NCBI RefSeq assembly: GCF_040529335.1
Contig: NZ_CP159534.1
Coordinates: 2,976,001 to 3,040,000 of the forward strand
Length of the DNA stretch: 64,000 nt
Reading direction: 5' to 3'
DNA from: Streptomyces sp. HUAS MG91
Lineage (GTDB): Bacteria; Actinomycetota; Actinomycetes; Streptomycetales; Streptomycetaceae
The translations under genes and the position numbers were made by a program. Positions 1 through 64,000 of this stretch are shown here, piece by piece. How positions within the stretch are numbered: position 1 is the stretch's first letter; every line of letters begins with the position of its first letter. A model generated the notes under the pieces. The model had not been told where the DNA came from, made no database searches, and saw only the letters and a program-made list of their open reading frames with translations.

Positions 1-99
1 GACGAACGGGCGACGGAGTACGGGATCTCGCTGTGGTCGGTGGAGGCCTACGCCGTGGCTGACAGGGCGGCGGACAGGGCGACCGACCGGCGCGACTGA
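1..99 (+). CDS. C-terminus of a F5/8 type C (discoidin/CBM32) domain protein, partial
   Basis: The first 32 codons of the window, in frame 1 and ending at TGA 97-99, encode the tail of a protein whose start lies upstream. The segment YGISLWSVEAY matches the usual last strand of F5/8 type C (discoidin, CBM32-like) domains, typically written YGYSLWEFEVYG. Such domains bind sugars and commonly sit at the end of secreted glycoside hydrolases in Streptomyces. The residues after it are a low-complexity Ala/Asp/Arg tail. The catalytic part is not visible, so the enzyme class cannot be named. Confidence 0.6.
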   Translation, partial: DERATEYGISLWSVEAYAVADRAADRATDRRD

Positions 100-147
100 C
101 CACGGCGGCGGTGAACCGCTCGCCGGGAACCGGTCGATAGACGGGGT

Positions 148-735
148 GTGAGACTGTTCCGCCCCATGGGGGCCGACCGAGACGACCGGGCGCTGCTGCG
201 GGCCGTCGCCCGGGGCGACGCCGACGCCCTCGCCGCGCTCTACGACCGGCACGCCGGCTGGCTGCACGCCCGGCTGAGCCGTCGCTGCGACGACCCGGAG
301 ACGGTGCGCGAGGTGCTCCAGGACACGTTCCTCGCGGTGTGGCGCTCGGCGGGGGCGCACCAGGGCGGTGAGGCCGGCGGCTGGCTGTGGACGATCGCCG
401 CCCGCCGCCTGGTCGACGCCCGGCGGGCCCTGGCGCGGGCCGACCGGGTCGAGACGCCCGAAGCCCAAGCGGCGCCGTCCGCCGAGGACCATGTCCTGGC
501 CGGGCTCCAGTACGGAGACGTGGGCACCGCCCTCGACCGGATCTCGCCCGAGCTGCGCGACGTGCTGCGGGCCACCGTCGTCGACGGCCTGACCACCCGG
601 GAGGCCGCCCGGCTGCTCGGCATACCGGAGGGCACCGTCAAGACCCGCGCCCTGCGCGCCCGCCGTGAACTGCGTTCCGCGCTGGCCGCGTTGGCAGCGC
701 CCGGACCGCTGGAATCCCTGGGAGGCACCTCATGA
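148..735 (+). CDS. ECF-family RNA polymerase sigma factor
   Basis: This 195-residue protein has the two-domain plan of an extracytoplasmic-function sigma factor. Region 2 is near residues 28-95, with the VREVLQDTFLAVWR core-binding/-10 helix. Region 4 is near residues 125-180 and holds the helix-turn-helix TTREAARLLGIPEGTVKTR. GTG 148 gives the longest form; ATG 166 (MGADRDDRALL) is an equally plausible start. Its stop overlaps the next gene's start (ATGA at 732-735). That gene encodes a zinc-finger membrane protein, the usual cognate anti-sigma, and an ABC exporter follows. The operon is therefore probably released by an envelope signal and may autoregulate. I found no convincing ECF promoter directly upstream. 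Confidence 0.93.
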   Translation: MRLFRPMGADRDDRALLRAVARGDADALAALYDRHAGWLHARLSRRCDDPETVREVLQDTFLAVWRSAGAHQGGEAGGWLWTIAARRLVDARRALARADRVETPEAQAAPSAEDHVLAGLQYGDVGTALDRISPELRDVLRATVVDGLTTREAARLLGIPEGTVKTRALRARRELRSALAALAAPGPLESLGGTS

Positions 736-1601
736 GCGGCCCCGACACCGGCTGGCACGTGACCGGGGGCGCCGCCGCCCGGTACGTGGACGGCACGCTC
801 CCGGAGCCGGACTGCTGGTCCGTTGAGCGGCACGTGGAGAGTTGCGCGTCCTGCGCCGCACGGGTCTCGGGCGCGGCCCGGGCCGGGGCCGCTGCCCCCG
901 TCCTCGCCGGCGTACGGGCCGCACTGCTCGCCGACGTCCGCGCACCGGCGCCCGTGCGGGTGCCCGCCGCCCGGCGGCTCGGCCGGCTGTGGTGGAGCGT
1001 GGGCCCCGCGCTGCGCGGCCCGTGGCTGATCGCCCTGTTCGCGGTGGCGGCCGGCGCGTTGGGCCTCGGATACGGCGCCGGGTTCGACGGGGCCGGGCCG
1101 CTGCTGCTCGCCCTCGCGCCGGTGGTGCCGGTGGCCGGGGTCGCGGTGTCGTACGGGCGGCACGCGGACCCGCTGCACGAGATCGCGGCGGCGAGCCCGT
1201 CCGGCGGCCTGCGGCTCGTCCTGGTGCGCACCCTCGCCGTGCTCGCGGTGAGCCTGCCGGTGCTGACGGCGGCCGGGCTGCTGCTGCCCGCCGCGCACCA
1301 GGCGGGCCCCGGCCCCGCCGCCTGGCTGCTGCCCGCGCTCGCGCTGACCCTGGCCGCGCTCGCCCTCGGCGGCTGGGTCGGGTGCCGGGCGGCGACCGGC
1401 GCGGTCGGCGCCGGGTGGGTGGCGGCGGTGGCGGTGCCCACGGCCGCCGTGCCGCGGGCCGCCACGGCCCGCCTCGCCGAGCAGCTCTCCCTCTACTTCG
1501 ACAGCCCCGCGGCACGCGCCGGCTGGGCGGCGGCGCTCGTGGTGAGCGCCGCCCTGATCGCCGTACGCCGGTCCGCCTACGACCGCTTGGAGACGATGTG
1601 A
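732..1601 (+). CDS. Zinc-finger (zf-HC2) membrane anti-sigma factor
   Basis: The protein has 289 residues. A short cytosolic N-terminus carries the H-x3-C-x2-C motif (His34, Cys38, Cys41) of zinc-containing anti-sigma domains. About six hydrophobic helices follow from residue 95 onward. It is translationally coupled to the ECF sigma gene in front and to the ABC ATPase behind (stop TGA 1599-1601, next GTG at 1598). By family knowledge the zinc domain sequesters the sigma factor at the membrane until a signal frees it. The polytopic membrane part is larger than in single-pass anti-sigmas, so it may also act with the ABC transporter. The signal is unknown. Confidence 0.8.
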   Translation: MSGPDTGWHVTGGAAARYVDGTLPEPDCWSVERHVESCASCAARVSGAARAGAAAPVLAGVRAALLADVRAPAPVRVPAARRLGRLWWSVGPALRGPWLIALFAVAAGALGLGYGAGFDGAGPLLLALAPVVPVAGVAVSYGRHADPLHEIAAASPSGGLRLVLVRTLAVLAVSLPVLTAAGLLLPAAHQAGPGPAAWLLPALALTLAALALGGWVGCRAATGAVGAGWVAAVAVPTAAVPRAATARLAEQLSLYFDSPAARAGWAAALVVSAALIAVRRSAYDRLETM

Positions 1602-2389
1602 GTACGACGACCACCCCCGTGACCGCGGGGACGATACGGGTGTCCGGGCTGACCGTCCGGCACCGCCGCGTCACCGCCCTCGACGCCGTCGACCTGGACT
1701 TCGGCACCGGCGTGCACGGGCTGCTCGGCCCCAACGGCGCGGGCAAGACCTCCCTCATCCGCGTCCTGGCCACCGTGGCCCGCCCCGCCGCGGGCCGCGT
1801 GGAGCTGTTCGGCGGCGACCTGGGCGACGCCCGTGAGCGGCGCTCCGCCCGGCGGCAACTGGGCTATCTGCCACAGGACTTCGGCTACTACCCGGGGTTC
1901 ACGGTGCGGGAGTTCGTGGCGTACGTGGCCTGGCTGAAGGAGATGCCGGCCGACGCGACCGGGGCGGCGGTGGAGCAGGCCGTCGAACGGGTCGGCCTCA
2001 CCGACCGCATCGACGCCAAGCTCAAGTCGCTGTCCGGCGGGATGCTGCGGCGCGTCGGCATCGCGCAGGCCGTCGTGAACAACCCGCGCCTGCTGCTGCT
2101 CGACGAACCGACAGCAGGGCTCGACCCCGAGCAGCGCGTCGAATTCCGCGCGCTGCTGCGGGAGTTGGGCGAGGCGTCCACCGTCCTCGTCTCCACGCAC
2201 CTCGTGGAGGACGTGGCGGCGGCCTGCACCGGTGTCACCCTGATCGAGCGCGGCACGGTCGCCTACCGCGGCACACCCGCCGCACTGGCCGCCCTCGGCC
2301 GCGACGGCGACGAGACCGACGGCAACGCCATCGAGCGCGGCTACACGACGGCGCTGCGGGCTCACCGGGGCACGGGGGCGGGCCGATGA
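1598..2389 (+). CDS. ABC transporter ATP-binding protein
   Basis: The start is GTG 1598, overlapping the stop of the previous gene, giving 263 residues. Visible motifs are Walker A GPNGAGKT (44-51), the signature LSGGMLRR, Walker B LLLLDEPTAGLD and the switch STHLVED. This is the typical single nucleotide-binding subunit of an ABC-2 type exporter. The open frame extends far upstream without a stop, but that part is a frame shadow of the anti-sigma gene. It overlaps the start of the membrane gene at 2386, so both subunits are probably made together. The substrate is unknown. Confidence 0.93.
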   Translation: MSTTTTPVTAGTIRVSGLTVRHRRVTALDAVDLDFGTGVHGLLGPNGAGKTSLIRVLATVARPAAGRVELFGGDLGDARERRSARRQLGYLPQDFGYYPGFTVREFVAYVAWLKEMPADATGAAVEQAVERVGLTDRIDAKLKSLSGGMLRRVGIAQAVVNNPRLLLLDEPTAGLDPEQRVEFRALLRELGEASTVLVSTHLVEDVAAACTGVTLIERGTVAYRGTPAALAALGRDGDETDGNAIERGYTTALRAHRGTGAGR

Positions 2390-3753
2390 GCGCGCCGACC
2401 CTGGTGGCGGACCGGACGGCCGTCCCGCCGCGCCGTCCGGCGCCGCATCCGTTGCGGGCCGAGCTGCTGCGCGGCCTCGCGCCCTGGGCGGGTCTCGCCC
2501 TGGCGGTGGCGCTGGGCGCGGTTCTCTACAAGGAGTCCGAGACCTGGCAGGGAAGCTGGACCGACACCGTGAGCGTGCTGCGCGTCTACGGTGTCGTGCT
2601 CGGCGGACCGCTCGCGCTCGCGGCGGGCTGCTGGCAGGGCGGCCGGGAGCGGCGGCGCGGCACGGACGTGCTGCGGGCCGGGGCGGTGCGCGGGCCGCTC
2701 GCCCAGCTGCTGGTGGCCGCGGTGCCGCTCGCGTGCTGGCTGGTCGTGGCGTACGGGCTGGTGTTCGTGGGCGGTGTGCTCGCCAGCCGGCCGTACGCGA
2801 CACCGGGCGGCTTCACCCCGACCGCCTTCGTCGGCACCGCCGCCGTGCTGGTGGCCTGCGTCCTGATCGGCCATGTCGTCGGCGCGCTCGCACCCTGGCG
2901 GCCGGCGGCGCCGCTGCTGGGAGGCGCGGGGTACGGGCTGTTCGTCGTGGCCGGCACCACCCAAAGCGGGCTGCGCTTCCTCGGGCCCGCGCCCGAGGAG
3001 TTCCGGCACACGGCGGTGCTCGAGTGGTGGCATCCGTTCCTGACCGCCTGGTGGGTCCTCGCCGTCGCGGCGGCCGTGGTCCTGGCCCACACCGCACACC
3101 GCCGCCGGACCGCGCTGATCCCGCTGGGTGCCGCGGCCGTCGCCGCCACGCTGCTCGTGCAGGTCGGCGACGGCCTGTCCCGGCCCGACCCGCGCGCGCA
3201 CCGGCAGGTGTGCACGACGGACTCGACGGCACCACAGGTCTGCGTGAACGCGGCTCTCGCCCGCCAGTTGCCCGAGGTCGCCGAGGCCCTGCGCCCGCTC
3301 ACCGACCGGCTGAAGGGTGTGGCGAACCTGCCCGTGCGCTTCGAGGACCTGCCGGGCCGCCCGGCCGCCGACGAGGCGGCGCTGCCGATACTGACCCCGC
3401 TGGGCTGGAGTCTGGTGCGCGGGCGCGTCCCCGATCCGGAGCGGTACCGGTGGGAGGCGGCCATGGCCCTGATCGACGGCTACGACTGCCCGTTCGTCCG
3501 GACGACACCGGCGAAGGTCGAGATCGTGGACGACGCGGTGGTGCGCTGGCTCGCGCCGAACCGCGTTCAGGACCTGATCCGCAGAGACACCCGCCGCCAG
3601 GGCGACAAGGCGGACCTGCGCCGCCTCAAGGCCGAGCAGCGCGCCTACGACCACCTGCGCACCATGTCCCCCGCCGACCGCCGCACCTGGCTCACCGGCT
3701 ACTTCGCACCGGACCGCTGCGGCCGCACCGAGAGCGAGGTGCCGCAACTGTGA
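2386..3753 (+). CDS. ABC-2 type permease with extra C-terminal soluble domain
   Basis: This 455-residue protein has about six membrane helices between residues 30 and 265 (for example around 30-50, 100-130 and 215-260). A soluble, presumably extracytoplasmic or peripheral region follows from about 270 to 455, with three cysteines. It directly follows the ABC ATPase, with which it should form an exporter. The large soluble tail is unusual for a minimal ABC-2 permease and resembles no enzyme I can name. ATG 2386 overlaps the previous stop. Confidence 0.75.
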   Translation: MSAPTLVADRTAVPPRRPAPHPLRAELLRGLAPWAGLALAVALGAVLYKESETWQGSWTDTVSVLRVYGVVLGGPLALAAGCWQGGRERRRGTDVLRAGAVRGPLAQLLVAAVPLACWLVVAYGLVFVGGVLASRPYATPGGFTPTAFVGTAAVLVACVLIGHVVGALAPWRPAAPLLGGAGYGLFVVAGTTQSGLRFLGPAPEEFRHTAVLEWWHPFLTAWWVLAVAAAVVLAHTAHRRRTALIPLGAAAVAATLLVQVGDGLSRPDPRAHRQVCTTDSTAPQVCVNAALARQLPEVAEALRPLTDRLKGVANLPVRFEDLPGRPAADEAALPILTPLGWSLVRGRVPDPERYRWEAAMALIDGYDCPFVRTTPAKVEIVDDAVVRWLAPNRVQDLIRRDTRRQGDKADLRRLKAEQRAYDHLRTMSPADRRTWLTGYFAPDRCGRTESEVPQL

Positions 3754-4361
3754 CCACGAGAACCCCGCACCCCTTCGTCCTGTACGCGCGCTCCCGGGCC
3801 CTGCCCGCGACGGTGGCCGCCCTCGCCGCGACGGCGCTGCTCACCTTGTGGGCGGCGACCCGCCCGGATACGTACGTGGGCCCGTACCAGCGCGTCCCGC
3901 TGCTCGCGCTGGCCCCGCTCCTCGCCTCGGCGGTGATCGGGGTGAGCACCCACCAGTACGCCCGCGAACTGGACCGCACCGCCGTGCGCCGCTGGTGGCC
4001 GCTGCGCCTCGCCCATCTGTTCGCGCTGACCGGGCTCGCCGCGGCCGTCCTCGCGCTCGCCCTGCCCGGGCACGTGCACGAGTTCGGCGCGGCGGCCATG
4101 GTCCGCAACACGCTGGGCGCCACCGGGATCACGGCGGTCGCCGCGGTACTCATCGGCGCCCGCCTGAGCTGGCTTCCGACGCTGCTGTACGTCGGCGTCG
4201 CCCACCTGTCGTACTCGCATCCGAAGCTGCACGGCGCGACGGTGCTGACCTGGTCGATGCAGCCGGGCCCGCAGCGCGGGGCCTGGGCCGTGGCGCTGGC
4301 CGTGTTCGCGGTGGGCGCGGCCCTGTACGCGTGCGTGGGGCCGCGCCGCGACCGGGGCTAG
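3750..4361 (+). CDS. Integral membrane protein, last gene of the sigma/ABC operon
   Basis: GTG 3750 overlaps the TGA of the preceding permease gene. The 203-residue product is almost entirely hydrophobic, with five or six predicted helices, and contains no motif I recognise. Its position at the end of the operon suggests a second membrane subunit or accessory factor of the exporter. The stop codon TAG (4359-4361) lies inside the left terminal repeat of the element at 4358-4548. The present C-terminus may therefore have been set when that element inserted. The function is inferred from context only. Confidence 0.7.
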   Translation: MTTRTPHPFVLYARSRALPATVAALAATALLTLWAATRPDTYVGPYQRVPLLALAPLLASAVIGVSTHQYARELDRTAVRRWWPLRLAHLFALTGLAAAVLALALPGHVHEFGAAAMVRNTLGATGITAVAAVLIGARLSWLPTLLYVGVAHLSYSHPKLHGATVLTWSMQPGPQRGAWAVALAVFAVGAALYACVGPRRDRG

Positions 4362-4548
4362 GGCCTGTCCGGCGGATCAGGTCGCAGCCGGGTGGCCCGC
4401 GCGTTTCTGTGCTGGTGAGCGGGGTCTGGTGCGTCGAGATGCAAGGCGGAGGAGGGCGTCAACGCGGAGCGTTGGCAACCGACGACAACGCCGCAGGTCG
4501 GCGTGCCGGACCCCGCGCCCGCGACAAGATCCGCCGGACAGGCCCTAG
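4358..4548. mobile_element. MITE-like palindromic intergenic element with 21-bp terminal inverted repeats
   Basis: The segment begins CTAGGGCCTGTCCGGCGGAT and ends with its exact complement, giving 21-bp perfect terminal inverted repeats (4358-4378 and 4528-4548). Both outer ends contain CTAG, which could be part of the repeat or a 4-bp target duplication. Inner arms also pair imperfectly (GCGGGGTCTGGTG against CCGGACCCCGC). No coding frame is evident. Size, structure and position between converging genes suit a non-autonomous miniature transposable element that can double as a bidirectional terminator. Confidence 0.6.
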
Positions 4549-4560
4549 GAAGCGGGGCGG

Positions 4561-5607
4561 CTACTTCTGCAACGGCGACGCCGCCAGCGACTGCGGCGAT
4601 GTCGTCGAGGCGTACGCCGACGGTGCGGCCATCCCGGCCGTCGGGTCGGCGGCCGGCTCGTCCAGCGCGACCGGGGTGCCGCCCACTATGCGGATGCCCG
4701 CCTCGTCGAAGGCCCGCTTGATGCGCCAGCGCAGCTCGCGCTCGACGGTCAGGGACTTGCCGGGCATGGTCTTGGCGGAGACCCGCACCACCATCGAGTC
4801 CAGGAGCATGCTGTCGAGGCCGAGGATCTCGACCGGGCCCCACAGCATCTCGTTCCACGGCTCGGCCTTGCTCATGGCCTCGCCGACCTCGGAGAGCGCG
4901 GCCCGCACCTTGTCGAGGTCCTCGTCGGCGCGGACGGTGACGTCGACGCCCGCGGTGGCCCAGCCCTGCGAGAGGTTCCCTATCCGCTTGACCTCGCCGT
5001 TGCGCACGTACCAGATCTCGCCCTCGGCGCCGCGCAGCTTGGTGACGCGCAGCCCGACCTCGATGACCTCGCCGGAGGCGACCCCGGCGTCGATGGTGTC
5101 CCCGACCCCGTACTGGTCCTCCAGGATCATGAAGCAGCCGGAGAGGAAGTCGGTCACGAGGTTGCGGGCGCCGAAACCGATCGCGACACCGGCGACACCG
5201 GCGGAGGCGAGCAGCGGCGCGAGGTTGATCTTGAAGGCGCTGAGGATCATCAGCGCGGCCGTGCCCAGGATCACGAAGGAGGCGACGGAGCGCAGCACGC
5301 TGCCGATGGCCTGCGAGCGCTGCCTGCGCCGCTCGACGTTCACCAGGAGGCCGCCGAACGCGGTGCCGTCGACGGCCTGCGCCGTGCGGTTCATGCGCTC
5401 GATCAGCTTGGTGATGGCCCGGCGGATCACCACGCGCAGCACGGCGGCTATGACGATGATCAGCAGGACCCGCAGGCCGAGGGCGAGCCAGCCGGACCAG
5501 TTCTCCTCGACCCAGCTGGCGGCCTGGCCGGCCTGCTCCTGGGCGTCCTTGAGCGTGGGCTGCTGGTCACCCGTGTCGCCGGCGGCCGACAGGACGGACA
5601 AGATCAC
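4561..5607 (-). CDS. Small-conductance mechanosensitive channel, MscS family
   Basis: The likely start is GTG 5607, eight bases after a GGAGG ribosome site, giving 348 residues. Hydrophobic helices lie near residues 38-62 and 95-155. The last carries the Gly/Ala-rich pore helix and the MscS signature GVAIGFGARNLVTDFLSG, followed by the beta domain EDQYGVGDTI. The C-terminal alpha/beta region has YVRNGEVKRIGNLSQGW. MscS channels open under membrane tension to release solutes on hypo-osmotic shock. The gene is monocistronic and converges with the operon at its left across the palindromic element. Confidence 0.93.
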   Translation of the reverse strand: MILSVLSAAGDTGDQQPTLKDAQEQAGQAASWVEENWSGWLALGLRVLLIIVIAAVLRVVIRRAITKLIERMNRTAQAVDGTAFGGLLVNVERRRQRSQAIGSVLRSVASFVILGTAALMILSAFKINLAPLLASAGVAGVAIGFGARNLVTDFLSGCFMILEDQYGVGDTIDAGVASGEVIEVGLRVTKLRGAEGEIWYVRNGEVKRIGNLSQGWATAGVDVTVRADEDLDKVRAALSEVGEAMSKAEPWNEMLWGPVEILGLDSMLLDSMVVRVSAKTMPGKSLTVERELRWRIKRAFDEAGIRIVGGTPVALDEPAADPTAGMAAPSAYASTTSPQSLAASPLQK

Positions 5608-5914
5608 GGCAGGTACCTCCAGGCGTTGCCTCTGCCCGCCGCAGGGCGGCACGACTCGGGGACGGGAGCGGGCAGGCCCACCACACTAACGGGGCATTGT
5701 GTGCGGATCGGCGAGATGTTCGGCGAAGAGACGGTGCTCACGGGCGCTCACCCGCAACTTGACCGATTCCGCGCCGGACGGGAGCGCGATGTGGTCGAAA
5801 ACACTTCAAGGCCGTTACGCGGACATGGTGGCGCCATGACCAGCGATGAGGGGAGACTGACAGCAGATCGTCCCGGCGCGAGCCACGCGCCGCCGGCGTA
5901 CAAGGAGGCATTCC
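5608..5914. other. Divergent intergenic region between mscS-like and HNH genes
   Basis: These 307 bases lie between two divergent starts and should hold both promoters. A TTGACC hexamer at 5759-5764 is a possible -35 for the rightward gene, but no good -10 follows at 16-18 bases. A clear ribosome site (AAGGAGG, about 5901-5907) precedes the HNH start. I see no coding region. Confidence 0.4.
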
Positions 5915-6451
5915 GTGCCGCATGTCCTGGTCCTCAACGCGTCGTACGAGCCCCTCGGCGTCGTACCGCTCCGCCGCGCGCTCGTACTCGTCCTGGAGAA
6001 CAAGGCCACTTGTCTCGAGGAGTCCGGCGCCTTCATGCACAGCGCCTCACGCACCGTCCCCGCACCCAGCGTGGTCCGGCTCAAGCGGTTCGTCCGGGTT
6101 CCCTACCGGGGCCCTGTTCCTCTGACCCGGCGTGCGCTGTTCGCCCGTGACGGCGGCCGGTGCATGTACTGCGGTGGCGTCGCAACCAGCGTCGACCACG
6201 TCATCCCGCGCAGCCGCGGGGGTCAGCACGTCTGGGACAACGTGGTGGCGTCGTGCCGCCGCTGCAACCACACGAAGGCCGACCGCCACCTGGTGGAGAT
6301 CGGCTGGCGTCTGCGCCACAAACCGGCTCCGCCCACAGGCCTGGCCTGGCGCATCATCGGGACCGGGCATCGCGATCCGCGCTGGCTGCCGTACTTGCAG
6401 CCGTTCGGCGCGGACGAGGCCCTGGCCCGGATCGAAGGCGTTTCCGCCTGA
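5915..6451 (+). CDS. HNH endonuclease family protein
   Basis: GTG 5915 follows an AAGGAGG ribosome site. The 178-residue protein has a central HNH/zinc module: Cys83-x2-Cys86, Asp94-His95, Asn109, Cys114-x2-Cys117 and Asn118-His119. This is the McrA-like arrangement with two CxxC knuckles holding one zinc. The N-terminal part (LVLNASYEPLGVVPLRRAL) is characteristic of a conserved, stand-alone actinobacterial HNH family found away from restriction systems. The substrate is unknown. Nothing nearby suggests restriction-modification or a homing element, so a housekeeping nucleic-acid role is more likely. Confidence 0.9.
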   Translation: MPHVLVLNASYEPLGVVPLRRALVLVLENKATCLEESGAFMHSASRTVPAPSVVRLKRFVRVPYRGPVPLTRRALFARDGGRCMYCGGVATSVDHVIPRSRGGQHVWDNVVASCRRCNHTKADRHLVEIGWRLRHKPAPPTGLAWRIIGTGHRDPRWLPYLQPFGADEALARIEGVSA

Positions 6452-6626
6452 ACCTCGATCCGGGTCTTCGTGTTCCCGGGGGCCCGCGCCCGCCCGACCC
6501 CGCCCGCCCTTGCTCCCGGCGCGCCGGGCGTCGGGTCCGGTCCCGCGGGCACCGGCCGCACGCCCGCACGGCGAACCGGATGATGTCCGCGGGAACCTCG
6601 AGCGGGGTGCCGGACACGTAGAGAGC

Positions 6627-7265
6627 ATGGAACTGAACGACGCCGGATCCGACGGCGGGATGACCGACCGGGAGCTGTGGGCGTGCGCCGTCGACGGCGA
6701 CCGGGAGGCGTTCGGTCTGCTCTTCGACCGCCACGGAAAGGCCGTCTACAACTACGCGTTCCGCCGGACGGCCGACTGGTCCGAGGCGGAGGACGTCACC
6801 TCGACGGTGTTCCTGCACGCCTGGCGGCGGCGCGCGGAGACGGTCCTCGACCGCGATTCGGCGCTGCCGTGGCTGCTGGGCATCGCCGACCGCCTGCTGT
6901 CGAACACCAGACGGCGGCTCAGACGCGCCGAGGCACTGCTGCACCGGCTCGTCTCGCACGACGAGCCGGTGGGCGACCACGCGGACCGGGTCGCCGTCCG
7001 GGTCGACGACGAGCGCCGCATGTCGGAGATCCACCGGGCGCTGGCCCGGCTGCCGCGGCACGAACGCGAGGTCGTCGAGCTGTGCGTCTGGGCGGGCCTC
7101 GACCAGCAGGCGGCCGCGGCCGTGCTGAAGGTGGCGGTCGGCACCGTGAAGTCCAGGCTGCACCGGGCGCGACGGCGACTGGGGGCCGATCTCACCGACG
7201 GGGCCCCCGACGCGGCGGTCTTCGGTTCCGGGAATCACGTCCACGCGAAGGAAGTCGCACGATGA
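6627..7265 (+). CDS. ECF-like RNA polymerase sigma factor
   Basis: ATG 6627 gives 212 residues; ATG 6660 (MTDRELWACAVDGD) is an alternative start. Region 2 (residues about 25-95) contains the EDVTSTVFLHAW helix, and region 4 (about 130-185) has the helix-turn-helix LDQQAAAAVLKVAVGTVKSR. The stop overlaps the ATG of the next gene (ATGA at 7262-7265), which encodes a single-pass membrane protein. By position that partner may control the sigma factor. It lacks a zinc anti-sigma motif, so regulation probably differs from the first sigma operon in this window. Confidence 0.92.
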   Translation: MELNDAGSDGGMTDRELWACAVDGDREAFGLLFDRHGKAVYNYAFRRTADWSEAEDVTSTVFLHAWRRRAETVLDRDSALPWLLGIADRLLSNTRRRLRRAEALLHRLVSHDEPVGDHADRVAVRVDDERRMSEIHRALARLPRHEREVVELCVWAGLDQQAAAAVLKVAVGTVKSRLHRARRRLGADLTDGAPDAAVFGSGNHVHAKEVAR

Positions 7266-8158
7266 GTGACGAGCAGGGAATTCCAGCGGCTCCTTCCGAA
7301 CGCGATCTGCCGGACCACCGGCGGATGCGAGAGGAGCTACTGATGAAGATCGGTTTCGAGGAGCACCGGCCGCCGTCGCGGAGCCGCCGATGGGGGGTTC
7401 CGCTCGCCGTGGCCACCGGTGTCACGGTGGTGAGCGTCACGGCTGTGGCCGTCCTGGGCGGGACGGGCGAGGCGAGGCCGAGCGCCGCGCCGTCGCTGTC
7501 GGCCCCCGCCGCCGCACCCGCGTCCCCTTCCGCGTCGGCCCCGGGCGCGGGCGCGGCTTCACCTTCGGCGAAGGCCGCGGCTTCCGCTTCCGCCGATCCG
7601 AACGACTTCACCATCACCGCCGGGAAGCTGCCGCCGATCGGGGCCGGCTCCGTCGCCCGGATCCTCTCCTCCTGCCTGGGACAGGACGCCGCCCGCTTCC
7701 ACTCCGTCCTCGCGGTCCGCACCCCCGTCGCCGCGCCGAGCGCGGACGGCGTGGTGATCGCCGTCAACTCCGCCGGCCAGTACGCGCAGTGCCAGACGAA
7801 GGGCGACAAGGGCAGCAGCATGAGTTCCCCGCCCACCTTCATCAACGACCGGCTGTGGAGCGACGACCGCTCGATCGAGTACTTCGACTCCACCATGGAA
7901 CCCACGGGCAAGCGGACCTTCCTCGTCTCGGGCGCCGGGCACTACGCGTCCGGCGTCGCCAAGGTCACCATCAGCTACGGCGACAAGCCGGCGGAGTATC
8001 CGGCACTCATGGCCGACGGCGCCTTCTTCTACGCGTCGACCCTCACCGCCGGCACCGTGCCGGACCGGCGCTACGCGGGCCCGAGCCCGTACGTCCACGC
8101 CTACGACGCCTCGGGCAAGGAGATCTACGACCAGCGGAAGGACCCGCGCTTCCGGTAA
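7262..8158 (+). CDS. Single-pass membrane protein coupled to the sigma factor
   Basis: This 298-residue protein is translationally coupled to the sigma gene. A cytosolic stretch of about 45 residues is followed by one membrane helix (around 46-68). Next come an Ala/Pro/Ser linker of about 50 residues and an extracytoplasmic domain with two cysteines that could form a disulfide. This topology suits a sensor or anti-sigma partner. Many Streptomyces CU044_5270-type sigma partners look like this, but I see no catalytic motif and cannot assign a ligand. Confidence 0.75.
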   Translation: MSDEQGIPAAPSERDLPDHRRMREELLMKIGFEEHRPPSRSRRWGVPLAVATGVTVVSVTAVAVLGGTGEARPSAAPSLSAPAAAPASPSASAPGAGAASPSAKAAASASADPNDFTITAGKLPPIGAGSVARILSSCLGQDAARFHSVLAVRTPVAAPSADGVVIAVNSAGQYAQCQTKGDKGSSMSSPPTFINDRLWSDDRSIEYFDSTMEPTGKRTFLVSGAGHYASGVAKVTISYGDKPAEYPALMADGAFFYASTLTAGTVPDRRYAGPSPYVHAYDASGKEIYDQRKDPRFR

Positions 8159-8222
8159 GCCGTCCGCCCGGCCCACGGGCACCCCCGAGATAACGAGTTG
8201 GACAACCAGGGGGCGTCTTCCC

Positions 8223-8252
8223 TTGACGCCCCCTTCACCTGCGACTTACGTT
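8223..8252 (+). promoter_or_regulatory. Promoter of the csn operon (candidate)
   Basis: TTGACG (8223-8228) and TACGTT (8247-8252, TAnnnT class) are 18 bases apart, a good vegetative sigma-type pair. It lies about 65 bases ahead of the ROK regulator start and immediately upstream of the palindromic operator. Confidence 0.5.
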
Positions 8253-8262
8253 CCTCGCACCC

Positions 8263-8281
8263 AATAGGAAACCTTCCTAAC
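8263..8281. promoter_or_regulatory. Palindromic operator, probable CsnR-binding site
   Basis: The palindrome TAGGAAACCTTCCTA (8265-8279, perfect 6-bp arms around ACC) sits just after the -10 hexamer, where a bound repressor would block transcription. A conserved AGGAAA/TTTCCT-type palindrome upstream of chitosanase and csnR genes is known to bind the ROK repressor CsnR in Streptomyces. The next gene is that regulator's homologue, so autoregulation is likely. Confidence 0.7.
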
Positions 8282-8315
8282 AGTCGATGGTGACAGCGCG
8301 AGGAGACAGCACGAG

Positions 8316-9482
8316 ATGGCCGCTACCCCCGGCACCCCGAGCGTGCTGCGTGCGATGAACGACCGTTCCGCCCTCGATCTCCTCGTCGCCCACGGCCCCC
8401 TCACCCGCACCCGGATCGGCGAACTCACCGGCCTGTCCAAGCCGACGACCTCGCAGATCCTCGGGCGCCTCGAAGCGGCCGGACTGGTGCGCACCACGGG
8501 CAGCCAGACCGGCCGCCCCGGGCCGAACGCCCTGCTCTACGAGATCGCCCCGGACGCCGCGCACGTCGCCGCCCTGTCCGCCGACCCGACCGGCATCACC
8601 GCGGTCGTCGCCGACATCACCGGCGCCGAGCGCGGCCGCTTCCGGATCGAGGCGGTCGCCGTGGCGGAGGACGTGCGGCACCGCACCGCGCAGCTGGTCA
8701 GCGAGGCGGTCGACGGCGCCCTGGAGCGGGCCGGGCTCGGCCACGACGACCTGACCGCGACGGTCATCGGCACCCCGGGCGCCATCGACCCGCACTCCGG
8801 CCAGCTGCGCTACGCCCCGCACCTGCCGGGCTGGCACTCGCGCACCCTGCGCGCGGAGCTGGCCGAGGTGCTCGGCACCCCCGTCTCCATCGAGAACGAC
8901 GTCAACCTCGCGGCCCTCGCCGAGCAGTACGAGGGCGCGGCCCAGGACCACGACGACTTCGTCCTCGCCTACGTCGACGAGGGCGTCGGCGCCGCGATCG
9001 TGCTCGGCGGCGTCCTGCTGCGCGGCGCGACCGGCGGCGCGGGCGAGATCGGCTACATGCCGCTGCCCGGCGCTCCGCTGGCCCGCGGCGGCGACACCGT
9101 GCACGCCCGCAACGACGCGGGCGGCGGCTTCCAGTCCCTGGTGGCGGCCCCCGCGATCCGCCATCTCGCGGGCGGTGTCGAGGACCTCGCCGAGGCGCTC
9201 AAGGACGTCGAGGTGCTCGACGAGGTGGCCCGGCGCCTCGCCACCGGCCTCGCCGCCGTCGTCGCCGTGGTCGACCCCGAACTCGTCGTGCTGTCCGGGC
9301 TCGTCGCCCAGGCGGGCGGCGACGCGCTGCGCGAGCGCGTCGAGCGGGAACTCACCGGACTCGCCCTGCCCCGGCCGCAGTTGCGCATCAGCGAGCTGGC
9401 CGAGGACCCCATCCTCACCGGCGCCCTGCGCACCGCCCTCTCCCAGGCCCGCGACACCGTCTTCGACACCAGCGGCGCCTGA
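8316..9482 (+). CDS. csnR: ROK-family transcriptional repressor, CsnR-like
   Basis: The protein has 388 residues and starts at ATG 8316 behind an AGGAGA ribosome site. An N-terminal winged helix (about 18-70, TRIGELTGLSKPTTSQILGRL) precedes a ROK sugar-sensing domain (about 85-380, with GTPGAIDPHSG and GAGEIGYMPL). The cysteine zinc motif seen in Mlc/NagC-type ROK proteins is absent (GAPLARGGDT occupies that place). It heads an operon of sugar ABC transporter, GH4 hydrolase and kinase in the order known for csnR-E-F-G-H-K of S. coelicolor, where CsnR represses chitosanase and glucosamine-oligosaccharide uptake genes. The name rests on synteny and the operator palindrome. Confidence 0.83.
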   Translation: MAATPGTPSVLRAMNDRSALDLLVAHGPLTRTRIGELTGLSKPTTSQILGRLEAAGLVRTTGSQTGRPGPNALLYEIAPDAAHVAALSADPTGITAVVADITGAERGRFRIEAVAVAEDVRHRTAQLVSEAVDGALERAGLGHDDLTATVIGTPGAIDPHSGQLRYAPHLPGWHSRTLRAELAEVLGTPVSIENDVNLAALAEQYEGAAQDHDDFVLAYVDEGVGAAIVLGGVLLRGATGGAGEIGYMPLPGAPLARGGDTVHARNDAGGGFQSLVAAPAIRHLAGGVEDLAEALKDVEVLDEVARRLATGLAAVVAVVDPELVVLSGLVAQAGGDALRERVERELTGLALPRPQLRISELAEDPILTGALRTALSQARDTVFDTSGA

Positions 9483-9543
9483 ACCAGTACCCCGAAACCC
9501 CACAGCCCCCTCCCCCGTCCCACCCACGTAAAGGACGTTCGCC

Positions 9544-10881
9544 ATGCCGCGATGGCGCATACCCCTGCGCGCACCCGTGGTGCTCGCCGCGGCCGGACTG
9601 CTGCTCGCCGGCTGCGCCAATCCCAGTACCGGGAGCGCCGACGACGATCCGACCAAGCCCGTCACCATCAAGTTCTGGCACGGCTGGTCGGCGTCCGGTG
9701 AGGTCGAGGCGATCAACGATTCGATCGCCCGCTTCGAGAAGCTCCACCCGAACATCCATGTGCAGTCCACCGGCAACGTCACCGACGCCACCCTCAACCA
9801 GGCCCTGCGGGCCGGCGGCGACGAGGCCCCGGACGTCGTCTCGTCCTTCACGACGAACAACGTCGGGCAGTTCTGCGACTCCGGCATGTGGGCCGACCTC
9901 GACCCGTTCATGAAGAAGACCGGGCTCGACAAGGACAAGACCTTCCCGAAGTCCCTTCTGGACTACACCAGTTACGACGGCAACCAGTGCGCGCTGCCGC
10001 TGCTCGCCGACGCGTTCGGCATGTACTACAACAAGGACGCCTTCAAAGAGGCGGGCATCACGCACCCGCCGAAGACGATGTCCGAGTTCGTCGCCGACTC
10101 CAGGAAGCTGACGAAGAGGAGCGGCAACACGGTGAAGCGCGTCGGCTTCATGCCGAACTTCCGCTTCTACCAGAACAGCCCCGACCGGCTGTTCGCCCAG
10201 TGGGGCCCGACCTACTTCGACAAGGACGGCACGTCCCGGCTGGCGAAGGAACCGGCGTCGTACGAGTTCTTCAAGACCGCGAAGAAGCTGATGGACGCGC
10301 AGGGCGGCTACAACGCCCTGGAGCGGTTCCGCACCTCCTTCGGCGACGAGATGTCGAACCAGAACGCCTTCCTGACCGGCAAGGTGGCCATGCACCTCGA
10401 CGGTGAGTGGCGCGGCCTGATGCTCAACGACGACAAGGCGAAGTTCGACTGGGGCGTGGCCCCGCTCCCGGTCCCCGACGACCAGGTGGAGAAGTACGGG
10501 CGCGGCTACCTCACCGGCACCGTCGCCGGCATCGCGCACAGCAGCAAGCACCAGAACGCCGCCTGGGAGCTGCTGCGGTACCTGACCGCGGACACCGACC
10601 AGGTCGTGAAGTTCGCGAACGCGATCCACAACGTGCCCTCGACGAAGGCGGCCCTCACGTCGCCGAAGTTGGACGCCGACCCGACGTTCCGCACGTTCCT
10701 GGACATCGCCAAGAACAAGTACAGCCAGGTGCTGCCCCCCTCGACCAACGGCGGCATGTACGTCGTGCAGCTCCAGGACTTCTCGTACACGGAGGAGGCG
10801 GGGAAGGTGCCGAACCTGAAGTCGGGACTCCAGCGCCTCGACAAGCTCATCGACGCCGACACGCTGCAGTCGCAGAACTGA
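9544..10881 (+). CDS. csnE: Sugar ABC transporter substrate-binding lipoprotein, CsnE-like
   Basis: The 445-residue protein has a lipoprotein signal peptide with the lipobox LLAGC, lipidated at Cys24. It then folds as a family 1 (carbohydrate) extracellular solute-binding protein (VTIKFWHGWSASGEVEAIND at the mature N-terminus). It should capture oligosaccharides outside the membrane for the two permeases encoded next. By synteny the ligand is glucosamine oligomers from chitosan. No ATPase gene is in the operon, as usual for Streptomyces sugar importers that share the MsiK ATPase; that sharing is inferred here. Confidence 0.88.
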   Translation: MPRWRIPLRAPVVLAAAGLLLAGCANPSTGSADDDPTKPVTIKFWHGWSASGEVEAINDSIARFEKLHPNIHVQSTGNVTDATLNQALRAGGDEAPDVVSSFTTNNVGQFCDSGMWADLDPFMKKTGLDKDKTFPKSLLDYTSYDGNQCALPLLADAFGMYYNKDAFKEAGITHPPKTMSEFVADSRKLTKRSGNTVKRVGFMPNFRFYQNSPDRLFAQWGPTYFDKDGTSRLAKEPASYEFFKTAKKLMDAQGGYNALERFRTSFGDEMSNQNAFLTGKVAMHLDGEWRGLMLNDDKAKFDWGVAPLPVPDDQVEKYGRGYLTGTVAGIAHSSKHQNAAWELLRYLTADTDQVVKFANAIHNVPSTKAALTSPKLDADPTFRTFLDIAKNKYSQVLPPSTNGGMYVVQLQDFSYTEEAGKVPNLKSGLQRLDKLIDADTLQSQN

Positions 10882-10891
10882 GGTCCCGCGC

Positions 10892-11827
10892 ATGGCAATC
10901 GCACTCTCCCGGCCCGCGCGGCGCAGACTGCGCACCCTGGGCTTCCTGTCCCCCTGGCTGATCGGGTTCAGCGTCTTCTTCGCCTACCCGCTGCTCGCCA
11001 CCGTCTACTTCTCGTTCATGCACTACAACCAGATCAAGGCGCCCACCTTCGTGGGGCTGCGGAACTGGAAGTACGTGTTCCAGGACATGCCGCTGTTCGG
11101 CCCGGCCCTGTGGAACACACTGTGGCTGGTCGTGGTCATGGTGGCGCTGCGAGTGGTCTTCGGGCTCTCGCTCGGCCTGCTCGTCACGAAGATCAAGAGC
11201 GGCGTCGGCTTCTTCCGGACCGCCTTCTACCTGCCGTACCTGGCACCGCCGGTGGCCGCCACGGTCGCCTTCGTCTTCCTCCTCAACCCGGCGACCGGAC
11301 CGGTCAACGAGGTTCTGGCGAAGATCGGCATAGACGGCCCGAACTGGTTCAACGACCCGACCTGGGCCAAGCCGTCGCTCGTCCTGCTCTCCCTGTGGGG
11401 CATCGGCGACCTCATGGTCATCTTCATGGCCGCGCTGCTCGACGTACCGAAGGAGCAGTACGAGGCCGCCGAGCTGGACGGAGCGGGCGCGTTCTCGAAG
11501 TTCCGGTACGTGACCTGGCCGTCCATCACCCCGATCGTGATGTTCGCCGTCGTCACCGGTGTCGTGCAGACCATGCAGTACTACACACAGGCCCTGGTCG
11601 CCGGAAAGATCGCCTCCGGTGTCTCCATCGGCCCCGGCTCGGTCATCCAGCCCGGCTACCCGGACCACTCGACCCTCACGGTCCCCCAGCTCGTCTACTC
11701 GATGGGCTTCCAGAACTTCAACACCGGCGCCGCGTGCGTGCTCTCGCTCGTCCTGTTCGTCATCGCGATGGCCGTGACCATGCTGCTCATGCGCAAGCGC
11801 TCGGGCCTGCTCTCGGCGGAGGACTGA
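10892..11827 (+). CDS. csnF: Sugar ABC transporter permease, CsnF-like
   Basis: This 311-residue protein has six membrane helices, the first at about 20-42. It carries the MalF-type ATPase-contact loop EQYEAAELDGAG about two thirds along. It begins ten bases after the binding-protein gene and is followed four bases later by its partner permease. Together they form the membrane pore of the CUT1-class importer. ATG 10892 is preceded by GAGGT. Confidence 0.9.
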   Translation: MAIALSRPARRRLRTLGFLSPWLIGFSVFFAYPLLATVYFSFMHYNQIKAPTFVGLRNWKYVFQDMPLFGPALWNTLWLVVVMVALRVVFGLSLGLLVTKIKSGVGFFRTAFYLPYLAPPVAATVAFVFLLNPATGPVNEVLAKIGIDGPNWFNDPTWAKPSLVLLSLWGIGDLMVIFMAALLDVPKEQYEAAELDGAGAFSKFRYVTWPSITPIVMFAVVTGVVQTMQYYTQALVAGKIASGVSIGPGSVIQPGYPDHSTLTVPQLVYSMGFQNFNTGAACVLSLVLFVIAMAVTMLLMRKRSGLLSAED

Positions 11828-11831
11828 TCCC

Positions 11832-12740
11832 ATGACCACCACCACCCTGCGTCCGGCGGCGAGCGCCGACGCCACCGCCGGCGCCACCGGAGACGACGGG
11901 CCCGGCCGGCCGCGCCGCAAGGAGATCCTGAACTGGATCGCCGTGCACAGCATCGCGATCGCCGTCGCGCTGCTGTTCATCCTCCCCTTCGTGTTCGTCT
12001 TCCTCACCTCGGTGATGGCCGACGACCAGGCGATGAGCGGCGACCTGTGGCCGGACTCGTGGCACTGGGAGAACTACAGGACCGTCTTCGAGACCGACGG
12101 GTTCCTCGACTGGTGGCGGAACTCGATCTTCTACGCGGTCGTGGGCACGCTCTTCACCGTGTGCTCGGCGATCCCCGTGGCGTACGCGCTCGCCAAGTTC
12201 CGCTTCCGCGGCCGCCGCACCGCGATGATCCTCGTCATCTCGACGATGATGCTGCCGCCGCAGGTCATCGTGATCCCGATGTACCTGGTGTGGGCCCAGC
12301 AGTTCCACCTCTCCGGGACGCTGTGGCCGCTGATCATCCCGATGGCGTTCGGCGACGCGTACTCGATCTTCCTGCTGCGCCAGTTCCTGCTGACGATCCC
12401 GAAGGAGTACATCGAGTCGGCGAAGGTCGACGGCTGCGGTGAGCTGCGGACCCTGCTGAAGATCGTGGTGCCGATGGCCAAGCCGGGCATCGCCGCGATC
12501 GCGCTGTTCCAGTTCTTCTACTGCTGGAACGACTACTTCGGGCCGCAGATCTACGCGGCCCAGAACCCGGCTTCCTGGACGCTGAGTTACGGTCTCGAAT
12601 CCTTCAAGTCCGCGCACAGTGTCAACTGGAACCTGACGATGGCCGCGACACTTCTGGTGATGGCGCCGGTCTGCATCGTCTTCTTCTTCGCACAGAAAGC
12701 CTTCGTGGAAGGCGTCACCCTCACCGGTGTCAAGGGCTAA
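11832..12740 (+). CDS. csnG: Sugar ABC transporter permease, CsnG-like
   Basis: This 302-residue MalG-type permease has six helices after a 30-residue Ala/Thr-rich N-terminus. The conserved cytoplasmic loop KEYIESAKVDGCGELRTLL is the ATPase-coupling EAA motif. It pairs with the preceding permease. Together they feed imported oligosaccharide to the GH4 enzyme encoded 15 bases downstream. Confidence 0.9.
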   Translation: MTTTTLRPAASADATAGATGDDGPGRPRRKEILNWIAVHSIAIAVALLFILPFVFVFLTSVMADDQAMSGDLWPDSWHWENYRTVFETDGFLDWWRNSIFYAVVGTLFTVCSAIPVAYALAKFRFRGRRTAMILVISTMMLPPQVIVIPMYLVWAQQFHLSGTLWPLIIPMAFGDAYSIFLLRQFLLTIPKEYIESAKVDGCGELRTLLKIVVPMAKPGIAAIALFQFFYCWNDYFGPQIYAAQNPASWTLSYGLESFKSAHSVNWNLTMAATLLVMAPVCIVFFFAQKAFVEGVTLTGVKG

Positions 12741-12755
12741 GGACGGATCTCGGTT

Positions 12756-14021
12756 ATGAAGCTCGCAGTGGTCGGCGGAGGGTCGACCTACACACCCGAA
12801 CTCATCGACGGCTTCGCGCGGTTGAGGGACACCCTGCCCATCGAGGAGCTGGTCCTGGTCGACCCGGCCGCGGACCGCCTGGAGCTGGTCGGCGGCCTCG
12901 CCCGCCGCATCTTCGCCAAGCAGGGCCACCCCGGCGTCATCCGCACCACGTCCGACGTGGACGCGGGCGTCGCGGACGCCGACGCGGTCCTGCTCCAGCT
13001 GCGCGTCGGCGGGCAGGCCGCCCGCAACCAGGACGAGACGTGGCCGCTGGAGTGCGGCTGCGTCGGCCAGGAGACGACCGGCGCCGGCGGCCTCGCGAAG
13101 GCGCTGCGCACCGTTCCCGTCGTGCTCGACATCGCCGAGCGCGTGCGCCGGGCCAACCCGGACGCCTGGATCATCGACTTCACCAACCCGGTCGGCATCG
13201 TGACCCGCGCCCTGCTCCAGGCCGGGCACAAGGCGGTCGGCCTGTGCAACGTGGCGATCGGCTTCCAGCGCAAGTTCGCCAAGCTGCTCGACGTGACGCC
13301 CTCGCAGGTCCACCTGGACCACGTCGGCCTCAACCACCTCACCTGGGAGCTGGGCGTGCGCCTGGGCGGCCCGGAGGGCGAGAACGTGCTGCCGCGGCTG
13401 CTTGCCGAGCACGGTGACGCCGTCGCCGAGGACCTGCGCATGCCGCGCGAGATCGTCGACCGCCTGGGCGTCGTCCCGTCCTACTACCTGCGCTACTACT
13501 ACCAGCACGACGCCGTCGTACGGGAGCTGGGCACCAAGCCGTCCCGGGCCGCCCAGGTCGCCGAGATGGAGCGCGAGCTGCTGAAGATGTACGGCGACCC
13601 GACGCTCGACGAGAAGCCCGAGCTGCTCGCCAAGCGCGGCGGCGCGTTCTACAGCGAGGCGGCCGTGGACCTCGCCGCGTCGCTGCTGGGCGGGGGCGGA
13701 TCCCCGTACCAGGTGGTCAACACCTACAACAACGGCACGCTGCCGTTCCTGCCCGACGACGCCGTCATCGAGGTGCAGGCCGCCGTCGACGGCAAGGGCG
13801 CGCGCCCGCTGCCCGTGCCGTCGCTCGACCCGCTGTACGCGGGGCTCATCGCGAACGTGACCGCGTACGAGGACCTGGCCCTGGAGGCCGCCCTGCGCGG
13901 CGGCCGCGACCGCGTCTTCAAGGCGCTGCTCGCGCACCCGCTGGTGGGCCAGATCGAGTACGCCGAGCAGCTCACCGACCAGCTGATCGCGCACAACCGG
14001 GAGCACCTCGCGTGGGCATGA
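12756..14021 (+). CDS. csnH: Family 4 glycoside hydrolase (6-phospho-beta-glucosidase family), CsnH-like
   Basis: The 421-residue protein opens with a Rossmann NAD-binding motif (KLAVVGGGSTYTPELIDGF). It contains the GH4 metal-site residues in LCNVAIGF (Cys) and HVGLNHLTW (His), plus GCVGQETTGAGG. GH4 enzymes cleave glycosides by an NAD+ and Mn2+ dependent redox/elimination mechanism. In the csn operon this enzyme is placed to split imported glucosamine oligosaccharides inside the cell. Phosphorylated or free substrates cannot be told apart by sequence alone. The stop overlaps the start of the kinase gene. Confidence 0.88.
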   Translation: MKLAVVGGGSTYTPELIDGFARLRDTLPIEELVLVDPAADRLELVGGLARRIFAKQGHPGVIRTTSDVDAGVADADAVLLQLRVGGQAARNQDETWPLECGCVGQETTGAGGLAKALRTVPVVLDIAERVRRANPDAWIIDFTNPVGIVTRALLQAGHKAVGLCNVAIGFQRKFAKLLDVTPSQVHLDHVGLNHLTWELGVRLGGPEGENVLPRLLAEHGDAVAEDLRMPREIVDRLGVVPSYYLRYYYQHDAVVRELGTKPSRAAQVAEMERELLKMYGDPTLDEKPELLAKRGGAFYSEAAVDLAASLLGGGGSPYQVVNTYNNGTLPFLPDDAVIEVQAAVDGKGARPLPVPSLDPLYAGLIANVTAYEDLALEAALRGGRDRVFKALLAHPLVGQIEYAEQLTDQLIAHNREHLAWA

Positions 14022-14986
14022 CCGTCCTTGCCGTGGACGCGGGAAACAGCAAGACCGACGTCGCGGTGGTCGCGGCCGACGGCCAGGTCGTCGGCGCGGC
14101 CCGCGGCGGCGGGTTCCAGCCGCCCCGCGTGGGTGTCGAGGCCGCCGTGGACGTGCTCGCGGACGCGGTCGGCCGGGCGCTCGCCGAGGCGGGGCTGGAC
14201 TCGGTGGACCATGTGTCCGCCTGTCTGGCCAACGCCGATCTGCCCGTCGAGGAACGGGAACTGGCCGCCGCGCTGCGGGCGCGGGGCTGGTCGTCCAGCG
14301 TCGACGTCCGCAACGACACCTTCGCCGTGCTGCGGGCCGGCCTCCTGGAGGACGCCGAGCCGCGCGGGGTCGCCGTCGTCTGCGGCGCGGGCGTCAACTG
14401 CGCGGGCATGCTGCCCGACGGGCGCACCGCCCGCTTCCCCGCCATCGGCAAGATCTCCGGTGACTGGGGCGGCGGCGGGGGCCTGGCCGAGGAGGCCCTG
14501 TGGTTCGCGGCCCGCGCCGAGGACGGGCGCGGGGAGCCGACGGCCCTGATGCGGGACCTGCCGGCGCACTTCGGGCTCGACTCCATGTACGCGCTGATCG
14601 AGGCGCTGCACCTGGGGCGGATACCGGTGCAGCGGCGGCACGAGTGCGCGCCGGTGCTATTCGCCACGGCGGCGGGCGGGGATCCGGTGGCCCGGGGCCT
14701 TGTGGACCGGATGGCCGACGAGGTCGTGGCCATGTCCACGGTGGCGCTGCGCAGGCTGGACCTGTTGTCGGAGGAGGTGCCGGTGCTGCTCGGCGGCAGC
14801 GTGCTGGCTGCCCGCCATCCGCAACTGGACACCCGTATCCGCGACTTGCTCTCGGCCCGGGCCCCGAAGGCCGAACCCAGGGTGGTCACGGAACGCCCGG
14901 TGCTCGGCGCGGCGCTGCTGGGCCTGGACGCCGTGGGGGCGCCCCCGACGGTCCACGCAAGGGTCCGGGCCCACTACGCCCGATAG
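14018..14986 (+). CDS. csnK: BadF/BadG/BcrA/BcrD-type ATPase, sugar (glucosamine/GlcNAc-like) kinase, CsnK-like
   Basis: ATG 14018 overlaps the previous TGA (ATGA); GTG 14012 is an alternative. The 322-residue protein has the ASKHA fold. The phosphate-1 loop is AVDAGNSKTD, and VVCGAGVNCAG is a second phosphate loop. This family includes N-acetylglucosamine and glucosamine kinases. As the last gene of the csn-type operon it should phosphorylate the monosaccharide released by the hydrolase, sending it to amino-sugar metabolism. Confidence 0.85.
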   Translation: MTVLAVDAGNSKTDVAVVAADGQVVGAARGGGFQPPRVGVEAAVDVLADAVGRALAEAGLDSVDHVSACLANADLPVEERELAAALRARGWSSSVDVRNDTFAVLRAGLLEDAEPRGVAVVCGAGVNCAGMLPDGRTARFPAIGKISGDWGGGGGLAEEALWFAARAEDGRGEPTALMRDLPAHFGLDSMYALIEALHLGRIPVQRRHECAPVLFATAAGGDPVARGLVDRMADEVVAMSTVALRRLDLLSEEVPVLLGGSVLAARHPQLDTRIRDLLSARAPKAEPRVVTERPVLGAALLGLDAVGAPPTVHARVRAHYAR

Positions 14987-14998
14987 CGCCCATCGTCC

Positions 14999-15085
14999 GC
15001 GCGGTTCCCCGCGCCCCTGAGAGGCCTGCGGCCTTCAGGGGAGGCTGCGCGGCAGCGCATGCCTCAGGGGCGCGGGGAACTGCGC
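14999..15085. terminator. Long inverted repeat after csnK, terminator-like
   Basis: Arms 14999-15020 and 15064-15085 (GCGCGGTTCCCCGCGCCCCT and its complement) match at 21 of 22 positions around a 43-base loop. The loop itself holds a small GGCCTGCGGCC hairpin. The half-motif AGGGGCGCGGGGAACTGCGC recurs at 25722, consistent with a dispersed Streptomyces intergenic repeat used as terminator. There is no T run, as usual in this genus. Confidence 0.7.
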
Positions 15086-15249
15086 GACCGGCCCCCACCG
15101 GCGCGCGCCCGCCCGGCAAGGGAACCGAACCCACCCCCGACACGTGTTCAAATGCAGGGCTCGCAAACAAGATCGAGTCAATGCCTGTGCGGATGTCAGT
15201 CGCGGCAGCGATACTTACCGCCGACGCACGACCATGGGGGAGGGTCGAA

Positions 15250-16698
15250 GTGACATACCCGCCGAACGGAAGCACGGCGCCGCCGGGCCACGGCACCGTA
15301 CCCACGATGCCGACGGTCCCGCCGCAACAGCGCGGCGGCACCGCACCACCGGCACCCCCACCCCCGGCGGAGCCCCGCCGCACGGCCTGGGCCGAGGGCA
15401 TCGAACGCCTGAAGTCGGCGGCGACCACCGAACCGGGCCGTCTGCGCATCATCGGCGCCGTACTCGCCCTGCTCGTGATCGCGTTCGGCGCGACGACGGC
15501 CTGGCAGATGACGGACCGCTCGACGGCGGCCGACGACGTGCTGCACTCCAGCCAGCCCCTGAGCGCCGACGCCGCCGACATCTACCGCTCCCTGGCGGAC
15601 GCCAACACCACGGCGTCCAGCGGCTTCCTCGCCGGCGGCCAGGAGACGGCGGCGGTCCGCGACCGGTACGAGAAGGACATCCGTACCGCCGCCGCCAAGC
15701 TCGTCACCGCCGCGGCCAGCACCGACCCGGGGACCCCCTCGGCCGCAACGATCACGAAGCTCAACAAGCTGCTGCCCGAGTACAAGGGCCTCATCGAGCG
15801 CGCCCGCGCCAACAACCGGCAGGGCTACCCGCTGGGCGGCGCCTATCTGCGGTACGCGAACGAGAAGATGCAGACCGAGATGCTCCCGGCCGCCGAGGAC
15901 CTGTACACGAAGGAGAACCAGCGGCTGCGCGACGACTACGACGCGGCGACCCCGTACCCCTGGATCGCGATCGCGCTCGGCGTCGTCGCACTCGCCGGTC
16001 TCGCGTGGGCGCAGCGGCGCAACTACCGTCTGACGAACCGGGTGTTCAACCACGGGCTGCTCGCGGCCACGGCGGCCTCGGCCGTGGTGCTGCTGTGGCT
16101 GGTGGTCGGGCACACGGTGGCGCGCAGCGGGCTCAACGCCTCGTACGACCAGGGCGTCCGTTCGCTGAACGTGCTGCACGACGCGAGCATCGCCTCCCTG
16201 AAGGCGCGGGGGAACGAGAACCTGACGCTGGTCAGCCGCGGCGCCGAGACGGTGACCGTGGGCACCCAGGTCAAGGACAAGTACGACGTCGACTTCCAGA
16301 AGCAGATGGACACGCTGGCGACGAAGCTGAAGACGGCGGACGGCCTCGCCGAGGGCGACGCGGCCGCCGTGGCACCGGTGACGAAGGCGAACAGCAGCAT
16401 GAAGGAGTGGCGGATCCGCCACACCGACGCGCGCAAGCAGGACGATTCCGGTAATTATCAGGGCGCCCTCGACAAGATCATCGGCTCGAAGGACGACAAA
16501 CCGACGGGCGAGTGCTTCGATCTGGTGGACCAGAGTCTCGACCAGGCCCTGGTGCACGAGCAGACGCAGTTCACGTCCGACGCCACCGGCGGCCGCGACG
16601 CGATGACCGGCCTGCCGGTCGGCGCGGCGGTCCTCGCGGTGCTCGCGGCGGCGGGCGCGGTGCTGGGCATCGGGCGCAGGCTTTCGGAGTACCGGTGA
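15250..16698 (+). CDS. GlnX-like transmembrane sensor protein
   Basis: GTG 15250 follows a GGGGGAGGG ribosome site and gives 482 residues. A Pro/Ala-rich cytosolic N-terminus (about 1-60) precedes one membrane helix (67-87). A helical extracytoplasmic domain (about 90-235), two closely spaced helices (about 238-258 and 272-296), a second helical extracytoplasmic region, and a C-terminal helix (about 455-475) follow. The four-helix-bundle segments (AADDVLHSSQPLSADAADIY) resemble chemoreceptor-like sensing domains. The next genes encode a glutamine-binding-type protein and a PknG-like kinase, the same trio as glnX-glnH-pknG of mycobacteria. There GlnX relays amino-acid availability to PknG. Confidence 0.75.
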   Translation: MTYPPNGSTAPPGHGTVPTMPTVPPQQRGGTAPPAPPPPAEPRRTAWAEGIERLKSAATTEPGRLRIIGAVLALLVIAFGATTAWQMTDRSTAADDVLHSSQPLSADAADIYRSLADANTTASSGFLAGGQETAAVRDRYEKDIRTAAAKLVTAAASTDPGTPSAATITKLNKLLPEYKGLIERARANNRQGYPLGGAYLRYANEKMQTEMLPAAEDLYTKENQRLRDDYDAATPYPWIAIALGVVALAGLAWAQRRNYRLTNRVFNHGLLAATAASAVVLLWLVVGHTVARSGLNASYDQGVRSLNVLHDASIASLKARGNENLTLVSRGAETVTVGTQVKDKYDVDFQKQMDTLATKLKTADGLAEGDAAAVAPVTKANSSMKEWRIRHTDARKQDDSGNYQGALDKIIGSKDDKPTGECFDLVDQSLDQALVHEQTQFTSDATGGRDAMTGLPVGAAVLAVLAAAGAVLGIGRRLSEYR

Positions 16699-16712
16699 GA
16701 GGGGGTGCGGCA

Positions 16713-17831
16713 ATGGGGGCGGCGAAGCCTCGATTGAGGGCGGTAAGGGAAGACGGGCGCGCGGACGAGCGGGACGCGCGCAGGGTGAGTCTGCGCGGCT
16801 GGGGCGGCGTGGCGGCGATGGCCGCGGCGGTCGCCTGCGCCCTCGTGGCGGTGTTCACGGTGCTGCTCCCCCTGTCGCACACGGCGAGCGGCGACGGCAG
16901 CACGGGCCTCGGCTCGGGCGGCGTCGCCGACGGCGTGCAGGCCAGGGCCGACGACTGCTCCCCGGACGAGAAGGGCCACGAGCCGGAGCGCAGCCTCGAC
17001 CCGAAGGGCGACCAGAACGGCGAGGCCGTGAAGGCCATCAAGGCGCGCGGCTACCTGTCGGTCGGCGTCGACCAGAACAGCTACCGCTGGGGTTACCGCG
17101 ATCCCAACAAGGGCCTGGGGAAGACCGGTTCGCAGGACGCGAAGACCAGCGAGCTGGAGGGCTTCGACATCGACCTCGCGCACGAGATCGCGGGCGAGAT
17201 CCTCGGCGACCCCGGCGCGATCCGGTTCCGCGCCATCCCCACCAACCAGCGCATCCCGGCGATCAAGAGCGGCCAGGTCGACATGGTGGTCCGCACGATG
17301 ACCATCAGCTGCGACCGGCTGGCCGACGTCGCCTTCTCCACCGCGTACTTCCAGACCGGCCAGCAGGTGCTCGCCCCGCGCGCCTCGGACATCACCGGCT
17401 ACGACAAGTCGCTGGCCGGCAAGCGGATCTGCACGGCGAAGGGCTCGACGGCGGAGACGGCCCTCGGCGACGGCCGCGACAAGAACGAGATCCCGCGCAG
17501 CGCCGACATCACCACGACCGTGCCGAACCAGCTGGACTGCCTGGTGCGGCTCCAGCTCGGCGAGGTCGACGCGGTCGTCACGGACGGTGCCCTCGCCGCG
17601 AGCCAGGCCGCGCAGGACCCGACGGTGCAGCTCAAGGGCGAGCCGTTCACCACGGAGTACTACGGCGTCGCCATGAAGAAGGGCGCCGACGACCTGGTCC
17701 GCCGGGTCAACCAGGTGCTGGAGGACTACCGCCGCGGCGGCAAGGGCAGCGGCTGGCAGAAGTCCTACGACAAGTGGCTGGAGGCCGACCTCGGTCCGTC
17801 GTCGGGGCCGCCCGCGCCGAAGTACAAGTAA
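16713..17831 (+). CDS. GlnH-like glutamine/glutamate-binding protein, membrane-anchored
   Basis: ATG 16713 gives 372 residues; the longer open frame upstream is a shadow of the preceding gene. A membrane helix (about 30-55) anchors the protein without a convincing lipobox. The mycobacterial counterpart is a lipoprotein. From about residue 110 it is a type II (family 3) amino-acid-binding protein: ARGYLSVGVDQNSYRWG, LEGFDIDLAHEIAGEIL and the VRTMTISCDR loop that usually holds the ligand carboxylate. It sits between the GlnX-like sensor and the kinase cluster with no transporter subunits. It therefore probably senses rather than imports amino acids. Confidence 0.83.
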   Translation: MGAAKPRLRAVREDGRADERDARRVSLRGWGGVAAMAAAVACALVAVFTVLLPLSHTASGDGSTGLGSGGVADGVQARADDCSPDEKGHEPERSLDPKGDQNGEAVKAIKARGYLSVGVDQNSYRWGYRDPNKGLGKTGSQDAKTSELEGFDIDLAHEIAGEILGDPGAIRFRAIPTNQRIPAIKSGQVDMVVRTMTISCDRLADVAFSTAYFQTGQQVLAPRASDITGYDKSLAGKRICTAKGSTAETALGDGRDKNEIPRSADITTTVPNQLDCLVRLQLGEVDAVVTDGALAASQAAQDPTVQLKGEPFTTEYYGVAMKKGADDLVRRVNQVLEDYRRGGKGSGWQKSYDKWLEADLGPSSGPPAPKYK

Positions 17832-17881
17832 GAGCACACAGCGCGGCCGGGAGACCGGCCGGGAAGAGCGAGAGGTGATCG

Positions 17882-19183
17882 ATGGGCGTCGCGGGTCCCC
17901 CTGGTCCGGTGATGGACCGGGACGAGGTGGACCGTGCCCTGGCCCGTCTCGGCGCCGAGCACGAAGCCATCGAGACGTCGCTGCTCGCGCTCCAGGACCA
18001 TGCGGGCCGCCGCCTGCTCGAAGGCGCCCGGCTGACCGGGACGACCCGGGAGCGCTGGTCGTCGGCCGAGCAGGCGATCACGCTGCTGTGGGCGTACTTC
18101 GACGCGTACGCGGGCGCGCTGCGCACCGCCCGCGAGATCCGCTCCCAGCGCCGCTGGCCCAGCCGGGACGACCTGCTGGAGCTGACCGACCTGCTGCGCG
18201 GCGAGAGCGTCACCGTCGCCCCGGGCGCGAGCACGGACGGTCTGTCGCCGTCGATCACCGGCCCGGCGAAGCTCTCCGAACAGTTCACGCTCGCCGCGCT
18301 CGTGGAGCGGATGAACGACCTGTACGCGTCGTCGCTGGACATGGTGGTGGCCGCCGACGCGGTGTGGTCGGCGCTGCCCGCCCGGATAGACCTGCTCGCC
18401 GCCGAGCTGGCCCGCACCCGGCAGCTCGCGCACTCCGTCGGCGTCCGCCCCGGCGAGCACCCGGCCGGTGACGACCTGGAGCGGATCACGGCCGTGCTGA
18501 CCCGGCTGCGCGAGGAAGTGGTCTCCGACCCGCTGGCGTACTGGCAGAAGGCGCGCGGCAGTTCGGCGCCCGGCGGCGGCCGCCCGGACACCACCGCGTA
18601 CGACCGGGAGGCGCGCGCCATCGAGGAGGTGCGGCGCGAGATCGACGCCGTGCTCACCGTGCGGCAGGACGCGGAGGCGCGGCTCGGCCGGCTGCGGGAC
18701 GTGCTCTCGCGCGCGGACCGCACGCTCGCCGAGGCGAGATCGGCGCGCGGCGAGGTCCTGGCGAAGATCGCCGCGTCGGAGGTGCCGGCCGTGTCGGGCC
18801 CGCCGACCGTGCTCCAGGAGCAGCTGGCGACGGCGGCCGAGTACCGCAGGCACGGCCAGTGGAACCGGCTCTCCCCGCTCCTGGAGTCGCTGGAGACGAA
18901 GGCGGAGGACGAACTGCTGCGGGCCCGCGAGTCGCTGACCGCGGTGACCGCTCCGCTGGCCGTCCGCGCGGAGCTGCGCGGGCGGCTCGACGCGTACAAG
19001 GCGAAGGTGGCCCGGCTCGGTTTCGCCGAGGACCCGATGCTCGTCGAGCGGTACGACGCGGCGCGCCGCATGCTGTGGAGCGCGCCCTGCGATCTGCAGG
19101 CGGCGGAGTCGGCGGTGCTGCGGTATCAGAGGGCGGCGGCGGACGTACTGGCCGCGCCCACGGACCAGAGGGGGGAGTCCTAG
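17882..19183 (+). CDS. Coiled-coil protein of the PknG locus, unknown function
   Basis: This 433-residue soluble protein has no membrane helix or recognised catalytic motif. Long helical, heptad-rich stretches lie at about 12-100 and 245-340, the latter rich in Glu, Arg and Leu (IEEVRREIDAVLTVRQDAEA). An Ala/Leu-rich helical C-terminal domain follows. The ATG at 17882 lies 50 bases after the GlnH-like gene, and the stop is two bases before the kinase GTG, so it is co-transcribed with both. It may be a scaffold between the membrane sensor and the kinase; this is inference from position only. Confidence 0.75.
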   Translation: MGVAGPPGPVMDRDEVDRALARLGAEHEAIETSLLALQDHAGRRLLEGARLTGTTRERWSSAEQAITLLWAYFDAYAGALRTAREIRSQRRWPSRDDLLELTDLLRGESVTVAPGASTDGLSPSITGPAKLSEQFTLAALVERMNDLYASSLDMVVAADAVWSALPARIDLLAAELARTRQLAHSVGVRPGEHPAGDDLERITAVLTRLREEVVSDPLAYWQKARGSSAPGGGRPDTTAYDREARAIEEVRREIDAVLTVRQDAEARLGRLRDVLSRADRTLAEARSARGEVLAKIAASEVPAVSGPPTVLQEQLATAAEYRRHGQWNRLSPLLESLETKAEDELLRARESLTAVTAPLAVRAELRGRLDAYKAKVARLGFAEDPMLVERYDAARRMLWSAPCDLQAAESAVLRYQRAAADVLAAPTDQRGES

Positions 19184-19185
19184 TC

Positions 19186-21846
19186 GTGGCGGGGGCTCAG
19201 AGATGCACGCGGCCCGGTTGCACGGGTCACTACGAGAACATGGGCGGGGAGCTGTACTGCGACACCTGCGGCCTGAAGCCGCAGGCCGCTCCCGCCGCGG
19301 GTCCCGGCGCGGGACCCGCCACGCGTCCCGGCGCCTGCCAGCGGCCCGGCTGCGGCGGCTCCTACGCGGACATGGGCGGCGGCGAGCTGTACTGCGACAC
19401 CTGCGGGCTGGCCCCGGTCGTGTCGCCGACCGGGATGGTGGCCTCGCAGCCGACCGGCATCGCGGGCGGCGGTTCGCGCGGCTCGCAGAGCTCCCGGTCC
19501 TCGGCGCGCTCCACGCGCACGTCGTCGCGCTCCTCGCAGTCGCGCCGGTCGGTCTCGGGGCGGCTGTCGCGCTCGCTGTCCGGGACGTCGGCCTCCCGGT
19601 CGGTGTCAGTGCGCAGTTCGGGGGCGAGCGCTAGCAGTTCGGGCCGGGCGCGGCTCGGCGCCGGGCTGGTCCGGGTTCCCGACGTGCCGCGGCCCGACCC
19701 GCGCGCGATGGTGCAGGAGAACCCCGAGGTCCCCGAGCGGAAGCGATTCTGCTCCCGCTCGGACTGCGGGGCGCCCGTGGGCCGCTCGCGCGGTGAGCGG
19801 GCGGGCCGCACCGAGGGCTTCTGCACCAAGTGCGGGCACCCGTACTCCTTCGTGCCGAAGCTGGGCGCGGGCGACGTCGTGCACGGCCAGTACGAGGTCG
19901 TGGGCTGTCTGGCGCACGGCGGTCTCGGCTGGGTCTATCTCGCCGTCGACCGCGCCGTCTCCGACCGCTGGGTGGTCCTCAAGGGCCTGCTCGACACCGG
20001 TGACCAGGACGCGATGGCGGCGGCGATCTCGGAGCGCCGCTTCCTCGCGGAGATCGAGCACTCGAACATCGTCCGGATCTACAACTTCGTCGAGCACCTC
20101 GACCAGCGCACCGGCTCCATGGACGGCTACATCGTCATGGAGTACGTGGGCGGCAAGTCGCTGAAGGAGATCGCCAACGAGCGGCGCACGCCGGAGGGCC
20201 GCCGCGACCCGCTGCCGGTCGAGCAGGCGTGCGCGTACGGCATCGAGGCGCTGGAGGCGCTCGGGCACCTGCACAGCCGCAATCTCCTGTACTGCGACTT
20301 CAAGGTCGACAACGCCATCCAGACCGAGGACCAGCTCAAGCTGATCGACATGGGCGCGGTCCGGCGGATGGACGACGCCGAGTCGGCGATCTACGGCACG
20401 GTCGGCTTCCAGGCGCCCGAGGTCGCCGAGGTCGGCCCGTCCGTCGCCTCCGACCTGTACACGGTCGCGCGCACCCTCGCCCTGCTCACCTTCGACTTCC
20501 AGGGCTACACGAATGTGTTCGTGGACTCCCTGCCCGACCCCGACAACATCGAGGTCTTCCGCCGCTACGAGTCGTTCTACCGGCTCCTGGTGCGGGCCAC
20601 CGACCCGGACCCGGCCCGTCGCTTCGCCTCCGCGCAGGAGATGGCCGAGCAGCTGACGGGCGTGCTGCGCGAGGTCGTCGCGCTCCAGACGAACCGGCCG
20701 CGGCCGGCCCTGTCGACGCTCTTCGGGCCCGAGGTGAAGGTCACGGACACGGAGCTGTTCGGCCGCCTGGACGCCGACGTGTCGCGGCTCGGGGTGCGCG
20801 AGGTTCCCGTACGGGCACGGCGGGGCAAGCCGGCCGCGCTGGCTGCGGCGCCCGCGCATCCCGCGCTGCCGCCGTCCCCTTCGGCGCTGGTCAGACCGCT
20901 CCAGGCGGTGACCACCGCGCTGGCCCTGCCGGTCCCCCGCGTCGACCCGAACGATCCGAACGCCGGGTTCCTCGCGGGCCTGATGACCTCCGCGCCCGCC
21001 GAGCTGATCGCGGCCCTGCACGCGGCCCCCGCCGGCTCCCCCGAACTGCGCCTGCGCGAGCTGCGGGCCCGCCTGGAGATGGGCGAACTCGACGCCGCGG
21101 GCCGGGGCCTGGCGGCCCTGGAGGCCGACCACCCCGACGACTGGCGGGTGGTCTGGTACCGGGGTGTGGCCGCGCTCTCGGTGGGCGACCACGCGAACGC
21201 GGCGCTGTCCTTCGACGCGATCTACGACGCGTTCCCCGGCGAGCCCGCGCCGAAGCTGGCGCTGGGCGTCTGCGCGGAGGTCCTGGGCCAGTTGGACAAC
21301 GCGGCGGAGTACTACCGCCTCGTCTGGGCCACCGACCCGAGCTACGTCAGCGCGGCGTTCGGCCTGGCCCGCGTACAGCTCGCCGCCGGTGACCGGGCCG
21401 GCTCGGTGCGCACCCTGGAGTCGGTACCCGAGTCCTCCATCCACTACACGGCGGCCCGGGTCGCCGCGGTCCGGGCCCGGCTGCGCGGACGGATGGCGGA
21501 GGCCCCCGCCGCGTCGAACGGCGACCCGCTGCTGGGCGACCTGACGGCCGCCGCGGGACAGGTCGAGGCGCTCGACGCGTTCGGCCTCGACGCGGTGCGC
21601 CGCGAGCAGTTGTCCACCGAGGTCCTCGGTACCGCGCTCGACTGGGTACTCTCCGGTAGGCAGGGTTCCGGTCAGCCGGCAGGCCCCGCAGGCACGGTGG
21701 TGCTCGGCAACGATCTGGACGAGCACGGACTGCGCCTCGGCCTGGAGCGCTCGTACCGGACACTGGCCAGGCTCGCTTCAAGGGGCGAGGAGAGGATCGA
21801 ACTGGTGGAGCGGGCCAACCGCTACCGCCCTCGGACGTGGGTGTGA
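19186..21846 (+). CDS. PknG-like serine/threonine protein kinase with three zinc ribbons and TPR domain
   Basis: GTG 19186 gives 886 residues, longer than mycobacterial PknG (about 750). Zinc ribbons use Cys7/12/25/28, Cys51/56/70/73 (a near-duplicate of the first) and Cys189/194/213/216 (rubredoxin-like, as in PknG). A Ser/Arg-rich spacer fills about 97-153. The kinase domain (about 234-510) has AHGGLGWVYLA as Gly loop, Lys266, catalytic loop YCDFKVDN (Asp371, Asn376; PknG itself lacks the HRD form) and DMG (Asp388). The C-terminal third (about 610-886) is TPR-like. In mycobacteria PknG adjusts glutamate metabolism in response to amino acids. The neighbouring phosphatase, VWA and FHA genes imply a full phospho-signalling set. 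Confidence 0.9.
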   Translation: MAGAQRCTRPGCTGHYENMGGELYCDTCGLKPQAAPAAGPGAGPATRPGACQRPGCGGSYADMGGGELYCDTCGLAPVVSPTGMVASQPTGIAGGGSRGSQSSRSSARSTRTSSRSSQSRRSVSGRLSRSLSGTSASRSVSVRSSGASASSSGRARLGAGLVRVPDVPRPDPRAMVQENPEVPERKRFCSRSDCGAPVGRSRGERAGRTEGFCTKCGHPYSFVPKLGAGDVVHGQYEVVGCLAHGGLGWVYLAVDRAVSDRWVVLKGLLDTGDQDAMAAAISERRFLAEIEHSNIVRIYNFVEHLDQRTGSMDGYIVMEYVGGKSLKEIANERRTPEGRRDPLPVEQACAYGIEALEALGHLHSRNLLYCDFKVDNAIQTEDQLKLIDMGAVRRMDDAESAIYGTVGFQAPEVAEVGPSVASDLYTVARTLALLTFDFQGYTNVFVDSLPDPDNIEVFRRYESFYRLLVRATDPDPARRFASAQEMAEQLTGVLREVVALQTNRPRPALSTLFGPEVKVTDTELFGRLDADVSRLGVREVPVRARRGKPAALAAAPAHPALPPSPSALVRPLQAVTTALALPVPRVDPNDPNAGFLAGLMTSAPAELIAALHAAPAGSPELRLRELRARLEMGELDAAGRGLAALEADHPDDWRVVWYRGVAALSVGDHANAALSFDAIYDAFPGEPAPKLALGVCAEVLGQLDNAAEYYRLVWATDPSYVSAAFGLARVQLAAGDRAGSVRTLESVPESSIHYTAARVAAVRARLRGRMAEAPAASNGDPLLGDLTAAAGQVEALDAFGLDAVRREQLSTEVLGTALDWVLSGRQGSGQPAGPAGTVVLGNDLDEHGLRLGLERSYRTLARLASRGEERIELVERANRYRPRTWV

Positions 21847-21850
21847 GTTG

Positions 21851-23095
21851 ATGTCGCAGACGCACCAGTCGACAGCTATGTCAGTGTGTCCCGCTTGCGA
21901 GGAGCCGCTCGAGGAGAGCGACCGCTTCTGCGGGGCCTGCGGATACGATCTTTCGTCGGCGCCCGGGGCGGCGACGCCGGACGACCGTCCGACGCTGACG
22001 ATGACGCCCGCGCCGGAGGCGGCCGCCGCGTGGCCGGCCGCCCAGGAGCCGGACAGTTCGGACACCCCCGCGCCGGTGCACCAGGCGACCGACCTGGAGG
22101 GCATCGAGTCCGGCGGCGGCGCGCCCGATCCCCGTACCGCGACGCCCGAGCAGCTGGAGGCGGCCACTCCGGCGGCCGGCACCAAGCTGTGCGTGGCCTG
22201 TCGCGCGGGGCAGGTCGACCCGGACGGCTACTGCGAGAACTGCGGGCACGCCCAGCCGCGCGAACGCGACCACATGGAGCAGGAGTTGGGCGCGGTCGCC
22301 GCGGTCAGCGACCGGGGCCTGCGCCACCACCGCAACGAGGACGCGTTCGTGATCTCCTCGGCCGCGCTGCCCGACGGCTCCGCCGCCGTGGTCGCGCTGG
22401 TCTGCGACGGGGTGTCGTCCGCGACCCGCCCCGACGACGCCTCGCTCGCCGCGACCCGCGCGGCCAACGAATCGCTGCACGAGTCCCTGCCGCGCGGCAC
22501 CCACCCGCAGCAGGCCCTGCACGAGGCGATCCTGGCGGCCGCCGAGGCGGTCAACGCGCTGGCGCAGGAGCCCGCGACGGCCCGCGAGCACCAGCCGCAC
22601 CAGAACGCCCCGGCGTGCACCTTCGTCGGCTCGATCGTCACCCGTGAGCTGCTGGTGGTCGGCTGGGTCGGCGACTCGCGCGCCTACTGGGTGCCCGACG
22701 ACCGCACCGCGACCGCGGCCCGGCTCACCGAGGACGACTCGTGGGCGGCGCAGATGGTCGCGGCGGGTCTGATGAACGAGGCGGAGGCGTACGCCGACGA
22801 GCGCGCCCACGCGATCACCGGCTGGCTCGGCGCGGACGCGTACGAACTGGAGCCGCACACCGCTTCCTTCAAGCCGGACCGGCCTGGTGTGGTGGTGGTG
22901 TGCACCGACGGCCTGTGGAACTACGCGGAGTCGGCGGAGCAGATGGCCCGGGCGGTGCCCGCCGACGCGGCCGGACGTCCGCTGCACGCGGCGCAGGTGC
23001 TGACCGGGCACGCCCTCGACGGCGGGGGCCACGACAACGTAACAGTGGCGGTCCTGCCGTTCCCGGGGGCCCGGCAGGGGGCAGGATCGGCCTGA
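21851..23095 (+). CDS. PP2C-type serine/threonine protein phosphatase with two zinc ribbons
   Basis: ATG 21851 is preferred (TTG 21848 is also in frame), giving 414 residues. Two N-terminal zinc ribbons, Cys13/16/27/30 and Cys114/117/128/131, flank an acidic, Pro-rich spacer. The PP2C catalytic domain (about 145-405) shows the metal-binding motifs: Asp154 and NED 162-164 (AVSDRGLRHHRNEDAFVIS), VCDGVSS, GWVGDSRAYW, VVCTDGLWN and GGHDNVTVAVL. It begins five bases after the kinase stop and should reverse its phosphorylations. Shared zinc ribbons with the kinase and FHA protein suggest a common dock. Confidence 0.92.
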   Translation: MSQTHQSTAMSVCPACEEPLEESDRFCGACGYDLSSAPGAATPDDRPTLTMTPAPEAAAAWPAAQEPDSSDTPAPVHQATDLEGIESGGGAPDPRTATPEQLEAATPAAGTKLCVACRAGQVDPDGYCENCGHAQPRERDHMEQELGAVAAVSDRGLRHHRNEDAFVISSAALPDGSAAVVALVCDGVSSATRPDDASLAATRAANESLHESLPRGTHPQQALHEAILAAAEAVNALAQEPATAREHQPHQNAPACTFVGSIVTRELLVVGWVGDSRAYWVPDDRTATAARLTEDDSWAAQMVAAGLMNEAEAYADERAHAITGWLGADAYELEPHTASFKPDRPGVVVVCTDGLWNYAESAEQMARAVPADAAGRPLHAAQVLTGHALDGGGHDNVTVAVLPFPGARQGAGSA

Positions 23096-23154
23096 GGCCG
23101 GCCCGCGCGTCGCTCAGTGCTCAAAGTGATGTTGTCCAGGGGGGACTTGTCATC

Positions 23155-24507
23155 ATGGCCAATTTCTCGAAGCCGACCGTGCCGCAGTTCTCGGTCGAGG
23201 TGTACCAGAACGAGTACCTGCCGGAGGGGGGCCGCGAGGTCAACGCGATCGTCACGGTGACCTCCACGGGCGGCGGGACGGTGGGCAGCGCCGTGGGCGC
23301 CCCGCACCTGTACAGCCCGGGCGGGACCGTGGACGCCGCGGTCGCGCTGATGGTCGACTGCTCCGGTTCGATGGACTATCCGCCGACCAAGATGCGCGGG
23401 GCGCGCGAGGCGTCGGCCGCCGCGATCGACACCCTGCGCGACGGCGTGCACTTCGCGGTGATCGCGGGCACCCACGTCGCCAAGGAGATCTATCCGGGCA
23501 ACGGCCGGCTCGCCGTGGCCGACGCCACCACTCGCGACCAGGCCAAGCAGGCGCTGCGCAAGCTGTCCGCGGGCGGCGGCACGGCGATCGGCACCTGGCT
23601 GCGGCTCGCCGACCGGCTGCTGTACGCGGCGGACTCCTCGGCGTCGATGGTGCGGCACGGCATCCTGCTGACCGACGGGCGCAACGAGCACGAGTCGCCG
23701 GAGGACCTGCGGGCGACCCTGGACGCGACCGCGGGCCGCTTCACCTGTGACGCGCGGGGCGTGGGCACCGACTGGGAAGTGAAGGAAGTCACAGGGATCG
23801 CCTCGGCGCTGCTCGGCACCGCCGACATCGTCGCCGACCCGGCCCACCTGGCCGCCGACTTCACGCAGATGATGGAGACGGCGATGGGCAAGGAGGTCGC
23901 GGACGTGAGCCTGCGCCTGTGGACCCCGCTCGGCTCCGAGATCAAGTTCGTGAAGCAAGTCGCGCCCACCGTCGAGGAGTTGACCGAGCGCCGCACCGAG
24001 GCGGGCCCGCGGGCCGGTGACTACCCCACCGGCTCCTGGGGCGACGAGTCCCGCGACTACCACGTCTGCGTCCAGGTCCCCACCGCCGAGCTGGGCCAGG
24101 AGATGCTGGCCGCCCGCGTCTCCCTGGTGATCCCGCAGCCGGACGGCTCGGCCCAGACCCTCTCGCAGGGGCTGGTCCGCGCGGTGTGGACGGACGACAT
24201 GGTGGCCTCCACGTCGATCAACCCGCAGGTCGCCCACTACACGGGCCAGGCGGAGCTGGCACAGGTGATCCAGCAGGGCCTGGACGCGCGCAAGGCGGGC
24301 GACGCGGACGGCGCGACGGCCAAGCTGGGCCGTGCGGTGCAGCTCGCGGCGCTCTCCGGAAACGCCGATACGGCGAAACTGCTTTCGAAGGTGGTGGACG
24401 TGGTGGACGCCGCGGAAGGTACTGTTCGATTGAAGCCGAAGGTCGCGGAGGCCGACGAGATGACTCTCGAAACCCGCTCCACCAAGACCGTCCGCGTCAA
24501 AAAATAG
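23155..24507 (+). CDS. von Willebrand factor type A domain protein
   Basis: The 450-residue protein has a VWA domain at about 60-245. It contains an intact metal-ion-dependent adhesion site, Asp68-x-Ser70-x-Ser72 (VDCSGSMD), and a later ILLTDGRNE strand. The C-terminal half is a beta-rich region (about 250-370) and a helical tail resembling TPR-like helices (about 375-430). There is no signal peptide, so it is cytosolic. VWA proteins next to PP2C phosphatases and kinases are known in TerY-P type triads, where they act as metal-dependent adaptors. Here it lies between the phosphatase and FHA genes of the PknG locus. Confidence 0.9.
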   Translation: MANFSKPTVPQFSVEVYQNEYLPEGGREVNAIVTVTSTGGGTVGSAVGAPHLYSPGGTVDAAVALMVDCSGSMDYPPTKMRGAREASAAAIDTLRDGVHFAVIAGTHVAKEIYPGNGRLAVADATTRDQAKQALRKLSAGGGTAIGTWLRLADRLLYAADSSASMVRHGILLTDGRNEHESPEDLRATLDATAGRFTCDARGVGTDWEVKEVTGIASALLGTADIVADPAHLAADFTQMMETAMGKEVADVSLRLWTPLGSEIKFVKQVAPTVEELTERRTEAGPRAGDYPTGSWGDESRDYHVCVQVPTAELGQEMLAARVSLVIPQPDGSAQTLSQGLVRAVWTDDMVASTSINPQVAHYTGQAELAQVIQQGLDARKAGDADGATAKLGRAVQLAALSGNADTAKLLSKVVDVVDAAEGTVRLKPKVAEADEMTLETRSTKTVRVKK

Positions 24508-24553
24508 CTTTCACGAACCAGATCACCACCCATCACCACCGATCATCACCACG

Positions 24554-24569
24554 GCAAGCCCGGGCTTGC
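24554..24569. repeat. 16-bp perfect palindrome between VWA and FHA genes
   Basis: GCAAGCCCGGGCTTGC is self-complementary and sits 14 bases before the AAGGAGAGGGGG ribosome site of the FHA gene. It could be a weak attenuating hairpin or a regulator site that sets FHA expression apart from the upstream genes. Confidence 0.4.
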
Positions 24570-24596
24570 TCTTGAAGGAGAGGGGGAAGCGCCGAC

Positions 24597-25709
24597 ATGC
24601 CGACCTGCCCGAACGGACACCAGTCGGGTTCCGACGACTGGTGCGAGGTCTGCGGTCACCGCATGGCCGGTGCCGTACCCCCGCCCCCGCCGCCGCCTCC
24701 GGCCCCCGGTTACGGCTACCCGCCGCAGCAGCAGGCTCCGCAGGGCCCGCCGCGGGCTCCGGAGCTGTGCCCGCAGTGCCGTACGCCGCGTGAGGGCGGT
24801 GCGCCCTTCTGCGAGGAGTGCCGCTGGAACTTCCTCACGAACACGGCGACGTCGTACACCCCCGCGGCCCCGAACCCGCCGCTGCCCACGTCGGGCGGCC
24901 CGGGCGGCCCTGGCGCCCCTGGTGTGCGCTTCCAGCAGCCGCCGCAGGGCCCCGGTCCCGGTCAGGGTCCCGGCCAGGACCCGTACGAGTACCAGGGCTC
25001 GCGCCCCTCGCAGATGAACCGCCCGGCAGAACCGATCCCGCCGGCCCCGTTCGGCAGCGAGCCCTCGGGCCCGGCGCCGTTCCCGCCCGGTCCCCCGCAG
25101 GCCTACCAGCCGCCGCCGGCCCAGCCCGGCCCGACGTTCGGCGGCCCCGGTGGGCACGGCGGTCCCGGTGGCCCCGGTGGCACGAGCGGTGACGACTGGA
25201 CGATCTCCCCGCCGTCGTCGCCCACCACGGCCCCGGACCAGGGCTACCAGCAGCAGCCCCCGCCGCCGTTCCAGCAGCAGCCTCCGCAGCAGCCGCAGGG
25301 CCATGTGACGTGGTCGGCGACGATCGGCCCGGACCGCGACTACTTCATGGCGATGATGCAGCGCAGCGGCCCCGAGGCATCGGGCCTGAACCTGCCCGCG
25401 TACTCCCCGGAGCAGCAGCGCCCGCTGGTCGGCAACCAGCTCTCGATCGGCCGCCGCCGCCACTCCACGGGCGACACCCCCGACATCGACCTGTCGGTCC
25501 CGCCGGAGGACCCCGGGGTCTCCCACCAGCACGCGGTGCTGGTCCAGCAGCCGGACGGCAGCTGGGCGGTGGTCGACCAGAACTCGACGAACGGCACCAC
25601 GGTCAACGGCGGCGAGGAGCCCATCCAACCCTTCGTCCCGGTCCCCCTCCAGGACGGCGACCGAGTCCACGTGGGCGCCTGGACCACCATCACCATCCAC
25701 AGAGGCTGA
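24597..25709 (+). CDS. FHA-domain protein with two zinc ribbons and proline-rich linker
   Basis: The protein has 370 residues. Zinc ribbons occupy Cys4/His8/Cys16/Cys19 and Cys57/60/71/74. A Pro/Gly/Gln-rich linker runs from about 85 to 235. An FHA domain (about 275-365) has the phosphothreonine-binding residues in LSIGRRR, VSHQHA and NSTNGTTVNG. FHA domains bind phosphorylated threonine, so this is a natural substrate or reader of the kinase encoded upstream. Mycobacterial PknG acts on the FHA protein GarA. This protein is much longer and lacks GarA's N-terminal ETTS phospho-site, so it is not called GarA. It is the last gene of the locus. Confidence 0.9.
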   Translation: MPTCPNGHQSGSDDWCEVCGHRMAGAVPPPPPPPPAPGYGYPPQQQAPQGPPRAPELCPQCRTPREGGAPFCEECRWNFLTNTATSYTPAAPNPPLPTSGGPGGPGAPGVRFQQPPQGPGPGQGPGQDPYEYQGSRPSQMNRPAEPIPPAPFGSEPSGPAPFPPGPPQAYQPPPAQPGPTFGGPGGHGGPGGPGGTSGDDWTISPPSSPTTAPDQGYQQQPPPPFQQQPPQQPQGHVTWSATIGPDRDYFMAMMQRSGPEASGLNLPAYSPEQQRPLVGNQLSIGRRRHSTGDTPDIDLSVPPEDPGVSHQHAVLVQQPDGSWAVVDQNSTNGTTVNGGEEPIQPFVPVPLQDGDRVHVGAWTTITIHRG

Positions 25710-25721
25710 CAGAGCCCCGTA

Positions 25722-25804
25722 AGGGGCGCGGGGAACTGCGCGGCCAGCCACGACGGGCCGGCACCCGACGAAGCACGTCGGGGGGCTCCGGGGGCGCAGC
25801 CCCC
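25722..25804. terminator. Terminator region between FHA and methyltransferase genes
   Basis: Two pieces lie between converging genes. AGGGGCGCGGGGAACTGCGC (25722-25741) is a copy of the dispersed motif seen at 15066-15085. A hairpin follows, with arms GGGGGCT (25781-25787) and AGCCCCC (25798-25804). This combination is common downstream of Streptomyces genes and should end transcription from both sides. Confidence 0.55.
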
Positions 25805-25847
25805 GGTTTCGGGACGGGAAGGGGCGGCGGGGGCGACTCCTCCCGCC

Positions 25848-26837
25848 CTACCCCCCACCGGGCAGCTCCCACAAACACCCCGCCCCCGGATCATCCAGCC
25901 ACACCCACTCGCGCCCCCCACTGACGGTCACCCCGAACCGCTCCCGCCCGGGCCGCCCCTCCCCCTCCCACCACGCAAGCACCTCGGAGACCGCCCGCCA
26001 CCCCCCGCTCAGGGCGAGCACGAACCGAAACGCGTCATCCCGCGCCACCCGCCGAGGCACCCCACCCTCACCGACCGCGCCGCCGCCCCCTTCCCCCCGC
26101 ACCGCGACGAAATACGCCGGCGTCGCCAGGAACCGCCCCTGCGCGAACCCCGCGTCCCGCACATCGAGCTCCAGCAACCCGGTAGCCACCGGCGCCAGAA
26201 TCCGCGCCCCGCTCCGGCACTGCCCCAGCCACCCCACCGGCACCGCCCGCAACGCACACGTAGCCACGATCCGGTCGAACGGCGCCCGCTCGGCACACCC
26301 CCGCGCCCCGTCCCCGGTGACGACGGCGGGCCGGTACCCGGCGGCGGCGAGATGCGCCCGCGCCGACTCGGTGATCTCCGGATCGAGATCGACGGTGGTG
26401 ACGGCCTCGTCCCCGAGCCGGTGCGCGAGCAGCGCGGCGTTGTACCCGGTCCCGGCCCCGATCTCCAGCACCCGGTGCCCGTCGCGCACATCGAGGTCGG
26501 CCAGCATCCTCGCCATGAGGGACGGCTGGCTGCTGGAGGAGACGAGTTCGCCGTCCCGCAGCCGGGTGGCGAGCGGCTGATCCGCGTACGCGCCCCGCAG
26601 CCACCGCTCGCGCCGCACGGGATCGGGGTCCTCGCCCCACAGCCGCTCGTGGCCGCCGGGCGCCCCGACGAAGTAGTAGGGCACGAAGAGATGCCGCGGG
26701 ACCTGCTCGAAGGCGTCCCGCCAGCGCGGATCCGCGTCCCAGACGCCGGTCCGGGCGATCTCGCGCACGAGCCCGGCCCGCGCCCGCCCGGCGAGGCCCG
26801 CGAGACCGCTCGCTCCGCCGACGCGCTCCTTACCCAT
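25848..26837 (-). CDS. PCMT-like SAM-dependent O-methyltransferase
   Basis: The 329-residue protein has the protein-L-isoaspartate methyltransferase architecture. The N-terminal DAFEQVPRHLFVPYYF and the SSSSQPSLMARML segment are followed by the SAM-binding motif VLEIGAGTGYNAALL and TGDGARG. A C-terminal extension of about 120 residues follows. Close relatives occur as peptide-modifying methyltransferases in graspetide clusters, but no ATP-grasp enzyme or precursor is nearby. A housekeeping isoaspartyl-type or unknown O-methylation role is more likely. It is transcribed divergently from the globin gene. Confidence 0.82.
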   Translation of the reverse strand: MGKERVGGASGLAGLAGRARAGLVREIARTGVWDADPRWRDAFEQVPRHLFVPYYFVGAPGGHERLWGEDPDPVRRERWLRGAYADQPLATRLRDGELVSSSSQPSLMARMLADLDVRDGHRVLEIGAGTGYNAALLAHRLGDEAVTTVDLDPEITESARAHLAAAGYRPAVVTGDGARGCAERAPFDRIVATCALRAVPVGWLGQCRSGARILAPVATGLLELDVRDAGFAQGRFLATPAYFVAVRGEGGGGAVGEGGVPRRVARDDAFRFVLALSGGWRAVSEVLAWWEGEGRPGRERFGVTVSGGREWVWLDDPGAGCLWELPGGG

Positions 26838-26920
26838 ACGACCACTGTGCGGCCCGCGCCGGGATTCGGCGAGGTCCTACGCCCCAAGTCCTGGATCTCC
26901 GCGTCTGAGACGATGGAGTG

Positions 26921-27325
26921 GTGACTGAGACCCCGCGCGACACACTCCAGGAGCAGACCTTCTACGAGCAGGTCGGCGGCGAGGAGACCTTCCGCCGCCT
27001 CGTGCACCGCTTCTACGAGGGCGTCGCCCAGGACCCGCTGCTGCGCCCCATGTACCCGGAGGAGGACCTGGGCCCGGCCGAGGAGCGCCTCGCCCTGTTC
27101 CTGATGCAGTACTGGGGCGGCCCGCGCACGTACAGCGACAACCGGGGTCACCCGCGGCTGCGGATGCGGCACGCGCCGTTCCAGGTGGACCGGGCGGCGC
27201 ACGACGCGTGGCTGAAGCACATGCGGGACGCGGTCGACGGGCTCGACCTGTCCGAGGAGCACGAGCGGACGCTGTGGAACTACCTGACGTACGCGGCGGC
27301 GTCGATGGTGAACACGGCGGGCTGA
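26921..27325 (+). CDS. glbO: Group II truncated hemoglobin (GlbO-like)
   Basis: GTG 26921 (GTG 26918 is also possible) yields 134 residues, the normal size of a 2-on-2 globin. Conserved features are FYEQVGGEETFRRLVHRFYE, PEEDLGPAE, QYWGGP (Trp G8 region) and the proximal-histidine segment LRMRHAPF. Group II truncated globins bind heme, oxygen and nitric oxide, and are linked to redox or nitrosative protection. The gene is flanked on the right by a three-fold 20-bp repeat. Confidence 0.93.
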   Translation: MTETPRDTLQEQTFYEQVGGEETFRRLVHRFYEGVAQDPLLRPMYPEEDLGPAEERLALFLMQYWGGPRTYSDNRGHPRLRMRHAPFQVDRAAHDAWLKHMRDAVDGLDLSEEHERTLWNYLTYAAASMVNTAG

Positions 27326-27335
27326 CCCTGCGGGG

Positions 27336-27395
27336 GCCTTCAGGCAGGGATGACTGCCTTCAGGTAGGCATGACAGCCTTCAGGCAGGCATGACG
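27336..27395. repeat. Three tandem copies of a 20-bp unit
   Basis: Units at 27336-27355, 27356-27375 and 27376-27395 read GCCTTCAGGCAGGSATGACN with one or two differences each. The third unit overlaps the last codons and stop of the leftward gene ending at 27380. On the minus strand every unit reads CATGCCTGCCTGA-like, so the gene's Met-Pro-Ala-stop end has been copied twice into the gap after glbO. This points to slippage or local duplication. Confidence 0.85.
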
Positions 27396-28078
27396 CCGAG
27401 TCCGCCGAGCCCGGCGGTGGCGTCCCGGCGCACGGCCACGGACCCGTAGGCGGTGCGCAGCCGCAGCCACGTCCCGGCGGCCAGCAGGTCCACCGAGGGC
27501 CCGCGCAGGAACCCGAGCGAGACGGCCGCGTGCGCGACCCGCACCGGCACTCCGGTCCCGCCCTCGACGATGATCTCCCGGGACCAGATGTCCCGTCCGA
27601 TGCGATCGAGGGCGGCCCGCGTCCGCGCCTCGGACGCCAGTTCCTCGACCCGCGCGCGGAATTCGCCCACGGCGGTCTTCACGAGCCCGCGCAGTTCATC
27701 GGCGGTGGGGAACCCTTCCACCCGCCGCCAGCCGCCCCGCGGGGGCAGCACCCCGGCCCAGGGCGGCCCGGTGACGGCGGCCGGAACGCCCGCCGTGGCG
27801 CCGCTCTCGTCGACGGAGTCGAGCAGTTCACCGGCGGACACGGTCACGTCGAGGGCGTCGTCGATCCCGTTCTCGTACGGCTTGAGCAGCCGGGCCGCCC
27901 GGATCGCCAGCACCTCGAACGACGGCGGCCGCCCGAACACCGCGAGCGCCTGTCCGCCGGACTGCGCCTGCAGCCGGACGGCGGCCGCCTTGTCGTAGTG
28001 CAGCAGCCGGCCGAGGAAGGCGGCGAGGTCCGCCGCCTCCCCGGCATCGGCGAAATACAGCACGGGCACGCTGCTCAT
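27380..28078 (-). CDS. Conserved protein of unknown function
   Basis: ATG 28078 overlaps the stop of the thioesterase gene (ATGA), giving 232 residues, so the two are translationally coupled. The N-terminus (VPVLYFADAGEAADLAAFLGRLLHYDKAAAVRL would be the first block) looks like a small alpha/beta fold. No catalytic motif, signal peptide or membrane helix is visible. The gene is the third of the ettA-thioesterase-hypothetical operon. I do not recognise a family with known function. Confidence 0.8.
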   Translation of the reverse strand: MSSVPVLYFADAGEAADLAAFLGRLLHYDKAAAVRLQAQSGGQALAVFGRPPSFEVLAIRAARLLKPYENGIDDALDVTVSAGELLDSVDESGATAGVPAAVTGPPWAGVLPPRGGWRRVEGFPTADELRGLVKTAVGEFRARVEELASEARTRAALDRIGRDIWSREIIVEGGTGVPVRVAHAAVSLGFLRGPSVDLLAAGTWLRLRTAYGSVAVRRDATAGLGGLGVMPA

Positions 28079-28490
28079 GCGGCGAGCGCCTCCGGGTCGC
28101 TGTCGTCCCGGTACTCCTGGAGGAACTCCTTCTCCTCGGCGGTGATCCGCCGGGGCCGCTGCGCCTCGAAGTCGAACGGCACGATGACCGTCGAGGCGCG
28201 CACGTACACCACGTCCTCGTCCTTGACCTCGTAGGCGAGCGTGAACGAGGCGGCCCGTATCCGGGTCACCCACAGCTCGATGGCCACCGGCGCGTGCCGG
28301 TGGACCAACTGCCGCTTGTAGTCGATCTCATGGCGTGCCACGACAGACCCCTGCTGGAAATCCTTGTCCGGCCGGAACAGGAAGTCGATGCGCGCTTCTT
28401 CGAGGTACCGAAGAAAGACCACGTTGTTGACGTGGCCGTACGCATCCATGTCCGCCCAGCGCAGGGGGCAGGCGTATACGTGGCGAGCCA

Positions 28491-28491
<1 letters not shown>
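28075..28491 (-). CDS. Hotdog-fold acyl-CoA thioesterase (4HBT family)
   Basis: ATG 28491 overlaps the ettA stop and gives 138 residues. The active-site block WADMDAYGHVNNVVFLRYLEEAR, with the conserved Asp and the HVNN motif, identifies the 4-hydroxybenzoyl-CoA thioesterase/YbgC class of hotdog enzymes. These hydrolyse acyl-CoA or acyl-carrier thioesters in the cytosol. The substrate is not evident. It lies between ettA and the coupled hypothetical gene. Confidence 0.9.
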
Positions 28492-30155
<1,664 letters not shown>

Positions 30156-30249
30156 GAGAAACCGTCCGGCAGTCGAAGTGTGGTCGCGTAAGGGGCCCGC
30201 GTGCGCGGCTCCACCGCGCGAGGGCAGATACATCCCATCTTGCCGCATG

Positions 30250-30339
30250 GCTACTGCTGGGCGGAAACCCGTATCGGGGGATGGCCCTGAGCTGGGGGTT
30301 CGGAGCCCGCTCGCGTAGTTGAACCGTCACTTTTGGTCG
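30250..30339. repeat. Direct repeat copy 1, left border of the accessory patch
   Basis: The first 52 bases (30250-30301) match 33308-33359 at 46 positions, including 20 identical bases GCTACTGCTGGGCGGAAACC. A further 14-base block (30326-30339, GTCACTTTTGGTCG) matches 33384-33397 at 13 positions with the same spacing. Both copies are in the same orientation, 3058 bases apart, and bracket five accessory genes. Confidence 0.85.
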
Positions 30340-30381
30340 CCGTCGGTCACCCTTGAGCGACCTCGGACGGCCCAGGGACGA

Positions 30382-30609
30382 TCACTCCGAGCCCCAGCCA
30401 TCGAGCTTGACCTTCACTTGGCAGTTGTGGGCCGTATGCCAGATGACCCGCCCCGCGACAGCGACCCCCAGGGCGGGCAACTCCATTCCGAGCGGCATGG
30501 ACGTGACCTCGGCCAGTCCCACGCCACTGGGCACACCGTCGATCCGGATGAGGACCCCGAACCGCTGGCGCCCGATGACTCGACCGGCGACCCGGCTCCC
30601 GATCGGCAC
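30382..30609 (-). CDS. S1/OB-like small protein, possibly truncated or frameshifted
   Basis: The reading frame has clear protein character: VPIGSRVAGRVIGRQRFGVL, then GVGLAEVTSMPLGMELPALG, then VAVAGRVIWHTAHNCQVKVK. This is the beta-barrel pattern of S1-like OB-fold RNA-binding domains. GTG 30609 gives 75 residues. The coding signal seems to continue a few codons upstream (EQPELELP) without a usable start, while an ATG sits one base out of frame just before. The gene may therefore have suffered a frameshift. It is the leftmost gene inside the repeat-bounded patch. Confidence 0.5.
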   Translation of the reverse strand: MPIGSRVAGRVIGRQRFGVLIRIDGVPSGVGLAEVTSMPLGMELPALGVAVAGRVIWHTAHNCQVKVKLDGWGSE

Positions 30610-30752
30610 CTCTTCTGCGGAAGGAAGTTCGAGCTCGGGCTGCTCGACGGCATGGCTGGAATACGCCTCCGAGCTGGGCAGTCGCGCTATGTGGCGACAG
30701 CTTGCCCAGGCGCTTCCCCGGGCACGACTCAGCTCCTCGGAACGGTCAGAGG

Positions 30753-30992
30753 TCAGTGCACGGTGTTCAGCACCGCACGAAAGCCTTCCCCGCCGTACAG
30801 GGACTCGTAGTCGATGGCGATACCAAGTCGCCCGGAGGGGACGTCTTCGATCCTTAGAAGTTCGATCTCCACCCCGCCCCGCTTGGGCCTGCCGTATGGA
30901 GCGGTGGTGCTCGTGACTGCTGGTTGCCGCCACTGTCCGCTGTCGTTGATGTCACTCCTGGATGTCAGAACGATGCACCCCCGTGCAAGCAT
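30753..30992 (-). CDS. Small hypothetical protein, doubtful
   Basis: ATG 30992 to the stop at 30753 encodes 79 residues ending in a charged, folded-looking segment (GGVEIELLRIEDVPSGRLGI, then AIDYESLYGGEGFRAVLN). The N-terminal half looks less convincing. Its start is only six bases from the divergent barstar start, which leaves no room for two promoters. It may be a remnant, or only the C-terminal part may be real. I do not recognise a family. Confidence 0.3.
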   Translation of the reverse strand: MLARGCIVLTSRSDINDSGQWRQPAVTSTTAPYGRPKRGGVEIELLRIEDVPSGRLGIAIDYESLYGGEGFRAVLNTVH

Positions 30993-30998
30993 GTCGCC

Positions 30999-31268
30999 GT
31001 GATCACCATTGATGTCAGCGAGGTGAGCGACGAGCGCTCTCTCCACCTGCTGCTGATGCGGGAGTTGGACTTCCCGGAGTTCTACGGCAGGAACTGGGAT
31101 GCCTTCTGGGACGCGATCACCGGCCTGGTCGGCATCCCGGACCGTGTGCGCTTCCTCGGCTGGGATCGGCTCGCGGCCAGGGTTCCCCGCGGGGCCGCCA
31201 TGCTTCGCCGGGCGCTCGACGGCTACCGAGCCACGTATCAACCGGAGTTCATCGTTGAGTACGCCTAG
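30999..31268 (+). CDS. Barstar-family ribonuclease inhibitor
   Basis: GTG 30999 gives 89 residues, the normal barstar size. The sequence MITIDVSEVSDERSLHLLL followed by RELDFPEFYGRNWDAFWDAI contains the hallmark block (DFPEFYGRNWDAFWD) of the barstar family, which plugs the active site of barnase-type ribonucleases. No barnase-like toxin gene is visible nearby. The gene could be an orphan immunity gene against RNase toxins of rivals, or its partner may lie elsewhere. It lies inside the repeat-bounded accessory patch, on the opposite strand to its neighbours. Confidence 0.9.
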   Translation: MITIDVSEVSDERSLHLLLMRELDFPEFYGRNWDAFWDAITGLVGIPDRVRFLGWDRLAARVPRGAAMLRRALDGYRATYQPEFIVEYA

Positions 31269-31442
31269 CGATGAGCAATCTCCAAAGCAACTTGGGTGCT
31301 CATCGGCCCTGAGCTGCTACGCCCGTCACCTGCGGTATTGGTCGCTGACGTCCACGGTTGATCGTGGCCCTACTCCGTCACCGGCCGGCGGGTTCCTCGC
31401 AACAGGTCCGGCCGAGGCGAGTGCTCCGGATGGACTGACGGG

Positions 31443-31844
31443 TCAGAGGGGGATGATGCGGACCTGGTTTCCGCAGAGTTTAGTCATGTCGTCGCTGTCG
31501 GAGGTCAGGAGGGCGACCGGTTTCGGTTGGCGCAGCGCTACCTCGGCGACTGTGGCGTCAATGGCGTACTTGTGTCCGTGCAGTCCGGCTGCTTTGAGGA
31601 GTTCCGCCGCCGCTTTCGCCGCTTGCTCGGTGACCGGCTCCACTTTGACACGGGACAGGGCCCAGTTGAGGCGAGGCATGTTGGTGCGGGAGTAGGTGAC
31701 TTCCACGATGGTGTTGGCCCCGATCACCAGGTCGGCTCCCATGTCGTAAAAGACCTGCAGCATGGCGAGGAGCTTGCGGTCCTGAGCGATCCAGGCGGAG
31801 AGCCCTTCCGAGTCCAGGACGACGGTCTCGATGCGCTCGCTCAC
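31443..31844 (-). CDS. PIN-domain (VapC-like) ribonuclease toxin
   Basis: GTG 31844 overlaps the antitoxin stop (GTGA) and gives 133 residues. The four acidic PIN residues are visible: Asp11 (VVLDSEGLSAW), Glu48 (NTIVEVTY), Asp96 (AIDATVAEVAL) and Asp116 (LLTSDSDDM). PIN toxins cut RNA with Mg2+ or Mn2+ and are neutralised by a co-expressed antitoxin. The upstream, translationally coupled gene encodes a ribbon-helix-helix-like protein, so the pair is a VapBC-type type II system. Confidence 0.9.
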   Translation of the reverse strand: MSERIETVVLDSEGLSAWIAQDRKLLAMLQVFYDMGADLVIGANTIVEVTYSRTNMPRLNWALSRVKVEPVTEQAAKAAAELLKAAGLHGHKYAIDATVAEVALRQPKPVALLTSDSDDMTKLCGNQVRIIPL

Positions 31845-32089
31845 GCGGCGTCCGCGCCCTTGGAGGAGTCGCCGTCGCCGAAGATCTTCGCGTGAGCCTC
31901 GGTGAGCTCCTCGTCGCTGAAGTGTCCGTGTTCTTCCTCGTGGCGGCGAAGGTCGTCGCCCAGAAGCTGGTGCCGGATCTGGCGGGCTACGGCTTCGGCC
32001 ACGTAGCCGGAGACGTTGTCGGTGATCTTGCGAAGCTCCGCCACCTGGTCGCTCGGGAGCGTAACGGTGATGCGAGTCGTTGAGGACAT
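31841..32089 (-). CDS. Ribbon-helix-helix antitoxin (VapB-like)
   Basis: ATG 32089 gives 82 residues. The N-terminal strand TTRITVTLPSDQVAELRKI and the helices after it match a CopG/MetJ-type ribbon-helix-helix DNA-binding fold. The acidic C-terminus (HFSDEELTEAHAKIFGDGD) is where such antitoxins grip the toxin. Gene order antitoxin then toxin with a 4-base overlap is typical. It should autoregulate the operon together with the toxin; a small ATAC/GTAT palindrome lies just upstream. Confidence 0.85.
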   Translation of the reverse strand: MSSTTRITVTLPSDQVAELRKITDNVSGYVAEAVARQIRHQLLGDDLRRHEEEHGHFSDEELTEAHAKIFGDGDSSKGADAA

Positions 32090-32098
32090 GCAGCAAAC

Positions 32099-32110
32099 AT
32101 ACCGGAGTAT
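32099..32110. promoter_or_regulatory. Possible autoregulatory operator of the toxin-antitoxin operon
   Basis: ATACCGGAGTAT has 4-bp arms (ATAC and GTAT) and lies 10-21 bases upstream of the antitoxin start. Ribbon-helix-helix antitoxins often bind short palindromes at this position. The site is short and could be chance. Confidence 0.3.
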
Positions 32111-32246
32111 GCGCGCAGGAGTGTGTGCATTAGTGCACCATCGCCACTCTCCGTGACCCTGGCTTCGCAAAGTGGCTACGGCCTCGGCGTGCGGTGCGAA
32201 GCTGCATGAACAAGCTCCTGTGCACCCGGTGCGGTGGAGCCGTAGC

Positions 32247-33041
32247 TCACGGCCGGCTGGAAGGCTGTCGGGGCCCAGGGGAGTCGCGTTGACCGATTGG
32301 CCGTCGCCACCATTCCGTAGATTTGAAACAACCCATCAGCCAATGCGCTTCGGCGATGTCAAGGATGACGTCGCCGACCCACGGGATCGGCTCGAAACGG
32401 AGCATCTCCTCCTGGATGCGCACCGGCTCCCAATCCAGGTCGTGGTGGAGAAGGGTCGCATACGGCTCGCCGCGACGCTGCCAGAAGACCATGGGTTCGT
32501 GGACTTCGTTCTCAAAGGGTTTGACGATGTCGTCCGGAGCGAACTCCACGTTCGCCATGTCCGCCCATTTGCCGACCCCCTCGCGTTCCCGTGCTAAATA
32601 GCACCGCATGACCTGTACGAACGCGTCAAGGCTCGCGTCGTCGAGCACGGATTCCCGGGAGACAACGATCGACTTCACTTTCTTGCGTAGCGCCCTGCCG
32701 CGGCGGAGCTGACGAGTCGCATTGGCCCAGAAAAGCCCGCCGCGCTCGGGATCGTGCACTACACAGAGAACGGGAAGGCTGCCATCGCGCCAGTTGTCCC
32801 CATGATCGCCGACCGGTACACGGTGCCCTCGTCTGGTTCGGGTCGAAGTCCCTCCCTTCACCTGCACGGTCAGGGAATCCTCCGTACGCTGCCCGTTCCG
32901 GACGAAGGTGATGTGCAGGTCCTCGCCGTGGTCGTTGCCGCCGTCTATCTCCTGCACGATGTGGCCGTGTCGTTCCAGTAGCGAACGCACCTCATTCACT
33001 GCCATGCGTCCGATACGCCTAGTTTCGGGCACCTTCGGCAT
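32247..33041 (-). CDS. DUF4365 family, PD-(D/E)XK nuclease-like protein
   Basis: ATG 33041 follows a GGGGGAGGG ribosome site and gives 264 residues. The N-terminal domain (about 5-150) has the DUF4365 pattern: an alpha-helix with Glu (NEVRSLLERHGHIVQEID), then GGNDHGEDLHI with acidic residues Asp33, Asp37 and Asp41, and SLTVQVKGG with Gln60-x-Lys62. This is the D...QxK arrangement of restriction-endonuclease-like folds. The C-terminal region (about 150-264) is unassigned. DUF4365 proteins are often found in defence islands, and the neighbours here (PIN toxin, barstar) fit that setting. Confidence 0.75.
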   Translation of the reverse strand: MPKVPETRRIGRMAVNEVRSLLERHGHIVQEIDGGNDHGEDLHITFVRNGQRTEDSLTVQVKGGTSTRTRRGHRVPVGDHGDNWRDGSLPVLCVVHDPERGGLFWANATRQLRRGRALRKKVKSIVVSRESVLDDASLDAFVQVMRCYLAREREGVGKWADMANVEFAPDDIVKPFENEVHEPMVFWQRRGEPYATLLHHDLDWEPVRIQEEMLRFEPIPWVGDVILDIAEAHWLMGCFKSTEWWRRPIGQRDSPGPRQPSSRP

Positions 33042-33307
33042 ATAGCCCTCCCCCTCATGAATATGCGGGGACCAGATTAGGGCCAGGCACTGACACGCAT
33101 GTACGGATCGAACCCTCGACAACACACGGGTCGACTTCACTCGCCTCTGGGCGCAGTGGGAGCAGCCGCGTGACGTGATGCGCACCGATCCAGGTGTCGG
33201 CCACGAGGCCGGCGAGCCACCGGTAATCAGAGCCTGATCCGTCTACCTCGCCTGCGCCACATCCCAGAGACGACCCAAGCCGCCTGGCGCGGCCCCTCAC
33301 CCGTATC

Positions 33308-33397
33308 GCTACTGCTGGGCGGAAACCGGTATCGGGGTGGGGCCCTGAACTGCGGGTTCTCCGTGGGCGTCGGTAGCCGGGCGGTCACTTTCGGTCG
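33308..33397. repeat. Direct repeat copy 2, right border of the accessory patch
   Basis: This is the partner of the copy at 30250-30339, in the same orientation, sharing 46 of 52 bases plus a 13 of 14 block at identical spacing. It lies in the 461-base gap between the DUF4365 gene and the stop of the surface-protein gene. I see no gene in the rest of that gap. Confidence 0.85.
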
Positions 33398-33502
33398 GCG
33401 GGCGGCATGGTCGGTCGGCGCCGTACGACGCCGAGCCGGCCCACCATCCTGTGCGGCGCTCCGGCCGTCACGTCCCGCGAGGGCCCTGCCGCTCCCGCGC
33501 GC

Positions 33503-34939
33503 TCACTCCCCTTCGGACTCGCCCTCCGCCGGTGCCTTCTTCTTGCGTACGAGGATCAGCGCGGCGCCGCCGACCAGGACCAGCACGATGGCGGTGCCCG
33601 CGATCACCGGGGTCGCGTTCGACGCGCCGGTCTCCGCCAGGTCCGTGCCGGGGGTGCCGGTGCCGCCCACCGAGGCGGGGCTGGGCTGGGTCGTGGTCTG
33701 GGTGCGCAGGCCCTCGTCGTCGGCGCCGGCCGCGGAGGCGGTCCGGCAGTCGAGGATGCCGCGCAGGCGCTTCTCGAAGCCGTGCGGGCCCTCGATCGTG
33801 AAGTCGTAGGCCTGGTCCTCCTGCAGCGGTATCGTCACCGTCCGCGTCGCCTCGGCCCCGACGGTGTACCGCTTGTCCATCAGCTCGAAGGTGAACGGCT
33901 CGTCCCCCTTGTTGGCCACCGTGATGTCGACGCCGCTCTTGTCGCAGTTCTTCCGCGCGGAGAGGGCCGGGACGGCGCCCTGTGCCGCCCAGGTAGCCGT
34001 GGCGGTCGCGGAGACCGTGGACTCGCTGGAGCCCGCGAGGATCTGCGTCTGGCTGCGGGTGTCGGAGGCGAAGGCACGGCCCACCGGCACGGTCGTCGAG
34101 GCCTGCACGGTCAGCGCGGCCGAACCCGCGTCGGCGTCCTCGGGTATGTCGAAGTACAGGCGGCTGCCGTCCGTGGCGGAGGTGACCGGCTCGCCCTTCT
34201 TGTCGACGATCCGCACGCCTTCCGCGGCGGCCTCGGCCGGCGGCGTCACACCGACGCTGCCGGCGTCGGTGCGCACCGTGACCGGGCCGACCCGCTCGCC
34301 CTGGTGCCCGGAGACCGCCTGCGGCGTCAGGGTCAGCGACGCTCTCGGCTCGGCGAGATTCACCGCGCTGCGCTGGAGGTGGTCGGCGAGCTTCTCGGCG
34401 GCGGGGCTCAAGGCCTCCACATCGGCCTGGTCGGAGTACCGCCAGATGGCGACCTGGGTACCGGCGGCGGCGTCCTGCTCGGTGAGGGTCTTGGTGCCGG
34501 CCTTGCGGGCCAGCGCGGCGAGATCGTTGACCTGCGGGTACGAGTTCTGCAGGATCCAGCGGATCTTGCCCGCGTCCTTGTTGCCGCCCAGTGAGGTGCT
34601 GCTCCAGGCGGTCTCCTGGTAGCGGGCGTCCGTCTGGGTGGGGTTGTGGATGTCGACGCAGTACGTCTGGAGCATGCCGCCGCCGTCGACCGCCAGCTGG
34701 AACAGGCCCGCGGAGACCTGCTCGTCCTTCCCGTCCTGGTGCACGACGGCCGTTCCGTACGTGTCCATGCCGCTGATGACGGCGCTCGCCCCGCTCTGCT
34801 CCGGGGCGCCGTCGACCGCTCGGGCCGGACCCGCACCGGATATCGCGCCGGCCATCACGAGCCCCGACACCAGGGCCGCCGCGGCGATCCGGACGGTGGA
34901 CCGCCCGTGCCGTGCGGCCCGCGTGAACACTGAATACAC
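33503..34939 (-). CDS. Cys-Gln thioester (TQxA) domain surface protein with sortase LAxTG anchor
   Basis: GTG 34939 lies six bases after AAGGGG and gives 478 residues. A signal peptide (about 1-43) precedes a thioester domain with Cys94 (TYCVDIHNP) and Gln162 (GTQVAIW), the pair that forms an internal Cys-Gln thioester for covalent attachment to targets. Beta-sandwich repeats follow (about 200-420). The C-terminus has the class E sortase motif LAETG, a membrane helix (AGTAIVLVLVGGAALILV) and RKKK. It should be covalently linked to the cell wall. No sortase or pilin gene is adjacent. The gene is monocistronic. Confidence 0.92.
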   Translation of the reverse strand: MYSVFTRAARHGRSTVRIAAAALVSGLVMAGAISGAGPARAVDGAPEQSGASAVISGMDTYGTAVVHQDGKDEQVSAGLFQLAVDGGGMLQTYCVDIHNPTQTDARYQETAWSSTSLGGNKDAGKIRWILQNSYPQVNDLAALARKAGTKTLTEQDAAAGTQVAIWRYSDQADVEALSPAAEKLADHLQRSAVNLAEPRASLTLTPQAVSGHQGERVGPVTVRTDAGSVGVTPPAEAAAEGVRIVDKKGEPVTSATDGSRLYFDIPEDADAGSAALTVQASTTVPVGRAFASDTRSQTQILAGSSESTVSATATATWAAQGAVPALSARKNCDKSGVDITVANKGDEPFTFELMDKRYTVGAEATRTVTIPLQEDQAYDFTIEGPHGFEKRLRGILDCRTASAAGADDEGLRTQTTTQPSPASVGGTGTPGTDLAETGASNATPVIAGTAIVLVLVGGAALILVRKKKAPAEGESEGE

Positions 34940-35258
34940 GTAATTCCCCTTCAGGCAGGACGCGTTGAAGCATGGGGGGTGATGTCCCGCCGCCAGAATC
35001 AATGCCGACCCGAGAGACCCTGAGCCACCTTGAGCGACTCGGCCGACCCTTGAGTCCCTCGAAACTTCCGGAGCCTCCGAAGCCCTCGGACGCACCTTCG
35101 AGCCCAGGATCTCCGCCCGCATCCTAAGGAAGTCGACTGTGGCGACCCTTGGAGGTTTCGCCCGGTCGACGATCCGACTCGGAATCGTTATCCCCGAAAC
35201 CGTGTGTGAAGTGGGCTTATCGCCACATCACCGGCGGCGTCGGCGCCGCTCACGCGCC
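34940..35258. other. Intergenic region upstream of the surface-protein gene
   Basis: These 319 bases separate the surface-protein start from the ssbB stop, both on the minus strand. The region should hold the surface-protein promoter and ssbB terminator. It has repeated CTTGAG hexamers (near 35023-35055), the only pattern I noticed. No coding region is supported. Confidence 0.35.
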
Positions 35259-35702
35259 TCATCCCACCGGCTCCGGCTCGATCTCGAACGACGGCTCGTC
35301 CAGTGCCTGTTGTGCCGGATGCTCGGCCCCGCCGCCCGCCGCCTTCCGCACGGCCCGCCGGAACGCCGACGTGCCGCGCGAGAGGTCGTGGCCGACCGCG
35401 CTCGCCTGGATGTCGGCCGACGTCCAGTGCTGCCCGCCCCGTTCCTCGTCGCGCACCTTCAACCGGCCCTGGACGATGACCGGTTCACCGATGGTGATCG
35501 AGCCCTGCACATTGGCGCCGAGCGGGCCGTTGGCCCACACCGTGAAGAAGTTGGTGTGCCCGTCCACCCATTCGTTGCGCACCCGGTCGAAGCGGCGCGG
35601 GGTCACCGCCAGCCGGAACCGGGACACCGGCCCCGTCGGCAACTCCCGGTAGACCGGAGTCGTCGCGACATTCCCCACCACCGTCAGCAGCGTCTCGTTC
35701 AT
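35259..35702 (-). CDS. ssbB: Single-stranded DNA-binding protein SsbB
   Basis: ATG 35702 gives 147 residues. MNETLLTVVGNVATTPVYRE opens an OB-fold, and GHTNFFTVWANGPLGANV and IVQGRLKVRDEE are conserved SSB strands. The C-terminus ends in EIEPEPVG rather than the acidic DDDIPF-type tail of SsbA, so it is the second paralogue, SsbB. In S. coelicolor SsbB lacks that tail and is needed for chromosome segregation during sporulation. The two GTPase genes follow upstream on the same strand. Confidence 0.9.
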   Translation of the reverse strand: MNETLLTVVGNVATTPVYRELPTGPVSRFRLAVTPRRFDRVRNEWVDGHTNFFTVWANGPLGANVQGSITIGEPVIVQGRLKVRDEERGGQHWTSADIQASAVGHDLSRGTSAFRRAVRKAAGGGAEHPAQQALDEPSFEIEPEPVG

Positions 35703-35864
35703 GGCGTACGCCCTCCCCTGCTCGTCCGAAGACCGCCCCAGGTCAGCGGGGTGAGCGACAGCGTCAGCCCCCTGACGCACCTGGCCACGGCCGCGGCCCG
35801 GGCCCTTCCCGAACCGCGATCCCCAGACTGCCCCCGCCCTCAATTCCCCGCTGACGCCTGTGCC

Positions 35865-37700
35865 CTACCGGCCGGTTGTGGAAATCCCCGTCACCCGTAC
35901 GTACTGCTCCCGCACCTCTCGGTACCGCAGCAGCTCCGCCGCGACGGGATCGAGCACCCGCGCCCGTCCGCAGGCCGCCGCGGCGTCCCGCAACCGGCGC
36001 TCGGCGTCCTGCCCGTACCGCCGTGCCGGTCCCTTCGCCGCGAACCGGCACGCCCACTCCACGCACGGCCCGCCCACGATGCCGGTCAGCATCATCAGCA
36101 CCGGCACTCCGAGGTTGGGCGACACGATGCCGATGATCTGGCCCAACAGCCACAGACCGCCCAGCACCTGAAGCACCGTCATGGACACCTGGGCGAGCAC
36201 CGCGACCGGCCACCATCCCGGGCGCGGCGGTCGTGCGCCGGGCCCCGACGGCGTTCCCGGCTGGCGGCCTCCCGCGTCCGGCGTGCCCGCCGCGACGGCC
36301 AGTTCGTCGAGCGCCTGGGGCAGCCCCTCGGCCCCGCGCGTGGCCGCCTCCCGCACGGCCTGTCCCCAGGCCGTGGGCAGTCCGGTCGCCGCGGCGTCGC
36401 CGACGGCCCGTACCGCGTGCTCCACGCGCTGCCGCGCCGTGGCCTCCTCGTCGGCGGGCGGCAGGGCGGCCGGGGTGCTCGCGGTGGCGGCGCGCTGGGC
36501 CTCGTACCACCGCCAGAGCCTGAGCCACGGTGTGCCGCAGGCCTTGTTGGCGCCGCGCGCCCAGGCGCGTTCGGCGGCCTGCCCGGCGGCCGCCGCGCCG
36601 ACCGCCTCGGCGAGCCGGTCGGCGAACTCCTCGCGGGCGGCCTCGCTCAGCCCGATCTGCCGCCCGGCCGTGTACACCGGGCGCAGCCGCTGCGCCGCCG
36701 CGTCCACGTCGGCGCCGATCCGCCGCGCGGCGGCGCACCGCTCGCCGACGAACTGGTCCAGGGCCTCGCGCAGTTCACCGACGCCGTCCCCGGTCAGCGC
36801 GGACAGCGGCAGCACGGTGGCGCCGGGTTCGCCGTGCTCGCCGAGCGCGATGCCGTCCTCGTCGAGGAGGCGCCGCAGGTCGTCGAGAACCTGTTCGGCG
36901 GCGTCGCCGGGCAGCCGGTCGACCTGGTTGAGCACGACGAACATCACCTCGGCGTGCCCGGCCATGGGCCGCAGATAGCGCTCGTGCAGCATCGCGTCGG
37001 CGTACTTCTCGGGGTCGACGACCCAGATCACGGCGTCCACGAGGGCGAGCACCCGGTCGACCTGCTCGCGGTGGGCGGGCGCGGCCGAGTCGTGGTCGGG
37101 CAGGTCGATGAGGACGAGCCCGTCGAGGGGCGTGTCGCCGTGCTGCCCCTGGAGCGGCCTGCGCCGGGAACGTCCCGGGATGCCGAGCCGGTCGAGCAGG
37201 CCCGCCGCGCCGTCGGTCCAACTGCACGCGATCGGCGCGGAGGTGGTCGGCCGGCGCAGCCCGGTCTCGGACAGCGGCACGCCCGCGAGAGCGTTGAACA
37301 GCGTCGACTTCCCGCTCCCCGTGGCCCCGGCCACCGCCACGACGGTGTGCCGCGCGGAGAGCCTGCGGCGGGCGGCGGCCTCGTCGAGCACCCGGCCCGC
37401 CTCGGCGAGGGTCGGCCCCTCGAGGCGGGTCCTGGACAGGCCGACGAGTTCGCGCAGCGCGTCCAGGCGCTCCTTCAGCTGCCCGTCGTCGGACGTTCCC
37501 GGGCCGGCCGGCGGTGCCGCCTCCAGCAGGTCGCCCGACTGCCCGGCGGCCCGCCGCGCGATCAGCCCGTCGTCCCAGGCGCCGTTCTTGGCGGGCGGGG
37601 CGGCCGACTCGGGGGGCCGAGAGGGCTGGGAGGGCTCGCCGGTGTGCGGCTGGTCGGAGTACTCGGTGTCGTGGTCCGTGACGGCGGTCACCGCCCTCAC
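35865..37700 (-). CDS. Dynamin-like/YfjP-family GTPase with membrane helices
   Basis: GTG 37700 overlaps the stop of the upstream GTPase gene, and the protein has 611 residues. An acidic N-terminus (1-110) precedes a G domain with P-loop [19 protein letters not shown] (switch II) and VVLNQVDR (G4, N-x-x-D form). The C-terminal region contains two hydrophobic helices (about 480-540: [20 protein letters not shown] and [15 protein letters not shown]). The paired GTPases are translationally coupled and resemble bacterial dynamin-like pairs, which remodel membranes, for example at sporulation septa. That role is inferred. Confidence 0.87.
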
Positions 37701-39373
37701 CTCTCCTTCTGCAGCAGCGAAAGGGCCGCGATCAGTTCGGCCTGGGATTCCGGGGTGACGCCGAGCCCGTCGAGCGGCGTGAGCCTGCGTTCGCGCTCCG
37801 CGCCGAGCACGGTGTCCAGGTACTCGCTGAGCAGCCGCCCACCGCGGTCGCGCAGCTTCAGGGCGGCCTGCGCGCCGATGCGCTCGGCGAGGTGCTCACC
37901 CGCGGCCCTGGCCCGCCGGCCGCCGAGCAGCGCGGTGGCGACGAGCGCGGCGACGACCTCGGGTTCGGGCGGTGCGACGCCTTGCAGGTCGCCGACGGCC
38001 CGCACCTCTTCCTCCGCGTACTCCTCGAGGACCCGCCGCCAGCGTCGTACGGCCATCCCGATGCGGTGCTCGGCGCTCTCCAGCTCGGGGTCCCGGCCGG
38101 TCAGCTCCCGCGCGGCACCGCCCGGTTCGCGCCGCCACGCCTCGTCGACGCGCTGGTCCGCGGCGCTGACGGCGCACAAAAGAAGGGCGCTGAGACTCTC
38201 CACGAGGGCGTCCAGGAGCTCCCCTGCCGAGCAGTCCAGCGGATAGCTCCGCCACCGCTTGAGGGCGTCCCCCGCGAGCACGCCGCCCTTCTGCAACCTG
38301 TTGCGTACGCGCGCGTGCTCGTTCTCGTACGCGTCCTCGACCGCGGTGGTGAGCCGCACGGCGGCCGAGTGCTGGGCGGCGACGGCGGCGGCCAGCTCCG
38401 GCATGCGGGCCCGCAGCGAGTCGAGCACGCCGCGCGCGGTACGGGACACGGCGATGGCCCGGGCGTCGGGGTCCTGGGCGCGGTGGGTGAGCCAGGCCCG
38501 CAGGGGTGCCACGGCGGTGGCGGGGAGCAGCCCGCCGTTCCCGGTGGACTCGGGCAGCTCGGGAACGGTGAAGCGCGGTACGTCGCCGAGCCCGGCCTTG
38601 GTGAGCAGGGCCCCGTACTGCCGCGACACCTCGGCGACCACCTGGTGCGGAACGCGGTCGAGGACGGTCACCAGGCTGGCGTCGTACTCCTTGGCGGTGC
38701 GCAGCAGATGCCACGGCACGGCGTCGGCGTACCGGGAGGCGGTGGTGACCATGATCCAGACGTCGGCGGCGCTGACGAGCCGGGCCGCGAGCAGCCGGTT
38801 CTCGTCGACGAGGGAGTCGACGTCGGGCGCGTCGAGCAGCGCGAGCCCCTGCGGCAGCGTGCCCGCCGTCTCGACCCTCAGCACCTGCTCCCCGTCCTCC
38901 AGTACGGGGTCGAGCGCGTCGTCGTCCGCGTCCACGGCCTCGTCGTCGGCCTGGCGGGGCACCCACACGCGCGTGAGGTCGGGCAGCACCCGCATCCCGG
39001 AGAACCAGTGATGATCGTCCGGGTGACAGACCAGCACGGGTGTCCGAGTCGTCGGCCGCAGCACACCGGCCTCGCTCACCACACGCCCTACGAGTGAATT
39101 CACCAGAGTGGACTTGCCGGCACCGGTAGAACCGCCGATCACGGCGAGCAGCGGTGCTTCGGGAGCGCGCAGGCGGGGCACCAAGTAGTCGTCGAGCTGT
39201 GCGAGCAACTCGTTCCTGTTGGCACGCGCGCGTGGCGCCCCCGCGAGGGGAAGCGGGAAGCGCGCGGCGGCGACACGGTCGCGCAGCGCGGTAAGTGCGT
39301 CGAGCAGCTGAGGCCGTACGTCCAAGGTCACCACATGCGAAGAATGCCCAATTTTGGCGGCTTTCTGAAGCAT
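37697..39373 (-). CDS. Dynamin-like GTPase, first of the pair
   Basis: ATG 39373 gives 558 residues; GTG 39331 ([13 protein letters not shown]) is a common alternative start in this family. The P-loop [10 protein letters not shown] sits in [20 protein letters not shown]. Switch region [15 protein letters not shown] and TVLDRVP complete the G domain. The rest is helical with no clear membrane segment. It ends inside the start of the second GTPase gene (GTGA overlap). Together the two proteins probably act as a hetero-oligomer, as in other bacterial dynamin pairs. Confidence 0.87.
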
Positions 39374-39722
39374 ATGAGTGCACCTGCGCGCCGATAACAC
39401 GCCAGAACACACCAGGAGGCCCAGCCGGAACCTCCGACAGCACCACATAAGGCGCGTCATACGTCACAGGAAGCACACAGCGGGACGGAAGGGTAGACAG
39501 GGGGCGCAGGCATAACGAGTGCACAACACCCGTGGCTGGAGTCGCCAAAAGCGATGCAGGATTCGTACCTACCTGCGATTATCAGGATCGCTTCACTGAA
39601 CCTCCACATCAAGTCACGGAGGCGAAGCAGCAAGGACGGGGACTCGGGAGCCCTATCCTTGTCCCCGGCAAGGTCATGGATCACCCCCACTTCCATCCGG
39701 CCGAGCCACCGGCCACACACCG
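39374..39722. other. Intergenic region between GTPase pair and tRNA
   Basis: These 349 bases lie between the divergent GTPase operon and the tRNA gene. They should contain both promoters. A TTGTCCCC stretch near 39659 could be part of the tRNA promoter. Short open frames are present on both strands but none has a ribosome site or protein-like composition. Confidence 0.35.
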
Positions 39723-39795
39723 GCCCCCGTAGCTCAGTGGATAGAGCAGGCGCCTTCTAAGCGCTTGGCCGCAGGTTCGAGTCCTGCCGGGGGCG
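39723..39795 (+). tRNA. tRNA-Arg (anticodon TCT)
   Basis: A complete cloverleaf can be drawn. The acceptor stem is GCCCCCG (39723-39729) with CGGGGGC (39788-39794) and discriminator G. The D stem is GCTC/GAGC. The anticodon stem GGCGC/GCGCT carries loop CTTCTAA with anticodon TCT at 39756-39758. The T stem is GCAGG/CCTGC with loop TTCGAGT. CCA is not encoded. It reads AGA, a rare codon in this genus. Confidence 0.97.
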
Positions 39796-39803
39796 CCTCT
39801 CGT

Positions 39804-39829
39804 AGGCCCCACTTCGGTGGGGCCTTTCT
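39804..39829 (+). terminator. Intrinsic terminator of tRNA-Arg
   Basis: A perfect 9-bp stem AGGCCCCAC/GTGGGGCCT with a TTCG tetraloop is followed by TTTCT. It lies nine bases after the tRNA. Confidence 0.92.
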
Positions 39830-40092
39830 GCTGGTCAGGGGGCCTGCGCGTACGCGCGTGGTGGGCCCGGTCGCTGCCCCGGGGAGCATGGACGAGTCCG
39901 TGGCTGTCCGGCTGAAGCTGGGTTCCTGCGGGGCGCTGTGGCGCAAAGCGCGAGCAGCGCGGGGACGATGCCACCCGCCCAGTCGGCCGCCTGATCGCCG
40001 CCGGTGCGACTCTGGCCGACCAAGTGCCGGCCCGGAGGGGAGGAGGCCTTACGGCCACCGTCCGAGGCGGCCCCCTCCGGGCGCATAAGGAG

Positions 40093-40413
40093 CTACACCG
40101 GGATCACCTTGACGACTTCCGGGACCGCATGGGCGCCGGGCGGGATTTTGATCCAGATCCGTCCGACCCGAACGTTCGGGTACTGCCCGGGAACCTGGGT
40201 CGTCGCGTTCACCGTGAACTCCATGATTTCCCCACCGCCGTCGAGCCTCGCGCTCCTGACCGACGTCGGGTGGATCTCGACCTCCTGCGCGGCACCGTCC
40301 AGTTGCAGATCGATGATGACCCGCTGGTGAAGATAGGGAACCTTGCCAAGTTCCATGAACTCGCGCTCGAAGTCCCAGGGTGTGTGCCAGTAGCCGTAGT
40401 TGGGTTCGGTCAT
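40093..40413 (-). CDS. Small hypothetical protein
   Basis: ATG 40413 follows a GAGG ribosome site, and the product has 106 residues. It starts MTEPNYGYWHTPWDFEREFM and continues as a beta-rich sequence (VIIDLQLDGAAQEVEIHPTS and EIMEFTVNATTQVPGQYPNV). No signal peptide or membrane helix is seen. Codon usage is less extreme than in neighbours and the gene is isolated next to a tRNA, which suggests a recent arrival. I do not recognise the family. Confidence 0.6.
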   Translation of the reverse strand: MTEPNYGYWHTPWDFEREFMELGKVPYLHQRVIIDLQLDGAAQEVEIHPTSVRSARLDGGGEIMEFTVNATTQVPGQYPNVRVGRIWIKIPPGAHAVPEVVKVIPV

Positions 40414-40784
40414 TGCCTCATCCCCCGCCCTGCGTCAGCTTCGAACTCGGGGTCCGAAAGTCTTCCGGAAGTCCCGCCTCGTGGCGCGAGTTCCGGGACG
40501 GCCCATTCGGCAATTCTGGCCGCATGCCCCCGGCACGGGCCAGCCTCGAACACCGACCAATCTTGTCGCCGTACGCCCCAAGTCCAGACCCTGCCGGGGA
40601 TCCCGTCATCGGTCTCGCTTCGGCCGGGCCTTTTGCTCCTCGGAGCCAGGACCGTCAGGTGGTCGACTCCGGAGTTTCGACGACGCGTTCACTTGGGTGC
40701 CAGGTCGATGCCGCACCTTCCCATACAGAGACAAAAGGGCATGCAGGTTGAGGGTTGAGGGGAGGCCCGTTCATCCTTTTCCCC
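40414..40784. other. Intergenic region with no supported gene
   Basis: These 371 bases lie between the divergent small hypothetical and exonuclease genes. Composition is less G+C biased than the flanks. Short frames exist but lack starts with ribosome sites or protein character. The sequence CCTGCCGGGG at about 40601 resembles ten bases of the tRNA 3' end, too short to call an attachment site. Confidence 0.35.
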
Positions 40785-42593
40785 ATGAGTCTCGCCTCTC
40801 CCTGCCCCGACCTCACCGCCATGGACGGATACGCCCACGATTGGGCCCTCGTTGATGTGGAGACCTCTGGGCTGGTGGCCCGGCGGGATCGGGTGTTGTC
40901 GGTTGCCGTGGTCACCGTCGGGCGGGACGGTGAGCAGACCGGGGAGTTCTCCACGCTGCTCGATCCGGGGTGTGATCCGGGGCCGGTCGACGTGCACGGG
41001 CTGACCGCCGAGCGACTGCGCGGGGCTCCGACCTTCGATCAGGTGGCCGAGCACATCGGCGCGATGCTGCGGGACCGCGTTCTGGTCGCTCACAACGCCC
41101 AGTTCGACTACGACTTCCTTGCCCACGAGTTCGCCCGCGCCCGCATGTGGCTGCCGGTGTCGCAGCGGCTGTGCACCCTCGCGCTGAACCGGCAGGTGGA
41201 TCCGCCGACGGCCGACATGAAGCTGGGCACGCTGGCAGCCCACTACGGCGTACCGCAGCGGCACGCGCACGACGCGCTGGACGACACCCGGGTGCTGGCA
41301 GGGATTCTGCGGGCGTCGCTGCGGGAAGCGGCGAGGCTCGCGCTGCCGTTGCCGTTCGTGAGCTGCCCGCCGCGGGCCGAGTCCCAGTTCACGCCGCAGC
41401 CGCCCAAGACGCCCTGCGCCTATCGCAATCCGGGGCGGCTGGTTCCCGGAGGAGCGCTTCGGCAGGGCATGAAGGTCGCGATCACCGGTGAAACCGCCCG
41501 TGCGCGGGCCGAGTTGGTCGGACGGGGCGTCGCCGCCGGGCTCAACATGATGGGCTCGGTCAGTCACCACACCAGTGTCCTGGTCGGCAATGAGTCTGCG
41601 ACCGGATCGGCGAAGGCGCGGCGGGCCGCCGCCGAGGGGGTGCCCGTCATCGACGAGGACACCTTCCTCCATTTGCTCAACGCCGTAGAGGCCGGTTCGC
41701 CGCATCAGTCGCCCGGAGCGGCACCGGCCGTTCCTGCCCCGCGCCAGGCCGAGTCCGCTCCCATCAAGTCGGGCGACCGGCCGCTGGCCGGGCACCGGGT
41801 GCTCATCCTGGGCGGCGCGCACGCCGAGGCGGCCGACGCGCGTACCCGCGTCGTCGAACTCGGTGGCTCCGCCGCGGTCAATCTCTCGCGCAGCGTCACC
41901 GACGTCGTCGTCCTCTCCGGCGGCGAGAACGACCGCCGGATGCCCCGGATCACCGAACTGGGTCTCTCGGTGCACGACGTGCTGTGGCTCGCCGATCCGG
42001 CAACCACGGCCAGCACCGCCGACGCCGTGGAGGCCAAGGCTCCGGCCACGTCTGTCGGCGCCGCGGCACCCCTCGTCCTTCCCCGCGGCGGCGTTATCGA
42101 CCTGCCCGCCCCAGCGGGCCCCTGGCATGTCACCGCGTCCTGGGCGCCCCGGGAACACTTCGAGGTCGACGTCGTCGCCTTCGTGCTCGACGAGGACGAG
42201 CAGGTCACCTTCGACGAGGACTTCGTCTTCTACGGCGCCCCGGAGAACCCCGGCGGCACGGTCCACCTGCTCACCAACGGCCCGGCCGAACAGACCGTCA
42301 CCGTCGACGTCGTCTCCCTGCCGCCGTCCTCGCACCGGGTGGTGATCGCCGCGGCCGTCGACGGTGGCCTGTCCTTCGGCGACGTCGGCGCCCTCCAGGT
42401 CTCCGCGGCACCCGGCGAAAGCGCCGCCCCGCTGGCACGCGCGACGCTGGACGCCGCCACCAGCGAGCGCACGCTGGTCCTGGCCGAGCTCTACCGCCGC
42501 GGCCCGCTCTGGCGTTTCCGTGCCGTGGGACAGGGCTACGGCCACGGGCTCGACGCCCTCGCACGCGGTTACGGAGTCGACATCGCCGACTGA
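40785..42593 (+). CDS. DnaQ-like 3'-5' exonuclease fused to BRCT and TerD domains
   Basis: ATG 40785 gives 602 residues (TTG 40755 and ATG 40821 are alternatives). Residues about 18-195 are a DEDDh exonuclease: Asp24 and Glu26 in VDVETSGL, HNAQFDYDFL, and HDALDDTRVL. A BRCT-like domain follows at about 225-302 (GMKVAITGETARARAELVGR and VPVIDEDTFLHLL), and a degenerate second one at about 330-400. Residues about 430-600 form a TerD stress domain (IDLPAPAGPWHVTASWAPRE, EDEQVTFDEDFVFYG, and LYRRGPLWRFRAVGQGY). The first parts suggest DNA proofreading or repair. TerD links it to calcium-binding stress/tellurite-type responses. It is monocistronic and converges with the protease gene. Confidence 0.87.
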   Translation: MSLASPCPDLTAMDGYAHDWALVDVETSGLVARRDRVLSVAVVTVGRDGEQTGEFSTLLDPGCDPGPVDVHGLTAERLRGAPTFDQVAEHIGAMLRDRVLVAHNAQFDYDFLAHEFARARMWLPVSQRLCTLALNRQVDPPTADMKLGTLAAHYGVPQRHAHDALDDTRVLAGILRASLREAARLALPLPFVSCPPRAESQFTPQPPKTPCAYRNPGRLVPGGALRQGMKVAITGETARARAELVGRGVAAGLNMMGSVSHHTSVLVGNESATGSAKARRAAAEGVPVIDEDTFLHLLNAVEAGSPHQSPGAAPAVPAPRQAESAPIKSGDRPLAGHRVLILGGAHAEAADARTRVVELGGSAAVNLSRSVTDVVVLSGGENDRRMPRITELGLSVHDVLWLADPATTASTADAVEAKAPATSVGAAAPLVLPRGGVIDLPAPAGPWHVTASWAPREHFEVDVVAFVLDEDEQVTFDEDFVFYGAPENPGGTVHLLTNGPAEQTVTVDVVSLPPSSHRVVIAAAVDGGLSFGDVGALQVSAAPGESAAPLARATLDAATSERTLVLAELYRRGPLWRFRAVGQGYGHGLDALARGYGVDIAD

Positions 42594-42694
42594 GCCCGCC
42601 GCACCGGACCAAAGTGCCGACGTGACCTCCACGTCTGCTGGATCGCGCGAGGTCTTCTTCTGGAGGCAGGGTGGAGGCCACGCGGTAGTCGCCG

Positions 42695-45600
42695 TCACCC
42701 GGGCCCTGGCGGACCGTCGAGGCGCGGCAGCAAGTAGTCGACGGCCGCTGTGAGGTGGGGGTCCGTTGTGGGTGGGGGGCCCGGGGGGAGCTGGATTTCT
42801 ATGTCCGGGTGGACGCCGTGGTTCTCCAGGCGGCCGCCGACGCCGTCGAACACGTAGCGGAACTCGGGCTGGGTGGTGATCGTGCCGTCCACCAGGGGGT
42901 GCCGGGGCCAGGTGGCGATGACGCCTCCCCAGGTGCGGTGGCCGATCAGGGGGCCGAGGCCCAGGTGGCGGAAGGTGTGGCTGAAGATCTCGCCGTCGGA
43001 GCCGGTGTGTTCGTCGATGAGGAGCGCCATCGGGCCCGCCGGTGACTCCGACGGGTAGGGGCGGGCGCCGCTCCAGCGGCCGTGCTCGGCGCCCAGGCGG
43101 TGCCGGCCGAGGCGTTCCAGGAGCAGGGGGGAGATGTGGCCGCCGATGTTGTGGCGGACGTCGAGGACGAGGCCGGGGCGGTCCATCTCGGTGGCGAAGC
43201 CACGGACGAACTCGGCGTAGCCGGTGCCGAACATGTCCGGGACGTGGACGTATCCGAGCCGGCCCGCGGACGTCTCGTGGACCTGGCGGCGGTTGGCCTC
43301 CACCCAGTCGCGGTAGCGGGCGGCCGTCTCGCTCCCGGCCGCCCGGACGCAGACCCGCCGGACGTCGGCGTCGCCGCGCCGTACGGACAGTTCCACCTCG
43401 TGGCCGGCGAGCCCCACCAGCAGTTCGCCCGGGCCCTGGGGGCCCACCGGGCGGCCGTTGACGGCCACGACGGCGTCCCCGGGGCGGATGTCGGTTCCGG
43501 GCCGGTTGCAGGGTGAGGTCGCCGCCGGGTTCCACGGGTCGCCCTCCAGGACGGCGTGGACCCGCCAGGTCTTGGGGTCGTCGGTGTCCCAGTCGATCCC
43601 GAGGAAGCCCTGCGCGTGGTGGGGCTGCTCGCGGTAGTCGCCCCCGCGCTCGTACGCGTGGGAGGCGCCCAGTTCGCCCTGCAACTCCCAGAGGAGGTCC
43701 GAGAGTTCGGAGCGGGTCGCCACCCGGTCGACCAGCGGCACGTAACGCTCGTACACCGCGTTCCAGTCGACTCCGGCCATGCCGGGGTGCCAGAAGTTCT
43801 CCTTCTGGAGTCGCCACGCCTCGCGGAACATCTGGTGCCACTCCTCGGCGGGCCGCAGCGGCACCCGGAGCCGGTCGAGGTCGATCCAGCCGGTGGCGCG
43901 GCCCGGTCTGGCCTCCACGGAGTCGTCGTCGTCCTCGATCTCCAGCGGCTCGTCGGCCCGCAGCAGCCGCAGCCGACTGCCGCACCGGTAGAGGAGGGCG
44001 TCGGCGCCGGGGCGTACGTGCAGGTCGTCGACCTGGATCAGGCACTCGGTGCGGGTGATCCGCTCCATGTCCACGAGGCAGACCTGTCCGCCGATCGCGT
44101 CCTGCGGGCGCAGCGGGTCGGCGGCCGTCAGCGGCACCGACCACAGCAGGGCCTTGCCGTGCAGGCCGAACGCCGCGATGTAGCGGGACTCGGGGACGGG
44201 GAAGGGGACGACGCGCCGTTCGATGCCCGCCAAGTCGATGACGGTCGGGGCCGGTTCGCCGTCCTGCTCGTCCGCGTGGTCACCGCTGCCCTCCGGGCCC
44301 GGGACGAACGGCGCGGGTGTCTCCTCGCGCAGCGTGATCGCGTACGGCAGCGTGCCGAACGGGAATCCGATCCCGGCCTCGATCTGGTCGTACTCGGGGG
44401 TGGGGGCGCGCTGGCCGATGAAGTACAGGTGGCGGCCGTCCGGGTCGAACGCCGGTCGCATGTCCCGCAGTACGGGCCGGGTGACCGGCCAGGTCGTCCC
44501 GGCGCTCACGTCCGCCACCTTGATGGCCGAGGTGCGGGGCGTCTGCGGAAAGGTGTACGCGAGCCAGCGGCCGTCCGGCGACCAGGCCAGGTCCTCGATG
44601 CGGTCGTGGGCCGTCTCGTCGAGGAGACGTACGGACGCCGTCGCGAGGTCCGCGACGTACAGCCGCTGGCGGTTGGTGGCGAAGGCGATCAGGTCCGCGC
44701 GGGGTGACGCGGCCAGCTCGGTCACCTGTCCGACGTCGCCGACGGCGAGATCGGTCTCGGTGCCGTCGGCCGTGTCGAGCACCACCAGGCGTTCCAGGGG
44801 GCCTCGGTCGCCCGCCACGGCGGCCAGGCGGCGGCCGTCGTGGATCCAGTCGAGGTGCTGGTAGCGCACTCCGTCGGGGGCGCCGTGCTGGCGCACCGGT
44901 CCCGACCAGGGCGCGAAGGTGAACACCTTGCCGCGCGAGGCGAGGGCGATGGTGGCGCCGTCCGGGCTTAGCCGTACGGTGTCCAGCCGTTCGGCGGCGC
45001 TCAGCAGCCGGCGGCCGCGCTGGGTCAGCGAGCTGGTGACTTCCACGTCGAGCGGCTGTGGCTGCCCGTCCGGGTCCAGCACGTACAGGCGGGCGCCCGC
45101 CTGGTAGACGAGCCGGACGCCGTCGGTCGCCAAGTGGCGGACGTAGAAGTCCTGGTGGTGGGTGTGGCGGCGGAGGTCGGTGCCGTCCGGCAGGCAGGAG
45201 TGGACGTTCCCCGTCGACTCGTGGTCGGAGACGAAGTAGATCCGGTCGCCGACCCAGCAGGGGTGCGCGAGGTTGCCGGGCAGTGAGATCAGGGGGCGGA
45301 ATCCGGCGGGTGCGGCAGCGGCGGGTGCGGCGGGTGCGGCAGCGGCGGGTGCGGCAGCGACCGGCCCGGCAGCGGTCGGCGCGGCGATGCCCTCCCCGGT
45401 CCCGTCCGCCCCACCCGCCCCGGCCGATATCCACAACGTCCCCGCCGCCCCACCCCGGTAGCGCTTCCACCGTGCCGGGTCGGTGCCGTTGCGGCACAGG
45501 ACGGTCCGGCCGTCGGGGCCGCGCGTGAGGGCCGTGGCCGAGCCGTACGGGAGGGGGCGCGGCGGGCCGCCGTCGGGGCGGACCGCGAACAGCCGGTGGC

Positions 45601-45937
45601 CGAAGTTGGCCGGCTGGTCGCCGGTGCCGGCGTAGAGGATCTCGCCCGTGCGCGGGTCCCAGCCCACGAGGTGGCACTGGGCGGCCTGGTGGGTCAGCCG
45701 CCGCGCGGGCCCGCCGTCGAGCGGCATGACGTACACCTCGGTCGGGCCCTCCTCGGCGCCGACGAAGGCCACCTGGGTGCGGTCCGGGGAGATCATCGGC
45801 CGGGCGGCCTCGGCGACTCCCGCGGTGAGGCGCCGGGCGGTGCCGCCCGCCGTGCCGACCGTCCACAGGTCGTCCTCGCAAGCGAAGACGACCGTGTCGC
45901 CCGCGATGCTCGGGAAGCGCAGATATCCCTGGGCCAC
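42695..45937 (-). CDS. Tricorn-type protease
   Basis: GTG 45937 gives 1080 residues. The N-terminal beta-propeller repeats run to about residue 660 (FPSIAGDTVVFACEDDLWTV and RPMISPDRTQVAFVGAEEG). A core domain, a PDZ domain (about 770-860, IRPGDAVVAVNGRPVG) and the C-terminal peptidase domain follow. The active-site His lies in GASHAYE and the nucleophile Ser in HTGSDGEIF. Tricorn peptidases trim peptides made by the proteasome in the cytosol. An Ala/Pro-rich insertion (about 190-212) interrupts the propeller. It lies seven bases after the regulator gene and is probably co-transcribed with it. Confidence 0.9.
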   Translation of the reverse strand: MAQGYLRFPSIAGDTVVFACEDDLWTVGTAGGTARRLTAGVAEAARPMISPDRTQVAFVGAEEGPTEVYVMPLDGGPARRLTHQAAQCHLVGWDPRTGEILYAGTGDQPANFGHRLFAVRPDGGPPRPLPYGSATALTRGPDGRTVLCRNGTDPARWKRYRGGAAGTLWISAGAGGADGTGEGIAAPTAAGPVAAAPAAAAPAAPAAAAPAGFRPLISLPGNLAHPCWVGDRIYFVSDHESTGNVHSCLPDGTDLRRHTHHQDFYVRHLATDGVRLVYQAGARLYVLDPDGQPQPLDVEVTSSLTQRGRRLLSAAERLDTVRLSPDGATIALASRGKVFTFAPWSGPVRQHGAPDGVRYQHLDWIHDGRRLAAVAGDRGPLERLVVLDTADGTETDLAVGDVGQVTELAASPRADLIAFATNRQRLYVADLATASVRLLDETAHDRIEDLAWSPDGRWLAYTFPQTPRTSAIKVADVSAGTTWPVTRPVLRDMRPAFDPDGRHLYFIGQRAPTPEYDQIEAGIGFPFGTLPYAITLREETPAPFVPGPEGSGDHADEQDGEPAPTVIDLAGIERRVVPFPVPESRYIAAFGLHGKALLWSVPLTAADPLRPQDAIGGQVCLVDMERITRTECLIQVDDLHVRPGADALLYRCGSRLRLLRADEPLEIEDDDDSVEARPGRATGWIDLDRLRVPLRPAEEWHQMFREAWRLQKENFWHPGMAGVDWNAVYERYVPLVDRVATRSELSDLLWELQGELGASHAYERGGDYREQPHHAQGFLGIDWDTDDPKTWRVHAVLEGDPWNPAATSPCNRPGTDIRPGDAVVAVNGRPVGPQGPGELLVGLAGHEVELSVRRGDADVRRVCVRAAGSETAARYRDWVEANRRQVHETSAGRLGYVHVPDMFGTGYAEFVRGFATEMDRPGLVLDVRHNIGGHISPLLLERLGRHRLGAEHGRWSGARPYPSESPAGPMALLIDEHTGSDGEIFSHTFRHLGLGPLIGHRTWGGVIATWPRHPLVDGTITTQPEFRYVFDGVGGRLENHGVHPDIEIQLPPGPPPTTDPHLTAAVDYLLPRLDGPPGPG

Positions 45938-45943
45938 GGCCGT

Positions 45944-46963
45944 CTACACCCCCTCGGTCATCAGCCGGTTGGCGGCCTGGACCCCGGCCTGGAATCGGCT
46001 GGTGGAGTCGAGGGTGCGCAGCAGGGCGGCGATGTGGCGCCGGCAGGTGCGCACGGACATGCCGAGCTTGCGGGCGACGACGTCGTCGGTGAGGCCCTGC
46101 GCCATGAGTTTGGCGATGTCCTGCTGGAGGTCGTCCGCGACCTCGGCGTAACCGGTCTCGCCCGCCAGGAAGGGGGCGGCGTCGTCCCACAGTTGGTCCA
46201 CCAGATCGCCCAGGAAGCGGACCACGTTGTCCTCGCGGACCCGCCAGGCGACGGGGTCGCCCTCCTCGGTCGCGCCGAGGACGAGGGCCAGCTCCCGGTC
46301 GAAGACGACGGCGGTCTGGGCGAGCCGGGTGACCGTGCGGACCTCGACGCCGGCATCGACGAGGCGCACGGTCTTGGCGCGCGTCGCGAAGTCGGCGCGG
46401 CTGCTGTGCGTGCACAGTGCGCGGATGCCGATGCCCCGGCGGATCAGGCCGGTGCTGGACGCCAGGAAGTCGTCGAGCGGGCCGACCCGGTCCTGTCCGG
46501 CGCGCAGGACGAGCACCTCGCGCTGGCAGACGTCGGCCATGAGCCCCAGCAGGCCGCGGATCTCGGCGGGTCCGGAGAGCCGGTCGATGGAGCCGACGGG
46601 CAGTTGGGCGGGCTGGGGCTCGGGTCCGGCGATGTGGTCGAGCCGGTCGCGGAGCTGGTCGATGAGGTCGCGGCGGGCGAAGATCTCCCGCTCGATCGGG
46701 GAGATCAGCAGCGCCGAGGCGCGCCGGGGGTCGACCGGCAGCAGCCGTCCGTGGCCGACCGGGTCGGTCCTGAGCAGACCGAGCTCGACCAGGCCGGCCG
46801 CGGCGGCTCCGACGTCGTGGACGTCCATGCCCAGTTCCTCGGCGGCCTCCCGGACCGAATCGAGGCCGCCTCGCTGCACGGTGTGGCAGTAGACGCCGAT
46901 GACCTGCTCGTCCAGCGCCGATGGCGGTACGGACCGTGTGTACACGCTCGCCGTCGTCACCAT
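45944..46963 (-). CDS. TrmB/LuxR-type helix-turn-helix transcriptional regulator
   Basis: ATG 46963 (or GTG 46960) follows GGGGAGG and gives 339 residues. The N-terminus is a TrmB-like winged helix (about 15-75, SVREAAEELGMDVHDVGAAA). The middle part resembles a phospholipase-D-fold sensor domain (about 120-260). The C-terminus is a LuxR-type helix-turn-helix (about 283-335, LTDDVVARKLGMSVRTCRRH). Streptomyces has many such regulators near secondary-metabolite genes. It is transcribed away from the carrier-protein operon, sharing the promoter region, and just before the protease gene, so it may control either. Confidence 0.85.
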   Translation of the reverse strand: MVTTASVYTRSVPPSALDEQVIGVYCHTVQRGGLDSVREAAEELGMDVHDVGAAAAGLVELGLLRTDPVGHGRLLPVDPRRASALLISPIEREIFARRDLIDQLRDRLDHIAGPEPQPAQLPVGSIDRLSGPAEIRGLLGLMADVCQREVLVLRAGQDRVGPLDDFLASSTGLIRRGIGIRALCTHSSRADFATRAKTVRLVDAGVEVRTVTRLAQTAVVFDRELALVLGATEEGDPVAWRVREDNVVRFLGDLVDQLWDDAAPFLAGETGYAEVADDLQQDIAKLMAQGLTDDVVARKLGMSVRTCRRHIAALLRTLDSTSRFQAGVQAANRLMTEGV

Positions 46964-47136
46964 GGCCTCCCCTCTTCCCGCACGTCCCGCCCACCCGGAT
47001 GCGTTGCTGCGTGGGCCTGCGGCCATGCTGCCGGGGCGTGCCATCGCCGCCCTGAATCGGCGCCCATAGCCCTGTCGCCGCACCGGCGGCGACAAGGGAC
47101 CGGAAAAGGGGCGAGCGGGATCTTTCGGTCAGGGGA

Positions 47137-47182
47137 GTCGATAGATCGTCGATAGAACCCCGAAAGAACCGGAGCCTAGCTT
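47137..47182 (+). promoter_or_regulatory. Direct-repeat activator site and promoter ahead of the PKS operon (candidate)
   Basis: The heptamer TCGATAG occurs at 47138-47144 and 47149-47155. The copies are 11 bases apart, one helical turn, with 4 bases between them, and GTCGATAG is shared as an octamer. This is the spacing of SARP-family activator sites, and TCGA is their usual core. TAGCTT at 47177-47182 fits a TAnnnT -10. No SARP gene is in the window. Confidence 0.5.
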
Positions 47183-47270
47183 TCCCGGATGCGGTGGCAG
47201 GCGGGGAGGCGCCGGGTGGTGTCGGCCCGCGCACCGCTGACGGAGCAGCTCTCTCCCCGAGGTGACATCA

Positions 47271-47543
47271 ATGCCTGCATCAGTACTGATACCGCGCAAG
47301 TTCCAGGACATGGTCCGGCCGTTCCTGCCCTACGCCGACGCCGACGAGCTCGGCGCGTCGGACGAACTGGCCGCGCTGGGCCTGGACTCGATGGGCGTGG
47401 TCCAGTTGCTGGCCGCCCTGGAGGAGGGCTACGACCTGGAGTTCGAGGACGACGCCCTCAACCAGGACACCTTCGCGACCGTCGGCTCGCTGTGGCGGAC
47501 GGTGTCCGAGGCGCTGCCCGCCGGGCAGCACGCCGATGCGTGA
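47271..47543 (+). CDS. Acyl (peptidyl) carrier protein
   Basis: ATG 47271 follows a GAGGTG ribosome site with six bases spacing; GTG 47262 is weaker. The 90-residue protein has the phosphopantetheine attachment motif LGLDSMGVVQLL with Ser40. It is the first gene of the rightward operon, and its 3' end overlaps the AMP-ligase start by eight bases. It is probably the carrier on which the ligase loads its acid. The decarboxylase encoded next may act on that or on the free substrate. Confidence 0.92.
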   Translation: MPASVLIPRKFQDMVRPFLPYADADELGASDELAALGLDSMGVVQLLAALEEGYDLEFEDDALNQDTFATVGSLWRTVSEALPAGQHADA

Positions 47544-49185
47544 CAGCGCGGGCGGAACGGCGCTGCTGACCGGCGCGCCCGCCGACGGCGTCCCCGCCCC
47601 GGTGGCCCCGCTCACCGGGGTCGCCGGGCTGTGCGGGCGCGGTGCGCCGGACGCTCCCGCCCTGACGTACCGGGACACGACGCTCGACTACGCCGAGCTG
47701 CGCCGGCGGGTGGCCGGGGCGGCGGAGGGGCTGCGCCGGCTCGGGGTGCGCCGTGGCGACCGGGTCGTCGTCTTCATGGAGAAGCGCGTCGAGACCGTCG
47801 TCGCGCTGTTCGCGGTCGCGGCGGCCGGCGGGGTGTTCGTCCCGGTCAACCCGGTCTACAAGGCGCCGCAGATCCGGCACATCGTCGACGACTGCACCGC
47901 GAGCGCCGTGATCACCACGGACGAGCGGTACGCGACGGTGCGGACGGCGATCGCCGCGTCCCCGTCGGTCGCCGAGGTCGTCATCGTCGGTGAACTGCCC
48001 GGCGGGCCCGCACCCGACGACGTGGCCGACGTGACCGACGCGTCCGGGGGCCGCCTGCGGGTCACCCTCTGGCACGCGCTGCCCGGGGACGGCGGCGGCG
48101 AGGCGCCGGTCCAGGTGATCGACACCGATCTCGCGGCGATCCTCTACACCTCGGGCAGCACCGGCTCCCCCAAGGGCGTGGTCCTCAGCCACCGCAATGT
48201 GCTCGCGGGCGCGGAGAGCGTCGCCGGGTACCTGGGCCACACGCCCGACGACGTGATCCTCGCCGCCCTGCCGCTCAGCTTCGACGCGGGCTTCAGCCAG
48301 CTCACCACCGCCTTCCACGCCGGGGCGCACGTGGTCCTCGCCAACTACCTGCTCCCCGTCGAGCTGGTGCGGCTGTGCGCCCGGCACCGGGTCACCGGTC
48401 TCACGGGCGTACCCCCGCTGTGGATGCAGCTGACCGGGTGCAAGTGGCCCGCCGAGGCCACCGCCCGGCTGCGCTACTTCGCCAACACCGGCGGGCGGAT
48501 GCCCCGTTCGACGCTGGCCCGGTTGCGCGAGCTGTTCCCCGCCGCGCTCCCGTATCTGATGTACGGACTCACCGAGGCGTTCCGGGCCACGTACCTGGAT
48601 CCCGCCGAGGCGGACCGCAGGCCGGACTCCATCGGCCGGGCGATCCCCAACGCGGACGTCCGGGTGGTCCGCCCGGACGGCACCGACTGCGCGCCCCACG
48701 AGCACGGCGAGATCGTGCAGCGCGGGGCGCTGGTGGCGCAGGGGTACTGGAACGATCCCGGGCGCAGCGCCGAGCGGTTCCGCCCGGCGCCCGGGGCGGA
48801 CGGCACGGTGCGGGCCGAGATCGCGGTGTGGTCGGGCGACCGCGCGTACCGCGACGAGGACGGCTTCCTGTACTTCGTCGGCCGCGACGACGAGATGATC
48901 AAGACCTCCGGCTACCGGGTCAGTCCGACCGAGATCGAGGAGGCCGCGTACGCGACCGGGCTCGTGAGCGGGGCGGTCGCGTTCGGGCTCGCCGACGAGC
49001 GGCTGGGCCAGATCGCCGTCCTCGTCGTGGCCGGTGACACCACCGAGAGCGATCTGCGCAAGGCCATGGAGGACCAAGTGCCCCGGTACATGCTGCCCAA
49101 GCGGGTGGTGTTCCTTGACCAGTTGCCCGTATCACCGAACGGCAAGTTCGACCGGGTCGAGACCCGCAGGACGGTGACCGGGTGA
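47536..49185 (+). CDS. AMP-dependent acyl/aminoacyl ligase (acyl-CoA synthetase superfamily)
   Basis: The protein has 549 residues. The phosphate loop YTSGSTGSPKGVVLSHRNV is at about 204-222. YGLTEAF and GDRAYRDEDGFLYFVGRDDE are the A5 and A7/A8 motifs, and SPNGKFDR holds the A10 lysine. It resembles TIGR03098, the AMP ligases first described in exosortase loci, which occur in a trio with a carrier protein and a PLP decarboxylase exactly as here. It should activate a carboxylic or amino acid as the adenylate and pass it to the carrier protein. Specificity cannot be read reliably by eye. Confidence 0.9.
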   Translation: MRDSAGGTALLTGAPADGVPAPVAPLTGVAGLCGRGAPDAPALTYRDTTLDYAELRRRVAGAAEGLRRLGVRRGDRVVVFMEKRVETVVALFAVAAAGGVFVPVNPVYKAPQIRHIVDDCTASAVITTDERYATVRTAIAASPSVAEVVIVGELPGGPAPDDVADVTDASGGRLRVTLWHALPGDGGGEAPVQVIDTDLAAILYTSGSTGSPKGVVLSHRNVLAGAESVAGYLGHTPDDVILAALPLSFDAGFSQLTTAFHAGAHVVLANYLLPVELVRLCARHRVTGLTGVPPLWMQLTGCKWPAEATARLRYFANTGGRMPRSTLARLRELFPAALPYLMYGLTEAFRATYLDPAEADRRPDSIGRAIPNADVRVVRPDGTDCAPHEHGEIVQRGALVAQGYWNDPGRSAERFRPAPGADGTVRAEIAVWSGDRAYRDEDGFLYFVGRDDEMIKTSGYRVSPTEIEEAAYATGLVSGAVAFGLADERLGQIAVLVVAGDTTESDLRKAMEDQVPRYMLPKRVVFLDQLPVSPNGKFDRVETRRTVTG

Positions 49186-50396
49186 GCGCCGCGGGCGCGC
49201 TGTTCGCGCGGCACGGGGACGGTGTCCTGGAGATCGGCGGTGTGCCCGTCGACCGGCTGGCCGCCCGGGTCGGCAGCACGCCGTTCTTCGCGTACGACCG
49301 CAGGCTCGTCACCGAGCGCGTCGCGGCGGTCCGCAAGGCGCTGCCGGACGACGTGTCGCTGAAGTACGCGGTGAAGGCGAACCCTATGCCGGCGCTGCTG
49401 GCGCACATGAGCGAACTCGTCGACGGCTTCGACGTGGCGTCGGCGCAGGAGATGCGGCACGCCCTCGACACCACGCTGCCCGCGCACCGGGTGAGCTTCG
49501 CGGGCCCGGGCAAGTCGGACGCCGAGCTGTCGTCGGCGGTGGCCGCCGGGGTGATGATCGAGGCGGAGTCGGGCAACGAGCTGGAGCGGATCCGGCGCGC
49601 CGGAGAGGCGCTCGGGATCCGGCCGCGGGTGGCGCTGCGCGTCAACCCGCCGTTCGCCGTGCGGGGTTCGGGCATGCGCATGGGGGGCGGGCCGCAGCAG
49701 TTCGGCGTGGACGCCGAAGGCGTCCCGGCGCTCCTCGCACGCCTCGGTGACCTGGACTTCGAGGGCTTCCACGTCTTCGCCGGATCACAGAACCTGAACG
49801 CGGAGAGCATCTGCGAGGCCCAGCGCCTGACCGTCGAGCTGCTCCTGGAACTGGCGGAGGCCGCCCCGCAACCGGTGCGCTATCTCAATCTGGGCGGCGG
49901 TTTCGGCATCCCGTACTTCGAGCGGGACCGGCCGGTGGACCGCACGCGCATCGGCGACAACCTGGAGACGCTGCTGGCCGGACAGGTGCGGCCGCGACTG
50001 CCCGACGCCCGCGTGCACATCGAGCTGGGCCGGCATCTCGTCGGCGAGGCCGGGGTGTACGTGACCCGGGTCGTGGACCGCAAGGAGTCCCGCGGAACCA
50101 CGTATCTCGTGGTCGACGGCGGCATGCACCACCAGCTCGCCGCCTCCGGCAACTTCGGCCAGTTCATCCGCCGCAACTACCCGGTCTCGACGGCCCGCCC
50201 CGACGCCCCGGCGGAGGGGAAGGCGACGGTCGTCGGCTGTCTGTGCACCCCCCTCGACCTGCTCGCGGACGGTGTGGAGCTGCCGCACGCGGACGTCGGG
50301 GACCTGATCGTCGTCTACCAGGCGGGCGCCTACGGGCTGACGGCGAGCCCGACCGCGTTCCTCAGCCATCCCGCGCCGGCCGAGGTGCTGGTGTGA
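49182..50396 (+). CDS. PLP-dependent decarboxylase, fold type III (DAP/ornithine decarboxylase family)
   Basis: The start overlaps the ligase stop, and the protein has 404 residues. Lys65 in KYAVKANP is the PLP-binding lysine of the alanine-racemase-like barrel. LNLGGGFGIPY is the phosphate-binding glycine loop, and GCLCTPLDLL is the C-terminal Cys-containing active-site block (usually GPxCES.D). It fits TIGR03099, the exosortase-associated subgroup. Characterised members of the wider family decarboxylate diaminopimelate, ornithine, lysine or arginine. In this operon it probably makes an amine or decarboxylated amino-acid unit for the polyketide. LysA itself is unlikely because of the context. 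Confidence 0.9.
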   Translation: MSAAGALFARHGDGVLEIGGVPVDRLAARVGSTPFFAYDRRLVTERVAAVRKALPDDVSLKYAVKANPMPALLAHMSELVDGFDVASAQEMRHALDTTLPAHRVSFAGPGKSDAELSSAVAAGVMIEAESGNELERIRRAGEALGIRPRVALRVNPPFAVRGSGMRMGGGPQQFGVDAEGVPALLARLGDLDFEGFHVFAGSQNLNAESICEAQRLTVELLLELAEAAPQPVRYLNLGGGFGIPYFERDRPVDRTRIGDNLETLLAGQVRPRLPDARVHIELGRHLVGEAGVYVTRVVDRKESRGTTYLVVDGGMHHQLAASGNFGQFIRRNYPVSTARPDAPAEGKATVVGCLCTPLDLLADGVELPHADVGDLIVVYQAGAYGLTASPTAFLSHPAPAEVLV

Positions 50397-50427
50397 CCGT
50401 CCCTCCGCACGACATGGGGAGCCCCCA

Positions 50428-51261
50428 GTGCTAGAAGCAACCGAACTCACCAAGCAATACGGTGACGTGCACGCCCTCGCGGGTTTCAGTCTGACCGTGG
50501 AGGCGGGCGAGATCGTCGGTCTCGTCGGCCACAACGGCGCCGGCAAGTCCACGTTCGTCGAGATCGTGTCCGGGCTGATCCGGCCGGACTCCGGCAGGGT
50601 CACCGTCGCCGGCAAGGACCCGGCGCAGGCCCGGTCGGCCATCGGCACCTCGCCCCAGCACATCGCGCTCTACCGGCCGGTGACCGTCCGCGAGCACCTG
50701 AAGCTGTACGGCGGACTCGCGGGTCTGCGCCGCGCGGCGCTGCAGCGGGAGATCGACGAACTGGTGGGCGCGCTGCGCCTGTCGGAGTTCTGCGACCGCC
50801 CGGTGGGCCTGCTCTCCGGCGGCCAGCAGCGGCGCGCCCAGGCCGCGGTGGCGCTGATCCACCGGCCGGGTCTGCTGCTGATGGACGAGCCGACCGCGGG
50901 CGCCGACCCGGAGACCCGGCAGGCGCTGCTCGACGTGATCAAGCAGCGCGCCCGGGAGGGCACGGCGGTCGTCTACACCACCCACTACCTGCCCGAACTC
51001 GCCGAGCTTGAGGCCACGTTGGCCGTGGCGAGGGCGGGCCGGGTCATCGCCCGGGGCACCAGCGCCGAACTCCTCGACGGGCTTCCCGGGGAGGTGCGGG
51101 TCACCTTCCAGGACGAGGAGGAGGTCAGCATCTCCACGACCGAGCCGAGCACCGCGCTGGTCGGGCTGCTCAGCGGCAACGAGCGGCCGGTGGCGTCGGT
51201 GGACGTGCGCAAGCCCTCTCTCGACGATCTGTACCGATCCCTGGCGGTGGCCCATGTCTGA
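50428..51261 (+). CDS. ABC-2 exporter ATP-binding protein of the PKS cluster
   Basis: GTG 50428 gives 277 residues. Walker A GHNGAGKST, signature LSGGQQRRAQAA, Walker B LLLMDEPTAGADP and the switch TTHYLPE are present, with a C-terminal DrrA-like extension. It is coupled to the permease gene (8-base overlap). In polyketide clusters such pairs usually export the product and confer self-resistance. Confidence 0.93.
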   Translation: MLEATELTKQYGDVHALAGFSLTVEAGEIVGLVGHNGAGKSTFVEIVSGLIRPDSGRVTVAGKDPAQARSAIGTSPQHIALYRPVTVREHLKLYGGLAGLRRAALQREIDELVGALRLSEFCDRPVGLLSGGQQRRAQAAVALIHRPGLLLMDEPTAGADPETRQALLDVIKQRAREGTAVVYTTHYLPELAELEATLAVARAGRVIARGTSAELLDGLPGEVRVTFQDEEEVSISTTEPSTALVGLLSGNERPVASVDVRKPSLDDLYRSLAVAHV

Positions 51262-52006
51262 CGCTCTGCTCCGCAGCGGTGTGCTGGTCAAGCACAACGT
51301 CATCCTCCGGCTGCGCGACCCCGGCCAGATGATCAGCTACCTGGTGGTGCCCATGGTGCTGATGGTGGTCTTCAAGCCGCTGTACGTGAAGGCCCTCGAC
51401 GGCAGCACGTTGCAGGCGGTCACCGGGCCGCTCGTGATGTTCTCGGTCTTCGCCCTGTCGATCGTGGGCAACTCGATCCTGCTGGAGCGCGAGTGGCACA
51501 CCTGGGACCGGCTGCGGGTGACGCGGGCGAACCAGGCCGAGCTGCTCATCGGCAAGACCGTGCCCGTGTTCGTGGTGCTCGTGGTGCAGCAGCTGACGCT
51601 GCTGGTGTACGGCTCCTTCATCATCGGCCTCGACGTGACCGGCCCGGTCCTGCTGATCGCACTGGCGATCATGGTGTGGGGGTTCACCCTGCTCGCCATG
51701 GGCTCGGCGCTGGCGACCGTGGTCCGCAGCCGCGGTGACCTGCATCTGGCGACCGACCTCGGGTCGATCATCGTCTCCTCGCTGGGCGGGGCGGTCGTGC
51801 CGGTCAGCCTGATGCCGTCCTGGGCCGCCCAGCTGGCCCATGTCTCCCCCGGTTACTGGGGTCTGACGATGATTCAGTCCGCCGTCGTGGGCGACGTCGA
51901 CAGGACGCTGCGCTCCGCGGTCGTCTGCCTCGCCGTGGGTGCCGCGTTCGGCGCTTTCGCGGTGTACCGGCTGTCCCGCGGCTGGGGCCGCAGCCGCCTG
52001 CTCTGA
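51254..52006 (+). CDS. ABC-2 exporter permease of the PKS cluster
   Basis: ATG 51254 overlaps the ATPase stop; the product has 250 residues. Six membrane helices are evident, with the ABC-2 pattern LMVVFKPLYVKAL near the first extracytoplasmic loop and the helix SIIVSSLGGAVVPVSLMPSW. It is a DrrB-like partner for the ATPase and lies 30 bases before the PKS gene. Confidence 0.92.
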   Translation: MSDALLRSGVLVKHNVILRLRDPGQMISYLVVPMVLMVVFKPLYVKALDGSTLQAVTGPLVMFSVFALSIVGNSILLEREWHTWDRLRVTRANQAELLIGKTVPVFVVLVVQQLTLLVYGSFIIGLDVTGPVLLIALAIMVWGFTLLAMGSALATVVRSRGDLHLATDLGSIIVSSLGGAVVPVSLMPSWAAQLAHVSPGYWGLTMIQSAVVGDVDRTLRSAVVCLAVGAAFGAFAVYRLSRGWGRSRLL

Positions 52007-52036
52007 ACCGAACCCCCCTGACCAAAGAGGTCCAAA

Positions 52037-55000
52037 GTGACGGAGACCGACTATCAGTCCGCGGTCGCGATCATCGGCATGTCGGGGCGTTTCCCCGGCG
52101 CGTCCGGTGTGCGCGAGCTGTGGCAGCACCTGCTCGACGGAACGCCGGGGCTGCGTGAGATCACCGACGAGGAACTGCGCGCCGCGGGCGTCGATCCGCA
52201 GCGGCTCGACCCCGAGTACGTCCGGGTCGGCGGCCCGGTGGACGGCATCGACCGCTTCGACGCCACCGTGTTCGGGTTCAGCCCGCGCGAGGCGGAGACG
52301 ATGGAGCCGCAGCACCGGCTCTTCCTCGAATGCGCCTGGGAGGCGCTGGAGAGCGCCGGGCACTGCCCGACCTCCCACGACGTCCCGGTCGGCGTCTTCG
52401 CCGGCTGCGGCTACCCCGACTACATGCGCGACAACCTGGCCGGGCTCGGCGACGAGCCCGGCGGCCACCTGCTGCTGGCGGCGGGCAGCGAGCGCGACTC
52501 GCTGACCTCGCTGGTCGCCTACAAGCTGGGGCTGCGCGGCCCCAGCATCACCGTGCAGACGTTCTGCTCGACCTCGCTGGTCGCGGTGCACATGGCGTGC
52601 CAGAGCCTGCTCACCTACGAGTGCGACACCGCCCTCGCCGGCGGCGTCGCCCTGCCGCTGCCGCAACCGGCCGGCTACCGCTACGAGCAGGGCGGCATCC
52701 TCTCGCCCGACGGCACGGTCCGCAGCTTCGACGCCGCCGCCAACGGCAGCGTCATGGGCAGCGGCGTCGGCGTCGTCGCCCTCAAGCGGATGACCGACGC
52801 CCTCGCCGACGGCGACATCATCCACGCCGTGATCCTCGGCTCCGCGGTCAACAACGACGGCCGCGAACGGGTCGGTTACACGGCGCCCGGCGTCGAGGGC
52901 CAGGCCGGAGTGATCAAGGCGGCGCTCGACGTCGCCGACGTCAAGCCCGAGAGCGTCGGCTACGTGGAGTGCCACGCCACCGGCACCAATCTGGGCGACG
53001 CGATCGAACTGACGGCGATGAGCAAGGTGTTCCCCGACGGCCGGGACACGCCCTGCGTGCTGGGCTCGCTCAAGCCCAGCGTCGGCCACCTGGACCGCGC
53101 CTCGGGGGTGACCGGCCTGATCCGCGCCACCTTCGCGGTGCGCGAGGGGGTGCTGCCCGGCACGCCCGGCTTCGATGCGCCCAACCCGGCGCTGGCCACG
53201 GCCGGTGACCGGTTCGCCGTCCACACGCAGGCCCGGCCCTGGCCCGCCGGGGCGCACCCGCGCCGCGCCGGCGTCAGCTCCTTCGGCCTGGGCGGCACCA
53301 ACGCCCACGTGGTGCTGGAAGAGGCGCCGCGCCCCGCCGACCCGCCCCGGCGGCCCGGCCCGCAGGTGCTGGCGTTCTCCGCGGCCGACCGGCCCGCGCT
53401 GGACGCGCTCACCGACCGGCTGCGCGCACACCTGGCCACGCACCCCGAGATCGACCTGGCGGACGTGGCGTACACCCTTCAGCGGTCGCGCGGGCAGTTC
53501 GGGCTGCGCCGCGCCGTGGTCTGCGCGGACCGTGCCGACGCGGTGGCCGCGCTGGCCGATCCGGCCCGGCTGCTCGACGGCGAGACGCAGCGGCAGGACG
53601 CGACGGTGCGGCTGACCGGCGCCGCCGACGTGCCGGACGCGTGGTGGGCCGGGCTCGGCGCCGCGCTCGGCGCGGTTCCCGGTACGGACCGGGACGGGGT
53701 GCTCGCCCTCGCCGCCGAGACGCTCACCCGGCTCGGTGTCCGCGTGGTCGCCGAGGCAGGGCCCGACACCGTCGAGGCCCGCCTCGGCGAGGGGCCCGCC
53801 GCGCACTGGCCCGCGACCGTGCTCGCCAGGCTGTGGCTGGCCGGTGTCCGCGTCGACTGGCCGGCGCTGCACCTCGCGCCCGGCGGCGCCCGCACCGCCC
53901 GGCTCGTCGAACTGCCCACGTACCCCTTCCAGCGGCGCCGTTACTGGGTGGATCCCGCGCCCGCCGAGCCGGTCCGCGCGGAGCGGTCGGCGGGCCGGAC
54001 GGACGACGTCGCCGACTGGACGTATCTGCCGACCTGGCGGCAGCGGCTGTTCCCCGCGGCCGACCTGGACGCGCGGCTCCGGGCCGCCGGCCCCTGGCTG
54101 GTGCTGTCCGGCGACGCGCGCGGCGAGGCCCTGATCGAGCGGCTGCACACGGCCGGCGCCGAGGCCGGCGCCATCCGGCTCGGGGACGGCTTCGACATGG
54201 ACGAGGCCGGCGATCTGACGGTCGGTCCGGTCCCGGCGGACGACGTGGCCGAGGCGCTCTCATCCCTGATGGTGGCGCCGCGGACCATCGTGCACGCCTG
54301 GAGCCTGGCGGACCCGGGCGACGCTCCGGACGCCGCGTCGGCCGGATCCGCGGCCGCCACGGCGGCGTTCGACGCGGGCCAGGAACTCGGCGTCCACAGC
54401 GCGCTCGCCCTGGCCGGCGCCCTCGTCCGGGACGCGGTGGGCGGCGAGACGGAGCTGGTGCTGCTGACCTCCGGCGCGGCGGGCGTCACCGGGGCCGAGC
54501 CCAGCCGTGCCGCGCACGCGGCGCTGGCCGCGCTGGCTCCCTCGCTGGCGCAGGAGAACCCGGCCCTGGGCTGCCGTTCCGTCGACGTGGACGAGGCGGC
54601 CGCGGGCGGTGACCGGGCGCTGTCCCGGATGGCGGAGGCCGTGCTCACCGCCGCCGTGGCCGACCACGAGGGGCCGGTGGCCGTGCGTGCCGGGGAGACC
54701 TGGCTGCGCGGGTACGAGCCGCTGCGTCTCGACCGGCCGCGCGAGCCGCTGTTCCGGGAGGGCGAGACCGTGCTGATCACGGGCGGCCTCGGCGACGTGG
54801 GGCTGACCCTGGCCCGTCATCTCGCGGGGACCTACCGGTGCCGGCTGGTGCTGACCACCCGGGCCGCGCTGCCGCCCCGCGAGGAGTGGCCGCGCTACGA
54901 GCACGCCGCGCCGGACGGCGCGGAGCGGGTGGCCCGGCACGTGCGCAACGTGCTGGACCTGGAGCGGCGCGGCGCCGAGGTCCTCGCCGTCTCCGCCGAT

Positions 55001-55819
55001 GTCGGCGACCTCGATCAGATGCGCGCGGCGGTCGACGAGGCCGTGGCGCGGTTCGGCGGGATCGACGTGGCGGTGCACGGGGCGGGCGTGCAGGACCCGC
55101 GCTTCTTCCGCGAGGCGCACCTGTCCGACCGGGAGGTCCGCGCCGCGCACTTCGGCGCCAAGGTCGGCGGCTTCCACGTCCTCCAGGAGGTGCTCCGGGG
55201 ACAGTGCCCCGACCGGCGCATCACGCTGTCGTCGATCGCGGCGGTCCTGGGCGGCATCGCCCTCGGCCCGTACGCCGCCGCCAACGCCGCCCTCGACGCC
55301 TGCGCGAGGACCGCCCGCCGCGACGGCACCGGGAACTGGACGACCGTCGACTGGGACACCTGGGGCATCGACCCGGCGCGCTTCGACGGCGAGCTGGTGA
55401 TGACCCCGCAGGAGGGTGTCGACGTCTTCGAGCGGGCCCTCGCCGCCGTCGACCGGGTCGCCCATCTCGCCGTCTCGACGGGTTCCCTGGAGGCGCGGCT
55501 CGACCGGTGGGTCGCCGGCCGTGCGGCGCGGGCCGAGCCCGTCGACACCCGGGAGCGCCACCCGCGCCCGCTGCTCAACGTCCCGTACGCGGAGCCGGGT
55601 GACGATCTGGAGGCCACCCTCGCCGAGGTGTGGGCGGCGATCCTGGGCCTGGACCGGGTCGGAGTGGACGACAACTTCTTCGAGCTGGGCGGCCATTCGC
55701 TGCTCGCGATCCAGGTCGCCAACCGCATCCGGACCGAGACCCGCGCCCCGATGGCGGTGACCGCCATCGTCGAGCACCCCACGGTCCGGGAACTGGCCGA
55801 GGTGGTGCGGGCCGGCTGA
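52037..55819 (+). CDS. Modular polyketide synthase KS-KR-ACP lacking an acyltransferase
   Basis: GTG 52037 gives 1260 residues. The ketosynthase (about 8-430) has Cys177 ([10 protein letters not shown]) and His in [12 protein letters not shown] and [10 protein letters not shown]. No acyltransferase follows: there is no GHSxG motif, and only about 200 residues separate the KS from the KR. The post-AT linker [17 protein letters not shown] (about 625-640) is still present, as if an AT had been excised. The ketoreductase (about 650-1140) has [18 protein letters not shown] and Tyr1079 in [11 protein letters not shown]. The carrier domain has Ser1221 ([10 protein letters not shown]). The module must be loaded in trans, either by an AT elsewhere or by a dedicated carrier protein. 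There is no thioesterase domain. Confidence 0.93.
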
Positions 55820-55829
55820 CGGCCCGCAC

Positions 55830-55880
55830 GAACGCCGGTGGGGCGTGACCGCTCGTAGCGGTCACGCCCCACCGGCGTTC
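55830..55880. terminator. Bidirectional terminator between the convergent PKS operons
   Basis: A perfect 24-bp stem, arms 55830-55853 and 55857-55880 (GAACGCCGGTGGGGCGTGAC and four more bases), closes on a CGT loop. It starts 11 bases after the rightward PKS stop and ends 11 bases before the leftward thioesterase stop. Confidence 0.93.
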
Positions 55881-55890
55881 TGCGTCGGGA

Positions 55891-56664
55891 TCAGCTCGCG
55901 GACAGGGCCCAGGGCCGCAGCGCGGACTCGATGTGCCGGTGGGTCGCGGCGGCCTGTTCCAGCGCCGCGAAGTGCCCACCGCTCAGGGTCCGCAGGGTGA
56001 ACGGACCCGTGGTGTGCGCCTCCCAGGCCGCCGCGTCGGCCACGGAGGCCCGCGGGTCGTCCGTCGCCGCGAGCGCCGTCACCGGCAGCGAGAGCGGGGC
56101 GCAGGGGACGTACCGGTAGTTCTCCTTGACGGTGAAGTCGGCCCGGAACGGCGGCAGGACCATGGCGAGCAGCGCCCGGTTGCCCAGCAGCCACTCGGGG
56201 GTGCCGCCGAGCCTGCGCAGCACCTCGGCGATCTGCTCCGTGGACATGTCCCGGATGGGCGTGAGCCCCTCCAGGCCCCCGCACAGCTCGGGGGCGCCGC
56301 AGCCGGAGACCATCAGGTGCACCGGCTCCGGTCCGCCGACCGCCCCGATGCGGCGCACCAGTTCGAACGCGGTCATCGCGCCGAGGCTGTGTCCGTAGAC
56401 GGCGTACGGGACGCCGCCGGAGTCGGCCACGTCGGCGAGGACCGCCTCGGCGAGATCGGCGACCAGGTCCTCCATGTGCGCGTACGGCGTCTCGCGGTGC
56501 CGTCCCTCGCGGCCCGGCGGCTGCACCGGGCGGACGTCGACCCCGGGGACGGCGCCGATCCACGACCGGAACGCCGAGGCGGACCCGCCGGCGTGCGGCA
56601 GGCAGTACAGCCGGAGGGGCTCGGCGCCCGGGCGGTAGGGCAGCCAGCGTGCCGGGTCAGTCAT
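55891..56664 (-). CDS. Type II thioesterase
   Basis: The 257-residue alpha/beta hydrolase starts at ATG 56664, overlapping the FkbH-like gene by eight bases. The nucleophile Ser93 is in YGHSLGAM. LPHAGGSASAF forms the oxyanion strand, and SGGHFAALEQ holds the catalytic His. Type II thioesterases edit misprimed or stalled carrier proteins in PKS and NRPS lines. Neither PKS protein seen here has its own TE domain, so this enzyme could also release the product. Confidence 0.93.
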   Translation of the reverse strand: MTDPARWLPYRPGAEPLRLYCLPHAGGSASAFRSWIGAVPGVDVRPVQPPGREGRHRETPYAHMEDLVADLAEAVLADVADSGGVPYAVYGHSLGAMTAFELVRRIGAVGGPEPVHLMVSGCGAPELCGGLEGLTPIRDMSTEQIAEVLRRLGGTPEWLLGNRALLAMVLPPFRADFTVKENYRYVPCAPLSLPVTALAATDDPRASVADAAAWEAHTTGPFTLRTLSGGHFAALEQAAATHRHIESALRPWALSAS

Positions 56665-57748
56665 CGGCGTCGCCCGCCGAGTCGACGATGTCGAGGGTGA
56701 CGTAGGCCGGCGGGTCCTGGAGGTTGTCCAGGTCGGCGCCGAGCACCACGCGGTCGCCGTCGCGGCTGACCTCGGTGAAGCCGCTGAAGGCGTAGGTGAT
56801 CTGCATCATGCGGTTGCGGCCGGTCTCCACGAAGTCCGCGTGCAGCTCGGCCCCGGCCGTGCGGGCGAGCCGCATGAGGTGGTTGAGGAGCACCATGCCG
56901 ACGCCTCGGGACATCACGCGGCAGGACATCAGCATCATCCGCAGGTGCCAGACGTCCCCCGCCCGCTCCACCAGGGCGAGCCCGATCTTGCCGTAGCCGC
57001 CGAACCGGTCGGTCAGCGAGGCGACGAGCAGCAGGTGGTCGTCGGACCTGCGCAGCTCGTCCAGTTCGTCGTACGAGTACGTACGGCCGGTGGAGTTGAG
57101 CTGGTTGGTGCGCAGCGTGAGTTCCTCGGCGCGCTGGAGGTCCTCGCGGCGTGCGGGCGCGATCGTGAAGCGCATGTCGAGCCCGGCGAGGAACTCCTCG
57201 CTGGTGCCGACGAATTCACGGGCGAGCCCGTCCCGGGTGAGCTGCGCCCGGTACATGCCGCGGCGCTCGGCCGACTCGTCGGTCACGAACCGCGGCCGGA
57301 AGTCCGGCCGGTGCAGCACTTCGTCGATGTCGACGACGTCGACGCAGGTCACCTCGGGCACCACCGCCTCGACCTCGGCCCGTTCGAAGGGCTGGTCGTC
57401 GACGAACGCGAAGGCGTCCAGGCCGAGGTTGAGGGCGCCCGCGATGTGCCGGATCGAGTCCGACTTGGCGTTCCAGCCGATCTGCGGGCACAGGAACAGG
57501 TCCTCGATGCCGAGGTCGCGGAGGACGGCCAGCGCGGTCTCGGGGTCGTTCTTGCTGGCCACCGAGTGCAGGACGCCCATCCGGTCCAGGCGGCGGATGT
57601 GCTCGACCACGTGCGGCCTGAGCGTCACCTCGCCGTCCTCCAGGAGGACCCCGTCCCACAGGGTGTTGTCCAGGTCCCACACCACGCACTTGATGCGTCC
57701 CTGTGCGGGCTTCGTCGGCAGCGCGGCGACCGCGCCCTGCTGGCTCAT
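56657..57748 (-). CDS. FkbH-like HAD-family glyceryl-ACP synthase
   Basis: ATG 57748 overlaps the acyl-CoA dehydrogenase stop, giving 363 residues. The HAD nucleophile motif is WDLDNTLWDG (Asp25, Asp27), followed by SKNDPE and FVDDQPFER. The C-terminal half is the GNAT-like part of FkbH proteins (LRTNQLNSTGRTYS, WHLRMMLMSCRVMSRG). FkbH enzymes take 1,3-bisphosphoglycerate, dephosphorylate it and load the glyceryl group on a dedicated carrier protein. This is the first step to hydroxymalonyl- or methoxymalonyl-ACP. Confidence 0.93.
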   Translation of the reverse strand: MSQQGAVAALPTKPAQGRIKCVVWDLDNTLWDGVLLEDGEVTLRPHVVEHIRRLDRMGVLHSVASKNDPETALAVLRDLGIEDLFLCPQIGWNAKSDSIRHIAGALNLGLDAFAFVDDQPFERAEVEAVVPEVTCVDVVDIDEVLHRPDFRPRFVTDESAERRGMYRAQLTRDGLAREFVGTSEEFLAGLDMRFTIAPARREDLQRAEELTLRTNQLNSTGRTYSYDELDELRRSDDHLLLVASLTDRFGGYGKIGLALVERAGDVWHLRMMLMSCRVMSRGVGMVLLNHLMRLARTAGAELHADFVETGRNRMMQITYAFSGFTEVSRDGDRVVLGADLDNLQDPPAYVTLDIVDSAGDADD

Positions 57749-58896
57749 CGCTGGTCCTCCGGGGTCCTGCCGTAGTCCTGCCGGAACGCCTCGTCGGCGA
57801 TGGTGATCCGCTGGATCTCGCTGCTGCCCTCGATGATCTCCATGACCTTGGCGTCGCGGTAGAAGCGGGCCGTCGGGGAGCCGGGGGCGCAGCCGAGCGC
57901 GCCGTGGATCTGCACGGCCTCCGTCGCGTGCCGGGCGGCGGCGGTGGAGGCGAAGTACTTGGCCACCCAGGTGGCCATGATGGTCGCGGAGTCCCCGGCG
58001 TCCTTGAGCCGGCCGGCCTCCTCGCAGAGCAGCCGCGCCGCCCGTACGTCGGTCACCATGTCCGACAACTTGGCGCGGATCAGCTGGAGTTCGGAGAGCG
58101 GGGCACCGCCGACGGTGCGCTGTGCGGCGTATCCGGCGCTGGCGTCCAGGCACGCCTGGACGATGCCCACCGAACCGGCGGCCACGCTGTAGCGCCCGAG
58201 GTCCAGGACGCCGGACAGCACCATGCCGCTGGCGAAGCCGCTCGGCCCCACCAGGGCGTCGGGGCCGAGGAGGACCTCGTCGAAGGCGACCTCGGCCAGC
58301 ATCGACGCCCGGGTGCCGAGCATGTCGTGGATCGGCTCGACGCGTACGCCGGGCGCGGTGCGCGGGACCAGGAAGGCGCTGATGCCCGACCCGTTGCGGG
58401 CGAAGACCAGGAAGAGGTCGGCGCGCGCCCCGTTGGTGATCCACTTCTTGACGCCGCTGAGCAGCCAGCCGCCACCGTGGGCGGTCGCGGTGGTGGTGAT
58501 GCCGACGGCGTCGCTGCCCGCGCCGGGCTCGGAGAGGCAGAACGCGCCGAGGACGCGGCCCGCGGCGAGGTCGGGCAGCCAGCGTTCGCGCTGGGCGTCG
58601 CTGCCCCAGCGCTGGACCGCCCAGGACACCATGGTGTGGACGGTCAGCAGGCTGCGTACGGAGGAACAGCCGCGGCCGATCTCCTCGTGGACGGCGCCGA
58701 GTCCCCGCATGTCCAGGCCGGCCCCGCCGACCTCGGGCGGCAGGAACGGGGCCCACAGGCCCGCCTCGGTCAGGCGGGCCAGGAACTCCTCCGGGATCGC
58801 CCCGGCACGGTCCCACCGGTCCGCCTCCGGAACGACATGGGCGTCCACGAAGGACCGGACGGCGCTCCGGTCGAGTGTCGGGAGAGCAGTGGTCAT
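57745..58896 (-). CDS. Acyl-CoA dehydrogenase family flavoprotein, FkbI-like
   Basis: ATG 58896 gives 383 residues, the normal acyl-CoA dehydrogenase length. LSEPGAGSDA and WITNGARADLF are flavin/substrate motifs, and MEIIEGSSEIQR contains the catalytic Glu. In the FkbG-K type pathway this enzyme oxidises glyceryl-derived units on the carrier protein. It lies 11 bases downstream of the carrier-protein gene, and its stop overlaps the FkbH-like start, as in methoxymalonyl-ACP cassettes. Confidence 0.92.
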   Translation of the reverse strand: MTTALPTLDRSAVRSFVDAHVVPEADRWDRAGAIPEEFLARLTEAGLWAPFLPPEVGGAGLDMRGLGAVHEEIGRGCSSVRSLLTVHTMVSWAVQRWGSDAQRERWLPDLAAGRVLGAFCLSEPGAGSDAVGITTTATAHGGGWLLSGVKKWITNGARADLFLVFARNGSGISAFLVPRTAPGVRVEPIHDMLGTRASMLAEVAFDEVLLGPDALVGPSGFASGMVLSGVLDLGRYSVAAGSVGIVQACLDASAGYAAQRTVGGAPLSELQLIRAKLSDMVTDVRAARLLCEEAGRLKDAGDSATIMATWVAKYFASTAAARHATEAVQIHGALGCAPGSPTARFYRDAKVMEIIEGSSEIQRITIADEAFRQDYGRTPEDQR

Positions 58897-58907
58897 CGTC
58901 CTGGTCC

Positions 58908-59162
58908 CTACGCGGAGACGGCGCCGGCGAGGCGGCGCTCCACCAGCTCGGCCATCGAGGAGACGGTGCGGAAGTTGTCGATGCGCAGTTCGTCGTTGGG
59001 CAGGGAGACGCCGAACTCCTTCTCGATGAACATCACGAGCTCCATCGCGAAGAGGGAGTTGATGAAGCCGAGCGAGAAGATGTCCTGGTCGTCCGTCAGC
59101 TCGGCCTGCGGGTGGCGGCCGACGATGAAGGCGCGGATGGTCTGCGCGTGGGTGTTCGCCAT
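58908..59162 (-). CDS. Dedicated acyl carrier protein, FkbJ-like
   Basis: The 84-residue protein has phosphopantetheine site Ser36 in SLGFINSLFAMEL, where the usual LDS is INS as typical of FkbJ-type carriers. Start ATG 59162 follows a GGAAGGGAGA region. It should carry the glyceryl, 2-hydroxy-3-oxo and hydroxymalonyl intermediates. It is distinct from the LDSM-type carrier protein encoded at 47271. Confidence 0.92.
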   Translation of the reverse strand: MANTHAQTIRAFIVGRHPQAELTDDQDIFSLGFINSLFAMELVMFIEKEFGVSLPNDELRIDNFRTVSSMAELVERRLAGAVSA

Positions 59163-59228
59163 GAGAGTGCTCCTCGGAAGGGAGAGACAGGAGAGGGAGA
59201 AGGGGAAGAGTGGTGCGGGAGGTACGGC

Positions 59229-60074
59229 TCAGCCGTCGTACGTGTAGAAGCCGCGGCCGGACTTGCGGCCGTGCAGCCCCGCGTCGGTCATCTGCTTGAG
59301 CAGCGGGCAGGGGCGGTACTTGCTGTCGGCGTAGTGCTCGTAGAGCACCTCGACGCTGTAGAGGATCGTGTCGACGCCGATGAGGTCGGCGGTCTCCAGG
59401 GGGCCCATGGGGTGGCCGAAGCAGCCGCGGAAGACCTCGTCGACCTGCTCGGCGGTGGCGACGCCCTCGTGGACCAGGTAGGCGGCCTCGTTGACGGTCA
59501 GCATCAGGACGCGGTTGGAGACGAACCCGGCCGAGTCCTTGACCTCCACGGCCTTCTTGCCCATGCCGGTCAGCAGGTCGCGGGTGCGCTGGACGGTCTC
59601 CTGCGAGGTGTGGACGCCGGGGATCAGCTCGACGACCGGCTTCGCGGGCACCGGGTTCATGAAGTGGACGCCGACGGTCTGGGCGGGGCGGCTGCTCAGC
59701 GAGGCGACGCGGGTGATCGGGATCGCCGAGGTGTTGACGATGACGACGGTGTCCGGCGCGCAGACCTCGTCGATCTCGCGGTGCACCCGCTGCTTGATCT
59801 CCCAGTTCTCGGTGACGTTCTCGATCACCGTCGACGCCTTGGCCAACGCGCCCACGCCCACCGCGGTGGTGATGCGGGCGAGGATCTCGTCGGCGTCGAG
59901 CGCGGGGCCGCCCATCAGGGCGCTCATGCGGCAGTTGCGGGTGATCGTGGCGCGGGCCGCGTCCAGGGTCTCCTCGTCCTTGTCGACGAGCACGACGTCG
60001 TACCCGCACTGCGCGAGGTTCTGGGCGACGCCCACGCCCATCACGCCGGCGCCCACCACTCCGATGACGCTCAT
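59229..60074 (-). CDS. 3-hydroxyacyl-CoA dehydrogenase family enzyme, FkbK-like
   Basis: ATG 60074 gives 281 residues; the longer open frame belongs to another frame's shadow. The Rossmann motif is IGVVGAGVMGVGVAQ. The catalytic region GVHFMNPVPAKPVVELI contains the active His, and the C-terminal domain ends GLHGRKSGRGFYTYDG. In hydroxymalonyl/methoxymalonyl-ACP pathways this NAD-dependent enzyme oxidises the primary hydroxyl of glyceryl-ACP. It precedes the carrier protein by 66 bases in the same operon. Confidence 0.92.
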   Translation of the reverse strand: MSVIGVVGAGVMGVGVAQNLAQCGYDVVLVDKDEETLDAARATITRNCRMSALMGGPALDADEILARITTAVGVGALAKASTVIENVTENWEIKQRVHREIDEVCAPDTVVIVNTSAIPITRVASLSSRPAQTVGVHFMNPVPAKPVVELIPGVHTSQETVQRTRDLLTGMGKKAVEVKDSAGFVSNRVLMLTVNEAAYLVHEGVATAEQVDEVFRGCFGHPMGPLETADLIGVDTILYSVEVLYEHYADSKYRPCPLLKQMTDAGLHGRKSGRGFYTYDG

Positions 60075-60154
60075 GTCCACTCCGTTCGGTCGTACTGCGG
60101 TTGTTGTGTCCGTTGCCGTGTCTGTCGCTGTGTCTGTCGCGGGCTCGGCCGCTG

Positions 60155-63100
60155 TCAGGCGCGGGCCGCCGCGCGGCGGGCGCCCAGCGCCTGTCGCCTG
60201 CGCTCCATGCGGTCGCCGGAACCGGTGTCCCGCGCGGCCGTCGCGTCCGCCGAAGCGCCGGCCAGGGCGGCGGTCATGGCCGCGACGGTCGGGTGCTCGA
60301 AGAGCAGGGCCGGGGCGACCGGCCGGCTCAGCCGCTTCTCCAGGGCGGCCACCATCGACAGGCCGATCAGGGAGTTGCCGCCGAGCTCGAAGAACGGGTC
60401 GTGCACGCCGACCTGTTCGAGGCCCAGGTACGCGCTCCACACGTCGGCGACCGTGCTCTCCAGGCCCGCGGCCGGGGCCACGTACGCGCTGCGCAGGTGC
60501 GGGCGCGGGAAGCGGGTGGTGCCGACCGCCTCGCGGGCCGTCCCGGCGGGCGCGTCCAGGTCGGACAGCGACTCCCAGGCGCGGCGGGCCGCGTCCAGCG
60601 GCTGGCGCAGCGCCAGGACCGGCCCCCGCGCCCCGGCGATCAGCCGGTCGAGGAGGCGGCATCCGCCCTCGTCGGTGAAGCCGTACGTGCCGCGGTAGGC
60701 GCGCACGCGTTCCGCGAGGCCGTCCTCGGCCTCGGCGCCCCAGGCGTCGTGCTGCCAGGGGCTCCAGGCCACCGAGAGGACCCGGGTGCCGGGGGCGGCG
60801 TCGGCGAGTCGGGCGGCGTACGCGTCCAGGACGGTGTTCGCGGCGCAGTAGTCGCCCTCGCCCAGGCCGCCGAGCACGGTGACCGCGGACGAGTACAGGA
60901 CGAGCAGTTCGAGGCGTTCGTCCTCGGGGGCCGCGGGGCCGGTCAGCTCCGCGAGCGGGGCCATCGCCAGGACCTTCGGCGCGAGCACGGCCGCCGTCCG
61001 CTCCGGGGTGCCGCGCACGGCGAGCCCTCCGGCGGGGACGCCCGCCGCGTGCACCACGCCGTGCAGGGCGCCGAAGTGCTCGCGGCACCGGCGCAGCGCG
61101 CCGCGCAACTGCTCGGGCACCCCGGCGTCGGCGGTGAGCAGCAGGACCTCGGCGCCGGCGGCCTCCAGCGCGGCGACCTCGCGCAGGGTGCGGGCGGCGG
61201 GGGTGCCGTCGTCCGGCGCGGCCCGGTCCAGGGGGGTGCGGCCGACCAGGGCGAGCCGGCGGACGCCGGAGTCCACCAGGTGGCGGGCCAGGGTCAGGCC
61301 CAGGCCGCGGGTGCCGCCGGTGATCAGGTAGGTGCCGTCCGGCCGCCACACGGCGGGCGGGGCGGCGGGCAGGTCGATCCTGCCCCAGCCGCGCAGCCAG
61401 CGGCGGCCGCGGCGGACGGCGGCCAGGGCGTCGGCGCCGGTGTCCGTCTCCGGGTCCGTCCACGGGCCGCGGCGCAGTTCGTGGCCGAGGGCCACCGCCG
61501 CCTCCGGGAGGTCCGGGCCGGTCTCCAGGTCGAGGCCGCGCCAGCGCAGGGCCGGATGTTCGCTGCGCAGGATGCGGCCGAGGCCGTGCACGAGGGACCG
61601 TTCGGGGGCGGTGACGTCCCCGCCGGTCACCTCGACGGCTCCGGCGGTGACCGTGAGCAGGCGGGTCTCCCGGCCGCCCGCGGTGTCGGCGAGGGCCTGG
61701 AAGGCGAGGAGAAGGGTGTCGAAGCCCCGGGTGACGGCCGTGCGCAGCGCCGTCTCCTCGGCCTGCGCCTCGGGGCCGGTGGTGGCCCGTGAGTCCAGGC
61801 TCCACAGGTGGGCGAGGTGCAGGGGCCCGGAGCCGAGCGCGGCGGCCGCGGTGAGGACCTCCTTGTGGTGCGCCGGGTCCGCCGGGTCGATGACGAGGCG
61901 CCGGCCGTCGCGGCGCGGGCCGGTGCCCGCGACCACTTCGAGGACGGGCGTGCCCGCGGCGGCGGCTAGGTCGGCGAGCGCGGCGCCGGTGCCGCCGCCG
62001 TCGCCGAGGACGACGAGCGGGCCGTCGAGGGCGGGCGCGAGGACGTCGTGGGCGACGTCGCGCTGCCAGGTCGGCGCGTAGCAGGCGTCCGTGGGGTCGG
62101 CCCGGCCGTCGTCGGCGGGGCCCGTGCCGGGTGCGGTGACGGGGCCTGTGGCCGGTTCGGGCCAGAAGCGGGTGCGCTGGAACGGGTAGCCGGGCAGGTC
62201 GGTGAGGGCGGCTCCGGCGGTGCGCAGTGCGGGCCAGGACACGTCCACGCCGGTTTCCCAGACGCGGGCGCAGGTCTCCAGGAGCGCGCCGCGCGCGTCC
62301 TTGCGGTTCTGGGCGGGCCACGGCGCGGGCAGTGTGCCGAAGACGGCGTGCGCCTGGCCGGGGCCGTTCTGCCGGACGAGTCCGCCGAGGGTCTGTCCGG
62401 CGCCCAGTTCGACGTAGACGTCGACGCCCAGCGTCGCGCAGTGGGCGATGCCGTCGGCGAAGCGGACCGGGCGGACCAGGTGTTCGGCCCAGTACTCCGG
62501 GTCGGTGGCCTGGGCCGCTGTCAGCCGGGTGCCGGTGAGGTTGGAGACGATGGTGCCGGTGGGTTCCGCGCGGGGCACGTCGGCGATGAGGGCGGCCAGC
62601 CGGGCGCGGGCCGGTTCCAGGAGCGTGGAGTGGAAGGCGTGCGCGGAACGCAGCGGCCGGCAGGCCACGGAACGCTCCGTCAGATGCCGCTGGACGCGTT
62701 CGATCTCGTCCGGGCGGCCGCTGAGCACGGTCATGTGGGGGCCGTTGAGCGCCGCGACGTCGACCGTGGCGCCGCACTGGGCGAGGGCCGCGCGGGTCTC
62801 CTGCTCGCCGACGGAGACGGCGAGCATCCGGCCGGGTTCGGCCGCCTCGATGAGCCGGGCCCGTTCGATGACGATGCGCAGCGCGTCCTCGGGGGTGAAC
62901 ACCCCGGCCAGGCAGGCGGCGACGTACTCACCGAGGCTGTAGCCGATGAGGACGTCGGGAGTGATGCCCCAGTGGCGGAGCAGAACCGCGAGCGCGTACT
63001 CGACGCTGAAGAGGAAGGGGTGCGCCACCTCGGCGTGGTGCAGCGGGTCGTCCGCCTCCTCGGGGGCGGCGGACGCGCGGCCGAGCAGCGCGGCCAGGTC

Positions 63101-64000
63101 GGGGGCGCCGGAGGGGGCGGCCTCCTCGGGGAAGAAGGCGGGGCGCAGGTCGACGCCGCAGCCGTCGGCGACGGCGATGCAGCGGTCGACGGCGGCGGCG
63201 AAGACGGGCTCGTCCCGGTAGAGGCCGCGGCCCAGACCGGCGTACTGGTCGCCCGTCCCGGGCAGCAGGAACGCCACGCGCGGCCGGCCCCGGCCGCGGC
63301 GCACGCCGGGCTCGCCGGGTTCGGCGGCCGCGCCCGCGAGGAGGGCGGCGGCCTCCTGGTGTCCGGTCGCGACCACGGCCCGCCGGAACTCCTGCGCCGA
63401 GCGGCCCTCGCGGAGCGTGTACGCCAGGTCGGCGAGGCGCGTGCCGTCGGGTGTGCCGATCCGTTCGGCGAGCTCGCCGAGGCGGGCGCGCAGGGCGTCC
63501 GGTCCCGCGGCGGAGACGGTGAACACCTCGGCGCGCGGCGGAAGGGGCTCGGCGGACTCGGCGGCCGGAGCGGCCGGTTCCGGGGCGGCTTCCAGGACGA
63601 GGTGCGCGTTCGTGCCCGACCAGCCGAACGAGCTGACGCCGGCGACCCGTCGCCGCCCGTCCTCGACGAGCGGGTGCGAGCGTACGGCGGGCCGGACGGT
63701 GCCGTCCTCCGGCACGGCCTCGGCCGGGGCGGTCTGGTGCAGGTTGGGCGGTACGACGCCGTGCTTGAGGACGAGCACGGTCTTGATCAGTCCGGCCACG
63801 CCCGCCGCGGAGAGCGTGTGGCCGATGTTGGTCTTCACGGCGCCGACGGCCAGCGGGCGGTCGGCGGGACGGTCCTTGAACACGTCGTGCAGGGCGCCCA
63901 GTTCGATGGCGTCGCCGAGCCGGGTGGCCGAGCCGTGCGCCTCGACGTAGGAGACCTCGCCGGGTTCGACGGCGGCCGCGGCCAGCGCCTCCTTGATGAC
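60155..64000 (-). CDS. Modular polyketide synthase KS-AT-KR-ACP, N-terminus beyond the window
   Basis: The frame is open to the window edge, showing 1281 residues. The ketosynthase C-terminal part has VEAHGSATRLGD and TNIGHTLSAAGVAG. The acyltransferase (about 235-540 of the fragment) has FLLPGTGDQYAGLG, nucleophile GYSLGEY (codon near 62,936) and HAFHSTLLEP, the malonyl-type HAFH signature. The ketoreductase has YLITGGTRGLGLTLA and SSAVTVLGGLGEGDYCAAN. The terminal carrier domain has ELGGNSLIGLSM. There is no DH, ER or TE. It heads the leftward operon that makes hydroxymalonyl-ACP. Confidence 0.94.
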   Translation of the reverse strand, partial: VIKEALAAAAVEPGEVSYVEAHGSATRLGDAIELGALHDVFKDRPADRPLAVGAVKTNIGHTLSAAGVAGLIKTVLVLKHGVVPPNLHQTAPAEAVPEDGTVRPAVRSHPLVEDGRRRVAGVSSFGWSGTNAHLVLEAAPEPAAPAAESAEPLPPRAEVFTVSAAGPDALRARLGELAERIGTPDGTRLADLAYTLREGRSAQEFRRAVVATGHQEAAALLAGAAAEPGEPGVRRGRGRPRVAFLLPGTGDQYAGLGRGLYRDEPVFAAAVDRCIAVADGCGVDLRPAFFPEEAAPSGAPDLAALLGRASAAPEEADDPLHHAEVAHPFLFSVEYALAVLLRHWGITPDVLIGYSLGEYVAACLAGVFTPEDALRIVIERARLIEAAEPGRMLAVSVGEQETRAALAQCGATVDVAALNGPHMTVLSGRPDEIERVQRHLTERSVACRPLRSAHAFHSTLLEPARARLAALIADVPRAEPTGTIVSNLTGTRLTAAQATDPEYWAEHLVRPVRFADGIAHCATLGVDVYVELGAGQTLGGLVRQNGPGQAHAVFGTLPAPWPAQNRKDARGALLETCARVWETGVDVSWPALRTAGAALTDLPGYPFQRTRFWPEPATGPVTAPGTGPADDGRADPTDACYAPTWQRDVAHDVLAPALDGPLVVLGDGGGTGAALADLAAAAGTPVLEVVAGTGPRRDGRRLVIDPADPAHHKEVLTAAAALGSGPLHLAHLWSLDSRATTGPEAQAEETALRTAVTRGFDTLLLAFQALADTAGGRETRLLTVTAGAVEVTGGDVTAPERSLVHGLGRILRSEHPALRWRGLDLETGPDLPEAAVALGHELRRGPWTDPETDTGADALAAVRRGRRWLRGWGRIDLPAAPPAVWRPDGTYLITGGTRGLGLTLARHLVDSGVRRLALVGRTPLDRAAPDDGTPAARTLREVAALEAAGAEVLLLTADAGVPEQLRGALRRCREHFGALHGVVHAAGVPAGGLAVRGTPERTAAVLAPKVLAMAPLAELTGPAAPEDERLELLVLYSSAVTVLGGLGEGDYCAANTVLDAYAARLADAAPGTRVLSVAWSPWQHDAWGAEAEDGLAERVRAYRGTYGFTDEGGCRLLDRLIAGARGPVLALRQPLDAARRAWESLSDLDAPAGTAREAVGTTRFPRPHLRSAYVAPAAGLESTVADVWSAYLGLEQVGVHDPFFELGGNSLIGLSMVAALEKRLSRPVAPALLFEHPTVAAMTAALAGASADATAARDTGSGDRMERRRQALGARRAAARA

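Follow-up and report, generated by a model that had tools for sequence, protein, structure and literature searches.

The locus at 47271-64000 is best read as a butyrolactol-like polyol polyketide synthase (PKS) cluster to which a beta-alanine module has been added; the six-step model built on this reading has about an even chance of being correct. The product is probably a short sugar-like polyhydroxy chain attached to aspartate-derived beta-alanine. Coordinates are those of the window (the whole 64,000-nucleotide stretch of Streptomyces sp. HUAS MG91 DNA that was analysed); extended positions carry the window numbering on past 64000.

Organisation of the locus

The locus consists of two convergent operons which meet between 55819 and 55891. 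The plus-strand operon encodes an ACP, an AMP ligase, a PLP decarboxylase, an ABC exporter and the PKS g44; the minus-strand operon encodes a thioesterase, FkbH, an acyl-CoA dehydrogenase, an ACP, a 3-hydroxyacyl-CoA dehydrogenase and the PKS g50. Families were called from Pfam and NCBIfam profile scores against the model cut-offs. Each of the named parts was identified, and none of the family scores is anywhere near chance level; these scores confirm the layout of carrier, ligase, decarboxylase, exporter, PKS and extender pathway proposed in an earlier sequence-only reading. The features are listed below (pSCAT is a Streptomyces cattleyicolor plasmid).

g37, 42695..45937, minus: Tricorn-type S41 peptidase, possible left edge (Pfam Tricorn_C1, PDZ_Tricorn, Peptidase_S41)
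g38, 45944..46963, minus: helix-turn-helix regulator (weak HTH matches)
g39, 47271..47543, plus: stand-alone ACP, the carrier in the trio (PF00550, 38.5 bits, cut-off 20.8)
g40, 47536..49185, plus: adenylating ligase (AMP-binding, 285.3; TIGR03098, 685.6 bits, cut-off 592.35)
g41, 49182..50396, plus: PLP-dependent aminoacyl-ACP decarboxylase (Orn/Arg decarboxylase N, 116.5; TIGR03099, 574.3, cut-off 478.45)
g42, 50428..51261, plus: ABC exporter ATPase (PF00005; 51% homologue in the pSCAT cluster)
g43, 51281..52006, plus: ABC-2 permease (PF01061; 44% homologue in the pSCAT cluster)
g44, 52037..55819, plus: PKS, KS-(AT deleted)-KR-ACP, likely terminal (Pfam)
g45, 55891..56664, minus: type II thioesterase (PF00975)
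g46, 56657..57748, minus: FkbH-type glyceryl transferase/phosphatase (HAD hydrolase; TIGR01686, 278.1, cut-off 146.65)
g47, 57745..58848, minus: acyl-CoA dehydrogenase, predicted hydroxymalonyl-ACP route (Pfam)
g48, 58908..59162, minus: putative hydroxymalonyl-carrying ACP (PF00550 and cassette position)
g49, 59229..60074, minus: 3-hydroxyacyl-CoA dehydrogenase, predicted hydroxymalonyl-ACP route (PF02737, PF00725)
g50, 60155..64000, on to extended 64993, minus: PKS module, KS-AT(GYSLG)-KR-ACP, hydroxymalonyl type (Pfam)
g51, extended 64990-80562: third PKS, KSQ-AT-ACP loading module first
g61, extended 89398-91002: stand-alone condensation (C) domain

The start of g39, first placed at 47137, is corrected to the ATG at 47271 behind a GAGG, on the basis of the ribosome-binding site and of relatives. 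The cluster had been expected to continue past the right edge of the window, and it does: g50 runs to 64993 and is followed by g51, g61 and a KAS III/ACP/dehydrogenase block, and the cluster reaches roughly extended position 95 kb. It contains three PKS proteins (g44, g50 and g51) instead of the two originally counted. No releasing TE domain was found, which counts against the model.

The ligase/decarboxylase trio

Genes g39-g41 bring together a stand-alone ligase, a carrier and a PLP decarboxylase, the marker of discrete decarboxylation trios of the VinN/L/O, BolO/C/N and AfcQ/K/P type. Among PDB chains, g40 matches only the megasynthases LgrA and 8xjz better than 3wvn, which we take to be VinN; the nearest chains to g41 are 7ru7 and 2j66 (BtrK). 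The pocket residues of g40 are presumably D250, R350 and K537, sites placed by known motifs and spacing rather than by superposed structures; D250 and R350 fit the trio-type marker, in which an Asp binds the amino group and an Arg the alpha-carboxyl. Across homologues, the Arg is present in 64 of 64 and the Asp in 62 of 64, the other two being gapped. The Asp-Arg spacing is 100 residues, against 101 for Asp230 and Arg331 in the VinN pocket (PMC7756342 and PMC12186527, both in part), and the position of VinN Ser299 is occupied by Thr. On sequence, g40 and g41 resemble VinN/AfcQ and BtrK/AfcP, makers of beta-alanyl-ACP from aspartate, and g40 is predicted to load aspartate via the side-chain carboxyl.

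Both proteins also exceed the cut-offs of the exosortase A-associated models TIGR03098 and TIGR03099; databases name the pair only through its link to exosortase loci. Homologues at 65-74% occur outside PKS clusters, in polysaccharide loci in the cases inspected, and have the same ligase pocket. Because the pocket is identical in both settings, the pair acquires a likely chemistry, aspartate to beta-alanyl-ACP. The same homologues would suit a trio that does other work, such as tailoring a cell-surface polymer, with the PKS cluster merely adjacent; the distribution of the genes makes this highly improbable. Two sets were compared: 37 genomes in which PKS genes adjoin the trio (PKS-type) and 42 other trio genomes. 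The PKS-type decarboxylases form one branch of the tree (100/99) and are accompanied by the C domain in 37 genomes, FkbH in 36 and a g44 relative in 33 (10 partial); none of the three is found in the other 42. The best match to g46 is at 73-86% in 36 of the 37, and His137 and Asp141 of the C domain are invariant (63/63). In four of the 37 no g44 relative was found at the threshold, which counts against the model.

Related clusters occur in many other actinobacteria; the gene set is not unique to Streptomyces sp. HUAS MG91. This spread was absent from the sequence-only reading, as were the exclusion of the amino acid as starter, the AT deletion in g44 and the C domain as a member of the set. 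The left edge of the cluster may include the g38 regulator and the g37 protease. A g38 homologue (at least 40%) lies within the fetched stretch of 21 of the 37 PKS-type loci. A g37 homologue adjoins the cluster in G199, L062 and L063 (within 2 of the 37 PKS-type loci, plus G199), and two further copies of g37, at 39-41%, are present in the same genome.

Extender supply and polyketide synthases

FkbH, an ACP, an acyl-CoA dehydrogenase and a 3-hydroxyacyl dehydrogenase lie in a single operon, as expected of a hydroxymalonyl-ACP cassette. Homologues of g47 are found at 70-76% in the equivalent cassette of relatives and at 59% in pSCAT; the values for g49 are 77-82% and 72%. In keeping with such a cassette, no O-methyltransferase was found among the scanned cluster genes (g62 and g72 lay outside the scan). 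The proposal that an activated-amino-acid route and a hydroxymalonyl-ACP pathway serve a short PKS is supported.

The g50 N-terminus bears a docking domain (Pfam), and its KS groups with first hydroxymalonyl modules in the KS tree. Its AT motif is GYSLG; GYSxG in place of GHSxG marks ATs which use hydroxymalonyl-ACP, and the zwittermicin ATs ZmaF and ZmaA-AT have GYSLG and GYSFG (Table 2 of PMC4207774, in part). The RXR site reads A-C-R, which matches the hydrophobic-residue marker only partly and counts against the model.

In the KSQ of g51, GQSSS replaces the active Cys; the AT motifs are GHSQG/YASH, GHSVG/HAFH and GHSQG/YASH. Since g51 opens on a KSQ loading module, the starter is not the amino acid. 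In the vicenistatin and fluvirucin clusters, a set of ligase, decarboxylase and stand-alone ACP which the trio resembles supplies the beta-amino acid starter of a macrolactam (PMC11284099, in part). Such a role is very unlikely here, as the g51 loading module is KSQ-AT-ACP and not an amino-acid-receiving ACP domain. The five enzymes common to beta-amino-acid macrolactam clusters include a second ligase, a dipeptidyl acyltransferase and an amidohydrolase (PMC11284099, in part); the first two are not annotated in the cluster, and a search with the second ligase of a relative yielded g40 and nothing else but 28 matching residues in g74, which lies outside the cluster.

In g44 the AT core is gone and the post-AT linker retained; no stand-alone AT is annotated among the cluster genes. 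The g44 KS scores 403-499 bits against KSs of hybrid NRPS/PKS systems (4wky, 8xjy/8xju, 4oqj, ClbC, ClbK) and lower against CurL (351), DEBS 2hg4 (328) and EryAI (311). The g50 KS differs (434, 411 and 404 against CurL, DEBS 2hg4 and EryAI, respectively, with no Clb chain listed at E<=1e-100). The likeness of the g44 KS to hybrid KSs would fit an aminoacyl acceptor, and g44 sits in the trio operon, away from g50; both points count against the model. They favour an order in which coupling of the g50 chain to beta-alanyl-ACP by the C domain comes first, and the resulting N-acyl-beta-alanyl chain is extended by g44. This order is unlikely, however: pSCAT, with neither trio nor C domain, encodes a relative (c40) which matches g44 at 53% over 1127 aligned columns with identical domain order. 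The two KSs cluster within a supported branch (100) of 14, all of which follow a hydroxymalonyl module by gene order. Two further points weigh against the preferred model, in which g44 follows g50 directly: neither the C-terminus of g50 nor the N-terminus of g44 has a recognisable docking domain, and the g44 extender unit and the AT supplying it are presumed.

Proposed pathway and significance

In the butyrolactol-like model, the KSQ loading module of g51 would convert methylmalonyl to propionyl; g51 would then add malonyl and methylmalonyl units, both fully reduced, giving 2-methylheptanoyl. Hydroxymalonyl-ACP would be made by g46-g49, added by g50 and reduced, giving 2,3-dihydroxy-4-methylnonanoyl. 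This chain would pass to g44, which would add one further unit loaded in trans, probably a hydroxymalonyl supplied by the g50 AT; reduction would give 2,3,4,5-tetrahydroxy-6-methylundecanoyl. Meanwhile g40 would activate L-aspartate at the side-chain carboxyl and load g39, on which g41 would strip the alpha-carboxyl to leave beta-alanyl-ACP. The C domain g61 would couple the polyol chain to the beta-amino group, and the polyketide would terminate in a beta-alanine amide. Next, g45 may release it or the KAS III/dehydrogenase block may process it further, and g42/g43 would export it. Parts, motifs and gene orders are read directly from the DNA; the chemistry is deduced from them.

More tentatively, an aspartate-to-beta-alanine carrier module found elsewhere in polysaccharide loci may have been joined once, with a stand-alone C domain, to butyrolactol-like polyol clusters. 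It would now terminate chains as a free-standing module resembling an NRPS, its C, A, T and decarboxylase being separate proteins. The products could be an undescribed class of polyhydroxyacyl beta-alanine polyketides (or, with the dehydrogenases, dehydro-beta-alanine enamides) across actinobacteria. The trio, C domain, AT-deleted module and hydroxymalonyl cassette form a constant signature by which this family of undescribed clusters can easily be mined, and suggest that a butyrolactol-type polyol chain can end as an amide rather than a lactone.

Comparison with known systems

The closest solved decarboxylase to g41 is BtrK of the butirosin BtrI/BtrK pair, named L-glutamyl-[BtrI ACP] decarboxylase. 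Butirosin BtrI/BtrK acts on glutamate and is not known to involve a PKS. VinN/VinL/VinO of vicenistatin share the ligase, the stand-alone ACP and decarboxylation on the ACP (predicted here), but in vicenistatin the unit starts a macrolactam in protected form, whereas a KSQ starter module is present here (PMC11284099, in part). For AFC-BC11, AfcQ/AfcK/AfcP have been reconstituted from L-Asp to the beta-alanyl carrier, with a pocket Arg. That cluster likewise has a stand-alone VinN-type ligase, a carrier, a PLP decarboxylase and a KAS III-like acyltransferase; unlike here, it makes no use of C domains according to its authors, and the part of the paper drawn on describes no hydroxymalonyl route (PMC12186527). 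BolO/BolC/BolN of bolagladin are a proposed aspartate to beta-alanyl-ACP trio, in a cluster which also has KAS III homologues and in which dehydro-beta-alanine is made by an acyl-CoA dehydrogenase; in contrast to the present locus, the beta-alanyl unit starts an NRPS and the fatty acid is citrate-derived (PMC7756342, in part).

The sequence-only reading knew of no product from this exact set. In the literature no described cluster with the full set was found (MIBiG lay outside the comparison); the minus-strand arrangement, however, was already known from the butyrolactol cluster. What is probably undescribed is a relative of that cluster which would make a polyol and carries the trio and C domain; both are absent from the butyrolactol gene table, as far as the source covers it, and from 94 kb of pSCAT. 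Butyrolactol-type clusters have far more modules and a different starter (PMC5355916, in part), with four hydroxymalonyl units against one GYS-type AT (g50) and the AT-deleted g44 here. In pSCAT, the AT-less c40 (1154 aa), the terminal module there, lies between the PKS c41 (two GYS ATs) and the cassette. Butyrolactol orf18 is a PKS of 1169 aa placed likewise, and C1-C8 of butyrolactol bear the hydroxymalonyl label (PMC5355916, in part). However, orf18 was paired with c40 through its length and its place among the genes, not through sequence, and what pSCAT carries is a homologue of that cluster and no proven producer; both points count against the model. The butyrolactol and pSCAT clusters are ordered PKS, PKS of about 1160 aa, 3-hydroxyacyl-CoA dehydrogenase, ACP, acyl-CoA dehydrogenase, FkbH and thioesterase (PMC5355916, in part, for butyrolactol). 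Unlike in that order, the AT-less g44 sits here in the opposite operon, with all parts present; the cassette order, a nearby ABC pair and a polyol built from hydroxymalonyl-ACP (predicted here) are common to all three.

Gene content of the cluster

The window covers bases 2976001-3040000 of contig C1; the genome is 8.6 Mb in two contigs. The closest named homologues of the window proteins are from Streptomyces (85-90%). Genes were called by codon usage and families assigned with Pfam and NCBIfam, and all the parts named in the sequence-only reading are present. That reading also had the cluster running past the right edge of the window; this is borne out by the extended sequence, which holds the rest of g50 and then g51 to g68. 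Extended coordinates are genome positions minus 2976000, and L011 is a stretch to the right of the window.

From 47271 (start of g39), plus-strand operon, in order: ACP (g39), AMP ligase (g40), PLP decarboxylase (g41), ABC exporter (g42/g43), PKS (g44)
Minus-strand operon: thioesterase (g45), FkbH (g46), acyl-CoA dehydrogenase (g47), ACP (g48), 3-hydroxyacyl-CoA dehydrogenase (g49)
To extended 64993, same minus-strand operon: PKS (g50)
Extended 64990-80562, same minus-strand operon: PKS of 5190 residues (g51)
L011:1720-2626: two transthyretin/HIUase-like proteins, between g51 and g54
Right of this pair: SARP-type regulator (g54), AcpS-type PPTase (g55), GNAT (g56)
L011:6866-7657 (extended 85866-86657): g57
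After g57: acyl-CoA dehydrogenase (g58), KAS III (g59), ACP (g60)
Extended 89398-91002: stand-alone condensation (C) domain (g61)
Beyond g61: dehydrogenase-like proteins (g63, g64)
g65-g67: small proteins, g66 weakly GNAT-like
After g65-g67: second PPTase (g68)

A small low-complexity Lys/Ala/Thr/Ser repeat protein lies at L011:12336-12533 (extended 91336-91533). Streptomyces sp. ICBB 8177 (G199) has a similar 93-aa Lys/Ala/Ser-rich protein in the matching place, and one homologue (32%) of the transthyretin/HIUase-like proteins. A divergent Tricorn-type peptidase gene adjoins the cluster (window 42695-45937); the genome has two other copies (39-41%), and homologues adjoin a few related clusters. 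It could have a role in resistance or amide processing. The second contig (G000:C2, about 165 kb) has PKS-like DNA matches at about 50-125 kb, probably a separate PKS cluster on a smaller replicon.

Predicted aspartate activation by the g39-g41 trio

g40 passes the TIGR03098 cut-off and g41 the TIGR03099 cut-off; the nearest PDB relative of g41 is BtrK. The counterparts of the trio in AFC-BC11, AfcQ, AfcK and AfcP, have been reconstituted: the side chain of L-Asp is activated and then decarboxylated on the carrier to beta-alanine, and the ligase pocket has an Arg (PMC12186527, available text). The same route is proposed for BolO, BolC and BolN of bolagladin in the accessible part of a second paper, which also names VinN residues Asp230, Ser299 and Arg331 (PMC7756342). 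The corresponding residues of g40 are Asp 250 and Arg 350 at a spacing of 100 (101 in VinN), with Thr at the position expected for Ser299. The g40 pocket positions were placed by A-domain motifs. Among 64 ligase homologues (23 from loci with the trio beside PKS genes, here called PKS-type, and 41 from others), no variation is seen at the Arg, Met, Thr and Lys positions; Asp is found in 62, and two are gapped. Judged from sequence, the amino acid used is probably the same in both settings. It is predicted with good confidence that the trio makes beta-alanyl-ACP from aspartate. Some PKS-type relatives (L056:8622-10157 and that of Catenulispora sp. EB89, G009) have a second, distant AMP ligase, 25-27% identical to g40, which the HUAS MG91 cluster lacks.

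PKS modules

g51 has the order KSQ-AT-ACP followed by two KS-AT-DH-ER-KR-ACP modules. Gln replaces the active Cys of the first KS (GQSSS), as it does in G199, G009 and two genomes sharing the genus label of G009 (G003 and G013). The AT motifs are, in order, GHSQG/YASH, GHSVG/HAFH and GHSQG/YASH, which by the usual reading would select methylmalonyl, malonyl and methylmalonyl. The motifs of the DH, ER and KR domains show no apparent damage, by pattern or by eye. g50 is docking-KS-AT-KR-ACP with a GYSLG AT motif. ZmaF (GYSLG) and ZmaA-AT (GYSFG) both take ACP-bound extenders (PMC4207774, available portion); the RXR site of g50 is A-C-R, agreeing in part only with the second marker given there.

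An alignment to g50 and the loading module of g51 shows that g44 lacks the AT core, including both catalytic motifs, and keeps the post-AT linker. Pattern matching picked out no more of g44 than the first His, the KR and the ACP; the KS Cys and the second His were identified by eye. A KS tree covering this cluster and five related ones (37 KSs) has a branch of 14 with support 100. Judged by the order of genes and domains, all 14 follow a hydroxymalonyl module, which for g44 and its orthologues is the very point under test. Within this branch the g44 KS groups (100) with that of c40, from the butyrolactol-type cluster on S. cattleyicolor plasmid pSCAT. The g50 KS groups with those of first hydroxymalonyl modules, pSCAT c42 among them (99). 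g44 is therefore placed after g50. The PDB scores speak against this placement: by these the g44 KS is closer to KSs of hybrid NRPS/PKS systems (403-499 bits to 4wky, 8xjy/8xju, 4oqj, ClbC and ClbK) than to CurL (351), DEBS 2hg4 (328) and EryAI (311). The g50 KS, as control, scores 434, 411 and 404 against these last three, with no Clb chain among its PDB matches at E<=1e-100. The top PDB match is 7zma for both.

Distribution

Within the order, 391 genomes were searched and 51 of these carry a relative at E<=1e-60; nine of the 51 relatives, including that of HUAS MG91 itself, are at 69-100% identity. A scan of genome contigs gave 431 relatives, of which the best 80 were analysed: their neighbours class 37 loci as PKS-type and 42 as non-PKS, and one (L126) is too short to judge. 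All 37 PKS-type genomes in this best 80 have the decarboxylase and C domain, and 36 have FkbH; a g44 relative is found in 33 (22 of almost complete length, one split in two, 10 partial). At the same thresholds C domain, FkbH and g44 relatives are absent from all 42 non-PKS genomes in the best 80, a contrast partly built in by the neighbour-based split. Where the genes share a contig with the decarboxylase, g44 lies within 51 kb (27/27), FkbH within 48 kb (27/27) and the C domain within 60 kb (29/30, the remaining one at 61 kb). In an unrooted tree of 81 decarboxylases, a branch (100/99) separates the PKS-type rows, joined only by L126, from all the others.

The non-PKS settings inspected are polysaccharide loci. 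At two non-PKS loci (L074:7493-8353 and L094:7624-8370) the ligase has directly upstream of it a gene for a 248-286-aa protein whose GNAT match is below threshold; it is a candidate acyltransferase using beta-alanyl-ACP. In five of the 36 best FkbH matches (G419, G403, G401, G424, G421) the aligned part contains a single in-frame TGA.

g61 belongs to a family of at least 63 close relatives, whose hosts include Streptomyces, Micromonospora, Actinacidiphila and Labedaea; His137 and Asp141 of the HxxxD motif are invariant in 63/63. One C domain was found in the extended region, and several relatives have a second.

KAS III and dehydrogenase block

g59 is KAS III-like. g57 has no family match; its predicted fold is that of a KAS III/thiolase, without sequence similarity, and it is likely the inactive partner of g59 in a heteromeric KAS III pair. 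Taken together with the ACP g60 and the dehydrogenases g58, g63 and g64, the two recall bolagladin and AFC-BC11, which have KAS III acyltransferases and a dehydrogenase, as far as the accessible text describes these. The block is not core to the cluster family: G009 has the g57, g59, g60, g63 and g64 kinds, G199 has the g60, g63 and g64 kinds and lacks g57 and g59, and none occurs in the stretches fetched from G003 and G013.

Comparison with butyrolactol-type clusters

In the available text of PMC5355916, the butyrolactol A gene order is PKS orf17 (3135 aa), PKS orf18 (1169 aa), 3-hydroxybutyryl-CoA dehydrogenase, ACP, acyl-CoA dehydrogenase, FkbH and thioesterase; several best matches in its gene table are from S. 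cattleya, and hydroxymalonyl label is found at C1-C8, equal to four units. This order, as there given, recurs on pSCAT. c41 (3085 aa) has two GYS-type ATs; c40 (1154 aa, KS-KR-ACP) is 53% identical to g44 over 1127 aligned columns. Homologues of g49, g48, g47, g46 and g45 follow c40 at 72, 64, 59, 69 and 43%, and those of g42 and g43 are near this block. In c42 (L162/L163, about 350693-360934) the second AT is damaged, without the active Ser by eye. The last four pSCAT modules are one with a damaged AT, two with GYS-type ATs and the AT-less c40. This suggests that AT-poor modules here are charged in trans with hydroxymalonyl, orf18 being matched to c40 by size and gene order. Two modules in the pSCAT line (damaged-AT c42 module and c40) would need charging in trans.

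No g38, g39, g40, g41 or g61 homologue was found in 94 kb of pSCAT at E<=1e-5. The trio and C domain are additions of the PKS-type family to the butyrolactol-type line, and a beta-alanine amide is therefore the simplest reading of the chain end, which the trio and C domain would form. The full scheme, in which g51, g50 and g44 would build a polyol chain in that order and g61 would join it to beta-alanyl-ACP made from aspartate by the trio, is predicted with evenly balanced confidence.

For G003 and G013, each with three DH-KR modules and four GYSLG ATs, polyene-polyols are predicted; among the clusters examined, that of HUAS MG91 is at the short and saturated extreme. The pSCAT and butyrolactol comparison and the KS tree bring it closer to a known one. 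Its minus-strand half is a butyrolactol-type arrangement, and every single part is already known. The literature searched has no description of such a half joined to a free-standing aspartate-to-beta-alanine module and C domain, a union conserved across actinobacteria.
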